Below are positions 1 through 64,000 of a stretch of DNA of 64,000 nt, piece after piece (position 1 is the stretch's first letter; each line of letters begins with the position of its first letter). The notes beneath the pieces are model-generated. The model searched no databases and had not been told where the DNA came from. It saw nothing but the letters and a program-made list of their open reading frames with translations. The translations under genes were made by a program, and so were the position numbers. This stretch comes from Nocardioides kongjuensis. GTDB lineage: Bacteria > Actinomycetota > Actinomycetes > Propionibacteriales > Nocardioidaceae. The DNA is taken from positions 1,240,001 to 1,304,000 of the forward strand of contig NZ_JACCBF010000001.1 in the NCBI RefSeq assembly GCF_013409625.1, given 5' to 3'.

Positions 1-658
1 ACGACTTGTTGACGTCGATCGGGTCGATCCCGTTGAGCGCCTCCTTGGCGGCACGGATCACCTTGGTGTTCTTGGCGGCGATCTCGCCGGCGACCTTCAG
101 CGCGGCGTCGAGCAGGTCCTCGCGCGGCACGACCTCGAGCACCGATCCGAACTGGACCAGGTCCTTGGCGGGGATGGTGCGCGCGGTGAAGTACAGGGTG
201 CGCATCATGTGCTGGGGGACGAGGCGGGCCATGTGGGTCGCGGCGCCGAGGGCGCCCTGGTTGACCTCGGGCACGCCGAAGAACGCGTCGTCGCTCGCGA
301 CCACGATGTCGGCGTTGCCGACCAGGCCGACGCCGCCACCGACGCAGAAGCCGTTGACGGCCGCGACGACGGGGACCGAGCACTCGTAGACAGCCTTGAA
401 GGCGGCGAAGCAGCCCTTGTTGGCACCGAGGAGGGCGTCGAACCCGGTGGTGTTCTGCATCTCCTTGATGTCGACGCCGGCGTTGAAGCCCTTGCCCTCC
501 GCGCGGAGCACGACGACCTTGGTCGCCATGTCGGCGCTGGCCTCGTCGAGGGCTGCTGCCACGTCGAACCAGCCCTGGACGGTGAGGGCGTTGACCGGGG
601 GAGCGTTCATCGTGACGACGCGGATCCCGTCGGGCCGCAACTCGCTGGTGACTGTCAT
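1..658 (-). CDS. echA20: Enoyl-CoA hydratase/crotonase, EchA20-like (3' end beyond window)
   Basis: The gene starts at ATG 658 and runs off the left edge, so about 219 residues are seen. The crotonase fold is clear: FNAGVDIKEM near residues 58-67, the oxyanion-loop motif NGFCVGGG near 102-109 and PEVNQGALGAATH near 129-141. From memory these stretches match EchA20 (Rv3550) of M. tuberculosis, a crotonase-fold ring-opening hydrolase in degradation of the steroid C and D rings; a plain enoyl-CoA hydratase is the alternative. In mycobacteria echA20 is divergent from an SDR gene and followed by ipdAB. The same divergent SDR is present here, so ipdA and ipdB may lie just outside the window. A 20-bp palindrome sits between the two starts. 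Confidence 0.85.
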   Translation of the reverse strand, partial: MTVTSELRPDGIRVVTMNAPPVNALTVQGWFDVAAALDEASADMATKVVVLRAEGKGFNAGVDIKEMQNTTGFDALLGANKGCFAAFKAVYECSVPVVAAVNGFCVGGGVGLVGNADIVVASDDAFFGVPEVNQGALGAATHMARLVPQHMMRTLYFTARTIPAKDLVQFGSVLEVVPREDLLDAALKVAGEIAAKNTKVIRAAKEALNGIDPIDVNKS

Positions 659-668
659 GCCGCCATGC

Positions 669-688
669 TACCAAGCATTTGCTTGGTA
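669..688. promoter_or_regulatory. Perfect palindrome between divergent steroid-type genes (putative TetR-family operator)
   Basis: Arms TACCAAGCA and TGCTTGGTA are exact reverse complements separated by TT. The site lies 11 bases upstream of the crotonase start and 68 bases upstream of the SDR start, an ideal place to control both. The mycobacterial KstR2 consensus is AnCAAGnnCTTGnT. This site has the same CAAG and CTTG half-sites but a wider spacer, so it may be bound by a related TetR-type regulator. Regulator identity is inferred. Confidence 0.6.
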
Positions 689-755
689 TTGTGTGTCCTG
701 TCCCGAGTCCGAGTGGACGAGGAGCAGACGAACCGACGTCGTAGAGGAGACCGAA

Positions 756-1640
756 GTGAGCAGGTTGCTGGAGGGCCGGGTCGCGATCGTGACCGGTGCC
801 GGACGAGGCATCGGACGCGCGCACGCGCTCGAGCTGGCGCGCCACGGCGCCAAGGTGGTCGTCAACGACTTCGGCGTGTCGGCGGCGGGTGAGGGCACCG
901 ACGAGTCGCCCGCGCACCAGGTCGTCGCCGAGATCGAGGCGATGGGCGGCCAGGCGGTCGTCAACGGCGCGGACGTCGCCGACTTCGCCGCCGCCGAGGC
1001 CATGGTCCAGCAGGCGATCGACACCTTCGGTGGCCTCGACATCCTGGTCAACAACGCGGGCTTCCTGCGAGACCGGATGCTGGTCAACACCAGCGAGGAG
1101 GAGTGGGACGCCGTCGTGCGCGTGCACCTCAAGGGCCACTTCGCCCCGCTGCGCCACGCGGGCGCCTACTGGCGCGCCGAGGCGAAGGAGGGTCGCCAGC
1201 GCGCGGCCCGCGTGATCAACACCTCCTCGGGCGCCGGCCTCCAGGGCTCGCTCGGCCAGACGACGTACTCCGCCGCCAAGGCGGGCATCGCCGGGATGAC
1301 CCTGGTCGCCGCCGTGGAGATGGGCCGGTACGGCGTCACCGTCAACGCGATCGCCCCGGTCGCCAAGACCCGGATGACCGAGGGTGCCTTCGACACCTCC
1401 GCGATGGCGCTGCCCGAGGACAACTCGCCCGTCGTGGCGTGGCTTGCCTCGGAGGAGGCCGGTGACGTGACCGGTCGAGTCATCGAGATCGACGGCTCGG
1501 TCATCACGGTCGAGAACGGCTGGACCCACGGCCCCTCGCGCGACAACGGCTCGCGCTGGGAGGCCGAGAAGGTCGGTCCCGCTCTCCGGGACCTGCTGGC
1601 CGAGGCGCCTGCGCCGGAGCCGGTGTACGGCACCGCCTGA
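756..1640 (+). CDS. Short-chain dehydrogenase/reductase (Rv3548c-like)
   Basis: A 294-residue classical SDR. The GTG at 756 is chosen because AGAGGAGA lies five bases upstream and the Rossmann motif TGAGRGIG then falls at residues 13-20. NNAG is at 99-102, and the catalytic Tyr171 and Lys175 are present in YSAAK. The run NTSSGAGLQGS, the long C-terminal tail and the divergent crotonase recall Rv3548c of the mycobacterial cholesterol CD-ring cluster, possibly a beta-hydroxyacyl-CoA dehydrogenase acting on a steroid-derived thioester. The substrate is inferred from context only. It ends just before a palindromic repeat and is convergent with the next gene. Confidence 0.85.
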   Translation: MSRLLEGRVAIVTGAGRGIGRAHALELARHGAKVVVNDFGVSAAGEGTDESPAHQVVAEIEAMGGQAVVNGADVADFAAAEAMVQQAIDTFGGLDILVNNAGFLRDRMLVNTSEEEWDAVVRVHLKGHFAPLRHAGAYWRAEAKEGRQRAARVINTSSGAGLQGSLGQTTYSAAKAGIAGMTLVAAVEMGRYGVTVNAIAPVAKTRMTEGAFDTSAMALPEDNSPVVAWLASEEAGDVTGRVIEIDGSVITVENGWTHGPSRDNGSRWEAEKVGPALRDLLAEAPAPEPVYGTA

Positions 1641-1646
1641 GATGTC

Positions 1647-1714
1647 AGTTTCACCGGCCGGCCGGTGAAACTCGCGCTTGGACGAGGAAGCTTCCTCGTC
1701 CAAGCGCGAGTTTC
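1647..1714. repeat. Composite palindromic repeat, copy A
   Basis: Two fused palindromes share AAACT. The first (1647-1672) is a perfect 26-bp loop-free palindrome centred on GGCCGGCC. The second (1667-1714) is a perfect 48-bp palindrome centred on GAGGAAGCTTCCTC. A second copy with the components in reverse order lies at 2801-2867 on the other side of the next gene. Copy A sits between convergent genes and could act as a bidirectional terminator, but no T-run follows. Confidence 0.85.
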
Positions 1715-1750
1715 GTTCACCCGGTGTCTCAGATGTGGCTGGAGGGGCGC

Positions 1751-2689
1751 TCAGGCTGCCAGGCGCATCGCGCGCAGGATGCGTGCGACGGTGGCCTCGG
1801 GTCGAGCGAGGTCGGCCCAGGTGATCCTGATCATGACCCAGCCGGTCAGCTCACGGAGTGTGTCCTCGCGCTGCTTCTCCCGGATCACCATCTGCTCGAT
1901 GGTCTCGGCGGGACGGCGGAACCGGTGGTACTTGACCATGCCGTCGAACTCGAGCATCACCTTGAGCTCGGGCCAGGCGAAGTCGACCCGTCCTGCCAGG
2001 CGTCCGCTCGGATGACGGATCTCGTACTGAGCGATCGGCGCTGGCACGCGCGCGACGCGGAGCATGAGTCGGGTTCGCGTCTCGCCCACGGACTCGGCTC
2101 TGCCGTCCGCCAGACCGAGGACGTGGCGGAGGCGGAGCGAGTCCGGCCAGGCTCTCATTCGGTGCTCGTACGTCTCGAACAGTGCGTCCAGCGTGGTGAG
2201 ACCTGCTTGGACGTACCAGTCGAGAACAGCCACGGCCGGTTCGAGGTCGGTCATCGTAGCGGTGTCCAGGGCGGAGCGAGTCGGGGCCGTCAGCCAGCCC
2301 CGCTCGTCGCGCGTGAGGTCGTTGACGAGGAGTTCTCCGCGGTGATGGACGACCAGGGCCGCGGACCTCTCGCCCCTGCCGTACAGGCTCGTGAAGTGGA
2401 CCGAGGTGAGGTCGAGCCCCCAGGCAGGCCCTCCCTGCTCGATGCAGGCGCTGACGTGGGAAGCGGCCACGTTGTCGTCGTACAGCTGGCGAGCTCCTTC
2501 GAGGAGCAGCCGGTGTCGAGCGACCGGGTCCGCGTCCTCCCAGATGCTGCGGAGCACGTAGACGCCCTGGCGGATCCGCACCAGGAACCCGGCGCGCACC
2601 GCACGCTTCAGTGCGGTGTCCGTCGAGCCGGCGGCGATGGCATCGCGACGTAGCAGGATCCCGTGGGCGTCGATGAGGTGCTCGAGCAT
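1751..2689 (-). CDS. AbiEi-type winged-helix domain fused to a Vsr/DUF559-like nuclease domain
   Basis: A 312-residue protein starting at ATG 2689. The N-terminus (GILLRRDAIAAGSTDTALKR then a GVYVL strand) matches the winged-helix domain of AbiEi-type antitoxins. The C-terminal 100 residues resemble the Vsr/DUF559 PD-(D/E)XK fold: a Glu in GETRTRL, VDFAWP, LEFDGMVKYH and REKQREDTL. Such fusions are frequent in actinobacteria and have no settled function; no AbiEii toxin partner lies next to it. The gene is bracketed by two copies of a composite palindromic repeat. It could be an orphan defence protein, a regulator or a mobile-unit passenger. Confidence 0.7.
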   Translation of the reverse strand: MLEHLIDAHGILLRRDAIAAGSTDTALKRAVRAGFLVRIRQGVYVLRSIWEDADPVARHRLLLEGARQLYDDNVAASHVSACIEQGGPAWGLDLTSVHFTSLYGRGERSAALVVHHRGELLVNDLTRDERGWLTAPTRSALDTATMTDLEPAVAVLDWYVQAGLTTLDALFETYEHRMRAWPDSLRLRHVLGLADGRAESVGETRTRLMLRVARVPAPIAQYEIRHPSGRLAGRVDFAWPELKVMLEFDGMVKYHRFRRPAETIEQMVIREKQREDTLRELTGWVMIRITWADLARPEATVARILRAMRLAA

Positions 2690-2800
2690 GCCGGGAGCCT
2701 GCCCTGATTCTGGGTCTGGCGCTCGGGGCGCCCTCCGCGCCTGTGGATGGCGTCGTACGTCGCCTCGGGGCCTGTGGATGACTGATCGGCTTGGACGACG

Positions 2801-2867
2801 AAACTAGCGCTGGACCGAGGATGCATCCTCGTCCAAGCGCCAGTTTCACCGGCCGGCCGGTGAAACT
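2801..2867. repeat. Composite palindromic repeat, copy B (inverted order)
   Basis: The long palindrome comes first (2801-2846, centred on GAGGATGCATCCTC, 19 of 23 arm positions paired). It is followed by the same 26-bp GGCCGGCC palindrome as copy A (2842-2867, perfect). This is copy A in opposite orientation. A further fragment, GCTTGGACGACGAAACT, precedes it at 2789-2805. It lies in the divergent region before two gene starts, where a terminator would not be expected. Confidence 0.8.
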
Positions 2868-2907
2868 CTTCCGACCGGCCTTCCCGAGGACGCGCCACTT
2901 GCTTTGT

Positions 2908-2923
2908 TCGAACAGATGTTCGA
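2908..2923. promoter_or_regulatory. LexA (SOS) box upstream of imuA'-imuB
   Basis: TCGAACAGATGTTCGA is an exact match to the actinobacterial LexA consensus TCGAAC-N4-GTTCGA. It lies about 10 bases upstream of the probable imuA' start, so bound LexA would block transcription. The same box precedes dnaE2 at 20401. Confidence 0.9.
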
Positions 2924-2933
2924 ACATGGAGTG

Positions 2934-3539
2934 GTGAGTGTTCGCCCCCTCGAGATCGACGACCCGCGTGCTGTGGTCGACCGGCTGCGCGGGCGGATCG
3001 CAGCGCTCGAGGGCGGTCCGACCCGGCTGCTGGTGCCGGTGCTGCCGGCGCTCGCCGGCCTGGTCCAGCTGCGCACCGGCGGGGTCTACGGCGTCGACTC
3101 GGCGAGCCTCGGGATGGCGCTGGCTGCCGGTGCCTCGCAGGCCGGGGAGTGGGTCGGGTTCGCGGGCTGGGACGACTTCGGCGCCGAGGCCGCCCAGCAG
3201 CGCGGGATCGTGCTCGGGCGCACGGTCCTCGTCCCCACGCCGGGGGAGCACTGGCTCGAGGTGACCGCCGCTCTGGTCGACGTGCTCAAGGTCGTGGTGC
3301 TCCGCCCGCCCGGCGGGGTCGACGCGAAGTCCGCCTCGCTCCTCGAGGCCCGGCTGCGGGCCAGGTCGGCGGTGCTCGTCGTGCAGGGGGAGTGGCCCCG
3401 CTGCGAGGCGCGGATCAGCGCGGAGCAGGTGACCTGGGACGGCATCGGCCACGGTCGCGGACGGCTCCGTGAGCGGCGGGCCACGCTCGTCGCGAGCGGT
3501 GGCGGACGGATGCCGGTGCGGGCGGACGTGGTGCTCTGA
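2934..3539 (+). CDS. ImuA'-like SOS mutagenesis protein
   Basis: About 201 residues. GTG 2934 is preferred because in-frame starts further upstream, such as ATG 2916, lie inside the LexA box; GTG 2931 is equally possible, and no good ribosome binding site is visible, so the message may be leaderless. The sequence has RecA-like strands (VYGVDSASLGMALAAG, TVLVPTPGEHWLEV, VLKVVVL) without a Walker A motif, as in ImuA'/ImuA accessory proteins. It overlaps the imuB start by one base. ImuA' works with ImuB and DnaE2 in damage-induced translesion synthesis. The family call rests on gene order and the LexA box more than on sequence. Confidence 0.75.
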   Translation: MSVRPLEIDDPRAVVDRLRGRIAALEGGPTRLLVPVLPALAGLVQLRTGGVYGVDSASLGMALAAGASQAGEWVGFAGWDDFGAEAAQQRGIVLGRTVLVPTPGEHWLEVTAALVDVLKVVVLRPPGGVDAKSASLLEARLRARSAVLVVQGEWPRCEARISAEQVTWDGIGHGRGRLRERRATLVASGGGRMPVRADVVL

Positions 3540-5176
3540 TGCGGACGATGGTGCTCTGGTGCCCGGACTGGTCGGTGACCGCGGCGCTGCTCGAACGGGT
3601 CGACGCGATGCCCGACGATGCCCCGCCCGCCGACGTCGCTGCGCCGGCGGTCGTCCTGGCCAACAACAAGGTGGTGGTGTGCAACGCCGCCGCCCGGGCG
3701 GAGGGCGTCCGGCGCGGCCACCGGCGCCGCGATGCCCAGGCACGCTGTCCCGAGGTGGTGCTCCTCGACGCCAACCCCGACCGCGACGCCCGGTGGTTCG
3801 AACCGGTGCTGGCCGCCGTCGAGGCGGTGCGGCCCGGGGTGGCGCCGCTGCGGCCCGGCCTGCTCGCCGTCCCCGCTCCGGGGCGGTACTTCGCCCGCCG
3901 TGGGAGCGGTGGCCAGGACGAGCGGATCGGTGGGGAGGAGGCCGCGGCGGCGGTCCTCGCCGAGCACCTCGTCGAGGCGGGGGTCTGGGACAGCCGGTTC
4001 GGTGCCGCCGACGACCTCTACACCGCCGAGCGTGCCGCGCGGGAGGCGCCGCCCCAGTCCTGCCTCTCCGTCCCCTCGGGTTCCTCGGCGGAGTTCCTGC
4101 GCGGCCTGCCCGTCACCGTCCTCGCCGACGACGGGCCGGAGGGTGCCGAGCTCGCCGACCTCCTGCGCCGGCTCGGGCTGGTGCTGCTCGCCGACTTCGC
4201 CCGGCTCGGTGCCGGCGAGGTCGCCAACCGGTTCGGCAGCTACGGCACCGACGTGTGGCGACGGGTGCAGGGCCGCGAGGTGACCCGGCTTGCCTCGCGC
4301 ACCCCACCGCCCGAGCTGGCCTGCGAGATCGCCTTCGAGCCCCCGCTGGACTCCGCCGAGGCGGTCACCTTCAGCGTCCGCACCACCGCCGAGCGGTTCG
4401 TCGCCGGACTGGCCGACCGGCAGCTGGTGGCGACCTCCGTGCGCATCGAGGCCGAGTTCGAGGAGGGTGTCTCCGCCCGGACCTGGCTGCACCCGCGCTG
4501 CTTCACCTCCCGCGACCTCGTCGACCGGGTGCACTGGCAGCTCCAGGCCGGCATGGCCTCCTCGGGGCTGCGCAGCCGCAAGGGCACCGGCGAGACCATC
4601 ACCTCCGCGGTCACCCTCGTCCGCTTCCTGCCCGACGTCGTCGAGCCGGCGGGCGACCACGCCGACGGGCTGTGGGGTGGCGGCGCGGAGGAGCAGGTGG
4701 TGCGCGGCGTCGCCCGGGTCCAGGCGATGGTCGGGTACGACGCCGTCCGGGTCCCGGTCCTCCAGGGCGGCCGCGGTGCCGCCGACCGCCAGGCCCTGGT
4801 TCCCTGGGGCGAGCGGCCGGTCGGGCTGCGCCCGGTCGAGCGCCCCTGGCCCGGCCGGATCCCCGGGCCCGCACCGAGCCGGGTCTTCGCCACGCCGCTC
4901 GAGGCCGAGGTCGTCGACGAGGCCTCGGTCCCTGTCGCGGTCACCGCACGCGGACTGGTGACCGGCGAGCCGTGGAGGATCCGGCTCGGGCGGCACTGGT
5001 GCCCCGTCGCCTCCTGGGCCGGGCCGTGGCCGGTCGACGAGGGGTGGTGGTTGGCGGGCTCGGGTGCCGGCTCGGGGCGGGCCGCCCGGTTCCAGGTGGT
5101 CGGCGTGGACGGACGGGCCTGGCTGCTGTGCTGGCGCGCACCCGGCAGCTGGGAGGTGGAGGCGGCCTATGACTGA
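3539..5176 (+). CDS. imuB: ImuB, catalytically inactive Y-family polymerase of the SOS mutasome
   Basis: 545 residues starting at ATG 3539, coupled to the upstream gene by a TGATG overlap. It has the Y-family layout: an N-terminal palm region beginning MRTMVLWCPDWSV, a helix-hairpin-helix region around LADFARLGAGEVANRFG, and a little-finger domain. The acidic DxD palm residues of active polymerases are replaced (CPDW), as expected for ImuB. ImuB is a hub that binds the beta clamp, ImuA' and DnaE2. The stretch QALVPWGERP near residue 417 sits where mycobacterial ImuB carries its QLPLWG clamp motif and may be a degenerate form of it. LexA-controlled through the box at 2908. Confidence 0.88.
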   Translation: MRTMVLWCPDWSVTAALLERVDAMPDDAPPADVAAPAVVLANNKVVVCNAAARAEGVRRGHRRRDAQARCPEVVLLDANPDRDARWFEPVLAAVEAVRPGVAPLRPGLLAVPAPGRYFARRGSGGQDERIGGEEAAAAVLAEHLVEAGVWDSRFGAADDLYTAERAAREAPPQSCLSVPSGSSAEFLRGLPVTVLADDGPEGAELADLLRRLGLVLLADFARLGAGEVANRFGSYGTDVWRRVQGREVTRLASRTPPPELACEIAFEPPLDSAEAVTFSVRTTAERFVAGLADRQLVATSVRIEAEFEEGVSARTWLHPRCFTSRDLVDRVHWQLQAGMASSGLRSRKGTGETITSAVTLVRFLPDVVEPAGDHADGLWGGGAEEQVVRGVARVQAMVGYDAVRVPVLQGGRGAADRQALVPWGERPVGLRPVERPWPGRIPGPAPSRVFATPLEAEVVDEASVPVAVTARGLVTGEPWRIRLGRHWCPVASWAGPWPVDEGWWLAGSGAGSGRAARFQVVGVDGRAWLLCWRAPGSWEVEAAYD

Positions 5177-5207
5177 ATGACGACCGCCTCAGCGCCGACC
5201 CGAGCGA

Positions 5208-6503
5208 TCACAGGTAGTGCCCGGCCTCCTGGGCCGAGGGCCGCCAGCCGCCCTCGGCTGCCTGCGCCAGCAGGGCCTCGGTGGTCACCGCATCCTGCGT
5301 CTCGAGGACCGTGGCCCGCACCAGCTCCTTGAGGTCCGCGCCGGTCGCGCCCTCGGTGGCCCGTGCCACCGCCGGAAGGTCGAGCGGGGTGGTGCACCAG
5401 GCCAGGTAGCGCCCGAGGATCGCCAGTCGGCCCTCGACGCCCGGCGCCTCCATCCTGACGACCGTGTCGAAGCGCGACGAGCGGCGCGCTGCCTTGTCGA
5501 CCTTGCGGTGGTCGTTCGTGGACGCGATGACCACGACACCGCTGCGGTCGGCGAGCCCGCCGTCCATCACGTTGAGGAACTCGCGCAGCCGGTGCGGGTT
5601 GGTCTGCCCGCGCTCGCCCGCGATCAGGTCGAGATCGTCCATCAGGATCAGGCAGGGCGACAGGTCGGCGGCCAGGCCGAAGAGCTCGGTCAGGTAGTGC
5701 TCGGTGACGTAGGTGTCGGGCACCAGGACGGTCGTCGTACCGTGCAGCTCGCGGGCCACCACCGTGCCGAGCTGGGTCTTGCCGGTGCCCGGTGGACCGA
5801 CGAGCAGCAGCCCGGTGCTGGTCCCGAGCCCGCGTGCTGCCAGGTCGGGTGCGAGCTCCAGCACGCGGTGCACGCTGCGGTCGACGGTGTGCCACACGCC
5901 CGGGTCGAGCTTGAGCAGGTCGCGTGAGGCGGCCGGTGGAGTCCACCGCTCGAGGACCAGTCCGCGGTTGCCGGTGGTGAGCCGGTAGGTGCCCTGGCGG
6001 TACGGCGAGTCGGTGGTGCGGCAGCGGCGCAGGAAGCCGTCGAGCACGTCGGGGAGCCCGTCAGCGTCGCGGGTCCGGCCGATCAGCTCGACCTCGGGGC
6101 TGAAACGGTCGGGGACGAGCCGCACGACGACGGGCACGCCGGCCAGCGTCCCGGCCGACAGCGTCATCGTGACCGCGTTGAACGCGCGGACGTCTCCACG
6201 TGCACCCGGCACGGTCTCCGAGGTCGCCGGCCGGGTCGGGAAGGCGCCGACGTGCTCGGCGCTCCAGCGCAGCTGGGCCTCGAAGAGCCAGTGGCCGACC
6301 GCGTGGGCGACCGGCGGCTCCAGCACCTCGGTGAGCACCACGAGGTCGGTGACGCCGACACCGAGCTGTGCGGCGGCGTGGTCGTAGGGCGAGGGAGCGC
6401 TCTCCTCGCGGCGCGCGAACTCGCGGTCGATCGCGGTGGCGAGCAGCCGGAGGGCAGGGGAGGGCGTCTCGGCGAGCAGGTCGAGAGCGTCGATGTCGGT
6501 CAT
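5208..6503 (-). CDS. AAA-family ATPase
   Basis: 431 residues; ATG 6503 is preceded by AAGGTGG. The C-terminal half is a classical AAA module: Walker A GPPGTGKT at residues 236-243, Walker B LILMDDLD around 285-292, an STND sensor-1 segment and an arginine-rich stretch RRSSRFDTVVRMEAP where arginine fingers usually lie. The first 200 residues are not recognisable and probably bind a substrate or partner. It is convergent with imuB and divergent from the proline-repeat gene. Similar actinobacterial proteins are annotated only as ATPases; the target is unknown. Confidence 0.8.
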   Translation of the reverse strand: MTDIDALDLLAETPSPALRLLATAIDREFARREESAPSPYDHAAAQLGVGVTDLVVLTEVLEPPVAHAVGHWLFEAQLRWSAEHVGAFPTRPATSETVPGARGDVRAFNAVTMTLSAGTLAGVPVVVRLVPDRFSPEVELIGRTRDADGLPDVLDGFLRRCRTTDSPYRQGTYRLTTGNRGLVLERWTPPAASRDLLKLDPGVWHTVDRSVHRVLELAPDLAARGLGTSTGLLLVGPPGTGKTQLGTVVARELHGTTTVLVPDTYVTEHYLTELFGLAADLSPCLILMDDLDLIAGERGQTNPHRLREFLNVMDGGLADRSGVVVIASTNDHRKVDKAARRSSRFDTVVRMEAPGVEGRLAILGRYLAWCTTPLDLPAVARATEGATGADLKELVRATVLETQDAVTTEALLAQAAEGGWRPSAQEAGHYL

Positions 6504-6647
6504 GTTCACCACCTTCGGTTCGGTCGGGGACGGGCACGGGGCACAGTCGGCCAGTGTGCGGCGCCGTCCGCCTGCGTCGCCACTGGATATCGGGGACGGC
6601 GGCGCCCTACCCTGCTGGAGGGAGGGCGTGAACCGCTGGAGGAGAGC

Positions 6648-7196
6648 ATGGGACGGACCGGGAAGCCGGCTGACCTCGTCGGGCGCAACCTGCGGGCGCT
6701 GCACGGCGCTCTCGAGCACAGCGTCACGATCCAGATGACCCGGTTGCAGGGGCTGATGGACGACCTCGTCTCGCGCGGTTCGTTGACCCGCGCCGAGGCC
6801 GACCACCTGCTCGGCCAGCTGGTCAGCACCGGGAAGGCCTACTCGCAGGCACTGCTGCAGGTGCTCGACACCGTGCGCCAGCAACCCCCGAAGGTGCCGG
6901 TCCCGAAGGTGCCTGTCCCGAGGCTGCCCGTCCCGAAGGTGCCGATCCCGCCCCAGCTGCGCCCGAACCGTCGGCGTCCCGATCCCGATCCCGAGCCCGC
7001 CCCGGCTGCGGCCGCGGTCCCCGACAACGTCGACCCCCTCGTGCTCCCCGACCTCCACGCCCTCACCGTGGCGCAGGTGAAGCCCCGGCTGGCCGGACTC
7101 GGTGCCGACGACCTCCGGCGGCTGCGGGAGCGCGAGGTCGCCGGCAAGAACCGCAAGGGTGTCCTCGCAGAGATCGACCGGCTGCTGGAGGGCTGA
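6648..7196 (+). CDS. Proline-repeat protein of unknown function (phasin-like layout)
   Basis: 182 residues from ATG 6648, with GGAGGAGA just upstream. The N-terminal 75 residues are helical (ALEHSVTIQMTRLQGLMDDLVSRGSLTRAEADHLLGQL), followed by four tandem (K/R)-(V/L)-P-(V/I)-P units at about 77-100, a Pro/Ala-rich linker, and a C-terminal helix-loop-helix (LTVAQVKPRLAGLGADDLRRLREREVAG) that resembles a SAP or Rho-N-like module. Helices joined to a basic tail are seen in granule-associated phasins, but no polyhydroxyalkanoate gene is nearby. Function is not assigned. Confidence 0.7.
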   Translation: MGRTGKPADLVGRNLRALHGALEHSVTIQMTRLQGLMDDLVSRGSLTRAEADHLLGQLVSTGKAYSQALLQVLDTVRQQPPKVPVPKVPVPRLPVPKVPIPPQLRPNRRRPDPDPEPAPAAAAVPDNVDPLVLPDLHALTVAQVKPRLAGLGADDLRRLREREVAGKNRKGVLAEIDRLLEG

Positions 7197-7266
7197 CGTG
7201 TAACGGATTCCCCGGTCCCGACGCTCTACGGAGGAAGGCCTCGGGACACCAGGAGAGTGGGGAATC

Positions 7267-8613
7267 GTGCGGTTCGTGTGGGACAGGTCGACGGTCGGTA
7301 CGACGCGGGGGTTGGTGGCGGTGGCGCTCGCGGTGCTGCTCGCGGCGGCACTGCTGGTGGCCGGGCCCGGGCGTACGCCGGCGGCGCAGGCCGCCCCCGA
7401 CCCGGCGTACGTCGTGAAGCCGGGGATCGTCTTCAACCACCCGTTCCGCAGTGCCAGGAAGAAGACGAAGATCCAGCGGCGGATCGTCAAGACGGTCAAG
7501 AACGTCCCGGCGGGGGAGTCGATCCGGCTGATGACCTGGAACTTCGACTCGCCGCGGCTGGCGAAGGTGTTCGTCAACGCCCACAAGCGCGGTGTCTCGG
7601 TGCAGATCATCATGTCCCGCGGGCTGGCGAGGAGCCAGGGCCCCGGGCGGTCCTACCCGACGCTGCGCAGGGCGCTCGCGAAGGGCAACGCCGACCGGCC
7701 CAAGCAGCTGCGCAGCTGGATCCGCACGTGCTCCTCGACGTGTCGCGGCAAGGGCGGCGCGATGCACTCCAAGCTGATGCTGGTGAGCCGCTCGGGCGCG
7801 ACGAGGTGGATCGCGATGCAGGGCTCCGGCAACTTCACGGGTGCCGCGGCGGTGCAGCAGTTCAACGACTGGACCACGATCACCGAGAACCAGCCCCTCT
7901 ACGACGGCTGGATGACGATGTGGAAGCAGGCCAAGAAGGACCGGAACGCCAAGCCGCTGCGGTTCACGGTGCCGAGCACCACGACCCCCGGCTCGACGAT
8001 CACCTCGATGTTCGCGCCCCACAAGAAGAAGACCGATCCGGCGCTCAAGGTGCTCAACCAGGTCCAGTGCACCGGCGCGACCAACGTCCCCGGCGGGCGG
8101 ACGAAGGTGCGCGTCGCCAACGCGGTCTGGGGCGACCAGCGCGGCGTCAGGGTCGCCCGCAAGGTCCGCGAGCTGGCGAACGCGGGCTGCGACGTGCGCA
8201 TCGTGTTCATGATGATGCCGCTGAAGATCCGCACCATCCTGCGGGGGCTGCCGGCGAAGCAGATGGTCTACATCACCGGTGCGACGGCCAACAAGTTCAA
8301 GGACCGCTACGTCCACATGAAGGGGCTGTCGGTGCAGGGCAACGTCGCCGGACGCGCCGACGGCAACGCCGTGCTGTCCAGCAGCGAGAACTGGACCCAG
8401 CTCGGGTGGCACTCCGACGAGCAGGACGTCATCTTCTGGGACGACGCCGCGATGGCGGAGCAGTACGCCGCGTGGGTGGACCTGGTCTACCGCCAGGCGC
8501 CGCGCAGCCTCAACAACTACGTCAGCTCCGCCGACCCGAACGGCCGGGTCGTGCCGGGCACCGAGTTCCTCGCGCCGAAGGACTACCCGTTCGAGGAGCT
8601 CGAGCTCCACTGA
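7267..8613 (+). CDS. Secreted phospholipase D-like protein
   Basis: 448 residues from GTG 7267. The first 42 residues form a signal peptide: basic start, hydrophobic core [17 protein letters not shown], and an AQA-A cleavage site. Two PLD-type half domains follow, each with an HxK pair: H167-S-K169 in [11 protein letters not shown] and H350-M-K352 in [10 protein letters not shown], followed by GSGNFT and SSSENWT, where a canonical HKD motif has GSxN. The Asp of the full HKD motif is not obvious in either half, so activity may be altered or restricted. Likely an exported phosphodiesterase; the substrate is unknown. It stands alone in its transcription unit. Confidence 0.75.
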
Positions 8614-8619
8614 GGCCGC

Positions 8620-8822
8620 TCACCCGCCGGGCGTCTGGCTGCTGTCCCGGCGGGTTCCCTCGGGGTCGTCCGTGCGCTCGTCGGACTCCTCCAGGATCGC
8701 GGCCGCCTGGTCCTCGGGGTCGTCGCTGCCCGCCTCCTGCTCCTCGGGCAGGGTCCGGCACGCCGGCCGACCCGGTCGTCCTCGCGCTGCTCGTCGTGCC
8801 CGTCGTTCGGTGTGTCGCCCAT
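8620..8822 (-). pseudogene. Small acidic protein gene with apparent frameshift
   Basis: Reading from ATG 8822 gives [19 protein letters not shown] in one frame. The continuation that looks native, [22 protein letters not shown] and onward to TGA 8620, lies in a second frame. The switch falls near 8760-8775. Together the two parts make a 65-70 residue acidic, low-complexity protein of a type I recall from other actinobacteria. Either a one-base indel inactivated the gene or there is a sequencing error; alternatively the C-terminal part starts at GTG 8844 in its own frame. Confidence 0.45.
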
Positions 8823-8881
8823 GGGGGCGACCTACCCGGTGCACGGGGCTGCAGACGGCGGCGTGGGCCGACGTGCTGTGC

Positions 8882-9364
8882 TCAGTGCTGGAGCGAGGGG
8901 TCCCAACGGTTGGCGATCAGCTTGAAGCTGGGGGTGTCGTCGAGCGAGGTCATCGCCTCGTAGATGCGCTCGTACTGCGTCGACGCGATCCGCCAGGCCC
9001 CGTCCGGGTCTCGGCGGTAGGTGTCGACGTAGTACCCGCCCCCGCGGATCTGGACCTTGAAGTCGGGCACGATCACGGTGTCCTCGAAGGCCCACGACCC
9101 GGTGGCCGTGTCGCCGTCGACGTCGATCTCGGGGTGGTTGGCGATGTGGATCGTGACGATCCCGGGACCGAGGTTCTTCGACATGTACTCGACCACCGCG
9201 TCCCGGCCGTCGAAGTGCAGCGGTTCGCCCATCGCCTGCGTGCCGTACCGCGCGTCGACGTCCTCGGCCAGGCAGTCGGCGTACTCGTCCCACTTCTTGA
9301 GGTCGAGCGTGCGGAAGTAGCGGTGCTTGAGGCGCTTGATCTCCTCGATCGCGACAAGGTCCAT
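8882..9364 (-). CDS. SnoaL-like / NTF2-fold protein
   Basis: 160 residues from ATG 9364. The pattern ([35 protein letters not shown], then alternating beta strands and [11 protein letters not shown]) fits the SnoaL-like cone-barrel family, which includes polyketide cyclases, dehydratases and ketosteroid isomerases. A palindrome matching the KstR consensus lies 11 bases upstream of the start, so a role in steroid or sterol catabolism is plausible. Substrate and catalytic residues cannot be fixed from sequence alone. Confidence 0.75.
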
Positions 9365-9374
9365 GGCCGCACTG

Positions 9375-9388
9375 TAGAACCTGTTCTA
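9375..9388. promoter_or_regulatory. KstR-type operator motif
   Basis: TAGAACCTGTTCTA fits the consensus TnnAACnnGTTnnA of KstR, the TetR-family repressor of sterol catabolism in mycolic-acid actinobacteria, and is itself a palindrome. It lies 11 bases before the SnoaL-like start. That KstR binds here is inferred. Confidence 0.6.
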
Positions 9389-9433
9389 GAAATGGTCGAG
9401 GGTTGTCGGCACGTGGTGGCAGGATCGTTCGGC

Positions 9434-9763
9434 ATGGAACGGGTGCGGGGGCTGCTGGCTGCCGAGCGCGACGAGGCCAGGCGACGCCTCGCCGACCTGA
9501 CCGGCAGCTTCGACGAGGTCGTCGCCGCGTCCCGGGACACCAACGCCGACGACGAGCACGACCCCGAGGGCACGACGATCGCCTTCGAGCGCTCACAGCT
9601 GGCCACCCTGGTGGCGCAGGTACGACGCCACCTCGCCGAGGTCGACGCTGCCCTGGCCCGCCTCGACGCCGGTGCGTACGGCGTGTGCGAGACCTGCGGC
9701 CTGCCGATCGCCGCGGCCCGGCTCGAGGTGCGGCCGACCGCCCGGACCTGTGTCGGCTGCTGA
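9434..9763 (+). CDS. DksA/TraR-type zinc-finger protein
   Basis: 109 residues from ATG 9434. A long helical N-terminal half (coiled-coil-like) is followed by a four-cysteine zinc finger: C85-E-T-C88 and C106-V-G-C109, separated by [17 protein letters not shown]. This is the TraR/DksA layout; family members modulate RNA polymerase through the secondary channel, though the short actinobacterial versions are poorly studied. [17 protein letters not shown] acidic residues lie in the mid-region. Convergent with the VOC gene, whose stop is immediately adjacent. Confidence 0.85.
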
Positions 9764-10204
9764 TCAGCCGAGCTGCTCGAACAGGGACACGACGATCCCC
9801 TCCGGTCCGCGCACGTAGGCCATCCGCACGCTGCCCTCGTACTCGCCGATCCCGCCGACCAGCCCGTAGCCGTCGGCCGCCACCGCGTCCACGGCCGCCT
9901 GCAGGTCCACGACCTCGAAGGAGACGTTGCGCAGGCCGACCTCGGTGGCCAGCGCCTGCGGCGAGCCGGGCGTGTGCTCGGGCGTCACGAAGCTCGAGAG
10001 CTCCAGGCGCGGCCCGCCGCCGGGCGTGCGCAGCATCGCGATCCGGCAGTGCGCGCCCGGGACGGCGCAGACGGTCTCGACGAACTCGCCTGCCACCTCA
10101 CCGGTGCCCTCGACCTCGAGCCCGAGCCGGACGAAGAACTCCGTCGCCGCCTCGAGGTCCGCGACGGTGATGCCGATGTGGTCGAAGCGTCGTACGTGCG
10201 TCAT
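9764..10204 (-). CDS. VOC (glyoxalase-fold) protein
   Basis: 146 residues from ATG 10204; an in-frame ATG at 10213 is an alternative. Two beta-alpha-beta-beta-beta modules are visible: RFDHIGITVADLEAATEFFVRLGLEVEG near the start and LRNVSFEVVDLQAAVDAVAADGYGLVG further on, ending with GPEGIVVSLFEQ. These are typical of vicinal-oxygen-chelate enzymes; His8 and the Glu in the last strand would be metal ligands. The family covers lyases, dioxygenases and resistance proteins, and nothing nearby narrows the choice. Confidence 0.8.
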   Translation of the reverse strand: MTHVRRFDHIGITVADLEAATEFFVRLGLEVEGTGEVAGEFVETVCAVPGAHCRIAMLRTPGGGPRLELSSFVTPEHTPGSPQALATEVGLRNVSFEVVDLQAAVDAVAADGYGLVGGIGEYEGSVRMAYVRGPEGIVVSLFEQLG

Positions 10205-10230
10205 GTGCCCCATCCTGCCCGGAGTGCGGC

Positions 10231-11193
10231 TCAGGCCGGGGCGTCCAGCCGCGAGGGCAGCGCCAGGCTGGGGAACCGGTCGGCGCCGAAGATGACGACG
10301 TCCGCGACGGCGCCGTCGGTGATGCGCAGGACGTCGATGGTCAGCGGCAGGTGGGCCGCCGCGTCCTCGCGCCACAGGTAGAAGGCGATCGCCGGCTGCC
10401 GGTTCACGGCGGTGGGTACGGCGCGCAGGCCGTCGAGCTCGGTGAACCCGTCGGCGACCCAGTCGGCCAGGACCGCGTCGCGCCCGACGCGCAGGCCCGG
10501 GGTGGGCGGCATCGAGGACGTGACGTCGGGACGCAGCATCGCCGCGATCGCCTCGACGTCGGTGGCCACGGTCGCCTCCGTGAACCGGCGCACCAGCTCT
10601 CGGGTGGCGTCGTCGTCGCCGGAACCTCCGCTGCCGCCGGTCCAGTCCTGCCGGTCGGCGGGCAGGTGCTCGCGCAGGGCGGCCCGGGCGCGTTGCAGGG
10701 CGCTGTTGACCGAGTTGACGGAGTCGCCGAGCAGCTCGGCGACGTCCCTGGCCGGCCAACCGAGCACGTCGCGCAGGATCAGCACCGCGCGCGGTCGCGG
10801 GGCGAGGTGCTGCACCGCGACGACGTACGCCAGCTCGATCGTCTCCTGCGCGACGACCGCCGACTCGGGATCCGCCGCCGGGTCGGCCAGCTCGTCGAGA
10901 AGGCGGTCGGGGTAGGGCTGCAGCCAGGGCACCTCGCCGCCCGTGGCCGGTTCCGGGCGCCGCTGGGCGAGCAGGTCCAGGGACGCGTTGGTGGCGATCC
11001 GGTACAGCCAGGCGCGGAACGACGCACGCCCCTCGTAGGTCTCGCGCCGCCGCCAGGCCCGCAGGAAGGTCTCCTGCACGGTGTCCTCGGCGTCCTCGAA
11101 GGAGCCCAGCATCCGGTAGCAGTGCACGTGCAGCTCCCGGCGGTGCCGCTGCGCCAGCCCCGTGAACTCGGCCTCACCGACCTCGATGCTCAT
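10231..11193 (-). CDS. ECF-type sigma factor with C-terminal SnoaL-like domain (SigG-like)
   Basis: 320 residues from ATG 11193, preceded by GGGAAGGA. Sigma region 2 (RELHVHCYRMLGSFEDAEDTVQETFLRAWR) and region 4 (LAPRPRAVLILRDVLGWPARDVAELLGDSVNSVNSALQRARAALREHL) are separated by an acidic linker. The last 120 residues form a SnoaL-like domain (TRELVRRFTEATVATDVEAIAAML). Sigma factors with this extension, such as SigG and SigJ of mycobacteria, usually lack a cognate anti-sigma factor, and the extension is thought to modulate activity. None is seen nearby. Divergent from arr, sharing a 95-base promoter region. Confidence 0.85.
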   Translation of the reverse strand: MSIEVGEAEFTGLAQRHRRELHVHCYRMLGSFEDAEDTVQETFLRAWRRRETYEGRASFRAWLYRIATNASLDLLAQRRPEPATGGEVPWLQPYPDRLLDELADPAADPESAVVAQETIELAYVVAVQHLAPRPRAVLILRDVLGWPARDVAELLGDSVNSVNSALQRARAALREHLPADRQDWTGGSGGSGDDDATRELVRRFTEATVATDVEAIAAMLRPDVTSSMPPTPGLRVGRDAVLADWVADGFTELDGLRAVPTAVNRQPAIAFYLWREDAAAHLPLTIDVLRITDGAVADVVIFGADRFPSLALPSRLDAPA

Positions 11194-11288
11194 CACGTCA
11201 TCCTTCCCTCTCGTTGCTGTCGTGTCGTCCGTGTGACGGTGGCGCGCGGCAGAACTCATCACTTCGCCCGGCCACCTAGGCTGGCCCG

Positions 11289-11699
11289 GTGAGCGACGCG
11301 CTGGACGAGGGACCGTTCTTCCACGGCACGAAGGCCGACCTGCAGGTCGGGGACCTGCTCACCGCGGGCTTCCGGTCGAACTACCGGCCCGAGGTCGTGA
11401 TGAACCACATCTACTTCACCGCCCTGCCCGACGGCGCCGGGCTGGCAGCCGAGCTCGCGGCCGGTGACGGGGAGCCGCGGGTGTACGCCGTCGAGCCGAC
11501 CGGACCGTTCGAGAACGACCCGAACGTCACCGACAAGAAGTTCCCCGGCAACCCCACGCGGTCCTACCGCAGCCGCGAGCCGTTGCGGGTCGTGGGCGAG
11601 GTGCACGACTGGAACCGGCTGACGCCCGAGGCACTGCAGGGCTGGCGGGACCGGTTGGCTGTGCTGCTCGAGCACGAGCGGGGCGAGATCATCAACTGA
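11289..11699 (+). CDS. arr: NAD+-rifampin ADP-ribosyltransferase
   Basis: 136 residues from GTG 11289, the full length of the family. It matches Arr throughout: FFHGTKADLQVGDLL, GFRSNYRPEV, MNHIYFTALPDGAGLAAELA, RVYAVEPTGPFENDPNVTDKKFPGNPTRSYRS and EPLRVVGEV. Arr transfers ADP-ribose from NAD+ to a hydroxyl of rifamycins and inactivates them. The chromosomal setting, next to a sigma factor and with no mobile-element sign, suggests an intrinsic actinobacterial gene rather than a recently acquired cassette. Confidence 0.93.
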   Translation: MSDALDEGPFFHGTKADLQVGDLLTAGFRSNYRPEVVMNHIYFTALPDGAGLAAELAAGDGEPRVYAVEPTGPFENDPNVTDKKFPGNPTRSYRSREPLRVVGEVHDWNRLTPEALQGWRDRLAVLLEHERGEIIN

Positions 11700-11786
11700 C
11701 CGCCGCGTCGGCACCCCGGGGTGAACGACGGCCCCAGGGGTACCCACTGCGCGGAGGCAGCCGAGCAACGAGGGGAGCGTGCGGCC

Positions 11787-13958
11787 GTGGTGGAGACCTG
11801 GCCCGGGGCGGCGTACCCGCTGGGGGCGTCGTACGACGGCAGCGGCACCAACTTCGCGCTGTTCAGCGAGGTGGCCGAGCGCGTCGAGCTGTGCCTGGTC
11901 GACGTCGGCGACGACGGCACGCGCACCGAGACCAGGGTCGGCCTCACCGAGGTCGACGGCTACGTGTGGCACGCCTACCTGCCGGGGGTCCAACCCGGTC
12001 AGCGCTACGGCTACCGCGTCCACGGGCCCTGGGACCCCGCGCAGGGACTGCGCTGCAACCCCGCCAAGCTGCTGCTCGACCCCTACGCCAAGGCGACGGT
12101 GGGCGAGGTCGACTGGGGACAGAGCCTGTTCGGCTACGACTTCGAGGACCCGGACTCCCGCAACGACGAGGACTCGCTCGACCGGATGGTGCTCGGCGTG
12201 GTCACCAACCCGTACTTCGACTGGGAGGGCGACCGCCACCCGCGCACGCCGTACGCCGAGAGCGTGATCTACGAGGCCCACGTGAAGGGCCTCACCGCCA
12301 CCCATCCCCTCGTCCCCGAGGCGCTCCGGGGGACGTACGCGGGCCTTGCGCACCCGTCCGTCATCGACCACCTGCGCGCGCTGGGGGTCACCGCGGTGGA
12401 GCTGATGCCGGTGCACCAGTTCGTCCACGACGACGTCCTCCTCCAGCGCGGCCTGCGCAACTACTGGGGCTACAACACGCTCGGCTTCTTCGCGCCGCAC
12501 GAGGGCTACGCATCCGGGGCGACGCCCGGTGGACAGGTGCAGGAGTTCCGGGCGATGGTCAAGGAGCTGCACGCCGCCGGCATCGAGGTGATCCTCGACG
12601 TGGTCTACAACCACACCGCGGAGGGCAACCACCTCGGCCCGACGCTGAGCTTCAAGGGCATCGACAACCCGGCCTACTACCGTCTCGTCGACGACGACCG
12701 CCGGTACTACATGGACTACACCGGCACCGGGAACTCCCTCAACGCCGGCAACCCGCACTCGCTGCAGCTGATCATGGACTCGCTGCGCTACTGGGTGAGC
12801 GAGATGCACGTCGACGGATTCCGCTTCGACCTCGCCTCGGCCCTTGCCCGGGAGTTCTACGACGTCGACCGGCTCGCTACCTTCTTCGAGCTCGTCCAGC
12901 AGGACCCGGTCGTCAGCCAGGTCAAGCTCATCGCCGAGCCGTGGGACGTCGGCCCCGGGGGCTACCAGGTCGGCGGCTTCCCGCCGCAGTGGACGGAGTG
13001 GAACGGCGCCTACCGCGACACCGTGCGCGACTTCTGGCGCGGCGAGCACAACCTCGGTGCCCTCGCGAGCCGCCTCGCCGGCTCGGCGGACCTCTACGAG
13101 CACACGGGCCGCCGCCCCGTGGCGAGCGTCAACTTCGTCACCGCGCACGACGGCTTCACGCTGCGCGACCTGGTGTCCTACGAGGTCAAGCACAACGAGG
13201 CCAACGGCGAGGACGGCCGCGACGGCGCCGACGACAACCGGTCCTGGAACCACGGCGTGGAGGGCCCCAGCGACGACCCGGCGGTCAACGAGGCGCGGGC
13301 GCGCGACCAGCGCAACCTGCTCGCGACGCTGCTGCTCAGCCAGGGTGTGCCGATGGTGCTGCACGGCGACGAGCTGGGGCGCACCCAGCAGGGCAACAAC
13401 AACACCTACGCCCAGGACTCCGCCCTGAGCTGGATGGACTGGGAGCACACCGACCGGCCGTTGTGCGAGTTCGTCAGCGAGCTGACCCGGCTGCGTGCCG
13501 AGCACCCGTCGCTGCGCCGCCAGCGCTTCTTCACCGGTACGACGGTGCGCGCGGGCGAGGGCGAGCGGCTCAACGACATCGTGTGGTTGCACCCGCAGGG
13601 CCGGCCGATGGAGGACGGCGACTGGGACGCGCTGCGCACGCTGGGGATGTACCTCAACGGAGACGGCATCGCGGGCCGGGACCGGCAGGGCCGGCCGATC
13701 CGCGACGACCACTTCCTGATCCTGCTCAACGGCGACGGCGACCAGGACCTGACGCTGCCGGACGAGGAGTACGCCGCCGCGTGGCAGGTCGTCGTGGACA
13801 CGAGCGGGAGCTGCGACACCGAGGCCCGGGTCGAGGCGGGCGGTGTGTTCGCGCTGCCGCACCGCAGCGTCGTGGTGCTGCGCCAGTGGCACGAGCCGAC
13901 CCCCGAGGCGGACGTCAGCCCGGCCGCGTCCGTCGCGTCCATGGCGGGCGAGCAGTGA
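11787..13958 (+). CDS. glgX: Glycogen debranching enzyme GlgX/TreX
   Basis: 723 residues. GTG 11787 is chosen because AGGGGAG lies nine bases upstream and the N-terminal CBM48 segment (YPLGASYDGSGTNFALFSEVAERVELCL) then starts the protein. GH13 regions are intact: DVVYNH at 271-276, nucleophile Asp348 in GFRFDLASAL, acid/base Glu384 in IAEPWD, and His454-Asp455 in TAHDG. It removes alpha-1,6 branches of glycogen and frees malto-oligosaccharides. Its stop overlaps the treY start (GTGA), so the three genes form one operon feeding trehalose synthesis. Confidence 0.95.
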   Translation: MVETWPGAAYPLGASYDGSGTNFALFSEVAERVELCLVDVGDDGTRTETRVGLTEVDGYVWHAYLPGVQPGQRYGYRVHGPWDPAQGLRCNPAKLLLDPYAKATVGEVDWGQSLFGYDFEDPDSRNDEDSLDRMVLGVVTNPYFDWEGDRHPRTPYAESVIYEAHVKGLTATHPLVPEALRGTYAGLAHPSVIDHLRALGVTAVELMPVHQFVHDDVLLQRGLRNYWGYNTLGFFAPHEGYASGATPGGQVQEFRAMVKELHAAGIEVILDVVYNHTAEGNHLGPTLSFKGIDNPAYYRLVDDDRRYYMDYTGTGNSLNAGNPHSLQLIMDSLRYWVSEMHVDGFRFDLASALAREFYDVDRLATFFELVQQDPVVSQVKLIAEPWDVGPGGYQVGGFPPQWTEWNGAYRDTVRDFWRGEHNLGALASRLAGSADLYEHTGRRPVASVNFVTAHDGFTLRDLVSYEVKHNEANGEDGRDGADDNRSWNHGVEGPSDDPAVNEARARDQRNLLATLLLSQGVPMVLHGDELGRTQQGNNNTYAQDSALSWMDWEHTDRPLCEFVSELTRLRAEHPSLRRQRFFTGTTVRAGEGERLNDIVWLHPQGRPMEDGDWDALRTLGMYLNGDGIAGRDRQGRPIRDDHFLILLNGDGDQDLTLPDEEYAAAWQVVVDTSGSCDTEARVEAGGVFALPHRSVVVLRQWHEPTPEADVSPAASVASMAGEQ

Positions 13959-16285
13959 GCCGCGTCCCGAGCAGCACCTACCGGCTCCAGGTACGCGAGT
14001 CGTTCGACCTCGACGCGGCCCGTGAGCTGCTGGCCTACCTCGACGAGCTCGGTGTGGGCTGGGTCTACCTCTCGCCGATCCTGGAGGCGCACCCCGGCAG
14101 CGACCACGGCTACGACGTCGTCGACCCCACCCGCGTGGACCCGGCGCGCGGAGGCGCGGAGGCCCTCGCCCGGCTCTCCGCGGAGGCCCACCGGCGCGGG
14201 ATGGGGGTGCTAGTGGACATCGTGCCGAACCACGTCGGCGTGGAGAGCCCGGCCACGAACGGCTGGTGGTGGGACGTGCTCAGGCACGGACGCGACTCGC
14301 GCTTCGCCCGCTTCTTCGACGTCGACTGGGCGGCCGGGCGCGGCCGGATCCTGCTACCCGTCGTGGGAGACGACGACCAGCCCGACGCCGGCGGGCCGAT
14401 CGCGAACCTGCGGCTGGTCGACGGCCTGCTCGGCTACCACGACCACCGCTTCCCGCTCGCGCCCGGCACCGCCGGTGACGGGGACGACGCCCAGGCGGTG
14501 CACGAACGCCAGCACTACCGGCTCGTCAGCTGGCGCGCGGCGGACGACGAGCTCGACTACCGCCGCTTCTTCGCGGTCAACTCGCTGGCCGGCGTGCGCG
14601 TGGAGGACCGCGACGTCTTCGAGGCCAGCCACGTCGAGATCGCCCGCTGGTTCCGCGAGCGCCTGGTGGACGGGCTGCGCGTCGACCACCCCGACGGGCT
14701 GCGGCACCCGGCGGCCTACCTCGACGACCTCGCCGACCTCACCGGCTCGGCGTGGGTGGTCGTCGAGAAGATCCTCGAGCCCGGTGAGGACCTCCCCGCA
14801 CGCTGGAGCACCTCGGGCACGACGGGCTACGAGGTGCTGGCGATGGTCGACCGGGTCCTCGTCGACCCGGCCGGCGAGTCGGCGCTCGGCGCCCTCGACG
14901 AGCGGTTGCGCGGCGGCGTACCTCCCTGGCCCGAGCTCGTGCGCGCCAGCAAGCGGCACGTCGCCGACACCATCCTGCACGCGGAGGTGCGCCGCATCGC
15001 CCGCGAGATCGCCGTCGAGCTGGACGTCGTCCCCGACCGGGCGTGGCGCCGGCCGGTCGAGGAGGTGCTGGTCGAGCTGCTCGCCGCGTTCCCCGTCTAC
15101 CGCAGCTACCTGCCCGAGGGGCGCGAGCACCTGCGGCAGGCGGCCGGCGCCGTGCGCCGCGACCGGCCGGACCTGGGCGGTGCGCTCGAGCTGGTGCTTC
15201 CGCTGCTGGAGGACCGGGTGCGTGCGCCCTCGCTGCGCTTCCAGCAGACCAGCGGGATGATCATGGCCAAGGGTGTCGAGGACCGCGCGTTCTACCGCTG
15301 GTCGCGGCTCACCTCGCTCAACGAGGTGGGCGCGGATCCGGCGGAGTTCTCGCTCGCTCCCGTGGCCTTCCACGCCGCGATGGCCCGCCGGCAGGCCGTG
15401 GCCCCCGAGGCGATGACCACGCTGAGCACCCACGACACCAAGCGCGGCGAGGACGTCCGCGCTCGCATCAGCGTCCTCGCCGAGGACCCGGACTGGTGGG
15501 ACAGCACGCTCTCCGGCCTGCTCGCCGCGGTGCCCGCGCCCGACGAGGGCTTCGCCAACCTGCTGTGGCAGGCCGCCATCGGCGCGTGGCCGCTCAGCCG
15601 CGACCGCCTGCACGGGTACGCCGAGAAGGCGATGCGCGAGGCCGGCGACCGGACGACGTGGACCGAGCCCGATGCGGCCCACGAGAAGGCGGTCCACGCC
15701 CTCGTCGACGCGGCGTACGACGACCCGGCCGTCGTCGCCCGCCTCGACGCCGCCGCCGGTCGGCTGGCCGGGCCGGGCTGGAGCAACGCACTCGCGGCCA
15801 AGCTGCTGAGTCTCACCGTGCCCGGGGTGCCCGACGTCTACCAGGGCAGCGAGCTGTGGGAGCAGAGCCTGGTCGACCCGGACAACCGGCGGCCGGTCGA
15901 CTTCGGTCTGCGGCGCCGGCTGCTGGGCGCGGCCGGGCCGGTGCGGCCCGAGGGGCCGGCGGACGACGGCCGGGCCAAGCTGCACGTCGTACGGACGGCA
16001 CTGCGGCTGCGCCGGGACCGGCCCGACCTGTTCGCCCGCTACGACCCGCTCACCGCCGCGGGAGCGGCTGCCGAGCACGTGCTGGCGTTCGACCGGGGCG
16101 GTGCGGTCAGCGTCGTCACCCGACTGCCGGTCGGTCTCGAGCGCCGCGGCGGCTGGGGTGAGACCCGGCTGGACCTGCCGGCAGGGGAGTGGCGCGACCT
16201 GCTCACCGACCGCCCCGCCTCGCCCGAGCTGGGCTCCCTCCTGGCCGACCTGCCGGTCGCCCTCCTCGTCCGGGAGGACCGATGA
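13955..16285 (+). CDS. treY: Malto-oligosyltrehalose synthase TreY
   Basis: 776 residues from GTG 13955, overlapping glgX by four bases. The start ([37 protein letters not shown]) is typical of TreY. GH13 catalytic residues are Asp244 in [10 protein letters not shown] and Glu271 in VVVEKIL; the TreY-specific [14 protein letters not shown] is also present. The enzyme turns the reducing-end alpha-1,4 bond of a maltodextrin into the alpha-1,1 bond of a trehalosyl end, the substrate of TreZ. Trehalose supports osmotic and desiccation tolerance and, in mycolate-forming species, cell-wall lipids. Confidence 0.95.
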
Positions 16286-18015
16286 GCTTCGAGGTGTGGG
16301 CGCCGCGCGCTCGACGGGTCCGGCTCGCGCTCGACGATCACGTGCTGGCGATGGAGGCGACCGCCGGCGGGTGGTGGGCAGCGGACACGGGGCCGGTGCC
16401 CGACGGCACACGCTACGGCTACCTGCTCGACGACGACGAGACGCCAGTTCCCGATCCACGCTCGCGGCGCCAGCCCGACGGCGTGCACGGGCTGTCGGCG
16501 ACCTTCGACGCATCGGCGCACCCGTGGGGCGACGGCGCGTGGACGGGGAGGCAGCTCGCCGGCGCCACCATCTACGAGCTGCACGTGGGCACCTTCACCC
16601 CGGAAGGCACCCTCGACGCCGTGGCCTCCCGGCTGGACCACCTGAAGGAGCTCGGTGTCGGCTTCGTGGAGCTCATGCCGGTCAACGCCTTCAACGGCGT
16701 GCACAACTGGGGGTACGACGGCGTCCTCTGGTCCGCGGTCCACGAGCCCTACGGCGGCCCGGCGGCGTACCAGCGACTGGTCGACGCCTGCCACCGGGCG
16801 GGCATCGGCGTGATCCAGGACGTCGTCCACAACCACCTCGGGCCGTCGGGGAACCACCTGCCGCGCTTCGGCCCCTACCTCAAGGACGGCCGCAACACCT
16901 GGGGCGACCTGGTGAACCTCGACGGCGAGGGATCCGCCGAGGTGCGCCGCTACATCATCGACAGCGCACTGATGTGGCTGCGCGACCTGCACGTCGACGG
17001 CCTGCGGCTCGACGCGGTGCACGCGCTGTCGGACGAGTCCGACGTCCACCTGCTGGAGGAGCTGGCCGTCGAGGTGGCAGCGCTCTCCGCCCACCAGAAC
17101 CGCCCGCTCACCCTGATCGCAGAGTCCGACCTCAACGACACCCGGATGGTCATCCCGCGCGAGGCCGGCGGCCACGGTCTGGACGCGCAGTGGAGCGACG
17201 ACTTCCACCACGCCGTGCACGTGGCACTGACCGGCGAGACCTCCGGCTACTACGCCGACTTCGCCCCGCTGGGAGCGCTGGCCAAGGTGCTCGACCGCGG
17301 CTTCTTCCACGACGGCACCTGGTCGAGCTTCCGCCAGCGCAACCACGGCCGACCGGTCGACACGGACCGCATGCCCGCCTGGCGCCTCGTCGTGTGCGCC
17401 CAGAACCACGACCAGATCGGCAACCGGGCGCGCGGCGACCGCACCGCCGAGCACCTCGACGACGAGCGCCTGCTCTGCGCGGCGCTGCTCACCTTGGCCT
17501 CGCCGTTCACCCCGATGCTCTTCCAGGGCGAGGAGTGGGCCGCGAGCACGCCCTTCGCCTTCTTCACCTCCCACCCCGAGCCCGAACTGGCGACGGCCAC
17601 CGCCGAGGGCCGGCTCGCCGAGTTCGAGCGGATGGGCTGGGACCCCGACCAGGTGCTCGACCCCCAGGACCCGGCGACCTTCGAGCGGAGCAGGCTCGAC
17701 TGGTCGGAGCTGTCGGGGGGCCGGCACGCCCGCGTCCTGGAGGGCTACCGGCGCCTTGCCACGCTGCGGCGCGAGCTCCCGGAGCTGACCGATCCGGGCT
17801 TCGGCACGACCACCCTCGACGAGGCCGAGGGCCGGCTCACCCTCGATCGGGGCACCGTCGCCCTCCACCTCAACCTCGGTGAGCGGGACTGGGAGGTGCC
17901 TGCCGTCGAGGTGCTCTTCAGCACGAGCGAGCGGATCGCCCCCGGCCGCGGTGACCGGCCGGTGGTCGTGCTGCCCGGCAACGGCCTGCTGGTGCGCACC
18001 TCGCCGGCCGCCTGA
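16282..18015 (+). CDS. treZ: Malto-oligosyltrehalose trehalohydrolase TreZ
   Basis: 577 residues from ATG 16282, overlapping the treY stop (ATGA). An N-terminal CBM48-like domain ([18 protein letters not shown]) leads into a GH13 barrel with catalytic Asp244 in [10 protein letters not shown] and Glu281 in IAESDLN, and [13 protein letters not shown] further on. It releases free trehalose from the product of TreY. The glgX-treY-treZ order gives a complete glycogen-to-trehalose route. Confidence 0.95.
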
Positions 18016-18121
18016 GCACGCGAGAACAGAATTCCTGCGACCTGCTGTCGTTTCCACGTCGGCTCGTTCGTAGCGTGGGTGAACGCACCCCACCGGGAGC
18101 AACGACCCAGGAGACGAGCCC

Positions 18122-18949
18122 ATGCAGGACCCAGCACAGGTCGCCCGTCGGCTGTTCGAGCTGACCGAGCCGATCGCGGCGGTCGGCTTCACTGCCGACG
18201 AGCCCAACGAGGCGATGGCGGAGCTCGGCCTCCGCGGCTACTGGGACGGCTACTTCGCAGGACGCGCGGCGCCGCTGGGCGTCGTCCCCGCCGAGGTCGT
18301 GCACGCTGCCTTCTACAACTTCGCCGACGGCGAGGTCGCCCGGCACGTGCCCAGGGTGTGGGAGACGACCACACCCGACGCCGCGTACGCCGCGCGGCTG
18401 CGCGGATGTGTCGCGGCCTTGCGGCGCATCCTCGGAGAACCGGGCGGGGGAGGCGAGGTCTCGCGCGCTGCGGACCTCCTGGCGCGGGCGGCGACGAGCG
18501 CGCCGATCGAGGGGCGTGTCATGTACGCCGGGCTGCGTGCTCTGCCCCTGCCGGGCGAGCCGCTCGCGCTCCTGTGGCACGCCTCGAACATGCTGCGCGA
18601 GCACCGCGGCGACGGCCACGTCGTCGCACTCGTGGCGGCAGGGATCGGCGGCCTCGAGTCGCACGTCCTGTGTGCTCTCGACATGGGCATCCACCCGGCG
18701 GAGTCGTTCGGCCGCATCCACCACCTTCCCCGCAGGCAGCTGTCCGGGGTGATGGAGGGCTTGCGGCGGCGCGGCCTGATCGACCCCGACGGTCGCTTCA
18801 CCCAGGCGGGACGGGAAACGAAGGCGAGGATCGAGGCGATGACCGACGCCCTCGCCGCAGCGCCCTACCAGGCGCTCGGCGCCGAGGAGCTGGACGAGCT
18901 GGTCACGGCGCTCGAGCCGATCGCCCGCCGTGTGGGAGCCGGCCGCTAG
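18122..18949 (+). CDS. SCO6745-family helical protein (winged-helix-like C-terminus)
   Basis: 275 residues from ATG 18122, with AGGAGA upstream. The protein is alpha-helical and alanine-rich; ARRLFELTEPIAAVGFTADEPNEAMAELGLRGYWDGYFAGRAAPLG is the conserved opening of the family named after Streptomyces SCO6745. The last third (RQLSGVMEGLRRRGLIDPDGRFTQAGRETKARIEAMTD) looks like a MarR-type winged helix. Function is unknown; a one-domain regulator is possible. Confidence 0.75.
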   Translation: MQDPAQVARRLFELTEPIAAVGFTADEPNEAMAELGLRGYWDGYFAGRAAPLGVVPAEVVHAAFYNFADGEVARHVPRVWETTTPDAAYAARLRGCVAALRRILGEPGGGGEVSRAADLLARAATSAPIEGRVMYAGLRALPLPGEPLALLWHASNMLREHRGDGHVVALVAAGIGGLESHVLCALDMGIHPAESFGRIHHLPRRQLSGVMEGLRRRGLIDPDGRFTQAGRETKARIEAMTDALAAAPYQALGAEELDELVTALEPIARRVGAGR

Positions 18950-18952
18950 GGC

Positions 18953-19426
18953 TCACTCCCCGTCGTAGGCCGCCTGCAGCGCCGCGACGTCGATCTTGCC
19001 CATGGTCAGCATCGCCCGGCACACCCGCTGGTTCGCCTCGGTGGTGTAGTCGCCACTGAGCTCCTCGAGCTCGACGGGGACGACCTGCCAGGAGACGCCG
19101 TACCTGTCGCGGCACCAGCCGCACGGGCCGGGCTCGCCACCGTCGGCGGTGAGCAGGTCCCAGTAGTGGTCGACCTCGGCCTGGCCCTGGACGCGCAGGT
19201 AGAAGGAGAACGCCTCATTGAGGTGGAACTCGGGCCCGGCGTTGAGGCCGATCACCTCGTGGCCGGCGACGGTGAACTCGACGACCTCGGCGACGGAGTT
19301 GCCGGGTTCGGTCCAAGCGGTGGTGACGGGGCCGACGGACGAGCCGGGGATGTGCTCGGCGTAGAAGGTCGCGGCCTCGACGGCCAGGTTGTTGCCGAAC
19401 CACAGGTGCGTGCGTACCGAAACCAT
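18953..19426 (-). CDS. PhnB-like VOC protein
   Basis: 157 residues from ATG 19426, preceded by GAGGGAGA. HLWFGNNLAVEAATFYAEHIPGSSV, NAGPEFHLNEAFSFYLRV, CGWCRDRYGVSWQVVP and AMLTMGKIDVAALQAAYDG are hallmarks of the PhnB/DUF1842-like branch of the VOC superfamily, often mislabelled 3-demethylubiquinone methyltransferase. No biochemical role is established. Convergent with the SCO6745-family gene. Confidence 0.85.
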   Translation of the reverse strand: MVSVRTHLWFGNNLAVEAATFYAEHIPGSSVGPVTTAWTEPGNSVAEVVEFTVAGHEVIGLNAGPEFHLNEAFSFYLRVQGQAEVDHYWDLLTADGGEPGPCGWCRDRYGVSWQVVPVELEELSGDYTTEANQRVCRAMLTMGKIDVAALQAAYDGE

Positions 19427-19510
19427 CGCGATCTCCCTCGGGGGGACCCTCCGGTCGAGGGTCACTGCCGAGGACGACCGCACCGGACGCGCAGACTCAT
19501 CGCGCGATCC

Positions 19511-19903
19511 TCAGTCGAGGCAGAACTCGTTGCCCTCGACGTCGTACATGTTCTGGCACGACTCGTTCTCCTCGTCAGCGGGCAGGAGCGTGCCCCGGCG
19601 GGCGCCGAGGGCCTCCAGGCGGGAGGCCTCCGCCTCGAGCGCGGCCAGCCGTTCGGCGCCGGTCAGGCCGGTGACGACCCGGACGTCGAGGTGGACCCGG
19701 TTCTTGGCGACCTTGGTCTCGGGGACGCGCTGGAAGTACAGCCGTGGGCCGACACCCGTGGGGTCCTGGCAGGCGGCCCAGGCGTCGTCGGGGTCGGGCG
19801 GGTACGGCGGATCGACGTACCCGAGGGTGGCCTTCCAGAACTCGGCGACGGCCCGGGGGCTCGCGCAGTCGAAGGTCACCTGAACCTGACGTACCGAGGT
19901 CAT
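19511..19903 (-). CDS. VOC-family protein
   Basis: 130 residues from ATG 19903. VRQVQVTFDCASPRAVAEFWKATLGYVDPP opens the first module and KNRVHLDVRVV the second; the end (NMYDVEGNEFCLD) carries the usual metal-binding strand. The second VOC protein in a row on this strand, 84 bases upstream of the PhnB-like gene, but the two are not close paralogues. Substrate unknown. Confidence 0.82.
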   Translation of the reverse strand: MTSVRQVQVTFDCASPRAVAEFWKATLGYVDPPYPPDPDDAWAACQDPTGVGPRLYFQRVPETKVAKNRVHLDVRVVTGLTGAERLAALEAEASRLEALGARRGTLLPADEENESCQNMYDVEGNEFCLD

Positions 19904-19972
19904 GGAGGCAGCCTAGGGAAGCGCTGGGCACGTGGCCCCGCCGGCGTACGACGGGGCCACGTGCGGCACCGA

Positions 19973-20311
19973 TCACCAGGAGAAGGGCCCGTAGTAGTCG
20001 GAGTACTGTGCTCGCGACTCGTCCCCCCAGCGGTCCGCGTCGTGATCGGGCGCCGACTTGATCTGGTCCTTGGTCATGTTCACCCTGACCGACTCGTCGG
20101 CGTGGTCGACCCCGGTGATCGCGCCGGCCGGGATCAGCCGCTTCTTGCCGAAGATCCACGGCCCGGTGTCGACCACCACGTGCGCGGCATCGACCTCGTT
20201 GGTCGCCTCGTCGATCTTGCCGATCGATCCGTCGGTCGCCTCGACCGAGTAGCCGACGAGGTCGCCGCCCTCGAGCCACGACGTCTCCCGGTAGTTCCAC
20301 ACGTTGCTCAT
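19973..20311 (-). CDS. PRC-barrel domain protein
   Basis: 112 residues from ATG 20311, with GGGGGGAG upstream. LVGYSVEATDGSIGKIDEATNEVDAAHVVVDTGPWIFGKKRLIPAGAI is a full PRC barrel of the kind found in photosynthetic reaction centre H subunits and RimM. Stand-alone PRC proteins in actinobacteria are often stress-linked. The C-terminal tail is acidic and aromatic. Divergent from dnaE2. Confidence 0.82.
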   Translation of the reverse strand: MSNVWNYRETSWLEGGDLVGYSVEATDGSIGKIDEATNEVDAAHVVVDTGPWIFGKKRLIPAGAITGVDHADESVRVNMTKDQIKSAPDHDADRWGDESRAQYSDYYGPFSW

Positions 20312-20400
20312 CTGAGCTCCCCCCTTGTTGTCGAGTCCTGCGCGGTACCCGGGCCTGCCCCCCGGAAACAGGAAGGCGGGTGATCGAGCGGATCTTGAGA

Positions 20401-20416
20401 TCGAACAGGTGTTCGA
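20401..20416. promoter_or_regulatory. LexA (SOS) box upstream of dnaE2
   Basis: TCGAACAGGTGTTCGA matches TCGAAC-N4-GTTCGA exactly and lies 13 bases before the dnaE2 ATG. It is the twin of the box at 2908-2923, so both halves of the mutasome should be induced together by DNA damage. Confidence 0.92.
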
Positions 20417-20429
20417 CTACGGTCGGGTC

Positions 20430-23400
20430 ATGGGCTGGAACAACCCACCGGTCCCGTGGAGCGAGCTCGAGCGGCGGCTGTCCGGGCGCGCGCCCGCGCT
20501 CGAGGCGCCGGTGTCGCGTCGCAAGCGGCCGCGGGTCGAGCCCGACGACGTGGTCAGGCCGACAGCGTCGACGCCGTACGCCGAGCTCCACTGCCACAGC
20601 CACTTCAGCTTCCTCGACGGTGCCAGCTCACCGGGCGAGCTGGTCAAGGAGGCCGTCCGCCTCGGGCTCGATGCGCTCGCCCTGACCGACCACGACGGGT
20701 TCGCGGGGGCGCCGCTGTTCGCGGAGGCGGGGGCGGACTACGAGCTGCGGACGGTCTACGGCGCCGAGCTGACCCTCGACGTGCACCGCTCGCAGAACGG
20801 CATCCCCGACCCCGAGGGCAGCCACCTGCTGGTGCTCGCGCGCGGGGTGGAGGGCTACCACCGGATGTCGGGGGCGATCACCGAGGCCGGGCTGCGCGCG
20901 CCGGAGAAGGGCAGTCCCGCCCACGACCTCGACGAGCTCGCCGAGCGCGGACGCGGGCACTGGGTGGTGCTCACCGGGTGCCGCAAGGGCGCGGTCCGCC
21001 AGGCGCTCGCGGCGAGCGGTCCCGCCGCGGCGGCGAGCGCCCTCGACGCCCTCGTCGACAGGTTCGGGCACGACCACGTCGTGGTCGAGCTGACCGCCAG
21101 CGACCACCCGGGCGGCGAGGAGGACAACGACCTGCTGGCCCGGATCGCCGACGACCGCGGCCTGCCGGTGCTGGCGACGGGCAACGTCCACTTCGCCGTG
21201 CCGGAGAGGCGGCGGCTGGCCGCGGCGATGGCGGCCGTGCGAGCCCGGCGCAGCATCGCCGAGCTCGACGGCTGGCTCGACCTGTCCGGCGGTGCGCACC
21301 TGCGCAGCGGCGAGGAGATGCTGCAGCGCTTCGCGCACCGGCCCGATGCGGTGCGGCGCTCCGTCATGCTCGCCCGTGAGCTGGCCTTCGACCTGCGCAA
21401 GGCCTCACCGCGGCTGCCGAAGCAGGGCATCCCGGAAGGACGTACGCCGGGCGAGCACCTGCGCGACCTGCTGGAGCGGGGCTTCGCGCAGCGCTACGCG
21501 CGCGAGCCGCACGCGGAGGCCGCGCGGCAGCGGGTCGAGGCGGAGATGAAGGTGATCCTGGAGAAGGACTTCGCCGGCTACTTCATCATCGTCCACGACA
21601 TCGTCGCCTTCGCGCGCGAGCAGAAGATCCTGTGCCAGGGCAGGGGATCGGCGGCGAGCAGCGCGGTCTGCTACGCGCTCGGGATCACCGCCATCGACTC
21701 GGTCTTCTACAACCTGCCGTTCGAGCGGTTCATCTCCCAGCACCGCGAGGAGGAGCCCGACATCGACGTCGACTTCGACTCCGACCGGCGCGAGGAGGTG
21801 ATCCAGTGGGTCTACGACACCTACGGCCGCCGCAACGCCGCGCAGGTGTGCAACGTGATCAGCTACCGGCCGCGGATGGCGGTGCGCGATGCCGCGAAGG
21901 CGCTCGGGCACTCGCCGGGGCAGCAGGACGCCTGGTCCAAGCAGGTCGACAGCTGGGGGAGCGAGGTCGAGAAGGACCTCGGCATCCCCGAGCCCGTCGT
22001 CGCGCTCGCCGAGGAGCTGATCGGCGCACCCCGCCACCTCGGCATCCACTCCGGCGGCATGGTCCTCACCGAGCGACCGATCGGGGAGGTCTGCCCGATC
22101 GAGAAGGCGCGGATGGACAAGCGGACCGTGCTGCAGTGGGACAAGGACGGCTGCGAGTCGATGGGGCTGGTGAAGTTCGACCTGCTCGGCCTCGGCATGC
22201 TCGGCGCTCTCGACCACATGATCCGTCTCGTCGCCGAGCACCTCGGCCAGGAGTGGACGCTGGCGACACTGCCCAAGGAGGAGGAGGCGGTCTACGAGAT
22301 GCTCGGCCGCGCCGACTCGATCGGCGTCTTCCAGGTCGAGTCCCGCGCCCAGATCGGCACCCTGCCGCGGCTCAAGCCCGACAGCTTCTACCAGCTGGCC
22401 ATCGAGATCGCACTGATCCGCCCCGGCCCCATCCAGGGCGGCGCGGTCCACCCCTACATCCGCCGCAAGACCGGGCGGGAGAAGGTGACCTACCCCCACC
22501 CGCTGCTGGAGCCGATCCTCGGCCGCACGCTCGGCGTACCGCTGTTCCAGGAGCAGCTCATGCAGATGGCGGTCGCGCTGGGCGACTGCTCGCCCGACGA
22601 CGCCGACCTGCTGCGCCGTGCGATGGGATCGAAGCGGGGGATCGAGCGGATCGAGAAGGTCAAGGACAAACTGTACGCCGGCATGGCGCGCAAGGGGATC
22701 ACCGGCGAGGCCGCCGACGCGATCTACGTCCAGGTGCTGTCCTTCGCCGGCTTCGGGTTCGCCGAGTCCCACGCGCTCAGCTTCGCGCTGCTCGTCTACG
22801 CCTCGTCGTGGTTCAAGCTGCACTACCCGGCGGCCTTCCTCGCCGGGCTGCTGCGCAACCAGCCGATGGGCTTCTACTCCCCGCAGTCCCTGGTCGCCGA
22901 CGCCCGCCGCCACGGCGTCGTCGTCCTGCCGCCGGACCTGGTCCACTCCGACGTCCAGGCCGGGCTGGAGCCGTGTCCGGCAGACGAGGTCGACGACGCC
23001 GTGCGGTACGACGGCTCGCTCGGCGTGCGCCTGGGACTCGACTCGGTCAAGGGGATCGGCACCGAGGTCGCGACCCGGATCGTGACGGCACGTGCCGACT
23101 CGCCGTACGCCGACATCCGTGACCTCTCCCGCCGCGCCGCACTGACCCAGGCCCAGCTCGAGGCCCTCGCCACCGCCGGAGCGCTCGACGGGTTCGGCCT
23201 CGACCGACGCCAGGCGCTGTGGATGGCCGGGTACGCCGAGGACGACGGCCAGCTGCCCGGCAGCACCCCCGCTCCGGCGCCGCCGACGCTGCCGGAGATG
23301 ACGCCGCTCGAGGTGACCCTCGCCGACCTGTGGGCGACCCGGATCTCGACCGACGTCCACCCGATCCAGCACTTCCGGGAGACGCTGAGCGCTGCGGGCA

Positions 23401-23738
23401 TCAAGCCGGTGGGCGACCTGCCGACCACCGAGGCGGGGCGCCGGGTGCATGTGGCCGGCCTGGTCACCCACCGCCAGCGGCCGGGCACCGCCGGCGGGAT
23501 CACCTTCCTCAACCTCGAGGACGAGACCGGGATGCTCAACGTGGTGTGCTCGCAGGGCGTGATGCGCGCCCACCGGCAGGCCGCACGCAACCGGGTCGCC
23601 GTCGTGATCCGCGGGATGGTCGAGCGCCAGGACGGCGTCACCAACCTGGTCGCCGACCGGGTCGAGCCGCTGGACACCGTCCTTCCCGGTGCGGGCGACG
23701 CGCTCCAGGCCCGCCAGTCCTCGCGGGACTTCCGGTGA
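20430..23738 (+). CDS. dnaE2: Error-prone DNA polymerase DnaE2
   Basis: 1102 residues. ATG 20430 is used because the protein then opens MGWNNPPVPWSELERRLSG, characteristic of DnaE2, and lies just after the LexA box. A PHP domain follows (AELHCHSHFSFLDGASSPGEL, ALALTDHDG), then the C-family palm with PDIDVDFDSDRREE near 443-456, and a C-terminal OB fold (VHVAGLVTHRQRPGTAGGITFLNLEDETGMLNVV). DnaE2 performs mutagenic translesion synthesis together with ImuA' and ImuB, which here are 15 kb away. No good ribosome binding site is visible. Confidence 0.95.
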   Translation: MGWNNPPVPWSELERRLSGRAPALEAPVSRRKRPRVEPDDVVRPTASTPYAELHCHSHFSFLDGASSPGELVKEAVRLGLDALALTDHDGFAGAPLFAEAGADYELRTVYGAELTLDVHRSQNGIPDPEGSHLLVLARGVEGYHRMSGAITEAGLRAPEKGSPAHDLDELAERGRGHWVVLTGCRKGAVRQALAASGPAAAASALDALVDRFGHDHVVVELTASDHPGGEEDNDLLARIADDRGLPVLATGNVHFAVPERRRLAAAMAAVRARRSIAELDGWLDLSGGAHLRSGEEMLQRFAHRPDAVRRSVMLARELAFDLRKASPRLPKQGIPEGRTPGEHLRDLLERGFAQRYAREPHAEAARQRVEAEMKVILEKDFAGYFIIVHDIVAFAREQKILCQGRGSAASSAVCYALGITAIDSVFYNLPFERFISQHREEEPDIDVDFDSDRREEVIQWVYDTYGRRNAAQVCNVISYRPRMAVRDAAKALGHSPGQQDAWSKQVDSWGSEVEKDLGIPEPVVALAEELIGAPRHLGIHSGGMVLTERPIGEVCPIEKARMDKRTVLQWDKDGCESMGLVKFDLLGLGMLGALDHMIRLVAEHLGQEWTLATLPKEEEAVYEMLGRADSIGVFQVESRAQIGTLPRLKPDSFYQLAIEIALIRPGPIQGGAVHPYIRRKTGREKVTYPHPLLEPILGRTLGVPLFQEQLMQMAVALGDCSPDDADLLRRAMGSKRGIERIEKVKDKLYAGMARKGITGEAADAIYVQVLSFAGFGFAESHALSFALLVYASSWFKLHYPAAFLAGLLRNQPMGFYSPQSLVADARRHGVVVLPPDLVHSDVQAGLEPCPADEVDDAVRYDGSLGVRLGLDSVKGIGTEVATRIVTARADSPYADIRDLSRRAALTQAQLEALATAGALDGFGLDRRQALWMAGYAEDDGQLPGSTPAPAPPTLPEMTPLEVTLADLWATRISTDVHPIQHFRETLSAAGIKPVGDLPTTEAGRRVHVAGLVTHRQRPGTAGGITFLNLEDETGMLNVVCSQGVMRAHRQAARNRVAVVIRGMVERQDGVTNLVADRVEPLDTVLPGAGDALQARQSSRDFR

Positions 23739-23745
23739 GTCGCGC

Positions 23746-24264
23746 CTACAGGCCGTCGGTGTTGAACTCGTCCCCACTGACCAGCCAGGTCCCGTCGGTC
23801 AGGGTGAGCTGGTAGAGCGTCGTGATGTTGGCGAGGTCCGAGCCGACCTTGACCGTGGCCACCCCGTCGCTGCCCTCGAGCTCGGTCAGCCGGACGTCGT
23901 CCTCGCCGAACAGCGGCTTGCTGAACACCTTCTCCCAGCTCGCGCACGCCTCCTCGCGCGAGGTCGACTCGTCGGCGAACAGGGCGATCGAGCGCAGGTA
24001 GTCGTCGGTCGCCAGGTCGCAGTCACCGGTGACGAGGAACTCCTTGAGCGTCGCCGAGATCGCTGCCTCGTCCCCGTCGGTGATCGGCCCGCTCCCGGAC
24101 CCGGCCTCCGGCGAGGGAGCGGCCCCGGATGTCCCAGCCGTCGTGGAGGCACTGCTCGGCGTCGGCTCCGCCCCGTCCTTCGCGCCACCGCCGTCGCTGC
24201 CGCCGTCGCCGCAGCCGGTGAGCGCGAGTGGGAGCACGAGTGTCACGAGAAGTCGTCGATCCAT
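23746..24264 (-). CDS. Hypothetical lipoprotein
   Basis: 172 residues from ATG 24264. A short signal peptide (MDRRLLVTLVLPLALTGC) ends in a lipobox with Cys18. A Gly/Ser/Pro/Thr-rich linker of about 45 residues follows, then a compact domain with two cysteines (DCDLATDDYL and EACASW) and TDGTWLVSGDEFNTDGL at the end. The fold may be NTF2-like, but I do not recognise it. Convergent with dnaE2, only seven bases between stops. Confidence 0.75.
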   Translation of the reverse strand: MDRRLLVTLVLPLALTGCGDGGSDGGGAKDGAEPTPSSASTTAGTSGAAPSPEAGSGSGPITDGDEAAISATLKEFLVTGDCDLATDDYLRSIALFADESTSREEACASWEKVFSKPLFGEDDVRLTELEGSDGVATVKVGSDLANITTLYQLTLTDGTWLVSGDEFNTDGL

Positions 24265-24372
24265 GGAGCCAGTTCCTACCGCACGGCGCGCCGCGGCGAG
24301 GCCGATTCGGGAGAGCCCACAGGCCTGCGGTAGTGTTCCGTTCGCCTCGGGCGGTGATCCCGAACGAGGCAT

Positions 24373-24446
24373 CGGGCTGTAGCGCAGCTTGGTAGCGCAC
24401 CTGACTGGGGGTCAGGGGGTCGCAGGTTCAAATCCTGTCAGCCCGA
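24373..24446 (+). tRNA. tRNA-Pro (anticodon GGG)
   Basis: The acceptor arms CGGGCTG and CAGCCCG pair perfectly, with discriminator A and the start of CC following. D arm AGCGCAGCTTGGTAGCGC, anticodon stem CCTGA/TCAGG with loop CTGGGGG (anticodon GGG), and T arm with GGTTCAAATCC are all present. CCA is not fully encoded. Confidence 0.93.
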
Positions 24447-24454
24447 CCGAGAAG

Positions 24455-24493
24455 ACCGGCTCTGACCAGCGGACACGCTGAGTCAGGGCCGGT
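24455..24493 (+). terminator. Hairpin downstream of tRNA-Pro
   Basis: ACCGGCTCTGAC and GTCAGGGCCGGT form a 12-bp stem with one mismatch, around a loop containing AGCG/CGCT. It begins nine bases after the tRNA and is probably its terminator, although no U-tract follows. Confidence 0.6.
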
Positions 24494-24618
24494 GCTCATT
24501 TCGACCGTCCTGCGGCGCGGCAGGGCAGCGCGCATCACGTCGGATCGGTGGAGCGCCGGACGAGCACCTGCACCAGGCGTGAGGAGCTGCGCGCCGACTG
24601 CCTGTCAGCTGCCGCCCG

Positions 24619-25536
24619 TCAGCTGACCGTCGGCCGGATGCTGGCGCGTGCGGGCCGCGGATGTGGCGTGCCCGCGGGCGGGTCGCGCCGGACATCCACG
24701 ACGGTGCTGCCCTCCGGGTGACCGTCGCCGACAGCCGGGACCGGTGCACCCGTCGTGGTGGACGCTGCCTGGGTCTCGCGTCGCAGGAACTCGCCGAGGT
24801 CTGCCACGGTGCTCATCAACGGCGCCGGGAACACGACCGTGGTGTTCTTGTCGACCCCGATCTCGATCAGGCTCTGCAGGTTGCGCAGCTGCAGCGCCAG
24901 GGGGTGCTGCATCATGGTGTCGGAAGCCTCGCCCAGCGCAGCGGCAGCTGCCGCCTCGCCCTCGGCCGCGATGATCTTCGCGCGCTTCTCGCGCTCGGCC
25001 TCGGCCTGCCTGGCCATCGCGCGCTTCATGCTGTCGGGCAGCTGGATGTCCTTGAGCTCGACCAGGGTGACCAGCACACCCCACTCGTTGGTCGTGCGGT
25101 CGAGGATCTCGCGGATGTTCGCGTTGATCGCGTCGGTCTCCGACAGCGCCTGGTCGAGGGTGTGCTGGCCGACGACGTTGCGCAGGGTGGTCTGGGCGAT
25201 CTGGTTGATGGCGGCTGCGACGTTCTCGATCGCCACGACCGACTTCACGGCGTCCACGACCTGGAAGTACGCGACACCGGCGACGTCGATGCTGACGTTG
25301 TCCTTGGTGATGATCCCCTGGGACTGGATCGGCATGGTGACGATGCGCAGGGACACCTTCCTGAGCCGGTCGACGACCGGGATGATCACGCGAAGCCCTG
25401 GCTCGCGCACCCGTTGCACCCGGCCCAGCCGGAAGACGACGCCCTTCTCGTACTGGTTGACGATGCGCAGTGCCGCCCCGAGCAGGGCGAGGCAGACCGC
25501 CAGGACGACGGCGGCCACGACGAGGTACGTCTCCAT
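24619..25536 (-). CDS. SPFH/Band 7 protein (slipin/stomatin family)
   Basis: 305 residues from ATG 25536, with AAGGAGAG upstream. One N-terminal membrane segment ([22 protein letters not shown]) is followed by a Band 7 domain: [52 protein letters not shown], a helical [20 protein letters not shown] stretch and a disordered Pro-rich tail. Slipins form membrane scaffolds and are often paired with an NfeD protease partner; none is seen here. It is the last gene of the co-directional cyd/USP run and may contribute to membrane stress response. Confidence 0.9.
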
Positions 25537-25593
25537 GACACTCTCCTTGGCTGGGAGGAACATCTCCGGCACTCGGTGCGCCGCGCGACCGGA

Positions 25594-26142
25594 TCAGGCC
25601 GCGCGGTCGATCTCGGCGAGACAGGCTGCCCCGATCATCTGGCCCCAGCGCTCCGCCCGCTCCTCCTCGCCGGACAGCAGCGGCCCCCTGGTGCCGTCGA
25701 CGAGGAATGCCACGGGCTTGCGGATCAGGCGGAAGCCGCGGCGGTGCAGGAGCCGAGCGGCGGTGGTGCCTGCAGCCAGCGGCCAGCGGCGTACCTTCGC
25801 GGCGCGGGTGTCGAACACCGCGGCCAGGCTGGTCCCGAACCGGTCGGGGCCGATGAGCGGGATCCACTCCCGGGCACCGACCTTCGCCCGGTCCGGCGGC
25901 GCACCCTGCCGGACCGCATCGGCCCTGCTGCCGGGCCGACTGAGCGAGAAGGCGTGCGTCGGGGCGCCGAGCAGCAGGAGGTCGACGTCGACCGGTCCCG
26001 TCGACGCCACGGACGTCACAGGCACGCTGTGCGCCTCGAAACCGGCCGCCCGCAGTCCGCGCACGATCGCGCGCGCCACCCGGGCGGTGTTGTCGAACAG
26101 CGACTCGTAGACCACGAGCGCGCTCGGGTAGTCCCGACTCAT
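25594..26142 (-). CDS. Flavodoxin-like protein
   Basis: 182 residues from ATG 26142, overlapping the upstream USP stop (ATGA). The opening ALVVYESLFDNTARVARAIVRGLRAAGFEAHSVPVTS has the flavodoxin beta-alpha pattern with the phosphate loop (T/S)xxxNT-like ESLFDNT, and LLLLGAPTHAFSLSRPGSR forms the next FMN-contact strand. The C-terminal third is less typical. Probably FMN-binding and redox-active, co-translated with a universal stress protein in the hypoxia cluster. The electron partner is unknown. Confidence 0.85.
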   Translation of the reverse strand: MSRDYPSALVVYESLFDNTARVARAIVRGLRAAGFEAHSVPVTSVASTGPVDVDLLLLGAPTHAFSLSRPGSRADAVRQGAPPDRAKVGAREWIPLIGPDRFGTSLAAVFDTRAAKVRRWPLAAGTTAARLLHRRGFRLIRKPVAFLVDGTRGPLLSGEEERAERWGQMIGAACLAEIDRAA

Positions 26143-26984
26143 GTCGGCAGGACGTCGGTCGGCTCGGGCACGACGGCGACGGTCGTGTGCGCCCGCTCGA
26201 CGACGGCGGTGGCGATCGAGCCGGTGACCAGGCGCCCGACGGTGTCGAGGGGATGGCGCCCGACGACGACCAGGTCCCAGGCGGCCGTGCGACCGCCGAG
26301 CACGTCGTCGACCAGCCCGTGGGTGACCCGGAGGGTGACCGGGACGTCGGGGTACTTCTCGCCGAACCCGGCGACGGTCTCGGCCAGCAGCAGGTGGGCC
26401 TCGTCCTCGGGCCCCAGGTCGACGTCCTCCACGCGGACGTTGCGAAGGCCCGCGACGGCGGCGACGACGTCCCACACGCAGTGCACGACCGTCAGCGCCT
26501 GCCCCCGCAGGGATGCCTGCGTGAAGGCGAAGTCGAGGACGGCGAGCGAGGACTCGGTGCCGTCGACGCCGACGAGCACGCCCTTGCCGCGGTGCTCCTC
26601 GGCTCGCGGTCGGCACACGACGACCGGGCAGTAGGAGAGCCTGCTGACGGTGGCGCTGACCGATCCCAGCAGCATGCTGCGGACGGTGCCGCGTCCGCGG
26701 GAGCCGAGGACCACCAGGTGTGCGTCGTGGGAGAGCTCGACCAGGGCGCCACGGGGGTCGTCGGCGGCGGTCAGGCCGGTCACCTCGACGTCGGGCGCGA
26801 CCTCGCGTGCCAACCGGACGGCCTCGGCGTTGATGCGGTGGACCGCACCCTCGTCGGCGCTCAGGACGACGAGGGGGCGGCGTTCGAGCGTTGCCTGCTC
26901 CGCCGCCCAGGCGATGGCGCGGGCGGCGTGCTTGGAGCCGTCGGCACCGACGAGGATGCTGCCCGGCCGGATCGTCTCGCTCAT
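26139..26984 (-). CDS. Universal stress protein, two UspA domains
   Basis: 281 residues from ATG 26984. Domain 1 carries an intact ATP-binding motif G-2x-G-9x-GS in GSRGRGTVRSMLLGS; domain 2 has a degenerate one (GRHPLDTVGRLVTGS). Tandem UspA proteins of this kind are abundant in the mycobacterial DosR regulon and bind ATP or cAMP. Eight bases separate it from the preceding USP gene and it overlaps the flavodoxin start, so the three are co-transcribed. Confidence 0.93.
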   Translation of the reverse strand: MSETIRPGSILVGADGSKHAARAIAWAAEQATLERRPLVVLSADEGAVHRINAEAVRLAREVAPDVEVTGLTAADDPRGALVELSHDAHLVVLGSRGRGTVRSMLLGSVSATVSRLSYCPVVVCRPRAEEHRGKGVLVGVDGTESSLAVLDFAFTQASLRGQALTVVHCVWDVVAAVAGLRNVRVEDVDLGPEDEAHLLLAETVAGFGEKYPDVPVTLRVTHGLVDDVLGGRTAAWDLVVVGRHPLDTVGRLVTGSIATAVVERAHTTVAVVPEPTDVLPT

Positions 26985-26992
26985 GGCGGGCC

Positions 26993-27916
26993 TCAGCTCT
27001 CGGCCGGCGCGTCGGCCTGCGGTACGACGGCCACCGTCGTGTGCGACCGCTCGACGACGGAGGTCGCCACGGCGCCGGTGACCAGGCGCAGCAGCGAGTC
27101 GACCGGGTGGCGGCCCACGACGATCAGGTCCCAGACCGCGCTGGTGTCGCTCAAGCAGTCCTCGGCCATCCCGCGGGCGAGGCGGAGGTCGACCGGCACC
27201 TCGGGGAACTTCGAGGAGATCCCCGCGACGCTCTCCCCGAGGAGCACGCGGTACTCGTCCAGACCGGTCTCCCGCGGCGAGACCATCACGGGACCGTGCA
27301 CCGCACCGATCTCGTCCCACACGGCGTGCACGACGGTGAGGGGGAGGCCCGTCAGCGAGGCCTGCTGGAAGGCGAACTCGATGACGGGGAGCGACTCGGG
27401 CGTCCCGTCCGCTCCGACGAGGATGCCCTGCTGGGCCCGGTCGCCGTGGCGCTGGGGGCGGCACACGACGACCGGGCAGCCGGCGTCCCTGCTCACCGCG
27501 GCGCTGACCGAGCCGAGCAGCTTGCTGCGCAGGACTCCGCGGCCGCGGGAGCCCAGGACGAGCAGGGGGACCTCACGGGAGATCTCGACGAGCACGTGCC
27601 GGGGGTCGCCGATCCGGGCCGCGACGGTCACGTCCAGGCCGGGGTGCAGGTGCAGGGCGACGTCGGCGGCCTCCTGGGCGAGCGCACGGGCACTGACGAG
27701 TGCCTGGGCCGGGTCCCACGAGTAGACGGCACCCATGCCGCTCCAGGCGGCGGTCGGGACCTCGGGGCCGTGCACCGCGGTGACGACGGTCAGTGGCCGC
27801 CGCTCGAGGAAGGCCTGCTCGGCGGCCCAGTGGACAGCGCGGTCGGCGTCGTCGGAGCCGTCGGTGGCCACGACGATGCTGTTCGCGGCGACGGGGTCGA
27901 TGGAGTCAGTGGTCAT
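26993..27916 (-). CDS. Universal stress protein, two UspA domains
   Basis: 307 residues from ATG 27916, inside the 3' end of the cydDC gene. Domain 1 has the full nucleotide motif GSRGRGVLRSKLLGS; domain 2 has GRHPVDSLLRLVTGA. It is a clear paralogue of the next gene downstream (both end TTVAVVP followed by an acidic tail). A GGGACC-type motif lies 59 bases upstream, within cydDC, so the gene probably has its own hypoxia-responsive promoter besides read-through from cyd. Confidence 0.93.
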   Translation of the reverse strand: MTTDSIDPVAANSIVVATDGSDDADRAVHWAAEQAFLERRPLTVVTAVHGPEVPTAAWSGMGAVYSWDPAQALVSARALAQEAADVALHLHPGLDVTVAARIGDPRHVLVEISREVPLLVLGSRGRGVLRSKLLGSVSAAVSRDAGCPVVVCRPQRHGDRAQQGILVGADGTPESLPVIEFAFQQASLTGLPLTVVHAVWDEIGAVHGPVMVSPRETGLDEYRVLLGESVAGISSKFPEVPVDLRLARGMAEDCLSDTSAVWDLIVVGRHPVDSLLRLVTGAVATSVVERSHTTVAVVPQADAPAES

Positions 27917-30900
27917 GGGTCCAGCGTCGTCCGGCGCGGTCGGCCCCGGTACGGGCCGATTCCCCGGACGCGGCGGGACCTTCGGCCTGCTGCTCCAGAC
28001 GGACCGTGCGGTCGACGAGGTCGAGGCCCGCGGTGCCATGGGTGATCCACAGCACCGATCGCCCACGCTCCCCGGCGAGCAGCTCGCGGGCCAGCGCCTG
28101 TGCCGTGGGGTGGTCGAGGTGCGCGGTCGGCTCGTCGAGCACCAGGACGGGCTGCTCGGCGAGCAGGGAGCGGGCGACCCCGAGGCGCGCCCGTTCGCCG
28201 CCGGACAGGCCACCGTGGCCTGTCCCGAGCCAGGTGCCCAGGCCGTCCGGCAGGCCGTCGAGCCACTCACCCAGGTGGGCGCGCCGCACGGCGTCCTCGA
28301 CCTCGGCGTCGCTCGCAGCGGGACGGGCGAGGCGGACGTTCTCGGCCACGGTGGTGGCGAACACGTGAGGGGCGTCGTCGACCAGACCGACCTGGCGTCG
28401 TACGTCGTCGGGAGCGAGGTGCTCCAGGTCGGCACCGCCCAGCCTGGCGTCGCCTGTCGCCGCGTCGAGGAAGCGCAGCAGGACGGCCGCGAGGGTGCTC
28501 TTGCCGGACCCGGAGGGGCCGGTCAGGGCGATCCGCTCACCGGGCGCCATGGTGAACGTGACCGGAGGCGTGAGGGGAGCGCGCAGGTCCCAGCGTGCGG
28601 TGACCGCGTCCAGCGCGACCGTGTCCCCGTGCGAGGCGGTGCGGCTGGGGAAGTCGGCGACCGCCGGTCGGGTCGTCTCGAGTGCCCGCAGGCGGTCGTC
28701 GGCCGCGGACGTCCGTGCGGCCAGGACGCCGGCGTCCGCGCAGGGCAGGGCGACGTCGGCGAGGGCCAGCGGGACGAGGACGAGCAGCGCCATGACCGGA
28801 CCGGAGATCCGCCCCTCCGCCAGCGGACCGGCGCTCACCAGCGCCATGGTCGCGACGGCGGCACCGCTGCCCAGCAGGACGAGGCCCCGCGCGGTGGCGA
28901 GCCAGCGGGCCGTGGAGCTCGACACCGTCCCCATCCGGGCGCTGGTGCCGGCCGCGTGCCCGGCCGTCGGGAGCGCTCGCTGCCACATGCGCAGCTCGCT
29001 GCCGACCTGGACCGCCTCGACGACGGTGTCGGACAGGGCTGCGCGGAGCCCGACCAGGCGGCTCTCCGCCGCGCGGGCTCCGCGGCGCGCCAGGAGGAAG
29101 GCGATACTCCCGGCGAGCGGGACGCCGGCCGCGACGAATCCCGCCACGGGCAGGAGGAGCCCCGCCAGCAGGGATGCCAGCAGGCCGACCAGACCGAGCT
29201 GGACCAGGGGCATCCGGACCCGGAGCTGCCGGTCGACGACGCTGTCGACGTCGTCGACGACACTGCTCAGGACGTCGCCCCGGCGGCGGCCGAGGCGACC
29301 GGGCACCAGCGGCACCAGGGCGTCGTAGACCTCCACCCGGCGTCGCGCCAGCAGGCGCAGCGCCGCGTCGTGCGACCAGAGGCGCTCGACGTAGCGCAGC
29401 ACCGGCCGCGCGAGGCCGAAGGCGCGCACGCCGACGACCGCCACGAGCAGCGTGAGCACGGCAGGTCTCGTCGAGGCCTGCACGATCAGCCAGCCCGCGG
29501 TCGCGGTGAGGGCCACGCCGGAGGCCGACGCGAGCGCGCCCAGGACGGTCGCGCCGAGCAGACCGCGGCGTTCCGCACTGCCGGAGCCGGCGGGCTCGGG
29601 CGGTGGCGGAACAGCTGCCGCGCGCACCACCGCCGGGGGGCGAGGGCCCGGTGTCGCGCCGGGCGGTGGCAGGAGCTCGATGCGCTGTTGCGCCAGGTCG
29701 ACCAGTCGCGGTCGGTGCGCCACCACCACGACGCCGCGCGTGCGGGCCAGGGCGACGACGGTGTCGGCGATCACCTGCTCGGTGAGGTCGTCGAGGTGGG
29801 CCGTCGGCTCGTCGAGGAAGACCCACGGGCGGTCGGCGAGCACGACCCGGGCCAGCGCCAGACGGGCTCGCTCGCCGGCCGAGAGGGTCACGCCGTCCTC
29901 GCCGAGCGGGGTGCCGAGCGCTTCGGGAAGGGCGCGGACGCGTTCCTCGAGGGCCACCTCGCGCAGCACCGTCCACAGGTGGTCGTCGGTGGCCGAGGGG
30001 AAGGCGATCCGCAGGTTGTCGGCGATGCTGCCGGCCACGAACTGCGGTTGCTGCGGGAGCCACGCGACCTGGGACTGCCAGGCCGGGCCGCCAACCGGTC
30101 GGCCGCCCGCAGCGACGGTGCCGTCGTCGAGTGGCACCAGACCGGCCACGGCGGCGAGCAACGTGGACTTGCCGCACCCGGACGGGCCGGTGAGCGCCGT
30201 GATGCCGCGGGGCGGGATCAGCGCCGAGACGTCGCGCACGGCGGGCGTCGCGCGGCCGGGCCAGGTGACGGTGAGGTGCTCGAGGACGAGCGGGCAGTCG
30301 GCCGGAGCCGCCCGGTCGAGGGAGCTCTGCGGTGTCGCGGACAGCACGTTGTGCACGGCAGCGAAGGTGGTGGCGCCCTCCGCGGCAGCGTGGAACTCCG
30401 CGCCGACCCGGCGCAGCGGCCAGTACGCCTCCGGTGCCAGGAGCAGTACCACCAGCGCGGTGGGCAGCCCGAGCCCGCCGCCGGCGAGCCGGACACCGAC
30501 GGTCACGGCGACCAGCGCGACCGAGAGGGTCGCGACCAGCTCCAGGACCGCCGAGGACGCGAACGCGATCCGCAGGGTGCGCAGCGAGGCGCGCCGGTAA
30601 CGGTCGGTGACCTCGGCGATCCGCGCGGACTGGGCGCGGGCCCGGCGGTGCGCGACCAGGGTGGGCAGGCCGCGCACCACGTCGAGGAAGTGCCCGGAGA
30701 GCGAGGCCATGGCCCGCCACTGCTCCTCGGCGCGGTCGCGGGTCGCGAGGCCGACGAGTGCACCGAAGACCGGCACGAGCGGCAGGGTGGCGAGCACGAT
30801 GACCGCGCTGAGCAGGTCCTGGGTGGCGATCGCCACGATCGTCAGGGGAGGCAGAACGGTGGCGACGACGAGGGCGGGTACGTATCGCGTCACGTAGGGC

Positions 30901-31265
30901 TCGACAGCGGCGACCCCCCGGGTCGCGAGGACGGCCTCCTCGCCGGTGCCGGCGGTCGGACCGGCCCGGTCGACGTACGTCTGGACCAGGCGGTGGCGCA
31001 GGACCGTCCCGACCACCGAGGCGGCCCGTGCCGCGCACAGGTCGGCCGCCGCGCCGCTCGTCGCCCTCAGCAGGAGCACGCCGACCACGGCGAGCGCCCA
31101 GCCCGATAGGTCCTGTCCGCGCAGCACGGCGACGAGGAGCCCGGTCACGACCCACGCCTGGGCGAGGACCACGAGACCGCCGGCCACCCCGGCGACGACG
31201 ACACCGGCGAGCTCGGCCCGTGCCGGCGCCAGGAGGGCGCGCAGGCGCGGGTCCGACGGCCTCAT
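27906..31265 (-). CDS. cydDC: Fused CydD-CydC ABC transporter for cytochrome bd assembly
   Basis: 1119 residues from ATG 31265, twice the usual half-transporter size. The order is membrane domain, nucleotide-binding domain, membrane domain, nucleotide-binding domain. Walker A motifs are GPSGCGKST and GPSGSGKST; signature motifs are TLSAGERARLALARV and GLSGGERARLGVARS; Walker B regions VFLDEPTAHLD and LVLDEPTAHLD. The two halves correspond to separate CydD and CydC of other bacteria, which export thiols and/or haem-linked reductant needed for bd oxidase maturation. It overlaps cydB by four bases and the next USP gene by eleven. Confidence 0.93.
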   Translation of the reverse strand: MRPSDPRLRALLAPARAELAGVVVAGVAGGLVVLAQAWVVTGLLVAVLRGQDLSGWALAVVGVLLLRATSGAAADLCAARAASVVGTVLRHRLVQTYVDRAGPTAGTGEEAVLATRGVAAVEPYVTRYVPALVVATVLPPLTIVAIATQDLLSAVIVLATLPLVPVFGALVGLATRDRAEEQWRAMASLSGHFLDVVRGLPTLVAHRRARAQSARIAEVTDRYRRASLRTLRIAFASSAVLELVATLSVALVAVTVGVRLAGGGLGLPTALVVLLLAPEAYWPLRRVGAEFHAAAEGATTFAAVHNVLSATPQSSLDRAAPADCPLVLEHLTVTWPGRATPAVRDVSALIPPRGITALTGPSGCGKSTLLAAVAGLVPLDDGTVAAGGRPVGGPAWQSQVAWLPQQPQFVAGSIADNLRIAFPSATDDHLWTVLREVALEERVRALPEALGTPLGEDGVTLSAGERARLALARVVLADRPWVFLDEPTAHLDDLTEQVIADTVVALARTRGVVVVAHRPRLVDLAQQRIELLPPPGATPGPRPPAVVRAAAVPPPPEPAGSGSAERRGLLGATVLGALASASGVALTATAGWLIVQASTRPAVLTLLVAVVGVRAFGLARPVLRYVERLWSHDAALRLLARRRVEVYDALVPLVPGRLGRRRGDVLSSVVDDVDSVVDRQLRVRMPLVQLGLVGLLASLLAGLLLPVAGFVAAGVPLAGSIAFLLARRGARAAESRLVGLRAALSDTVVEAVQVGSELRMWQRALPTAGHAAGTSARMGTVSSSTARWLATARGLVLLGSGAAVATMALVSAGPLAEGRISGPVMALLVLVPLALADVALPCADAGVLAARTSAADDRLRALETTRPAVADFPSRTASHGDTVALDAVTARWDLRAPLTPPVTFTMAPGERIALTGPSGSGKSTLAAVLLRFLDAATGDARLGGADLEHLAPDDVRRQVGLVDDAPHVFATTVAENVRLARPAASDAEVEDAVRRAHLGEWLDGLPDGLGTWLGTGHGGLSGGERARLGVARSLLAEQPVLVLDEPTAHLDHPTAQALARELLAGERGRSVLWITHGTAGLDLVDRTVRLEQQAEGPAASGESARTGADRAGRRWTHDH
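27975..27988. promoter_or_regulatory. DosR-like motif upstream of USP gene (inside cydDC)
   Basis: GGGACCTTCGGCCT, 59 bases upstream of the USP start at 27916. One of about a dozen similar sites in this region. Confidence 0.55.
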
Positions 31266-32281
31266 CGGACGCTCGCGCTCTCGGCCGCCGCGGGGATGTG
31301 GTGGGTGGCGATCCGCTTGCGGAACACCCAGTAGGTCCAGCCCTGGTAGGCGAGGACCAGCGGGGTGAACACGACCGCGGTGACGGTCATGATCTTCAGC
31401 GTGTACGACGTCGCGGCGGCGTTGGTCGTCGTCAGGCTCGCTCCGCCGGCCAGCGTGCTCGGCATGACGTCGGGGAACAGGGCGAGGAACATCCCGGCGA
31501 CCGCCAGCGCGATCGTCACGAAGGTGCCGGCGAACGCCCAGCCCTCACGCCCGACGCGGGCGGCGAGACCCGCGCCGACCAGTGCGAGCGCGGCGAGCAC
31601 GAAGGCGACCGCGGAGCCGGTGGTGCCCGTCTGCTGCTGGGTCCAGGTCAGGAACGCGACGGCCAGCACGGCCGTGACCGCGACCGAGGGGACCGCGAGG
31701 TTGCGCGCCCGGTGCCGGATCTCGCCGTCGGTCTTGAGGGCGACGAACAGGGCGCCATGGGTGACGAACAGGGCCAGCGTGGTCAGGCCGCCGAGGAGCG
31801 CGTAGGGGTTGAGCAGGTCGAAGAACCCGCCGGCGTACTCGAAGTCGCTGTCGATCGGCACGCCGCGCAGGATGTTGGCGAACGCCACGCCCCACAGCAC
31901 CGACGGCACGAGCGAGCCGACGATGATCGCCAGGTCCCAACGGGCCTTCCAGCGGGCGTCGGGTCGCTTGGCGCGGTACTCGAAGGCGAGTCCGCGCACG
32001 ATCAGCGCGATCAGGATGAGCAGCAGCGGGAGGTAGAAGCCGCTGAACAACGTGGCGTACCACTCCGGGAAGGCGGCGAAGGTCGCGCCACCGGCGACCA
32101 GCAGCCAGACCTCGTTGCCGTCCCACACGGGGCCGATGGTGTTGATCATGACGCGTCGCTCGGTGTCGTCGTGCGCCAGGACCGGCAGCAGCAGCCCGAC
32201 GCCGAAGTCGAAGCCCTCGAGGGTGAAGTAGCCGATCCACAGGACGGCGATCAGGACGAACCAGACGGTGGTGAGCTCCAT
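31262..32281 (-). CDS. cydB: Cytochrome bd oxidase subunit II
   Basis: 339 residues from ATG 32281. The opening LTTVWFVLIAVLWIGYFTLEGFDFGVGLLLPVLAHDDTERRVMINTIGPVWDGNEVWLLVAGGATFAAFP is the signature of CydB, with about eight to nine membrane helices in all. CydB pairs with CydA in the high-affinity quinol oxidase used at low oxygen. It lies 22 bases after cydA and overlaps cydDC by four. Confidence 0.95.
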   Translation of the reverse strand: MELTTVWFVLIAVLWIGYFTLEGFDFGVGLLLPVLAHDDTERRVMINTIGPVWDGNEVWLLVAGGATFAAFPEWYATLFSGFYLPLLLILIALIVRGLAFEYRAKRPDARWKARWDLAIIVGSLVPSVLWGVAFANILRGVPIDSDFEYAGGFFDLLNPYALLGGLTTLALFVTHGALFVALKTDGEIRHRARNLAVPSVAVTAVLAVAFLTWTQQQTGTTGSAVAFVLAALALVGAGLAARVGREGWAFAGTFVTIALAVAGMFLALFPDVMPSTLAGGASLTTTNAAATSYTLKIMTVTAVVFTPLVLAYQGWTYWVFRKRIATHHIPAAAESASVR

Positions 32282-32303
32282 GGGTGTGTCTCCTCGCGAG
32301 CGC

Positions 32304-33737
32304 TCAGTAGGCGAAGGCGAGGGGACGGTCCTCGCCGGTGTCGGTCGGTACGTCGGGCGGCAGCTCCTCGGCGCCCTTGCGGATCCACGTGAGCAGCAGG
32401 CGCACCTCGACGACCGCCAGCACCCCGTACACCGCGGTCAGCGACAGCAGGGAGATCCAGGCCTCGGTCGTCGTGAGCCCGGGGGAGACCGCGCGCTCGG
32501 TCGTCATCAGCCCGAAGACCGCCCAGGGCTGGCGTCCGACCTCGGTGAAGATCCAGCCGAAGGCGTTGGCGAGCAGGGGCAGGAACGGGAGGGCGAGCGT
32601 CGCCGCGAGGACCGATCGGCCCTGCGGGGCCCGGTCGTTGCGGGTCGCCCACAGCGCCCAGGCGGCGACGGCTGCGCCGGCGATGCCCAGACCCATCATC
32701 AGGCGGAACGTCCAGTAGGTGAGCGGGATGACCGGCGTGTAGTCGCCGGGGGAGTAGTACGCGGCGCCGGGGTCGGTGCCGTAGGTCTGCTCGTACTTCG
32801 CGCGCAGGTCGTTGATGCCCTCGACCTCGCCGTTCGGCGTACCTGTGGCCAGGAAGGACAGCAGGCCCGGGATCTTGACGGAGAAGGTCTCGTGCTCGCC
32901 GTCGAGGGTGCCCAGCTGGAAGACGGAGAAGTCGGCCGGCTGCTCGGTCTCGTAGAGGCCCTCGGCCGCGGCCATCTTCATGGGCTGGACCTCGGTCATG
33001 ATCTTGCCCTGCACGTCGCCGCTGACGAAGACGCCGAGCGCGGCCACCAGCACGAGCCAGGCGCCGGTGCGGACCGCGGGGCGGTAGACGTTGCGGTCCT
33101 CGTCGGTCCGGGCGCGGCGCAGGTGCCACAGCGCGACGCCGAGGACGAAGGCGGCGCCGGTCATGTAGGCCGACAGCACGACGTGCGGGAACGTGACGAG
33201 CTGGACCTTGTTGAGGAGGACGGCGGCGAAGTCGTCCATCTCGGCGCGGCCGGTGTCCGGGTTGAACGCGTAGCCGACCGGGTGCTGCATCCAGGAGTTG
33301 GCGGCGAGGATGAAGTACGCCGAGAAGAGGGTGCCGACGTGGACGAGCACGATGCAGGCCGCGTGCAGCCTGGGCGAGAGCCGGTCCCAGCCGAAGATCC
33401 ACAGCCCGAGGAAGGTCGACTCGAGGAAGAACGCGAGCAGCCCCTCGACCGCCAGGGGGGCGCCGAAGACGTCGCCGACGAAGCGGGAGTAGTCGCTCCA
33501 GCTCATCCCGAACTGGAACTCCTGCACGATGCCGGTGACCACGCCGATCGCGAAGTTGATCAGGAACAGCTTGCCGAAGAACTTCGTCAGCCGCAGCCAG
33601 CGCTCGTCCCGGGTCCGCAGCCAGGTGATCTCGTAGCCGGCGATGATCGCCGACAGGCCGATCGTGATGGGGACGAACAGGAAGTGGTAGACGGTCGTGA
33701 TGGCGAACTGCCACCGCGCGATGTCGGTCGGGTCCAC
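32304..33737 (-). CDS. cydA: Cytochrome bd oxidase subunit I
   Basis: 477 residues. GTG 33737 is used: CAGGAGAA precedes it and the protein then begins VDPTDIARWQFAITTVYHFLFVP with the haem-ligand His18 in place. FGMSWSDYSRFVGDVFGAPLAVEGLLAFFLEST, the Q-loop VQPMKMAAAEGLYET and the GRQPW motif (401-405) are intact; the Q-loop is the short type common in actinobacteria. The enzyme reduces oxygen with menaquinol at very low oxygen tension. Two motifs of the local hypoxia regulon lie upstream. Confidence 0.96.
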   Translation of the reverse strand: MDPTDIARWQFAITTVYHFLFVPITIGLSAIIAGYEITWLRTRDERWLRLTKFFGKLFLINFAIGVVTGIVQEFQFGMSWSDYSRFVGDVFGAPLAVEGLLAFFLESTFLGLWIFGWDRLSPRLHAACIVLVHVGTLFSAYFILAANSWMQHPVGYAFNPDTGRAEMDDFAAVLLNKVQLVTFPHVVLSAYMTGAAFVLGVALWHLRRARTDEDRNVYRPAVRTGAWLVLVAALGVFVSGDVQGKIMTEVQPMKMAAAEGLYETEQPADFSVFQLGTLDGEHETFSVKIPGLLSFLATGTPNGEVEGINDLRAKYEQTYGTDPGAAYYSPGDYTPVIPLTYWTFRLMMGLGIAGAAVAAWALWATRNDRAPQGRSVLAATLALPFLPLLANAFGWIFTEVGRQPWAVFGLMTTERAVSPGLTTTEAWISLLSLTAVYGVLAVVEVRLLLTWIRKGAEELPPDVPTDTGEDRPLAFAY

Positions 33738-33820
33738 GGGTTCTCCTGGCAGGGTCGGGAGTGGCGCGCTGGGGCAGGCGCCCGGTGCCGACCACGCTAG
33801 GAAGCGGCACGGGCCCGGCC

Positions 33821-34486
33821 CTACGGCCGGATTGCCCGCACGGAGGGGACCTTTGGCCTCCCGGACTCCGCGGCCACGTCGGTGAGGGCGGCAGCGCCGC
33901 GCCGGGTGAGCACGCCCAGGACCGCGCCGGCGGCGGTACCGGTGACGGTGCCCAGCGCGACGACGAGCGGCGTGGGCCAGTCGGCGGCCGGCAGGCCGGC
34001 GCCGAGGAAGATGACCGGCATCGCCACGGTCCAGCCGACCGTGCTGCTCGCGACCCAGCGCCAGGGCCGGGCCGCCTGCCGCCGCACCGCCGCGGCTTGT
34101 GCGGTCCCCAGCAGTGCTCCTGTCGTGGCGCCGAGCGCAGCTCCACCGGCCACGACGAGCAGCAGGGGCGGCGGCGTGCCACCGCCGGGGCCAGCGAGCG
34201 TCGCGGGAGCGGATCCAGCGGCCCACGCCAGCCCGGCGACCAGGACGGTCGCGGTCGTCCACCGACGGGCCGCTGCGTCGCCGAGGCGCCGACGGAGCAC
34301 GACCGACTGCAGGACGCCGAGGGACGTGCCCTCGACGAGACCTCCGGCGACCACGACCGCCAGCCCCCAGCCGGGCGCGACGTCACGGACGTCGGTGAGC
34401 CAGGTCGCGAGGCGGGCGGCCCCGGCAGCAGCGGTGATGCCGACCGCCTCGGCGAGCGTGCAGGCGCCCAGCCAGGTGGGCCTCAT
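33821..34486 (-). CDS. Multi-pass membrane protein of unknown function
   Basis: 221 residues from ATG 34486, overlapping the stop of the nitroreductase gene by four bases. About six hydrophobic segments, rich in Gly and Ala (WGLAVVVAGGLVEG, LLLVVAGGAALGATTGALLGTAQAAAV, VALGTVTGTAAGAVLGVL). Repeated glycine-zipper-like patterns suggest tightly packed helices. Not recognised. Translational coupling to the Acg-like gene places it in the same hypoxia unit. Confidence 0.7.
   Translation of the reverse strand: MRPTWLGACTLAEAVGITAAAGAARLATWLTDVRDVAPGWGLAVVVAGGLVEGTSLGVLQSVVLRRRLGDAAARRWTTATVLVAGLAWAAGSAPATLAGPGGGTPPPLLLVVAGGAALGATTGALLGTAQAAAVRRQAARPWRWVASSTVGWTVAMPVIFLGAGLPAADWPTPLVVALGTVTGTAAGAVLGVLTRRGAAALTDVAAESGRPKVPSVRAIRP
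33845..33862. promoter_or_regulatory. DosR-like motif upstream of cydA
   Basis: GGGGACCTTTGGCCTCCC, inside the 3' end of the upstream gene and about 109 bases before the cydA start. A more degenerate GGCCCTACGGCC lies closer, at about 33818-33829. Confidence 0.5.
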
Positions 34487-35469
34487 CCCACGAAGACGTC
34501 CCGCAGCGGGCGGCGCGGCGTTCGGGGCAGGTCCCGGCGGCCGATGGCCTGCCAGCCGACCCGGAGCAGCAGGTGGGGCTCGAACCGGGACGTGAGCACC
34601 GTCCTGGCGATCTCGTGACGGGTGCTCTCGACCTCGATGGGCTGGGTCATCGGGACGACCGACATGCCGGCGCGCGTGGCCTCGAGCCAGAGGTCGCTCA
34701 TCGCCTCGCCGGTGCGCAGCCAGCTGCCGACGTCGTCGCCGTCCCCACCGAGGGCGATCACCCGTTCGCCACCGTGGATGACCAGACGGGTGTCCTCGAG
34801 CACTCCCGGTCGGAAGCGGGACCGGGCCTGGAGCGGGTCCGGGTCGTCCGGCAGCAACTCCAGCGGGATCCCGTCCGGACCGCCGCGGTCGATCCACCGG
34901 TCCTGCTCGAGCAGGCGGCGGCCCTCGACCTCGAGGAAGCTGATGGCGCGGTTCGCGAGCAGCTCGAGCCGGAACCGGGCGGCATCGCTGGTGACGGCCT
35001 CGGCCCGGGCCCCCCACAGGCCGGCACGACGACATAGGTCGTCCAGCCGGTCGGGCGGGACGGGCCACGCGGTGAACCGGCGCCGGTCGGTGCACCGGGT
35101 GCGCAGCAGGTCGATGTCACCGCGGGCCACGGCGTGGTGGACCGTGCGGGACACCACGATCCGGGCGAGGACGGTGTCCGGGGCTCCCGCGGGCAGCCGG
35201 TCGACGGAGGTCTCCCAGCCCAGGGCGCGGGCCGCGAACTGCAGGTGGTGCAGCGCTGCGCCGCAGCTCAGGGTGAGGTTGCGTCCACGAGGATCCTCGG
35301 CAGGCAGCCGACGGCGCAGGTCGGCCTGCAGCTCGAGCACGCCGTCGTCGTGGCGCCACAACCAGGGCTGGGTGTTGTGGACGCTCGGGGCCAGGCACGC
35401 CAGCGACACCAGGCGCTCGACGACGGCGGCCGGTGCTCGCTCCGTGCGCGTCCCGAGTCGGTTCGTCAT
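34483..35469 (-). CDS. acg: Acg-family nitroreductase-like protein
   Basis: 328 residues from ATG 35469, chosen because GAGGGGGA lies seven bases upstream. ACLAPSVHNTQPWLWR is the typical start; TRCTDRRRFTAWPVP and TRAGMSVVPMTQPIEVESTRHEIARTVL continue the family match. Mycobacterial Acg (Rv2032) is among the most strongly DosR-induced genes; it has a nitroreductase fold, but its flavin pocket is closed and its role is uncertain, perhaps flavin storage. A DosR-like site lies 63 bases upstream and is shared with the divergent response regulator gene. Confidence 0.88.
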   Translation of the reverse strand: MTNRLGTRTERAPAAVVERLVSLACLAPSVHNTQPWLWRHDDGVLELQADLRRRLPAEDPRGRNLTLSCGAALHHLQFAARALGWETSVDRLPAGAPDTVLARIVVSRTVHHAVARGDIDLLRTRCTDRRRFTAWPVPPDRLDDLCRRAGLWGARAEAVTSDAARFRLELLANRAISFLEVEGRRLLEQDRWIDRGGPDGIPLELLPDDPDPLQARSRFRPGVLEDTRLVIHGGERVIALGGDGDDVGSWLRTGEAMSDLWLEATRAGMSVVPMTQPIEVESTRHEIARTVLTSRFEPHLLLRVGWQAIGRRDLPRTPRRPLRDVFVG

Positions 35470-35531
35470 GGCTGTGTCCCCCTCGTCCTTCACTGGACCT
35501 CCACGCTGCCGGATCCGCTCCGTCCGCAGCA

Positions 35532-35545
35532 GGGCACAAGGTCCT
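35532..35545. promoter_or_regulatory. DosR-like motif between acg and the response regulator gene
   Basis: GGGCACAAGGTCCT (reverse AGGACCTTGTGCCC), 63 bases before the acg start and 60 before the regulator start, so it could serve both and allow autoregulation. Confidence 0.5.
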
Positions 35546-35604
35546 CAAGTCGCGGGAGCGCAGTCCTGCCCCAGCAGCCTCCGAACGGGACTACCGTGGG
35601 TCAG

Positions 35605-36250
35605 GTGAACGACGACGCTGCCCGGGAGGGCGCCCAGCAGATCCGGGTCTACCTGCTCGACGACCACGAGATGATCCGGCGCGGGATCCGTGACCTGCTC
35701 GAGAGCGAGGGCGACATCGTCGTCGTCGGCGAGTCCGACTCCGCCGCGGAGGCGGCGCGCCGGATCCCCGCCCTGCGCCCCGACGTCGCGATCCTCGACG
35801 GCCGGCTGCCCGACGGGTCCGGCATCGACGTGTGCCGCGACGTGCGCTCCCAGGACCCCTCGATCAAGGCGCTCATCCTGACGTCGTACGACGACGACGA
35901 CGCGCTCTTCTCCGCGATCATGGCCGGCGCGGCCGGCTACGTGCTCAAGCAGGTCCGCGGCAACGACCTGCTCGACATCGTCCGGCGCGTGGCCGCCGGC
36001 CAGTCCACCCTCGACCCGTCGGTGACCGCGCAGGTCCTCGACCGGATCCGGTCGGGTCCGCCGGTCAACAAGGAGCTGGAGTCGCTGACGGACCAGGAGG
36101 GACGCATCCTCGACCTGATCGGTCAGGGCATGACCAACCGCCAGATCGCGCGGGAGCTCCACCTCGCCGAGAAGACGGTGAAGAACTACGTGTCCTCGCT
36201 GCTCGCGAAGCTCGGGATGTCCAGCCGCACGCAGGCCGCGATCTTCGCGG

Positions 36251-36276
<26 letters not shown>
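35605..36276 (+). CDS. dosR: DosR/DevR-like response regulator
   Basis: 223 residues from GTG 35605; GTG 35596 in frame is an alternative. The receiver domain has acidic Asp19-Asp20, phosphoacceptor Asp65 in AILDGRLPDG and Lys115 in YVLKQV. The LuxR-type domain LTDQEGRILDLIGQGMTNRQ-IAREL leads to LAEKTVKNYVSSLLAKLGM-SSRTQAA, nearly the same as DosR, including the DNA-contact residues Lys190, Lys193 and Asn194. DosR activates dormancy genes under hypoxia, NO or CO. The sensor kinase is 0.5 kb downstream, and matching boxes lie in front of many genes in this window. Confidence 0.92.
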
Positions 36277-39268
<2,992 letters not shown>

Positions 39269-39277
39269 GGCGGCTCC

Positions 39278-40822
39278 TCAGGACATCACGGCCCCGAACG
39301 CCAGCGCGGCGGTGCCCAGGACGAGGAGGATCCCGACCAGCGGGAGGACGAAGCGCAGGTACTGGTCGTAGCGGACCTTCGCGAGCGCGAGGCCGCCCAT
39401 CACGACCGCCGAGGTCGGGGTGATCAGGTTGACCACGCCCGAGGCGGACTGGAAGGCGGTCACGACGATCGAGCGCTGGACGCCGGCGAAGTCGGCGAGC
39501 GGCGCCAGGATCGGCATGGCCAGGGCGGCGTGCCCGGACGTGGAGGGCACCAGGAATGCAAGCGGGACGTTGATGAGGAACATGACGGCGCCGAAGACGC
39601 CGGACGAGGTGCCGCTGACGGTGTTCTCCATCGCGTGCAGCACCGTGCCGGTGATCTCGGTGTTGTTCATGATCACGGTGACGCCACGGGCGAGCACGAT
39701 GATGAGGCCGACCCCGACGAAGTCGCCGGCACCGCGGGTGAGCGCCTCGCTGACGCCGTGCTCGCCGAGGCCGCCGACCACGCCGACCACGAGGGACATG
39801 ACGAGGAACAGGGCGGCGAGCTCGGGGAAGTACCAGTCGAGCTGCCAGGCGAAGCTGGACGCGTCCGGACCGTGGATGACCTGCGCCCACGGCACGATCG
39901 CGAAGATCATGAAGGCGAACGTCGCCGCGACGATGGCCAGCACGGACTTCTGGCGTCCGGTCAGGTGTGCGACGTCGCGCAGCCCGTGGCCGCGCAGCTC
40001 GTCGTCGCCGACGACCGGGCCGACCAGCGAGCGGGACGGGTCCGCCTTGACCCGGCGCGCGTAGCGGGTGACCCACCACACGGCCACCGGCACCAGCACG
40101 AGGTACATCAGGAACCGGTAGCCGATGCCGTCGCCGATCGAGATGTCCGCGGCATCGGAGGCGACGCCGGTCGCGAACGGGTTGACGGTCGAGGCGAGCA
40201 CACCGATGCCCGCGCCCACCAAGATGGTGGCCGCGGCGACCATCCGGTCATAGCCCAGCGCGAGCATCAACGGGATGAGGAGCGCGTAGAAGCCGAGGGT
40301 CTCCTCGGCCATGCCCTCGGTGGTGCCACCGATCGAGAAGAGGATCATCAGCACCGCGATGAGCGCGGTTCCGCGCCCGCTCATCCGCTGGGCCACCCGG
40401 GCGACGCCGTCGTCGATCGCGCCCGTGCGCATGGCCATGGTGATGAAGATGCCGATCGCCAGCACGAAGAGGAAGACGCCGGCGGCACCGTAGAGCTCGC
40501 CGGACTCGTACGGCCCGATCTTCCCGTCGGAGTTGAGGATGCCGTACAGCCCGTTGACCGGCGCCATGAAGAGGTCCATGAGCCGGTCGCCGAAGGACAG
40601 CCCGCTGTCCGAGGCGGCGTAGCTCCCGGGGATGGGACGGCCGCTGTCGGCGTCGGTCTGGTAGGTGCCGGACGGGATGACGAAGGCGAGCAGCCACACC
40701 GCGATCGTGACGCCGAACAGGACGGCGAAAGCGCTCGGGAAGTGGAAGCTGCGACGAGCGGGGGCGTCGCCGCCGGCGGGTGGTGGAGCGCTCGGTCGGT
40801 CGGCTCGGTGGGTCGTGCTCAT
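39278..40822 (-). CDS. YfcC-family transporter (probable arginine/ornithine or C4/amino-acid carrier)
   Basis: 514 residues from ATG 40822, with AGGAGGT upstream. Twelve or so membrane segments; the conserved tract ILFSIGGTTEGMAEETLGFYALLIP and PSTSGHAALAMPILAPLADFAGVQRSIVV match the YfcC/ArcD2-type carriers of the IT superfamily. Divergent from arcA-arcB-arcC across a 158-base promoter region, it is well placed to act as the arginine/ornithine antiporter of the deiminase pathway, a role known for YfcC-type carriers in several bacteria. Substrate is inferred from context. Confidence 0.82.
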   Translation of the reverse strand: MSTTHRADRPSAPPPAGGDAPARRSFHFPSAFAVLFGVTIAVWLLAFVIPSGTYQTDADSGRPIPGSYAASDSGLSFGDRLMDLFMAPVNGLYGILNSDGKIGPYESGELYGAAGVFLFVLAIGIFITMAMRTGAIDDGVARVAQRMSGRGTALIAVLMILFSIGGTTEGMAEETLGFYALLIPLMLALGYDRMVAAATILVGAGIGVLASTVNPFATGVASDAADISIGDGIGYRFLMYLVLVPVAVWWVTRYARRVKADPSRSLVGPVVGDDELRGHGLRDVAHLTGRQKSVLAIVAATFAFMIFAIVPWAQVIHGPDASSFAWQLDWYFPELAALFLVMSLVVGVVGGLGEHGVSEALTRGAGDFVGVGLIIVLARGVTVIMNNTEITGTVLHAMENTVSGTSSGVFGAVMFLINVPLAFLVPSTSGHAALAMPILAPLADFAGVQRSIVVTAFQSASGVVNLITPTSAVVMGGLALAKVRYDQYLRFVLPLVGILLVLGTAALAFGAVMS

Positions 40823-40908
40823 CGTGGGTACCTCCTGTGGATGCCGTGTCCGTACCACGCAATCACCGCCGCACCGGCGCCGAGATCGGTCGATGTGCCC
40901 CAGGCCTC

Positions 40909-40923
40909 GGGACCTAGGACCCC
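40909..40923. promoter_or_regulatory. DosR-like motif in the divergent YfcC-arcA promoter
   Basis: GGGACCTAGGACCCC, with near-symmetric halves around CCTAGG. It lies 58 bases before arcA and 87 before the antiporter gene and may control both. Confidence 0.6.
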
Positions 40924-40980
40924 TCCGCACGGGCGCCGCGCCACGCAGGATCGGCTCCAGGAAACGAGAGAGGAAGCTCC

Positions 40981-42204
40981 ATGAACCTGCACGTCGACTC
41001 CGAGGTGGGCGCGCTGCGCCAGGCGATCCTGCACCGGCCCGGGCTCGAGCTGATGCGCCTGACGCCGACCAACAAGGACGCCTACCTGTTCGACGACGTG
41101 CTGTGGGTCAAGCGCGCCAAGCAGGAGCACGACGCGTTCGCGGAGGTGCTGCGCGACCAGGGTGTCGTCGTGCACCTGCTCGACCGGCTGCTCGCCGAGA
41201 CGATGGAGATCCCGGAGGCGCGGCGACACGTCCTCGACCTCACCTTCGACGAGAGGGTCTACGGGCCGCTCGCGGCCGACGCGCTGCACAACCTCGGCAG
41301 CGCGCTCGGCGCGGAGGAGCTCGCGACGCTGCTCATCGGGGGACTCACCAAGCGAGAGCTGCTCGAGCACATCGAGGAGCCGCGGTCGGTCGTGGTCCAG
41401 ACCATGGCGCCCGACGACTTCGTCGTCGCGCCGCTCCCCAACCACCTGTTCACCCGCGACACCTCGGCATGGGTCTACGACGGGGTCTCGGTCAACGCCA
41501 TGCGCAAGCGGGCCCGGACCCGCGAGACGGTCCACTACGAGGCGATCTACCGCTGGCACCCGGCCTTCGCCAGGGCCGGCTTCCGGTGGTGGGCCGACGG
41601 CACGGCCGGGGCTCCGGCGACGACCGAGGGCGGTGACATGCTGGTCCTGGGTCGCGGCTCGGTCCTGGTCGGCATGAGTGAGCGGACCACGCCCCAGGGC
41701 GTCGAGCGGATGGCGCGGCGGATCTTCGACGCCGGCAGCGCGCGGCGGATCGTGGCGCTCGCGATGCCGCAGAAGCGTGCCTTCATGCATCTCGACACGG
41801 TGATGACGATGGTCGACGAGGAGACGTTCACCCAGTACGCCGGGCTCGGCGCGCTGCCGGCGTACACGATCGAGCCGGGCGACACCGACAAGGAGCTCGC
41901 GGTGACGGCCCACGCTCCCGAGGAGATGCACTCCGCGATCGCCGCGGCCCTCGGGCTGAGCCGGATCCGGGTGCTCACCCCGACCCAGGACGTGCGCTCG
42001 GCCGAGCGGGAGCAGTGGGACGACGGGTGCAACGTGCTCGCGGTCCGCCCCGGCGTGGTCGTCGCCTACGAGCGCAACGTCACCACGAACACGCACCTGC
42101 GCAAGAGCGGCATCGAGGTGATCACGATCGAGGGCAGCGAGCTGGGTCGCGGCCGGGGCGGTCCGCGGTGCATGACCTGCCCGATCGAGCGTGACGGGAT
42201 CTGA
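40981..42204 (+). CDS. arcA: Arginine deiminase
   Basis: 407 residues from ATG 40981, with AGAGAGGAAG upstream. Family motifs are [51 protein letters not shown] and the C-terminal [16 protein letters not shown] with catalytic Cys397. It hydrolyses arginine to citrulline and ammonia, the first step of anaerobic ATP production by the deiminase pathway. Four base pairs separate its stop from the arcB start; the operon continues with arcC. Confidence 0.96.
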
Positions 42205-42208
42205 GCAG

Positions 42209-43210
42209 ATGGGATCTCCGCTGCGCAACCGGTCCTTCCTCAAGGAGCTGGACCTGACCCCGGACGAGTGGCACTACCTCCTCGACCTCTCGGCGACCCT
42301 GAAGGCGGCCAAACGGGCCGGGACCGAGCAGCCGCGCCTGACCGGCAAGAACATCGCGCTGATCTTCGAGAAGACCTCGACCCGGACCCGGTGCGCCTTC
42401 GAGGTCGCCGCTCGCGACCAGGGCGCCGGCGTGACCTACCTCGACCCGTCGGGCTCGCAGATCGGCCACAAGGAGTCGATGGCTGACACCGCCCGCGTCC
42501 TCGGGCGGATGTACGACGGCATCGAGTACCGCGGCTCGCGGCAGGCCGACGTCGAGGTGCTCGCCGAGCGGTCCGGCGTCCCCGTCTGGAACGGTCTGAC
42601 CGACGAGTGGCACCCGACCCAGACGCTGTGCGACATGCTGACGATGCGCGAGCACGCCGGGAAGCCGGACCACGAGATCGCCTTCGCCTACCTCGGCGAC
42701 GCCCGGAACAACGTGGGGAACTCGCTGCTCGTCGCGGGCGCGATGATGGGCATGGACGTCCGCGTCGTGGCGCCGCGCGCACTGTGGCCCTCGGACGACG
42801 TCGTGGCCCGGGCACGCAGCCTCGCGGAGCAGACGGGCGCGCGGCTGAACCTGACCGAGGACGTCGCGCAGGGCGTTGCCGGTGTCGACTTCCTCTACAC
42901 CGACGTGTGGCTCTCGATGGGTGAGCCGAAGGAGCGCTGGCCCGAGCGGATCGCGCTGCTGCGCGACTACCGGGTCGACGCCGAGGTCGTGAAGGCCACC
43001 GGCAACAGCACGGTCCGGTTCATGCACTGCCTGCCCGCGTTCCACGACCGGCACACGACGGTCGGCGAGGAGATCTTCCAGCAGACCGGGCTGAGCGCGC
43101 TCGAGGTCACCGACGAGGTCTTCGAGTCGCAGCACTCCATCGTGTTCGACCAGGCGGAGAACCGGATGCACACCATCAAGGCCGTCCTCGTCGCGACGCT
43201 GGGGGACTGA
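42209..43210 (+). CDS. arcB: Ornithine carbamoyltransferase (catabolic)
   Basis: 333 residues; ATG 42209 is preferred over GTG 42191, which lies inside arcA. The carbamoyl-phosphate motif STRTR is at 57-61, [15 protein letters not shown] follows, and HCLP at 273-276 binds ornithine. In this operon it runs in the catabolic direction, splitting citrulline into ornithine and carbamoyl phosphate. An anabolic ArgF cannot be excluded by sequence, but the neighbours make arcB far more likely. Confidence 0.94.
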
Positions 43211-43211
43211 G

Positions 43212-44162
43212 GTGCGCATCGTGGTCGCCCTCGGCGGCAACGCCCTGCTGACCAGGGGAGAGCGGCCCGACGCAGACGTCCAGGAGGCCAACGTACGCCG
43301 GGCGGTCGCCGCCCTGGCACCCCTCGCCGCCCGGCACGAGCTGGTGATCACGCACGGCAACGGTCCACAGGTCGGGGTCCTCGCCCTGCAGAGCGCCTCC
43401 GACCCACGCCTGACCACGCCGTACCCCTTCGACGTGCTCGGCGCCCAGACCCAGGGGATGATCGGGTACTGGCTGCTCCAGGCGCTGCAGAACCGCCTGC
43501 CCGGACGACAGGTCGCGGCGATCGTCAACCAGACCCTGGTGTCCGCGGCGGACCCCGCGTTCGACCAGCCCACCAAGTTCGTGGGCGAGGTCTATCCCGA
43601 GGCCGAGGCACGGCGCCTGGCCTCCGAGCGTGGCTGGACGGTGCGCCCCGACGGCGCCGGGTGGCGCCGGGTGGTCGGCTCGCCACGGCCCGAGCGGGTG
43701 GTGGAGACGCCGCTCATCCGCGCGCTGCTGCGCCTCGGTGCCGTGGTGGTGTGCGCCGGCGGCGGTGGCGTGCCCGTCGTGCGCGACGAGGTCGGTGAGC
43801 TCCAGGGGGTCGAGGCCGTCGTCGACAAGGACCTCACCAGCGCCGTGCTGGCCGAGGCGCTGGACGCGGACGCGCTGCTCGTCCTCACCGACGTGCCGGC
43901 CGTGATGCGCGGATTCGGCACGCCGAACCAGGCCGCGATCCACCGGGAGACCCCCGCCGGCCTTCGCCAGCTCGACCTGCCTGCTGGGTCGATGGGCCCG
44001 AAGGTCGAGGCCGTGTGCCGGTTCGTGGAGCTCACCGGGGGCATGGCGGCCATCGGTGCGCTCGAGAACGTGGCGGCGATCCTCGACGGGACCTCGGGCA
44101 CCGTCGTGACGCCGTCGGGTCGCTACGAGGGACCGGTGCCGGCACCGGGAGCGGCACCGTGA
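43212..44162 (+). CDS. arcC: Carbamate kinase
   Basis: 316 residues from GTG 43212, one base after the arcB stop. RIVVALGGNALLTRGE, HELVITHGNGPQVGVLALQ, DVLGAQTQGMIGYWLLQAL and VVDKDLTSAVLAEAL are typical. It makes ATP from carbamoyl phosphate and ADP, the energy-yielding step of the pathway. Its stop overlaps the following P-type ATPase start (GTGA), tying ATP production to ion transport in one operon. Confidence 0.95.
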   Translation: MRIVVALGGNALLTRGERPDADVQEANVRRAVAALAPLAARHELVITHGNGPQVGVLALQSASDPRLTTPYPFDVLGAQTQGMIGYWLLQALQNRLPGRQVAAIVNQTLVSAADPAFDQPTKFVGEVYPEAEARRLASERGWTVRPDGAGWRRVVGSPRPERVVETPLIRALLRLGAVVVCAGGGGVPVVRDEVGELQGVEAVVDKDLTSAVLAEALDADALLVLTDVPAVMRGFGTPNQAAIHRETPAGLRQLDLPAGSMGPKVEAVCRFVELTGGMAAIGALENVAAILDGTSGTVVTPSGRYEGPVPAPGAAP

Positions 44163-46795
44163 GTGGCTCGGTCCACACCGTGTCGCTCGGTGGTGGCCTC
44201 GTGGCAGGGCTCGACGAGGAGCAGGTCGAGGAGAGCCGTCGTGTGCACGGCGCGAACGTCGTACCTCCTGCTCGACGCAAGCCCACGTGGCGGCTGCTCG
44301 CCGACCAGATGACCCACCTGCTCGCGGTCCTGCTCTGGGTCGCGGCCGGGCTCGCCGTGATCGCGGGAATGCCGGAGCTGGGCGTGGCGATCTCACTGAT
44401 CGTCGTGCTGAACGCGCTGTTCGCCTTCTGGCAGGAGTTCCACGCCGACCGGTCGACCGAGCGCCTGCGCGCGCTGCTCCCGACGCGGGCGCTGGTCGTG
44501 CGGTCAGGTCACCAGGTGGCACTCGACGTCGGCCAGCTCGTGGTCGACGACATCGTGCTGGTCGAGGCCGGCGACCGGGTCGGGGCCGACCTCCAGGTGG
44601 TCTCGGCCGAAGGGCTGGCACTCGACGAGTCGCTGCTGACGGGGGAGAGCGCCGCGGTCCCGCACGAGGCCGGGGACACGCTCATGTCGGGCACCTTCGT
44701 CACGCAGGGGCGGGCCCGGACCCGGGTGGTGGCGGTCGGTCCCGAGACCACGCTCGCGGGGATCTCCCGGCTCTCGGAGACGGCCCATCGTCCGCCGAGC
44801 CCGCTCACCGTGCAGCTGCGCAAGGTCGTGCGGGTGGTGGCGGTCGTGGCGTTCACCGTGGGCATCGGGCTCGGCCTCGGCTCCCTCGCCCTCGGACTGG
44901 ACGCCACCCAGGCGTTCCTGTTCGGCGTCGGAGTCTCGGTCGCGCTCGTTCCGGAGGGGCTGCTGCCGACCGTCACCCTGTCGCTGGCGCGCGGCGCCCA
45001 GCGGATGGCCGGCGAGCGGGCGCTGGTGCGGCGCCTCGACGCGGTGGAGACACTGGGTGCCACCACCTTCATCTGCACCGACAAGACCGGCACCATCACC
45101 CAGAACCGGATGAACGTCGTCACGGTGGTCACGCCGTCCGGGCGCCACGACGTCGCAGGCATCGGCTATGCACCGACCGCAGCAGTGACCGGGACCGGCG
45201 ACCCGAGCGAGCTGCGGCAGGCCGCCCTCTCGGCCCTGCGGTGCGTGACGGGCCGGGTCCGGGAGAAGGACGGTGCCTGGTCCCCGCTCGGCGACCCGAT
45301 GGAGGCGGCGTTGCACGCCCTGGCCCTCCGGGTCGGCTCCCCGGTGGAGGACGTGGTCGTCCGACGCCCCTACACAGCCGAGCGGATGGTGAGCTCGGCG
45401 TGGTACGACGGACAGGTCTCCGTCCTCGGGGCGCCGGAAGCAGTGCTGACGCGCTGCCGGGACGTTCCGCCGGGCATCCGTGCGGCCCTCGTCGAGCTCA
45501 CCGACGTCGGCCTGCGCGTCCTCGCCGTCGCCGGTCGCACCAGTGCCGAGGACGCCGGGGAGGCCGACGAGCACGACCTGACGTTCCACGGGCTGCTCGG
45601 CCTCCAGGACCCGCCGCGTCCCGACGTCGCCCAGGCTCTCGGGCAGTGCCGTCGCGCGGGGATCCGGGTCGCCATGCTCACCGGCGACCACCCGCGCACG
45701 GCGCAGGCGATCGCGCGCCAGGTCGGCCTGCTGCACGACGGCGGGGTGGTCGTCGAGGGCAAGGACCTGCCTGCGGACGACCGCGAGCTCGCCGTCCTGC
45801 TCGACACGGACCGGGGTGCGGTGGTCGCCCGCGTGGCGCCCGCCGACAAGCTCAGGATCGCCCGCGCGCTGCGGGGCCACGGGCACGTGGTCGCGATGAC
45901 CGGCGACGGTGTCAACGACGCCCCGGCACTGCGCACCGCGGACGTCGGCGTCGCGATGGGAGCCAGCGGCAGTGACGTGGCACGCGAGGCGTCCGACCTG
46001 GTGCTCCTCGACGACCACTTCGCGACCATCGTCAGCGCCGTGGAGCTCGGCCGCGCGACGACGCAGAACGTGCGCCGCTTCCTCACCTTCCACCTGACCG
46101 ACAACGTCGCCGAGCTGGCGCCGTTCGCCGCCTGGGCCCTGAGCGGCGGCAGCTTCCCCCTCGCCATCGGCGTGCTCCAGGTCTTGGCGCTCGACATCGG
46201 CACGGACATGCTGCCGGCCCTCGCACTGGGGGCCGAGCCGGGGCGGGCCGACGTGATGCGCGGACGTCGTCGCCGCACGCTGATCGACCGCGCCCTGGCG
46301 GTCCGGGCGTTCCTGGTGCTCGGGCTGACGGAGGCGGTCCTCGCACTGACCGCCTTCAGCGTCGTGCTGCTGGCGCACGGCTGGCGGTGGGGGCAGACCC
46401 CGCCGGGACCGACCCTGGCGCTCGCCTCGGGCACCGCCTTCGCGGTGATCGCCGGCACCCAGGTGGCCAACGCCTTCGCCTGCCGAAGCACCCGCCTGCC
46501 CGTGTGGCGCCTCGACCTGCTCGGCAACCGGCTGGTCCTGCTGGCCGTCGGCGCCGAGCTGCTGCTGCTCATGGTCTTCCTCGGTGTCCCACCGGTCGCG
46601 GACCTGCTCGGCGGCAGCTTCCCGGACCCCGGCGGCTGGCTCCTGGTCGTCGCGTCGGCCGGGGCCCTGGTCCTGGTCGACGGCGTGGCCAAGACGCTGC
46701 GTGGGACCAAGGTCCCCGCGGGCACGGGCGCGGCGGCCCTGCCAGGGCCCGGGGCCGGCAGCGAGGCTCGGAGCGACCCCGAGGAGGAACCATGA
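44159..46795 (+). CDS. P-type cation ATPase (CtpF-like, P2 type)
   Basis: 878 residues from GTG 44159, overlapping arcC. Motifs: TGES, the TM4 sequence VALVPEGLLPTVTLSLA (PEGL as in Ca2+/Na+ pumps), phosphorylation site Asp308 in CTDKTGTITQN, and GDGVNDAPALRTADVGVAMG. The N-terminal cation ATPase domain is present. CtpF (Rv1997) of the mycobacterial DosR regulon is a calcium exporter of this type. It is translationally coupled to arcC upstream and to a USP gene downstream. Ion specificity is an inference. Confidence 0.9.
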   Translation: MSGSVHTVSLGGGLVAGLDEEQVEESRRVHGANVVPPARRKPTWRLLADQMTHLLAVLLWVAAGLAVIAGMPELGVAISLIVVLNALFAFWQEFHADRSTERLRALLPTRALVVRSGHQVALDVGQLVVDDIVLVEAGDRVGADLQVVSAEGLALDESLLTGESAAVPHEAGDTLMSGTFVTQGRARTRVVAVGPETTLAGISRLSETAHRPPSPLTVQLRKVVRVVAVVAFTVGIGLGLGSLALGLDATQAFLFGVGVSVALVPEGLLPTVTLSLARGAQRMAGERALVRRLDAVETLGATTFICTDKTGTITQNRMNVVTVVTPSGRHDVAGIGYAPTAAVTGTGDPSELRQAALSALRCVTGRVREKDGAWSPLGDPMEAALHALALRVGSPVEDVVVRRPYTAERMVSSAWYDGQVSVLGAPEAVLTRCRDVPPGIRAALVELTDVGLRVLAVAGRTSAEDAGEADEHDLTFHGLLGLQDPPRPDVAQALGQCRRAGIRVAMLTGDHPRTAQAIARQVGLLHDGGVVVEGKDLPADDRELAVLLDTDRGAVVARVAPADKLRIARALRGHGHVVAMTGDGVNDAPALRTADVGVAMGASGSDVAREASDLVLLDDHFATIVSAVELGRATTQNVRRFLTFHLTDNVAELAPFAAWALSGGSFPLAIGVLQVLALDIGTDMLPALALGAEPGRADVMRGRRRRTLIDRALAVRAFLVLGLTEAVLALTAFSVVLLAHGWRWGQTPPGPTLALASGTAFAVIAGTQVANAFACRSTRLPVWRLDLLGNRLVLLAVGAELLLLMVFLGVPPVADLLGGSFPDPGGWLLVVASAGALVLVDGVAKTLRGTKVPAGTGAAALPGPGAGSEARSDPEEEP
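46703..46716. promoter_or_regulatory. Perfect DosR-like palindrome upstream of USP gene (inside ATPase gene)
   Basis: GGGACCAAGGTCCC has perfect inverted GGGACC halves around AA. It lies within the P-type ATPase gene, 76 bases before the USP start at 46792. It is the best example of the motif in the window. Confidence 0.65.
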
Positions 46796-47721
46796 CCACC
46801 ACCCCGCCACGCCCGGTCGTCGTCGGGCACGACGGCACCTACGCCAGCAGCGGTGCGCTCCGCTACGCGCTCGCCGAGGCACGCCGCAGCGACGTGCCCC
46901 TGCGGATCGTTCATGCCATGCCGCTGCAGACCTCGGCGTTCCTGGACCTCCCGGTCCTCGCGGAGGAGCTGGACGCCGAGCGCCAACAGGTCGAGGCCAC
47001 GGTACGGTCCGAGGTCGCACGGCTGGCCGACGACGTCGAGGTGCAGGTCGTCACCTGCCATGGTGCGCCGGCCTCCGTGCTGCTGGGTGCGGCCGAGGAC
47101 GCCCGCCTCCTCGTGATCGGCCGGGAGCACCGCACCGGACTGCGCCGACTCCTCGGCGGAGCCACCACGGAGGACGTCGCGGCGCACGCCGGTGCGCCGC
47201 TGGTGGTCGTACCCGAGGGCTGGCGTGACGACCAGGTGCCTCGGCAGCGGGTGGTGGTCGCCCTGAAGGCGCCCGCACACAGCACCGAGCTGCTCGGCGC
47301 GGCATTCCGGCGGGCCGAGCAGTCCGGCGCGGCGCTGCGTGTCGTGCACGCGTGGGAGCCCGATGACCGGGTCGTGGGCCACCGCCCGGACGGGTGGACA
47401 CCCCAGGTCCTGCTGGTCGAACGAGCCGTGGCAGCGATCGACGACCTGCTCGGTCCCTGGCGGCGAGCGTTCCCCGGCGTCGTCGTCCACGTCGAGGTCC
47501 ACGTCGCCGACCCGCGCACCGACCTCCTCGAGGAATCGGCCGCGGCTGACCTCGTGGTGCTGCTGCGCGGCGAGGCACCGGTGCTCGGTCCCCACCTCGG
47601 CGGCGTGCTGCGTCCCGTGCTGCACGCCGCGGACTGCCCGGTCCTGCTGGTGCCCGCCACGAAGGCGGAGCTCCCGCCCCTGGACCTCGAGCTGGAGCAC
47701 GCGGGCACCCTGCTGCGATGA
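46792..47721 (+). CDS. Universal stress protein, two UspA domains
   Basis: 309 residues from ATG 46792; GAGGAGGAACC precedes it and the start overlaps the ATPase stop. Domain 1 runs VVVGHDGTYASSGALRYALAEARRS to GAPLVVVPE and has the partly degenerate nucleotide motif GREHRTGLRRLLGGA; domain 2 starts at RVVVALKAPAHSTELLGAAFRRA. It is encoded directly after a P-type ATPase, and a second USP/ATPase pair lies at 60372-63808. It may regulate the pump or respond to the same signal. Confidence 0.92.
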   Translation: MTTTPPRPVVVGHDGTYASSGALRYALAEARRSDVPLRIVHAMPLQTSAFLDLPVLAEELDAERQQVEATVRSEVARLADDVEVQVVTCHGAPASVLLGAAEDARLLVIGREHRTGLRRLLGGATTEDVAAHAGAPLVVVPEGWRDDQVPRQRVVVALKAPAHSTELLGAAFRRAEQSGAALRVVHAWEPDDRVVGHRPDGWTPQVLLVERAVAAIDDLLGPWRRAFPGVVVHVEVHVADPRTDLLEESAAADLVVLLRGEAPVLGPHLGGVLRPVLHAADCPVLLVPATKAELPPLDLELEHAGTLLR

Positions 47722-47933
47722 TCGGGGCGCTCGAGGACTTCTTCGAGGGCGACCGGACGGCGCTGCGCATCCACGCTCGTCTGCTCAGCGAGCTCACCGC
47801 GGTCGGCGGCGTGGAGGTGCGGGTCAGCCGTGCCCAGGTCGCCCACCGCTCCGTGCCCCGGCCGAGGTCGACGACGAGGTCCGGGGCTGGATCCGTCAGG
47901 GCCCGGGACCAGGCTCAGGAGCGCCGGGGCTGA
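47718..47933 (+). pseudogene. Truncated DUF5655-like gene remnant
   Basis: It starts at ATG 47718, overlapping the USP stop (ATGA). The first 45 residues (ALEDFFEGDRTALRIHARLLSELTAVGGVEVRVSRAQVAHRS) look like the start of a DUF5655 domain. The middle of the domain is missing, and a typical C-terminal piece (AEVDDEVRGWIRQ) then appears in a different frame at about 47870-47910. An internal deletion with a frameshift is the simplest reading. The 71-residue open frame is probably non-functional. Confidence 0.5.
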
Positions 47934-48328
47934 GGCCGGCTGAGGTCCCGCCACGCGAGTGGCACGAGGACGGCCAGGGCCGGCACGACCCAGAGGAGGA
48001 ACCCCCAGCCGAAGAGCACCAGCAGCAGGTGGAAGGCGATCACGCCCGCCCAGCCGACCCGGGCCGCGCGACCGCCGACGAGCAGGCACACGCCGAGCGC
48101 GATCTCGCCTGCCATGAGCAGCAGGCCGTAGAGCTCGGGACGCGCCATCACGATGTCGGCCCACCCCTCGCGGACGAACGGCAGGAGAGCGCCGTCGGCG
48201 AACGGCCGGTAGAAGTCCGGGTCCGCCGCGACGATGCCGAGGTGGACGCCCCCGGTGACGAGGAAGAAGCCGCCCACGACGAAGCGTCCGAGGCCGCCCG
48301 CCTCCCCTCGACGTGGTGCCGTCGTCAT
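47915..48328 (-). CDS. DoxX-like small membrane protein
   Basis: 137 residues from ATG 48328, overlapping the next gene upstream. Four membrane segments (FVVGGFFLVTGGVHLGIVAA, LYGLLLMAGEIALGVCLLVGG, WAGVIAFHLLLVLFGWGFLLWVVPALAVLVPL) fit the DoxX/DoxD-like group. Such proteins can accompany thiosulphate oxidation or membrane redox complexes, but this assignment is general. Last gene of a three-gene minus-strand unit with chained overlaps. Confidence 0.7.
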   Translation of the reverse strand: MTTAPRRGEAGGLGRFVVGGFFLVTGGVHLGIVAADPDFYRPFADGALLPFVREGWADIVMARPELYGLLLMAGEIALGVCLLVGGRAARVGWAGVIAFHLLLVLFGWGFLLWVVPALAVLVPLAWRDLSRPQPRRS

Positions 48329-49197
48329 GGCTGTGCCAACGCCCTGCGCAGCAGCAGGCTGCCGGCCCGCACCGCGGGCACGGCGAACGCGATGCTGGCC
48401 GTCGTGGTGACCGCCAGCGTCACCACCGAGGCGTGCGGGTCGTCGCGCACGACCATCGCCGCGACGGAGGGCGGGACGAGCGCGAACCAGGAGACCACCC
48501 CGAACCAGGCGGCGCTGGCCGATGGGCGGTCGAGGCCGATCGCGACGGCCGCCGCGACGGTGAGCGGTACGACGACACCCAGGTCGAGCAGCACGATCGT
48601 CCAGAAGAACGCAGGGGCCTCGGCGTACTCGGCCGGGATCGGGCCCGCCGTCACCGAGCCCGCGAGCACCGGAAGGTACCGCGCCACGACGAAGGCCACG
48701 AGGAGGAGCAACCACGCGCCCCGTGCTCGCCTGGTGCGCTCACCGATCCCGGCGACCGGGGTCGCGACGGCCCGGCGCCAGCACCACACCCCCGCAACGC
48801 CCGCGAGCGTCGCGATCGCGAGATGCAGCAGGACGGCCGGTGAGTAGGCGAGGCGCTCGGGTCCGACGACGTACTGCACGAACATGTAGGCCGCGTAGCC
48901 GGTCGGCCCGAGGGCGAGCGTCGCCGCTCCCGGCCGGGCGTGCAGCGCCAGCACGGCCGCGGTGACCAGGACCGGAACCACGAGCAGCACCGTGACCAGC
49001 TCGAGGCCGATCAGCTGGTTGAGCAGCGAGTCCGGCAGGGGATACGCGAGCGCGTCGGTCCCCAACGGGCCGAGTGCGCTGTTGAGGACGAGCAGGACGG
49101 CGAGCGTCAGCAGCACGGGACCGAGGGCTCGGTCGGAGCGTCCGGTCGGGGCGGCGGGTGACGGCACCGGGGTCGTCACCGCGCCCGGGCTGCTCAT
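48325..49197 (-). CDS. Multi-pass membrane protein of unknown function
   Basis: 290 residues from ATG 49197, overlapping the DUF1003 stop (ATGA). A Pro/Ala-rich cytosolic start is followed by seven or eight hydrophobic helices (PVLLTLAVLLVLNSALGPLG, LIGLELVTVLLVVPVLVTAAVLAL, GATAALA-type segments, FFWTIVLLDLGVVVPLTVAAAVAIGL). AALGPTGYAAYMFVQYVVGPE-like aromatic turns resemble no family I can name. Its operon partners suggest a membrane role in low-oxygen stress. Confidence 0.7.
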   Translation of the reverse strand: MSSPGAVTTPVPSPAAPTGRSDRALGPVLLTLAVLLVLNSALGPLGTDALAYPLPDSLLNQLIGLELVTVLLVVPVLVTAAVLALHARPGAATLALGPTGYAAYMFVQYVVGPERLAYSPAVLLHLAIATLAGVAGVWCWRRAVATPVAGIGERTRRARGAWLLLLVAFVVARYLPVLAGSVTAGPIPAEYAEAPAFFWTIVLLDLGVVVPLTVAAAVAIGLDRPSASAAWFGVVSWFALVPPSVAAMVVRDDPHASVVTLAVTTTASIAFAVPAVRAGSLLLRRALAQP

Positions 49198-49634
49198 GCC
49201 TCGACGCCTTCGGTCGGCCTCGCGCCGGTGTCGAGCAGCCGACGGTGCAGCTCCTGGGTCAGCGCGTGGATCTGGCGGGTGAGCTCGGTGTTGGTCTTCA
49301 GCTCGAGCTCCTGCTCGACGAAGTCGTGGTCCGCCTTCGCCCGCTGGACCTCGGCCTGGCGGTTCTGGCCGATCATGACGAAGGTCGACAAGAAGATCGC
49401 CTCGAGCGAGACCACCAGGGTGAGGGTCGGCCACGGGCTGCGCTCGGCGGCGAGCATCCAGAGCGCGAACACCGCAGTGTGGATCCACACGAACGGCATC
49501 GACCCGGCGAACGCGGTGATCGCGTCGGCCAACCGGGCCTGCCAGTCCTCCGCGCGGCGCTGGAAGTAGCGCTCGATGCCCGGGTGGCGGGCGACACCGG
49601 AGCTGCGGTGGCCCGGGGCGGGAGGTCGTTGCAT
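49194..49634 (-). CDS. DUF1003 membrane protein
   Basis: 146 residues from ATG 49634. WQARLADAITAFAGSMPFVWIHTAVFALWML, PWPTLTLVVSLEAIFLSTFVMIGQNRQAEVQRAKADHDFVEQELELKTNTEL is the full DUF1003 signature: two membrane helices and a long cytosolic helix with charged heptads. Function is unknown. A DosR-like motif lies about 61 bases upstream, between this gene and the divergent SHOCT gene. Confidence 0.88.
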   Translation of the reverse strand: MQRPPAPGHRSSGVARHPGIERYFQRRAEDWQARLADAITAFAGSMPFVWIHTAVFALWMLAAERSPWPTLTLVVSLEAIFLSTFVMIGQNRQAEVQRAKADHDFVEQELELKTNTELTRQIHALTQELHRRLLDTGARPTEGVEA

Positions 49635-49693
49635 GCCTCCGACGCTAGGAGCGCGGCGCCGAGCCGGGCAGGGACGGAGTGTTCCCGGCCGGC

Positions 49694-49707
49694 AGGCACT
49701 TGGTCCC
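49694..49707. promoter_or_regulatory. DosR-like motif between DUF1003 and SHOCT genes
   Basis: Reverse strand reads GGGACCAAGTGCC. It is about 61 bases upstream of the DUF1003 start and 92 upstream of the SHOCT gene. Confidence 0.45.
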
Positions 49708-49798
49708 GGACGCGGAGGCGGTTGGCCCCTGACCTGCGTCGGACCGCGGCGGCATGGTCGGGAACGACACCACTGCCACGACGAGAAGGAGCAGGACG

Positions 49799-50044
49799 AT
49801 GATGTGGGACGACGGGCACTACTACTTCGGCTGGCCGGGCATGCTGCTCGTGATGGTGGTGTCCTGGGGCCTCGTGGGCGCGGCGGTCTACCTCGGCGCC
49901 CGGTGGCTCGGGCGGGACCGGGTGTCGTCCGACCCGCTCGACATCCTCGACGAGCGGCTCGCCCGGGGCGAGATCGACGTCGAGGAGTACACCCGGCTGT
50001 GGCAGGCGATCACCGACCGCCGCCCGGTGGCACGGCCCCGATGA
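49799..50044 (+). CDS. Small membrane protein with SHOCT domain
   Basis: 81 residues; ATG 49799 follows AGAAGGAG by six bases (the next ATG, 49802, is also possible). One hydrophobic helix (WPGMLLVMVVSWGLVGAAVYLGARWL) precedes a SHOCT motif, DPLDILDERLARGEIDVEEYTRLWQAI. SHOCT segments are short oligomerisation modules at protein ends. The partner is unknown. It lies between the DUF1003 unit and ppdK. Confidence 0.85.
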   Translation: MMWDDGHYYFGWPGMLLVMVVSWGLVGAAVYLGARWLGRDRVSSDPLDILDERLARGEIDVEEYTRLWQAITDRRPVARPR

Positions 50045-50055
50045 CCTCCCGGTCT

Positions 50056-50070
50056 GGGGACCTTCGGCCC
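50056..50070. promoter_or_regulatory. DosR-like motif upstream of ppdK
   Basis: GGGGACCTTCGGCCC, 36 bases before the ppdK start and just after the stop of the SHOCT gene. Confidence 0.6.
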
Positions 50071-50106
50071 TGCACCGGGCCCACCCGGTCCGGTGAGGAT
50101 CCTCGC

Positions 50107-52824
50107 GTGACCAGCTACGTCCACTCCTTCGACGCCCCCGGCACTCCCGACCGCGACCTGCTCGGCGGCAAGGGCGCCGAGCTGGCCCGCATGGTGCAGC
50201 TCGGCCTGCCGGTGCCACCGGGCTTCACGATCACGACCGCTGCCTGCCGCCAAGTGCTCGAGCACGGCCGCCGGCCGGCCGGGATGGCGGGTGACGTCGA
50301 GCACCAGCTCGCGCTCCTCGAGGACCGCACCGGACTCGTCCTCGGCGACCCGGAACGGCCGCTCCTCCTCGCGGTGCGATCCGGCGCGGCGAGCTCGATG
50401 CCCGGCATGATGGACACCATCCTCGACATCGGCCTCAACGACGAGACCGTTCTCGCCGTCGCCCGGATCTCGGGGGACGAGCGGTTCGCCTGGGACTGCT
50501 ACCGGCGGCTCGTGCAGATGTTCGGGGAGACCGTCCTCGGCGTTGCCGCCGCACGGTTCGCCGCGCTCACCGCGACCGTGGTCGCCGAGCGAGGTGTCGA
50601 CGGCCTCCCGGCGCTGGACGCCGACGGACTCCGCGACCTCGTCGAGCGCGGCAGGGCCCTGTGCCAGGAGGTCGCGGGCCGTGACCTTCCCCAGGACCCG
50701 CGCGAGCAGCTCGATCTCGCCATCGACGCCGTGTTCGCGTCCTGGCAGGGCGAACGTGCCCGCGTCTACCGCCGCAGGTTCGGCATCCCCGACCATCTCG
50801 GGACCGCCGTCAACGTCCAGGCCATGGTCTTCGGCAACCGAGGCGCGACGTCCGGGAGCGGGGTCGCCTTCACCCGTGATCCCGCCACCGGCGCGCTCGG
50901 CGACTACGGGGAGTACCTCGCCGACGCCCAGGGCGAGGACGTCGTCTCCGGGGCCCGGACCGCCGTGCCGCTGGCGCGACTGAGGGAGATCGACCTGCCG
51001 TCGTACCGGCGGCTCCGCTCGATCCTGAGCACCCTGGAGCACCACTACCGCGACCTGTGCGACATCGAGTTCACCATCGAGGACGGCCGGCTCTGGATCC
51101 TGCAGACCAGGGTCGGCAAGCGCAGCCCCGCCGCGGCCTTCCGGATCGCGGCCGACCTGGTCGAGGAGGGGATGATCACCGACGACGAGGCCCTGGTGCG
51201 CGTGAGCGGTGACCAGCTCACGCAGCTGATGTTCCCGCAGCTCGACGCAGGCTCGGCCGGGCGGCCGGCCGCGGTGGGGCTCGCCGCCTCGCCGGGCGCC
51301 GCGGTCGGCAGGGTCGTGCTCGACAGTGCCACCGCGGTGACCCTCGCCGCGCGTGGCGAGGACGTCGTGCTGGTCCGCCCCGAGACCCGGGCCGACGACC
51401 TGCCGGGCATGGTCGCTGCGCGCGCGGTGGTCACCGCCCGGGGCGGCCGCACCTCGCACGCGGCCGTCGTCGCACGCGGCATGGGCCTGCCCGCCGTGTG
51501 CGGTGTGGAGGGACTCGAGATCGACCTGGCCAGCCGCCGGGTGAGCCTGGCCGGACATCGCCTGTTCGCCGAGGGAGACGTGGTCTCGGTGGACGGCGGG
51601 ACCGGGCGCGTCTACCACGGTCATCACCGCACCGTGCCCTCGGAGGTGACCCGTTGGCTCGACGGGGAGGCCATCGACTCCCCACTGGTGTCTGCCGTCG
51701 AGAGACTGCTGGCCCACGCCGACCGGACCCGTCGTGTCGGTGTCCGCGCGAACGCCGAGTCCGGGCACGACATCGCTCGGGCCCTGCGGTACGGCGCCGA
51801 GGGTGTCGGCCTGGTCCGCACCGAGCACATGTTCCTCGGCGACCGCCGGACCTACGTCGAGCGCGTCCTGATCGGCACCGACGCCGAGCGGGAGGCGGCG
51901 CTGCGCGAGCTGACCGCCCTCCAGCGCGAGAGCTTCGCCGTCCTGCTCGCCGCAGCGGACGGCCGTCCCGTGACGATCCGTCTGCTGGACGCCCCGGCAC
52001 ACGAGTTCCTGCCGGACCTCACGGACCTGGCGGTACGGGTGGCGACCGCTGCCGCCCGGGGCTGCCCGGACGAGGCGCTCCAGGCCAGGCTGGCCGCCGT
52101 ACGACGCCACCACGAGGCGAACCCGATGACCGGGTTGCGCGGCGTGCGGCTCGCGATCGTGCGGCCCGAGCTGGTCGTCGCCCAGGCACTGGCGGCCTTC
52201 GAGGCAGCGGCCGACGCACGCGACCGCGGACGCGCCTTCGACCTCGAGCTGATGGTTCCGATGGTGAGCTCGGTGGAGGAGCTCACCGCGGTCGCCCGGT
52301 CCGTCGCCCGGGCCGCGGACGACGTCGCGACCCGCCGCGGCCGGGTGACCTACCGGCTCGGAGCCATGGTCGAGACGCCCCGCGCCGCGGTGACGGCCGC
52401 CCGGATCGCCGAGGTGGCCGGCTTCGTGTCGTTGGGCACCAACGACCTGACCCAGCTGACCTGGGGGCTGTCGCGCGACGACGCCGAGCGCTCGTTCCTG
52501 CCCCGCTACCTCGACGAGGGACTGCTGCGGGTCTCGCCGTTCGCGACCCTCGACCAGGAGGGAGTCGGCGAGCTGGCCGCTCGTGCGGTCGTCGGTGCCC
52601 GGCGGACCCGCCCGGGCATCCCGGTCGGCGTGTGCGGGGAGCACGCGGGAGATCCCGCCTCGATCGGCTTCCTCGCCGGGATCGGCGTCACCTACCTGTC
52701 CTGCTCGCCGTTCCGGGTCCCGGTCGCTCGCCTGGAGGCCGGCCGGGCAGCGGTCCTGGCGCAGGGGTGCCCACCGGACCGCTTCGACGAGCTCGACGTA
52801 CCGCTCCTGGCGACGGTGGGGTGA
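50107..52824 (+). CDS. ppdK: Pyruvate, phosphate dikinase
   Basis: 905 residues from GTG 50107; ribosome binding site weak. The N-terminal nucleotide domain has LLGGKGAELARMVQLGLPVPPGFTITT and AVRSGAASSMPGMMDTILDIGLND; swivelling-domain catalytic His451 lies in GGRTSHAAVVARGMGLPAVCG; the C-terminal barrel has the acid Cys843 in VGVCGEHAGDP. The enzyme interconverts pyruvate + ATP + Pi and PEP + AMP + PPi; running towards pyruvate it gains ATP from PPi, useful when respiration stops. It is the first gene of an operon with CBS, PPOX and acyl-CoA synthetase genes, all with overlapping or adjacent ends. Confidence 0.94.
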   Translation: MTSYVHSFDAPGTPDRDLLGGKGAELARMVQLGLPVPPGFTITTAACRQVLEHGRRPAGMAGDVEHQLALLEDRTGLVLGDPERPLLLAVRSGAASSMPGMMDTILDIGLNDETVLAVARISGDERFAWDCYRRLVQMFGETVLGVAAARFAALTATVVAERGVDGLPALDADGLRDLVERGRALCQEVAGRDLPQDPREQLDLAIDAVFASWQGERARVYRRRFGIPDHLGTAVNVQAMVFGNRGATSGSGVAFTRDPATGALGDYGEYLADAQGEDVVSGARTAVPLARLREIDLPSYRRLRSILSTLEHHYRDLCDIEFTIEDGRLWILQTRVGKRSPAAAFRIAADLVEEGMITDDEALVRVSGDQLTQLMFPQLDAGSAGRPAAVGLAASPGAAVGRVVLDSATAVTLAARGEDVVLVRPETRADDLPGMVAARAVVTARGGRTSHAAVVARGMGLPAVCGVEGLEIDLASRRVSLAGHRLFAEGDVVSVDGGTGRVYHGHHRTVPSEVTRWLDGEAIDSPLVSAVERLLAHADRTRRVGVRANAESGHDIARALRYGAEGVGLVRTEHMFLGDRRTYVERVLIGTDAEREAALRELTALQRESFAVLLAAADGRPVTIRLLDAPAHEFLPDLTDLAVRVATAAARGCPDEALQARLAAVRRHHEANPMTGLRGVRLAIVRPELVVAQALAAFEAAADARDRGRAFDLELMVPMVSSVEELTAVARSVARAADDVATRRGRVTYRLGAMVETPRAAVTAARIAEVAGFVSLGTNDLTQLTWGLSRDDAERSFLPRYLDEGLLRVSPFATLDQEGVGELAARAVVGARRTRPGIPVGVCGEHAGDPASIGFLAGIGVTYLSCSPFRVPVARLEAGRAAVLAQGCPPDRFDELDVPLLATVG

Positions 52825-53387
52825 TCGCGGTGCTGGTGAAGGACATCATGAACGCCCGGCCGGTGACGATCCGGACGGACCAGCCGATCGGCGCCGCAGG
52901 ACGCGTCCTCGCCCGCCACGCCGTCACCGCACTGCCGGTGGTCGACGAGGAAGGGCGGATCGTCGGCGTGGTCAGCGAGGCCGACGTCATCGCCCGGGCG
53001 CGTCTCACGGACCCGGTGGGGGAGGCGATGAGCCGGGTCGTCGCACTCGTGCACCCAGAGACGGACGTGGCCGAGCTGCGCGAGGTCCTGACCCGCACCG
53101 CGGTCAAGAGCCTGCCGGTCGTGGACGCCGCTGACCAGGTCGTCGGGGTGGTCAGCCGTAGTGACCTGGTCCGCGTCTTCGCGCACGACGACGAGAAGCT
53201 GGAGGAAGACGTGGCCGATGTCCTCGCCCACGCCCGGGTGTCGGGGTGCCGGGTGCGGGTCCGCAACGGCATCGTGCAGCTCACCGGTCTGGACGCCCCC
53301 GACGACCCCCGGGAGGCCTCCGTCATCGATGCCGTCATCGATGCCGTCGTCGCCACGCCGGGCGTGGTCGCGGTGCGGAGGGGGTGA
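52821..53387 (+). CDS. CBS-domain protein (Hrp1-like) with BON-like tail
   Basis: 188 residues from GTG 52821, overlapping the ppdK stop. Two CBS domains (VKDIMNARPVTIRTDQPIGAAGRVLARHAVTALPVVDEEGRIVGVVSEADV and VGEAMSRVVALVHPETDVAELREVLTRTAVKSLPVVDAADQVVGVVSRSDLV) are followed by a basic C-terminal segment (VADVLAHARVSGCRVRVRNGIVQLTGL) resembling BON. Hrp1 (Rv2626c) is a DosR-regulated CBS protein of mycobacteria. Such domains bind adenosine nucleotides, so it may report energy charge to neighbouring enzymes. Confidence 0.88.
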   Translation: MIAVLVKDIMNARPVTIRTDQPIGAAGRVLARHAVTALPVVDEEGRIVGVVSEADVIARARLTDPVGEAMSRVVALVHPETDVAELREVLTRTAVKSLPVVDAADQVVGVVSRSDLVRVFAHDDEKLEEDVADVLAHARVSGCRVRVRNGIVQLTGLDAPDDPREASVIDAVIDAVVATPGVVAVRRG

Positions 53388-53392
53388 GGGAC

Positions 53393-53836
53393 ATGAGCGC
53401 TCTCGAGGAGCTGGACGTCGCCGAGTGCGAGCGGCTGCTCCGCCGTGGCGTGTTCGGGCGGATCGTCCTCGTCGCGGGCGGACGCCCGGAGATCGTCCCG
53501 GTCACCTACACCACGCACGGGGACGCGGTCTGGGTCCGCACCTCCCCGGGATCCCTCCTCGACCGGTACGCCGACGGCGAGCCGGTGCTCCTGGAGATCG
53601 ACCACGTCGACCACGAGCGCGGGCACGGCTGGTCGGTCGTCGCTCGCGGCCACGGCGAACGGGTGCCCGAGGGCGAGCGCTCCGACGCCGAGCGTCGCAC
53701 CTCGGGGCCGCCGCGGTGGGTCCGACGTGAGGACGAGGTGTGGATCCAGCTGCGCTGGGAGGAGCTCACCGGTCGTCGTACCGGATCGGGCTGGGACCTC
53801 GCGGCCGGGCTGCCCGTGGACAGGATCGGGCGATGA
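53393..53836 (+). CDS. Pyridoxamine 5'-phosphate oxidase-fold protein
   Basis: 147 residues from ATG 53393, following GGGGGTGAGGG. LDVAECERLLRRGVFGRIVLVAGGRPEIVPVTYTTHGDAVWVRTSPGSLLDRYADGEPVLLEIDHVDHERGHGWSVVARGHGERV is the split-barrel flavin-binding fold. It is a paralogue of the gene at 36251-36664 (shared opening, ExDDVDxxxxxGWSV core). The stop overlaps the next start by four bases. Ligand (FMN or F420) is not determined. Confidence 0.85.
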   Translation: MSALEELDVAECERLLRRGVFGRIVLVAGGRPEIVPVTYTTHGDAVWVRTSPGSLLDRYADGEPVLLEIDHVDHERGHGWSVVARGHGERVPEGERSDAERRTSGPPRWVRREDEVWIQLRWEELTGRRTGSGWDLAAGLPVDRIGR

Positions 53837-56460
53837 CGACGGCCGAGGTGCTGCTGAGCGACGGCGGGCTGGCGCAGATCCGGCCGCTCGAGCACCGGGA
53901 CGGACCGGGACTGCACGAGCTGCACGAGAGTGCCTCCGACGATGCGCTGCGGCTGCGGTTCTTCAGCGGCGGACCCCGGGCGGCCCGGATGTACGTCGAC
54001 CGGGTGCTCGACTCCCCGGCGACATTGGCCCTGGTCGCCCTCACGGGCGAGCGACTGGTCGCCCTGGCCACCGCGGAACCCGTCGACGACACGACCTACG
54101 AGGTGGCCTTCCTGGTGGCCGACGAGCTCGCCGGTCACGGGCTCGGCACCCTCCTCCTGGAGCACCTGGCCGCACGGGCCCGGGACCGGGGGATCCGGCG
54201 GTTCATCGCCCTGGTGCTCGCCGAGAACCACCGGATGCTCGACGTCTTCGCGAAGGCGGGCTTCACGCTGACGCGCACCAGCAGCCACGGCGAGTGCGAG
54301 CTGAGCATGGACACCGCCGTCACCCCCGCGGTCCAGGAGGCCGCCGACCAGCGTGAGTTCGCCTCCGAGGCTCGTTCGCTGCGCCCGCTGCTGGCGCCGC
54401 GGTCGCTCGCCGTCTACGGTGCCCGCCGCGACGGCACCGGCATCGGTGCTGCGGTGCTGAGTGCCGTCCGTCGCGACGGGTTCACCGGGGACGTCGTGGC
54501 GATCCACCCCCGCGCCGACGCCATCGGCGAGGTCCCGGCCCGGGCCTGCCTGGCCGAGGGGGCGTCGGTCGACCTGGCGGTCATCGCCGTGCCGGTCACG
54601 GACGTCCTCGATGCGCTCGAGGACGCGATCGCCGGGGGAGCGCGCAGTGCCGTGGTGATCTCGTCCGGCTTCGGCGAGATGGGCGCGGACGGGGCGCGCC
54701 TCCAGCAGGAGCTGGGCCGCACCGCCCGGCGCCATGGCGTCCGGCTCGTCGGACCGAACTGCCTGGGCGTGCTCGACAACGCTCCACAGGTGCGGCTCAA
54801 CGCCACCTTCGGCCTGCGGGCGCCACGACCGGGCGGCCTGGCCGTCGCCAGCCAGTCCGGCGGCGTCGGCATCGCGCTCATGGACCTGCTGGCCCACGAC
54901 GGGGTCGGCGTGCGCACCTTCATCTCGCTCGGCAACAAGGTCGACGTCTCGGGCAACGACCTCCTCGCTGCCTGGTACGACGACCCGGAGGTCACCTGCG
55001 CGGCGCTCTACCTCGAGTCGTTCGGCAACGCCCGCAAGTTCGCCCGGTTCGCCCGCCGCTTCTCCCAGCGCAAGCCCGTGGTCGCGGTGGTCGGCGGGCG
55101 CTCCGCCGGTGGTCGCCGGGCGGGTTCCTCCCACACCGCCGCTGCGGCGAGCCCGGTGGTCGGCGTGGCGGCCCTCCTCGCGCAGAGCGGGGTCGACGCC
55201 GAGGAGCTGGCCGACACCGTGACGGTGCTGACCCGCGAGCCGCTCCCGGCCGGGACGCGGCTCGGGGTTCTCAGCAATGCCGGCGGGCTGGGTGTGCTGG
55301 CGGCCGACGCGGCGCAGGACGCCGGGCTCGACGTCGCGGCGTTCTCCCCGTCGCTGCGCGCCGAGGTCGGTGCGCTCGTCTCGCAGACCGCCGGTTCGGC
55401 GAACCCGGTCGATGCGGGCGCAGGTGCGGACGCCGGCCGGCTGGCCGCGATCGCCGACGTGGTCCTCGCCTCCGCCGAGGTCGATGCCCTGCTGGTCGTC
55501 CTGGTCGCCACGGACACCAACGACGTCGCGGGTGCCCAGGACGCACTGGCCGACGTACGCCGGCGCTACCCGCACCACCCCGTGGTCGCGGTCGGCCTGG
55601 GCGCCGGCGACGACGGCCCGCACCCCGGGGTCACGACGCTGCGGTCGAGCGGTGCGGCCGTGGCCGCACTGGGGCGGGCGTCGTCCTACGCCGCGTGGCG
55701 GCGCGACGTCGTCCCACCCGCGCCTGCGCCGGACCCGGTGCGGGCCCGCCAGGCGCGTGACGACGCCATCGACCTGCTGGCTCGCAGCGGGCTCGACGGC
55801 TGGGTCGTCCCGGGGGATGCTGCGCCACTGCTGCAGCGCTACGGGCTCGAGTCCGTCGGCGTCGTCGTGGCCGCCTCGGAGGCACCGCAGGTGGCCGAGC
55901 GGATGGGCTTCCCGGTCGCGGTCAAGGTCGCGAGCGCTGACGTGGTCCACCGCACCGAACGGCGGCTGGTCGTCACCGGCGTGATGTCCGCCCCGGAGGT
56001 GGCCGTCGCCGCCGACGACCTGGAGCGCCGCGCCGGCCGGCCCTGCAGCCTGCTGGTGCAGCCGATGGTGTCCGGCGTCGAGATGGCCCTGGGCATGGTC
56101 CGCGACCCGGTGCTCGGGCCGTTGGTGATGGTGGCGCCCGGAGGTGTGGGCACCGACCTGGCCGATGACCGGGCCTTCCTGCTGCCACCGTTCGGTGCCG
56201 GGGAGTTCCTGCGGGTGCTGCGCACCCTGCGCACGTGGCCGCTCCTCGACGGCTTCCGGGGTGCGGCGCGGGTGGACGTGGACGCGTTCGCGCGTGCCGC
56301 GTCAGCGCTGGGGCAGCTCGCCGTCGACGTGCCCGAGATCGCCGAGCTGGACCTCAACCCGGTGATGGTCACCGAGGACGGGATCCACCTCGTCGACGTC
56401 AAGGTGCGCCTGGCGGCGGGGGAGTCCCTGGACCAACCGCGCCAGCTGCGGCCGACCTGA
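53833..56460 (+). CDS. GNAT acetyltransferase fused to ADP-forming acyl-CoA synthetase
   Basis: 875 residues from ATG 53833. Residues 1-165 are a GNAT domain (IRPLEHRDGPGLHELHESASDDALRLRFF, GHGLGTLLLEHLAARARDRG). A CoA-binding Rossmann domain follows (LLAPRSLAVYGARRDGTGIG), then a ligase domain with catalytic His434 in SSHTAAAASP, and an ATP-grasp domain (GFPVAVKVASADVVHRTERRLVVTGV). Enzymes of the PatZ/ACD family either make ATP from acyl-CoA, ADP and Pi or act as protein lysine acetyltransferases; here GNAT is N-terminal, the reverse of PatZ. Last gene of the ppdK operon. Confidence 0.88.
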   Translation: MTTAEVLLSDGGLAQIRPLEHRDGPGLHELHESASDDALRLRFFSGGPRAARMYVDRVLDSPATLALVALTGERLVALATAEPVDDTTYEVAFLVADELAGHGLGTLLLEHLAARARDRGIRRFIALVLAENHRMLDVFAKAGFTLTRTSSHGECELSMDTAVTPAVQEAADQREFASEARSLRPLLAPRSLAVYGARRDGTGIGAAVLSAVRRDGFTGDVVAIHPRADAIGEVPARACLAEGASVDLAVIAVPVTDVLDALEDAIAGGARSAVVISSGFGEMGADGARLQQELGRTARRHGVRLVGPNCLGVLDNAPQVRLNATFGLRAPRPGGLAVASQSGGVGIALMDLLAHDGVGVRTFISLGNKVDVSGNDLLAAWYDDPEVTCAALYLESFGNARKFARFARRFSQRKPVVAVVGGRSAGGRRAGSSHTAAAASPVVGVAALLAQSGVDAEELADTVTVLTREPLPAGTRLGVLSNAGGLGVLAADAAQDAGLDVAAFSPSLRAEVGALVSQTAGSANPVDAGAGADAGRLAAIADVVLASAEVDALLVVLVATDTNDVAGAQDALADVRRRYPHHPVVAVGLGAGDDGPHPGVTTLRSSGAAVAALGRASSYAAWRRDVVPPAPAPDPVRARQARDDAIDLLARSGLDGWVVPGDAAPLLQRYGLESVGVVVAASEAPQVAERMGFPVAVKVASADVVHRTERRLVVTGVMSAPEVAVAADDLERRAGRPCSLLVQPMVSGVEMALGMVRDPVLGPLVMVAPGGVGTDLADDRAFLLPPFGAGEFLRVLRTLRTWPLLDGFRGAARVDVDAFARAASALGQLAVDVPEIAELDLNPVMVTEDGIHLVDVKVRLAAGESLDQPRQLRPT

Positions 56461-56481
56461 CGGCACCACGGCCCCCTGCCC

Positions 56482-56496
56482 GGGGACCAAGGACCC
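56482..56496. promoter_or_regulatory. DosR-like motif upstream of DUF2157-like gene
   Basis: GGGGACCAAGGACCC, 73 bases before the start at 56570 and just after the stop of the preceding gene. Confidence 0.55.
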
Positions 56497-56569
56497 TGCC
56501 GGCGCGCCCTCGGCGCTCCTAGCGTCGATGAGTGAGACCACCGTGCCGGAGACCAGGAGGGTCGTTGCG

Positions 56570-57655
56570 ATGTCGACCACACGCATGTCCACGTCGGAAT
56601 CGCCCCGCGCGCCTGAGCCGCGTGGCGAGGACCGCCGGCTCGAGACCCAGCTGGCCGCCTGGACCTCCGAGGGGCTGATCTCCGCCGACCAGGCACGCCG
56701 GCTCCGGGAGGCCGAACGCGACGCCCGTGCCACGCGTGAGAGGGCACGGTCGTCGCTGGTGCCCGAGGCCCTGGGCTACCTCGGTGGCGTCGTGGTCGTG
56801 GTGGGCGCCGCGTTGCTCGCAGACCGGTTCTGGAGCGACCTGGACACCACCTGGCGGCTGGTCGTCCTCGGCCTGGCCGCGGTGGGACTGGTCACCGCCG
56901 GCACCTTCGTGCCCCGGGCCGCCGGCCCCGCCGGGGTTCGCCTGCGAGCGGTGCTCTGGGCCGCCTCGGTCGCCCTCGCGGCGGGTTTCCTGGCCGTGCT
57001 CACCGGCCAGGCGATGGACCTCGCGGAGCGGCCGGCCGCCGTGACCACCGGCGCAGGAGCGGTCGTCGTCGCCGTCGCACTGTGGCGCGCCCGTCCCACG
57101 ATCCTCCAGCAGGCCGCGACCCTGGTCGCGGTGTCCGCGACGGCGGCGTCGGCGGTGGTCCTGGCCGACGAGCACAGCAGGGTCACAGGTCTCGGTCCGT
57201 GGGCGGTCGGCCTCGTGTGGCTGCTGCTGGCCCGGGGCGGGGTGCTCCGCCCGGCACGCACCGCGTTCTGGCTGGGCGCGGTGGCCTCGGTCGTCGGCGG
57301 GATCTTCGCGGCGGAGACCGACGCCGGCACGGTGCTGGCCCTGACCACCGCCGGTGGGCTGGTGCTGCTCGCCCTGCGCCTGCGCGACGTGCTGTTGCTC
57401 GGGGTGGGTGCCGCCGGCGTGCTGCTGGTGCTGCCGATGGCGGTCCGGGACTGGTTCGGCGGCTCGCTCGCCGCTGCGCTCGTGCTCATCGTCTCCGGCA
57501 GCGGACTCATCGGTGCGGGTGTGTGGATCGCCCGGACGGGTCGGGACGAGGGATCCCGGCACCGCAGGTACGACGACGGAGACCCGCGCCTCGCCGTGCT
57601 CACATCCCTCGTGGTGGTCGTGGCCGTGGCCCTGGTCGTCGGAGCGACCCGGTGA
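56570..57655 (+). CDS. DUF2157-like polytopic membrane protein
   Basis: 361 residues; ATG 56570 has CAGGAGGG nine bases upstream and is preferred over ATG 56528. The N-terminal helix ETQLAAWTSEGLISADQARRLREAE is the DUF2157 mark. Around ten membrane segments follow (GYLGGVVVVVGAALLADRFW, LVVLGLAAVGLVTAGTF, VLVLPMAVRDW and so on). Function is unknown. It overlaps the start of the MBL gene (GTGA) and has a DosR-like box upstream. Confidence 0.8.
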   Translation: MSTTRMSTSESPRAPEPRGEDRRLETQLAAWTSEGLISADQARRLREAERDARATRERARSSLVPEALGYLGGVVVVVGAALLADRFWSDLDTTWRLVVLGLAAVGLVTAGTFVPRAAGPAGVRLRAVLWAASVALAAGFLAVLTGQAMDLAERPAAVTTGAGAVVVAVALWRARPTILQQAATLVAVSATAASAVVLADEHSRVTGLGPWAVGLVWLLLARGGVLRPARTAFWLGAVASVVGGIFAAETDAGTVLALTTAGGLVLLALRLRDVLLLGVGAAGVLLVLPMAVRDWFGGSLAAALVLIVSGSGLIGAGVWIARTGRDEGSRHRRYDDGDPRLAVLTSLVVVVAVALVVGATR

Positions 57656-59094
57656 GCGCGCCGGTGGCCGACCGGGCCCCCGCCCGTGCCGATCACGGTG
57701 CGCCCGCCGGTCCGGCCAGCCCGATCCTGACGTTCCTCGGCGCAGCGGGGACGGTCACGGGCAGCTGCTTCCTGCTCGAGCACGATCGCAGCCGGGTCCT
57801 CGTCGATGCCGGGCTCTACCAGGGCCCTTCCGAGATGCGGCGCAGGAACTGGGAACCGCTACCGGTCGATCCGGCGAGCGTGGACGCCGTCCTGCTCACC
57901 CACGCCCACCTCGACCACTGCGGGCAGCTCCCACGGCTGGTCAAGGACGGCTTCTCCGGGCCGATCCACTGCAGCAAGGAGACGGCGGCGCTGGCCGCGA
58001 TCGTGCTGAGGGACAGTGCCCACCTGCTCGAGGAGGAGGCGCGCTACGCGAACGAGGCCGGCTGGTCTCGGCACCGGCCCGCGCTGCCGTTGTACACCGC
58101 GGACGACGTCGAGCGAACGCTGCGTCGGTTCGCACCGCTGCCGTACGACGAGCACGTGGCGCTCACCGGATCCGTGGGTGTCCGGCTCCACCCGGCAGGG
58201 CACATCCTCGGCTCGGCGACGATCGAGGTCGACATCGCGGGCGACGTCGTCGTCTTCAGCGGCGATCTCGGCCGCGCCGGGCACCCGCTGCTGGAGCCAC
58301 CGCCTCCGCCCGCCGCGGCGACCGCACTGGTGCTCGAGTCCACCTACGGCGACCGCGTGCACCCCGAGGCGGAGCCCGGCGTCCTCGCCGGTGCCGTCCG
58401 GCGCACCGTCGCCCGCGGCGGCACCGTGCTCATCCCGGCGTTCGCCGTCGACCGGACCGAGCTCGTGCTGCTCGAGCTCGAGCGGCTCGAGCGGGCCGGG
58501 GCGATACCGCGGGTGCCGGTCCACGTCGACAGCCCGATGGCGCTCGAGGCGCTGGGGGTCTACCTCCGGGCCCTGCACGAGGGTTCCTCGCAGCTGAGGG
58601 CCGACCGGGCGGAGGCGCTGGAGAGGTTGCGAGCGCTCGACCTCCACGCCGTGCGCGATGCTGCCGAGTCCCGTCGTCTCAACGACCCCGAGCAGCCGTG
58701 CATCATCGTCTCGGCCTCCGGGATGGCGACCGGCGGCCGCGTCGTCCACCACCTGGCCCACCAGCTCCCGGATCCGCGCAACTGCGTGGTCCTCACCGGC
58801 TACCAGGCGCCCGGTACCCGGGGGCGTCAGCTCCAGGACGGCGCCCGGCACCTGAAGATCCACGGTCACTACGTCCCAGTGCGGGCCGAGGTCGTCGACG
58901 TCCCCGACTTCTCGGTGCACGCCGACGCCGACGACCTCGTGGCCTGGGTGGCCTCGGCCGCCGCGCCCCCGACGACGGTGTACGTCGTCCACGGCGAGCC
59001 GGCCTCGTCCGCGGCGCTCGCGGAGCGGATCGAGGACGAGCTGGGCATCTGCGCGGTGGTCCCCATGCTCGGCGAGCGGGTGCGCGTGGACTGA
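57652..59094 (+). CDS. MBL-fold beta-CASP ribonuclease-like protein
   Basis: 480 residues from GTG 57652. FLGAAGTVTGSCFLLEHDRSRVLVDAGLYQG and the metal motif T83-H84-A-H86-L-D88-H89 identify the metallo-beta-lactamase fold; LHPAGHILGSATIEV, VVFSGDLGR and LVLESTYGDRVH follow. The beta-CASP cap has IIVSASGMATGGRVVHHLA, and the final motifs are VRAEVVDVPDFSVHADADDLVAWV and VVHGEPASS. CPSF73/YSH1-like bacterial members process RNA. A role in RNA turnover during dormancy is possible but not shown. Confidence 0.88.
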   Translation: MSAPVADRAPARADHGAPAGPASPILTFLGAAGTVTGSCFLLEHDRSRVLVDAGLYQGPSEMRRRNWEPLPVDPASVDAVLLTHAHLDHCGQLPRLVKDGFSGPIHCSKETAALAAIVLRDSAHLLEEEARYANEAGWSRHRPALPLYTADDVERTLRRFAPLPYDEHVALTGSVGVRLHPAGHILGSATIEVDIAGDVVVFSGDLGRAGHPLLEPPPPPAAATALVLESTYGDRVHPEAEPGVLAGAVRRTVARGGTVLIPAFAVDRTELVLLELERLERAGAIPRVPVHVDSPMALEALGVYLRALHEGSSQLRADRAEALERLRALDLHAVRDAAESRRLNDPEQPCIIVSASGMATGGRVVHHLAHQLPDPRNCVVLTGYQAPGTRGRQLQDGARHLKIHGHYVPVRAEVVDVPDFSVHADADDLVAWVASAAAPPTTVYVVHGEPASSAALAERIEDELGICAVVPMLGERVRVD

Positions 59095-59145
59095 GAGGGA
59101 ACACCGGCGAACAGCCCTTGGCCCCCGCAGCTGCTCACGCTGAGT

Positions 59146-59388
59146 TCAGGACGCGATCACGAGATGGGGCGCTGGACGTCGTGTCGCGCTCTCGGCGAGC
59201 CGGTGCCGGACGAGCTCCTCGCACAGAGCCATCCGCTGCCCGTCGTCCCGGTGGTACGCCTGCAGCAGCTGCTCGGCACGTAGGACCGCGGCCAGCACCT
59301 GGCCGGCCGGGACCGCACCCGCGTACTCGAGGATCAAGCGGTCAGCGAGGTGTTGGCGGGCCTCGCGGCGCGCTCGCGGGTCCGACAT
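59146..59388 (-). CDS. Small helical protein of unknown function
   Basis: 80 residues; ATG 59388 is chosen because the ribosome binding site AAGGAGG is ideal. The sequence (DPRARREARQHLADRLILEYAGAVPAGQVLAAVLRAEQLLQAYHRDD-GQRMALCEELVRHRLAES) is mostly helical and resembles the three-helix DUF3562-like or hypoxia-associated small proteins, but no name fits firmly. A DosR-like motif lies 56 bases upstream. Confidence 0.75.
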   Translation of the reverse strand: MSDPRARREARQHLADRLILEYAGAVPAGQVLAAVLRAEQLLQAYHRDDGQRMALCEELVRHRLAESATRRPAPHLVIAS

Positions 59389-59443
59389 GGGCAGCCTCCT
59401 TGCACTCAGCGACCACCTTGCATCCCCGCTCGCAAGCGGAGCA

Positions 59444-59457
59444 GGGTCCAAGGTCCC
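59444..59457. promoter_or_regulatory. DosR-like motif upstream of small helical protein
   Basis: GGGTCCAAGGTCCC (reverse GGGACCTTGGACCC), 56 bases upstream of the start at 59388. One base short of a perfect palindrome. Confidence 0.6.
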
Positions 59458-59564
59458 GAGATCGGCGGGTACCCGGCGGGGTGCGTGTCATGCCCCGCGC
59501 TGGTTCTCGGGGCAGATGTGGCTGGACTCGGCCGCTGATCACGGGCAGCCGGTGGGCACCACGG

Positions 59565-60158
59565 TCACCGCCGACGGCCGGTGTCGAGCTCGGCCCATTC
59601 GTTCTCCCAGTCGCGGAAGCGGTTCCGGTCGAGCAGCCATCGCAACGCGCGAAGCAGCACCAGGCTCAGGGCGACGACGCCGAGGAGCAGCCCCGATGCG
59701 GCGAGCGCAGCCAGCGCGAGCACGTTCCGCCCGGAGAGGGGCGGAGCGGTGAGGGCGCCGTTTCGCGTGCTCCAGACGGTCATCCGGTCGCCACGTCTGG
59801 TGCCGGCCGGTGCGAGGGTGATCGCTTCATGCCGCTCGCCCGCCCTGTCGGTCCACGCGACACGCGCGGTGGTCACGACGACGGACCGGGCGGCGCTCAG
59901 GGAAGGGTCGTCCACGACCGTTGCCGTGTGATGCTCCCTGCCCGCGAAGTCACGAGCAGCCCTGGTGGACAGGTGGTCCTGCGCCAGCACGCCGGCCACC
60001 ATCGCGAAGGGGACGGTGACAGCGCAGAGGACCAGGGCCGCCAAGCGCGCACGGGCCTCGACGTGGTCGCTGCGTCGGCACAGTGGATTGCGGTCGAGCC
60101 CGATCCGGCGGACCAGGTTGCCGCTCGACGGACGGCCTACCCGCGTGAAGTCGTGCAT
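59565..60158 (-). CDS. Rv1733c-family membrane protein
   Basis: 197 residues from ATG 60158. NPLCRRSDHVEARARLAALVLCAVTVPFAMVAGVLAQD resembles the RNPLVRGTDRLEA segment of mycobacterial Rv1733c, a DosR-regulon protein and T-cell antigen with two membrane helices around an extracytoplasmic domain. Here the second helix is LALAALAASGLLLGVVALSLVLLRALRW. Function is unknown. It shares a 213-base promoter region, with two regulon motifs, with the USP gene. Confidence 0.8.
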   Translation of the reverse strand: MHDFTRVGRPSSGNLVRRIGLDRNPLCRRSDHVEARARLAALVLCAVTVPFAMVAGVLAQDHLSTRAARDFAGREHHTATVVDDPSLSAARSVVVTTARVAWTDRAGERHEAITLAPAGTRRGDRMTVWSTRNGALTAPPLSGRNVLALAALAASGLLLGVVALSLVLLRALRWLLDRNRFRDWENEWAELDTGRRR

Positions 60159-60253
60159 CGGCCTCCATCTCCTCCGCATCGGTGTCGTGCTCCTCGAGTC
60201 GATCCCACTCCTGCGAGCCCCTGAGCGACAGGGGCAAGGGATCGGGACCGGGA

Positions 60254-60286
60254 GGGACCAAGGTCATGACGGGACCAAATGCCTCC
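60254..60286. promoter_or_regulatory. Two tandem DosR-like motifs between Rv1733c-like and USP genes
   Basis: GGGACCAAGGTC at 60254-60265 and GGGACCAAATGCCTCC at 60271-60286, spaced 17 bases start to start. They lie 86-118 bases from the USP start and 96-128 from the Rv1733c-like start. Paired boxes are also usual in mycobacterial DosR promoters. Confidence 0.55.
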
Positions 60287-60371
60287 GGCCTCCCGACGCC
60301 GGACCCTGCAGCGGCGCAGCCCGCGGCCGACACGATCGCAGTGAGTCACTCCCGAGTCCGGAGGTTCTGCC

Positions 60372-61262
60372 ATGCAGGTCGACAACCGCGCCCCCGTCGT
60401 CGTCGCGACGGACGGAACCGCACGCAGTGCCGGGGCGCTGCGGTACGGCGTCCACGAGGCACGACGCCGCTCCGTGGTCCTCAGGATCGTCCACGTCGCG
60501 CCACCGGCGGCGCTGTCCGAGCCGATGTTCGGCTTCGCACCGGAGATCGCGCAGGACCTGCGGGCCCACGGACGCTCGGTCCTGGACCGTGCCGAGACCA
60601 CCGCCCGTTCGCTCGAGCCCGGCCTCGACGTCGAGACCGTCCTCGCCGCCGGCCCGCAGGTGGACGAGCTGGTGGAGGCGGCGCGCGCAGGCCAGATGGT
60701 GGTCCTCGGTCGCGAGGCGAGGAGCGGGCTCCAGCGGTTGCTGACCGGAGCGACGACAGCGGCGGTGGCGGGACGTACCTCGGTCCCGACGGTGGTCGTC
60801 CCCGGTGACTGGCAGCTGGTCGAGCACGGGCGGATGGCCGTCGGCATCGAGTCCGAGGAGTGCGCACGGCCCCTCCTCGCCCGCGCCTTCGAGCGAGCAG
60901 CACAACGCGGCGCGCAGCTCGTCGTGACCCATGCCTGGGACCTGCCTGTCCCGAACAGCGACGTGATCGATCCCCAGCGCTACGTCCAGGAGTGGCGCGC
61001 CGCAGGAGCCCACCTGCTGTCGACCGTCCTCGAGGAGTGGCGGCAGGCCTACCCCGGAGTCGCGGTCGAGACCGTGGTGGTCCACGGTCAGGCCGCTCAC
61101 GCGCTGGTCGCGGGAGCCGAGGCGAGCGACCTCCTGCTGATCGGGCGTCGCCCGCACGGTCCGTTGCACTGGGCGCACCTCGGTGCGACCGCCCGGGCCG
61201 TCCTGCGTGCGTCGCGCGTGCCGGTGGAGGTCGTTCCGCTCGGCACGAGTGCCGACGGATGA
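60372..61262 (+). CDS. Universal stress protein, two UspA domains
   Basis: 296 residues from ATG 60372. VVVATDGTARSAGALRYGVHEARRRSVVLRIVHVAPP opens domain 1, with nucleotide-type loop GREARSGLQRLLTGATT; domain 2 starts at RMAVGIESEECARPLLARAFERA and its loop (GRRPHGPLHWAHLGATA) is degenerate. It overlaps the P-type ATPase start (ATGA). Order is USP then ATPase, the reverse of the pair at 44-48 kb, though the coupling is the same. Confidence 0.92.
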   Translation: MQVDNRAPVVVATDGTARSAGALRYGVHEARRRSVVLRIVHVAPPAALSEPMFGFAPEIAQDLRAHGRSVLDRAETTARSLEPGLDVETVLAAGPQVDELVEAARAGQMVVLGREARSGLQRLLTGATTAAVAGRTSVPTVVVPGDWQLVEHGRMAVGIESEECARPLLARAFERAAQRGAQLVVTHAWDLPVPNSDVIDPQRYVQEWRAAGAHLLSTVLEEWRQAYPGVAVETVVVHGQAAHALVAGAEASDLLLIGRRPHGPLHWAHLGATARAVLRASRVPVEVVPLGTSADG

Positions 61263-63808
61263 CGGCGATCGTCCCACCGGTCCGGCAAGGCGGGGGGCTG
61301 ACCTCCGGTGAGGCTGCCCGGCGCCTCGAGCGGGACGGCGAGAACGTGGTGCCCCGTGCCGCACCGCGCAACCTGCCCGGAAGGGTGGCCCGCCAGCTCG
61401 CCGACCCGATGATCCTCCTGCTCTGCGCGGCGCTGGGGGTCGTGCTGGTGCTGGGTGACCGGGTGGATGCGGCGATCATCGGCGCGGTCGTGGTCCTCAA
61501 CACGGTGATCGGGGTCGTGCAGGAGGTCCGCGCCGAGCACGCCGTCGCCGTGCTGGACGAGCTCGCCTCGCCCGAGGCCCGGGTGCGACGCGACGGCCGG
61601 TACGTCGAGCTGCCTGCGGCCCAGCTGGTGGTCGGAGACGAGGTACGGCTCGAGGCCGGCGACGTGGTTCCTGCGGACCTGTCGCTCGTCGAGGCAGTCG
61701 CGCTCGAGGTCGACGAGGCTGCGATGACGGGGGAGTCGGTACCGGTGCGGCGCGACACCGGTGCGGAGGTCCTGTCCGGCACCGTCGTCACCCGGGGCCG
61801 TGCGGTGGCCGAGGTGGTGCGCACCGGAGCCGAGAGCGGGCTGGGCCGGATCGCCGGCCTGATCGCGGCCACGGGCCTGCGCCCGACCCCGCTGCAACGC
61901 CGGCTGTCGCGGCTGTCGCGACAGCTGGTCTGGATCACCGCCGGACTCGCCGCGCTCGTGCTCGTGCTGGCCGTCCTCCGCGGAGCACCCTTGGCCGACT
62001 CCCTGATCCTCGCCGTCAGCCTCGCCGTCGCGGCGATCCCCGAGTCCCTCCCGGCGGTGGTCTCGGTGGCGCTCGCGCTCGGGGCCCTGCGCATGGCGCG
62101 CAGGTCGGCGATCGTCCGGTGGCTGCCCGCGGTGGAGACGCTGGGCTCGGTCTCCGTGCTCGCCTCCGACAAGACGGGCACCCTGACGGAGGGCCGGATG
62201 GCGGTACGCCGGACCTGGACGGCCGAAGGTGGCTGCGAGGTCGACGGCCCGGCCTACGGACGCGGCGGCGCGCTGCGGGGCGAGAGCGCCAACGGGGCGG
62301 CAGTCGAGCGGCTGCTGCGCGACGTCGTGCTCTGCAACGACGCACGGCTGACCCCCGCCGGGGACACGTGGACCGGGATCGGGGACCCGTTGGAGGTGGC
62401 GCTCCTGGTGGCCGCCGCACGCCTGGACGAGCGGCTCCTGGAGGCGTCCCACGAGTGGCGCCGGATCGACGAGGTCCCGTTCGACAGCGAGACCCGCTCG
62501 ATGACGACCGTGCACGAGAACGACGCAGGAGCCCGCCTGTCGGTGGTCAAGGGTGCGCCGGAGGTCGTCCTGGACCGGCTCGCGGACACCGCAGGGGCGA
62601 ACCGGGCGCGTGCCGAGGCGCAGGCGATGGCCCGAGCCGGTCTGCGTGTCATCGCGGTCGTCGAGGTACCGGTGGCCGGGGCACCGGAGCTCGCCGGTCT
62701 GATCGGCATGCTCGACCCGCCCCGCGACGACGCCGCGGCCGTCGTGAGCGCCTGCCGGGCCGCCGGGATCCGGCCGCTCCTCGTCACCGGCGACCACGCC
62801 GAGACAGCGCTCGCCGTCGCCCGTCAGGTCGGCATCGCCCGCCCCGACGGCGAGGTCGTCGACGGCGACGTCGTGGCGCGCGGTGAGCACGTCGACCGGG
62901 TCGACCGGATCGACGTGTACGCACGGACGCATCCCGAGCAGAAGGTCGACATCGTCGACGCTTGGCAGGCGCGGGGCCACGTGGTCGCGATGACCGGCGA
63001 CGGGGTGAACGACGCACCCGCACTGCGGCGGGCCGACATCGGGGTCGCGATGGGCCGGCACGGCACCGAGGTGGCCCGACAGGCGGCGGACCTGGTGCTG
63101 GCTGACGACGACCTGCGGAGTGTCGTCACGGCCGTGGCCGAGGGGCGGCGGATCTATGCCAACATCCGGACCTTCCTGCGCTACGGACTCTCCGGCGGGC
63201 TGGCCGAGGTGCTGGTCATCCTGCTCGCGCCCTTCGTCGGCATCGCGACGCCGCTCCTCCCGGGGCAGATCCTGTGGATCAACATGCTCACCCACGGCAT
63301 TCCCGGCGTGGCCTTCGGCGGTGAGCCGCTGGACCCCCGCCTCATGCAGCGACCGTCGCCGTCGCCGGAGCGGTCGGTGCTCGGCGACGGACTGGTGCGG
63401 CGCATCCTGGTGGGAGGTGCCATGATCGCCGCCGTCAGCATCGCCGGCGGTCTGCTGGCCAGGGCGTTCGCGTGGCCGACCACGACCGTGGTGTTCCTGA
63501 CGCTCGGGCTCGCACAGCTGGCCCTGGCCCTCGCCCTCCGCGCACCGCGGTCGACCCGCGGGCTCGGCGAGCGGGCACTCGAAGTGTCGGTCGCTGTCGC
63601 GATCGGCCTGCAGGTCCTGGCCGCGTCCTGGACGCCGTTGCAGGACCTGCTCGGCACCCGGACGGTCGAGCCGGCGGCCTGGGCCGCCGTGCTCACCCTC
63701 GCGCTGGTCCCGGGCGTCGCGGTCAAGATGACGACCGATCGGCGCCGTGGCCGTACGGCTCAGCCCGCGTCGTCGCCGGGATCGGGAGCCAGTCCGTCCT
63801 GGAAGTGA
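61259..63808 (+). CDS. P-type cation ATPase (P2A, calcium-type)
   Basis: 849 residues from ATG 61259, overlapping the USP stop. The actuator motif TGES, TM4 AVAAIPESLPAVVSVALALGALRM (PES in place of PEGL/PEALP), Asp304 in SDKTGTLTEG, GDGVNDAPALRRADIGVAMG and the C-terminal LWINMLTHGIPGVAFGGEPLDP are present. Likely a Ca2+ or Mn2+ pump; specificity is not certain. It is less similar to the first ATPase than family membership alone would suggest, so it is probably not a tandem copy. Confidence 0.9.
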   Translation: MTAIVPPVRQGGGLTSGEAARRLERDGENVVPRAAPRNLPGRVARQLADPMILLLCAALGVVLVLGDRVDAAIIGAVVVLNTVIGVVQEVRAEHAVAVLDELASPEARVRRDGRYVELPAAQLVVGDEVRLEAGDVVPADLSLVEAVALEVDEAAMTGESVPVRRDTGAEVLSGTVVTRGRAVAEVVRTGAESGLGRIAGLIAATGLRPTPLQRRLSRLSRQLVWITAGLAALVLVLAVLRGAPLADSLILAVSLAVAAIPESLPAVVSVALALGALRMARRSAIVRWLPAVETLGSVSVLASDKTGTLTEGRMAVRRTWTAEGGCEVDGPAYGRGGALRGESANGAAVERLLRDVVLCNDARLTPAGDTWTGIGDPLEVALLVAAARLDERLLEASHEWRRIDEVPFDSETRSMTTVHENDAGARLSVVKGAPEVVLDRLADTAGANRARAEAQAMARAGLRVIAVVEVPVAGAPELAGLIGMLDPPRDDAAAVVSACRAAGIRPLLVTGDHAETALAVARQVGIARPDGEVVDGDVVARGEHVDRVDRIDVYARTHPEQKVDIVDAWQARGHVVAMTGDGVNDAPALRRADIGVAMGRHGTEVARQAADLVLADDDLRSVVTAVAEGRRIYANIRTFLRYGLSGGLAEVLVILLAPFVGIATPLLPGQILWINMLTHGIPGVAFGGEPLDPRLMQRPSPSPERSVLGDGLVRRILVGGAMIAAVSIAGGLLARAFAWPTTTVVFLTLGLAQLALALALRAPRSTRGLGERALEVSVAVAIGLQVLAASWTPLQDLLGTRTVEPAAWAAVLTLALVPGVAVKMTTDRRRGRTAQPASSPGSGASPSWK

Positions 63809-63984
63809 TGGACCTCGGCATCGGGGCCGGGGAAGAAGACCGTCTCGTGTCCGTTGTCCGACCAGCGCACGACGTACGGCGGGCTGCCGTCGGCGTGCCT
63901 GACCTGCAGGATCTCGCCGTCGCGGACCGGTCCGCCGACCCGGTTGCTGCGGACGATGAGCCGATCACCGACGGTTGCGTACAT
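63760..63984 (-). CDS. DUF1918 protein
   Basis: 74 residues from ATG 63984. YATVGDRLIVRSNRVGGPVRDGEILQVRHADGSPPYVVRWSDNGHETVFFPGPDAEVHHF is the complete DUF1918 domain, an SH3-like barrel common in actinobacteria with no known function, often near hypoxia genes. Its 3' end overlaps the ATPase gene by 49 bases in convergent orientation. Confidence 0.88.
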   Translation of the reverse strand: MYATVGDRLIVRSNRVGGPVRDGEILQVRHADGSPPYVVRWSDNGHETVFFPGPDAEVHHFQDGLAPDPGDDAG

Positions 63985-64000
63985 GTGGTGCTCCTCTGCT

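Follow-up and report, generated by a model that had tools for sequence, protein, structure and literature searches.

The dormancy-regulator system has been studied mainly in mycobacteria and Streptomyces; the analysis reported here extends it to the large soil genus Nocardioides, which belongs to the same order as Microlunatus phosphovorus. The mycobacterial DosR palindrome has the core GGGACTWWAGTCCC (PMC2275270), in print as the sequence-only reading of our locus had quoted it. For DosR/DevR of Mycobacterium tuberculosis, the cited passages describe a strong site with an adjacent weak site, the start-proximal one lying over the -35 region (PMC2275270, PMC3029386, PMC4082495), and name Lys179, Lys182, and Asn183 as the base-contacting residues (PMC4082495). 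For OsdR of Streptomyces coelicolor, the consensus is given as AGGGCCGATCGGCCCT, and the predicted sites already include AGGGACCTTCGGCCCC (PMC5069765). PolS-PolR of M. phosphovorus is reported as a DevS-DevR-like pair tied to oxygen (PMC6754071). The name Nocardioides does not occur in the 20 papers listed out of 437 matches of our literature search, which covered few subscription papers.

The window, i.e., the whole analyzed stretch of 64 kb from Nocardioides kongjuensis, contains the palindrome GGGACC-WW-GGTCCC and near relatives just upstream of hypoxia-type genes, an arrangement retained in a large part of the genus. Judging from sequence comparison, we consider these boxes to be probable operators of a DosR/OsdR-type low-oxygen regulon in Nocardioides species, including the bd oxidase and arginine deiminase operons, and put the probability of this reading at about 0.88. 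The genus comparison suggests that the box would work in the same way as the dormancy-regulator switch of tuberculosis and Streptomyces. Oxygen sensing would thereby be tied to bd oxidase and arginine fermentation, and a conserved, statistically strong set of candidate operators is offered for testing in harmless strains.

All twelve sites proposed by the sequence-only reading were found with their sequences, offset by at most one base. Its wording, GGGACC, a spacer and GGNCC, describes five of the twelve when either strand is allowed, while the other seven fall outside the literal form. All twelve fit a 14-bp palindrome GGGNCC-WW-GGNCCC with a centre of two A/T bases, which shares its register with the mycobacterial DosR box. 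A weight matrix derived from 75 sites upstream of genes in relatives, with the window and its nearest relative (L001) excluded, places eleven of the twelve at ranks 1 to 6 and 8 to 12 of the whole window; the sole intruder among the top twelve matches, at 8077, is intragenic. The twelfth site, 60271..60284, 17 bp from the box at 60254, is weak and doubtful (rank 19, with 3.5 chance matches expected per 64 kb). Site centres lie 30–116 bp from the nearest gene start (94 bp for 60271), with gene starts and ends taken from our own simple gene-calling script. By the same calls, the sites at 27975, 33846, and 46703 fall within the 3' end of the preceding gene.

Universal stress protein genes (PF00582) follow three of the predicted boxes: 27975..27988 (GGGACCTTCGGCCT; rank 8, 0.10 matches expected per 64 kb), inside the upstream gene's 3' end and before the gene at 26993..27916 (minus strand); 46703..46716 (rank 1), before 46792..47721 (plus strand), a perfect palindrome as had been claimed, with the sequence GGGACCAAGGTCCC; and 60254..60267 (rank 5), before 60372..61262 (plus strand). 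The predicted box 33846..33859 (rank 9) precedes cydA (32304..33737, minus strand; PF01654, E=3.1e-169), followed on the same strand by cydB (31262..32281; PF02322, E=5.7e-114) and a fused ABC transporter gene (27906..31265; PF00005 twice, PF00664) that is cydDC-like by position. The putative box 40909..40922 (rank 2) lies between a DcuC-family carrier gene (minus strand) and arcA for arginine deiminase (40981..42204, plus strand; PF02274, E=2.5e-116), which is joined on the plus strand by an arcB-type ornithine carbamoyltransferase gene (42209..43210; PF00185, PF02729) and, by fold family and position, an arcC-type carbamate kinase gene (43212..44162; PF00696). Further candidate boxes stand between a nitroreductase-like gene (minus strand) and the regulator gene (plus strand) at 35532..35545 (rank 10), between a PNPOx-like gene (minus strand) and the kinase gene (plus strand) at 36747..36760 (rank 12, 0.65 expected), between a DUF1003 gene (minus strand) and a SHOCT gene (plus strand) at 49694..49707 (rank 11), before a pyruvate phosphate dikinase/PEP synthase-type gene (50107..52824, plus strand; PF01326, PF00391, PF02896) at 50057..50070 (GGGACCTTCGGCCC; rank 6), before a DUF2157 membrane protein gene (56570..57655) at 56483..56496 (rank 4), and before a small gene (59146..59388, minus strand) at 59444..59457 (rank 3).

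This gene content resembles that around OsdK-OsdR of S. coelicolor, where predicted boxes accompany stress-protein, PNPOx, nitroreductase, and pyruvate-dikinase genes in the neighbourhood of a DosR-type regulator (PMC5069765). It differs from the Streptomyces list because the bd oxidase and arginine deiminase operons are added: Table 1 of that report lists nitrate reductase targets and does not name cydA or arginine deiminase (PMC5069765). The presence of the two operons under the box is likewise a candidate difference from the DosR/DevR regulon of M. tuberculosis. Of the 10 papers listed out of 1,234 matches of a further literature search, one, on the Rhodococcus equi genome (PMC2947987), mentions arginine deiminase once, alongside DosR and DevR. 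Common to our locus and M. tuberculosis DosR/DevR are, as far as the sources cover them, the box register, the pair of strong and weak sites, the base-contacting residues, and the haem GAF type of kinase.

The proposed reader of the boxes, encoded at 35596..36276 (plus strand; Response_reg and GerE, PF00072 and PF00196), is a full-length DosR homologue, whose best match among solved structures is 3c3w (DevR; residues 2–206 aligned, E=1.4e-66). Its recognition helix, LAEKTVKNYVS, contains an EKTVKNY identical to DosR in the alignment, and the counterparts of Lys179, Lys182, and Asn183 are kept, with the numbering mapped by our own reading. A box lies upstream of the regulator's own gene in the window (35532) and in 12 of 30 related loci, while a strong box was not found there in the other 18. 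The kinase encoded at 36784..38382 (plus strand) is of the DevS/DosT type, with a haem-type GAF domain, HisKA_3, and HATPase_c by Pfam. Structure matches of its GAF domain are 2vzw (E=2.8e-50) and, among DevS entries, for instance 2w3d (E=1.4e-45). The histidine of HPPM and the tyrosine of LYLTEK are conserved and correspond, as read from the alignment, to the proximal His (149/147) and distal Tyr (171/169) of GAF-A in DosS/DosT. This kinase would sense the loss of oxygen (or NO/CO) and phosphorylate the regulator; induction of the bd oxidase, of arginine fermentation, of the universal stress proteins, and of the regulator itself may follow. The sequence-only reading had proposed a DosR-box variant read by the regulator near 35605; homology, the kept contact residues, the DevS-type kinase, and the co-occurrence of motif and regulator described below support it.

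Short G+C-rich palindromes are common, and the sites might be chance palindromes of a genome with 73% G+C that lie upstream by accident. The loose literal pattern, tried first as motif definition, is indeed near chance in window and genome and was discarded: exact GGGACCN{1,4}GGNCC gives 9 matches in the window, 4.4 being expected and 6 of 100 shuffles reaching 9, and these correspond to five of the proposed sites and three unrelated places; the exact pattern GGGNCCWWGGNCC shows no genome-wide enrichment (28 matches, 35 for the reversed control). The signal therefore lies in clustering, position, and conservation. Without preselection of the motif, GGGACC tops the 748 testable half-sites of the window (those with at least four matches) at up to three mismatches, 12 of its 19 matches lying just upstream of starts versus 15% expected (p=2.3e-6, about 0.002 after correction). 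At up to two mismatches GGGCCC comes first (6 of 7 upstream) and GGGACC second (6 of 8). With up to three mismatches allowed, the first 24 kb has five matches, of which one precedes a start by no more than 150 bp; the by-eye impression that comparable clusters are missing there thus holds. A blind half-site scan of 30 related loci again ranks GGGACC first, with 58 of 66 matches upstream. The leave-window-out ranking and this upstream preference in other loci contradict an origin by chance, as do the genus counts, the cydA and glgX results, and the preferred -10 spacing given below; we rejected it as having next to no probability.

The same scan of 23 Micromonosporaceae loci has GGGCCC first and GGGACC second, while no upstream signal emerged from 11 Streptomycetaceae loci, putative osdR loci, when an A/T centre was required. 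These three groups make up 64 of our 80 loci, the other 16 being unused. At base 4 of the 14-mer the S. coelicolor OsdR consensus has C, and at base 6 it has G (PMC5069765), which sets it apart from the window boxes; because of this difference a matrix of the AGGGCCGATCGGCCCT type, built from the published table, ranks most of our sites low: 2 of 12 are in its top 10 and 8 of 12 in its top 60. Tried as an outside yardstick, it was dropped; its best match in the window, at 32608, is intragenic in cydA and not upstream of a start, and the majority of the proposed sites have low scores. Among 64 sites chosen by closeness to GGGACC, base 6 of the half-site is C in 70%, G in 23%, A in 5%, and T in 2%. 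Of the proposed change from T to C in each half of the mycobacterial box, it stands that the commonest base 6 is C here and T in M. tuberculosis; the change is not new in kind, as it occurs among the predicted OsdR sites of S. coelicolor, of which the narG2 site AGGGACCTTCGGCCCC has the same core as the window site at 50057 (PMC5069765). From this comparison, the spelling of an operator seems able to change with the reading helix left as it is, which matters for regulon prediction by homology. The reported PolR site is a direct repeat, GTTCACnnnnnGTTCaC (PMC6754071), quite unlike the Nocardioides palindrome, which calls that very different site into question.

Within the genus, 98 genomes contain 148 perfect copies of the box versus 4 of the reversed control, again at odds with chance. 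In 95 genomes of the order's other families the perfect word is not enriched (15 copies, 17 for the control). We inspected 70 of the 148 sites, 30 from the loci and 40 from the further places listed, one of them belonging to the genome of the window and two (L115 and L148) representing the same gene pair in one genome; a gene start lies within 250 bp in 61 and the site falls within a called gene in 8. Sites of the genus also stand before flagellar, nitrate, and polyphosphate genes. The first set of 31 loci and the genus set share members, with at least one overlap identified, L207 of the cydA set being the same promoter as a site of L004 in the first set.

Box and regulator tend to occur together. 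The 88 genomes with a DosR homologue (E<=1e-60) hold 146 perfect sites, and the 10 without one, i.e., those in which none of the 30 scored candidates matched, hold 2. At least one perfect site occurs in 67 of the 88 versus 2 of the 10 (Fisher p=8e-4, for genomes of one genus that are statistically non-independent). The exceptions are 21 DosR-bearing genomes with none and two DosR-less genomes with one site each.

These two sites would fit real operators whose main reader is another NarL-family regulator, or which are shared by both. The host genome encodes 18 further members of the family at E<=1e-20, among them a paralogue at C1:3106477 that is 53% identical to the regulator at 35596..36276 and whose helix, LAEKTVKNHVT, is almost the same. 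A different main reader is nevertheless unlikely, as the boxes cluster around the regulator at 35596 and its kinase, a box stands in the promoter of the regulator itself in the 12 of 30 loci mentioned above, and the cydA box goes with the closer DosR homologue. The last point comes from orthologue scoring, for which cydA matches were available in 78 genomes and 70 were examined (30 in a first set, 40 in a second). In the first set, a box of at least 6 bits precedes 30 of 30 cydA orthologues and, as control, 0 of 30 glgX genes, the own genome included in both, a contrast that speaks against chance. In the second, a box of at least 9 bits is kept in 21 of 29 genomes with a closer DosR homologue and missing in 8, and it was found in 0 of 6 genomes with a distant homologue alone and in 0 of 5 DosR-less genomes. 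Before arcA orthologues, a box of at least 6 bits occurs in 13 of 20, own genome included, and is missing in 7, while 1 of 10 arcA paralogues, the second control, has one. Since the window and related loci contributed to the 64 sites used for training the scoring matrix, the cydA and arcA scores are not wholly independent. We retain the DosR-type regulator at 35596..36276 as the probable main reader.

The promoters show a preferred architecture. A weak second box at +22 bp accompanies 16 of 64 sites, versus a mean of 2.4 per offset, and 22 of 30 cydA promoters. Measured from the box start (n=125), a -10-like NAnnnT lies at +37 in 25 cases, at +59 in 21, and at +60 in 22, versus a mean of 3.3; these offsets of 37 and 59/60 would place boxes near -42 and -64. 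By sequence, part of the sites display the adjacent strong and weak sites of DosR, with the proximal one over -35. Dimers of the regulator may occupy the strong box first, with cooperative binding to the weak box at 22 bp as the next step, and the box at about -42, over the -35 region, could recruit RNA polymerase. The spacing also bears on whether the palindromes are RNA hairpins, i.e., terminators or attenuators, rather than protein-binding sites. Perfect or near-perfect inverted repeats, three of them within the preceding gene's 3' end, would be expected of hairpins; however, the two-base centre is too short as a loop unless pairs open, base 4 is unpaired at sites such as 50057 (GGGACCTTCGGCCC), several of the sites separate divergent genes, and the boxes keep a preferred distance to -10-like elements. 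On these grounds we rejected the hairpin reading as very improbable.

Returning to operators, the box-to-start distance of cydA toggles by about 22 bp, which at first suggested a strong box that switches between two slots. This was rejected, as 26 of 30 cydA promoters have the -10-like element at the distal offset; therefore leader length alone seems to vary. At arcA, 8 of 13 promoters have it in the proximal slot. A broader proposal, for which we see about even odds, combines a two-slot grammar (a strong and a weak box separated by 22 bp, near -42 and -64, the strong one distal for cydA and proximal for arcA) with a slot set per gene, an unchanged DosR helix that tolerates a different base 6, and, in lineages without the regulator any more, loss of the cydA operator, in whose place another operator would probably have come. 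In the window, no -10-like element was found at the expected offsets from the 60254 box. GACGCT stands at +60 from the 27975 box, and TAGCGT at +60 from both the cydA box at 33846, which has its second box at +22, and the 49694 box, there on the minus side. The +37 position is taken by CAGGAT at the arcA box (40909) and by TAGCGT at the 56483 box.

All twelve sites of the sequence-only reading (window 27975, 33845, 35532, 36747, 40909, 46703, 49694, 50056, 56482, 59444, 60254 and 60271) are present in the window (C1:1240001-1304000), which has a G+C content of 73% and lies in a 5.67-Mb genome. The half GGGACC, which they were said to share, does not occur in every site, but all twelve fit a 14-bp palindrome, GGGNCC-WW-GGNCCC, with up to a few mismatches. 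In this box, two six-base halves flank two A/T bases, in a register identical to that of the mycobacterial DosR core GGGACTWWAGTCCC, which the reading had cited and which PMC2275270 confirms. An exact loose pattern is weak evidence, and stronger tests were therefore applied, with genes called by a codon-usage script and those near sites named by Pfam. In a half-site scan, all six-base halves that had enough matches were scored by how strongly those matches are enriched immediately before gene starts. GGGACC ranked first in the window at ≤3 mismatches (12 of 19 upstream, against 15%) and second to GGGCCC at ≤2 mismatches; in 30 loci from Nocardioidaceae and related Propionibacteriales, window excluded, it was far ahead (58 of 66 upstream, log10 p −37; next word −18.5). 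A weight matrix built on 75 sites from relatives, excluding the window and its nearest relative, recovers 11 of the 12 sites among the window's 12 best matches. Site 60271 is doubtful. The top match of the Streptomyces OsdR matrix, AGGACCGATCGGCCCT (window 32608-32623), falls within cydA (bd oxidase subunit I, 32304-33737, minus strand), away from any start. A tRNA-Pro gene (24373-24448) directly precedes the hypoxia gene block, which starts near 24.6 kb.

At ≤2 mismatches, the genome holds 117 sites versus 79 for the reversed-motif control; eight of the 117 lie within 1267-1310 kb, around the window cluster, against about 0.9 for an even spread. The cluster continues beyond the window end, with boxes at 1307028 and 1307058 before another stress-protein gene and at 1309063 before a DoxX-like gene, assigned by sequence reading with no Pfam match. 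Across 98 Nocardioides genomes the perfect palindrome occurs 148 times, the control four times. The surroundings of 70 perfect sites were examined: a gene starts no more than 250 bp away from 61 of them, and eight lie inside a called gene; recurrent neighbours are cydA (4), stress proteins (5) and DoxX-like genes (6, assigned by reading sequences). Aldehyde dehydrogenase adjoins a perfect site in three cases by sequence reading and, with Pfam, in the window's genome. Within a single draw, the perfect word is found 62 times versus 2 for the control in 33 Nocardioides genomes and 6 versus 3 in 19 genomes of other genera of the family, and is not enriched in 95 genomes of three other families of the order (15 versus 17).

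One perfect box of the window's genome, at C1:787269 (L082), lies between genes for a PAS-GGDEF-EAL protein and a family-2 glycosyltransferase; apparently the same pair carries one in two other genomes (L102, L132), which may point to a connection with cyclic di-GMP and surface polysaccharide. Elsewhere in the genus (L092, L103, L107, L118, L136, L110, L111), genes downstream of perfect boxes encode sigma-70-family proteins resembling flagellar sigma factors, a flagellar rod protein, a PAS protein, PPK2, NarK/NarG-like proteins and hemerythrin.

A DosR homologue at E≤1e-60 is encoded in 88 of the 98 genomes. Perfect sites occur in 67 of these 88 versus two of the ten without (Fisher p=8e-4), although p-values are guides only, since genomes of one genus share ancestry. 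The association of box and regulator stands out more sharply at the bd-oxidase promoter: a box precedes all 30 closest cydA orthologues and none of 30 orthologues of a control gene, glgX-like (11787-13958, first half of the window). Among 40 further genomes, those with a close DosR homologue have the cydA box in 21 of 29 cases, and it is missing from all six with a distant homologue only and from all five without one. For arginine deiminase (arcA, 40981-42204, plus strand), 13 of 20 orthologues carry a box versus one of ten more distant paralogues. Speaking against a rigid rule, the cydA box is missing from eight genomes that have DosR, and seven arcA orthologues have no box. Upstream of cydA in DosR-less genomes, AGTACSTACTACAC occurs in two of five (L251, L254; about −32 to −35) and GTAGTACTA in a third (L253; near −50), and strings like these also appear in some genomes that have DosR but lack the box (L265, L268, L271); a replacement operator is possible.

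Strong sites tend toward a weak partner 22 bp away, i.e., two helical turns. Partners with at least six of eight core bases occur at +22 bp in 16 of 64 sites and at −22 in 15 (mean 2.4 per offset). The +22 partner is found in 22 of 30 cydA promoters, a set largely separate from the 64, whose members are mutually homologous. Measured from box start, −10-like NAnnnT elements concentrate at 37 bp (25 of 125) and at 59 and 60 bp (21 and 22; mean 3.3). The far slot is used by cydA in 26 of 30 cases; of 13 arcA cases, eight use the near slot, one the far slot and four neither. If Nocardioides resembles Mycobacterium smegmatis, whose usual −10 is reported as ANNNT at −13 to −6 (PMC6448022), this spacing would place box centres near −42 and −64. 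Of the window's 18 site-gene pairs, 12 have an element of this kind at +37, +59 or +60; with +38 counted as well, 11 of the 12 sites have one or more. For five genes (window 27916, 35496, 49635, 50107 and 59386), the transcription starts predicted from these elements fall at most three bases from the called start codon, suggesting that the five messages may be leaderless. In M. tuberculosis, the regulator reportedly binds a strong site together with a weak one beside it, the start-proximal one lying over the −35 (PMC3029386); this mechanism predicts the two-box/−10 pattern found in the Nocardioides sequences.

The regulator (35596-36276, plus strand), whose nearest named relative, from Nocardioides daeguensis, is 92% identical, aligns with M. 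tuberculosis DevR along its length. Its segment holding Lys179, Lys182 and Asn183, given as base-contacting residues (PMC4082495), is identical to DevR in the alignment. Of the 81 regulators aligned, from 80 loci (Micromonosporaceae and Streptomycetaceae among them) plus the genome's paralogue, 73 have exactly LAEKTVKNYVS; the reading helix, being near-constant, therefore does not explain the shifted base preference at positions 4 and 6, for which one can only guess at indirect readout or at drift with base composition. The closest matches to the GAF domain of the kinase (36784-38382, plus strand) are 2vzw (DosT) and haem-domain entries of DevS; the domain retains the histidine and tyrosine positions of these haem GAF domains. 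We infer that the regulator binds the boxes, that it activates the genes and that oxygen is the signal.

What the sequence itself shows is the sites, how they are conserved and spaced, and that they co-occur with the regulator. The system is best read as a DosR/OsdR-type hypoxia regulon. Predicted S. coelicolor sites already include the GGGACC half, e.g., AGGGACCTTCGGCCCC before narG2 (PMC5069765), so this type of spelling has a precedent. Against the literature compared, the novelty lies in the genus, in the predominance of C at base 6, in the spacing rule and in two putative target operons, those for arginine deiminase and bd oxidase. Microlunatus phosphovorus belongs to the same order as Nocardioides. 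Its DevR-like PolR is reported to bind a direct repeat, GTTCACnnnnnGTTCaC (PMC6754071). By its spelling, this repeat resembles the Streptomyces PHO box; it conflicts with the Nocardioides box, which is a palindrome, in a family whose reading helix is nearly constant.
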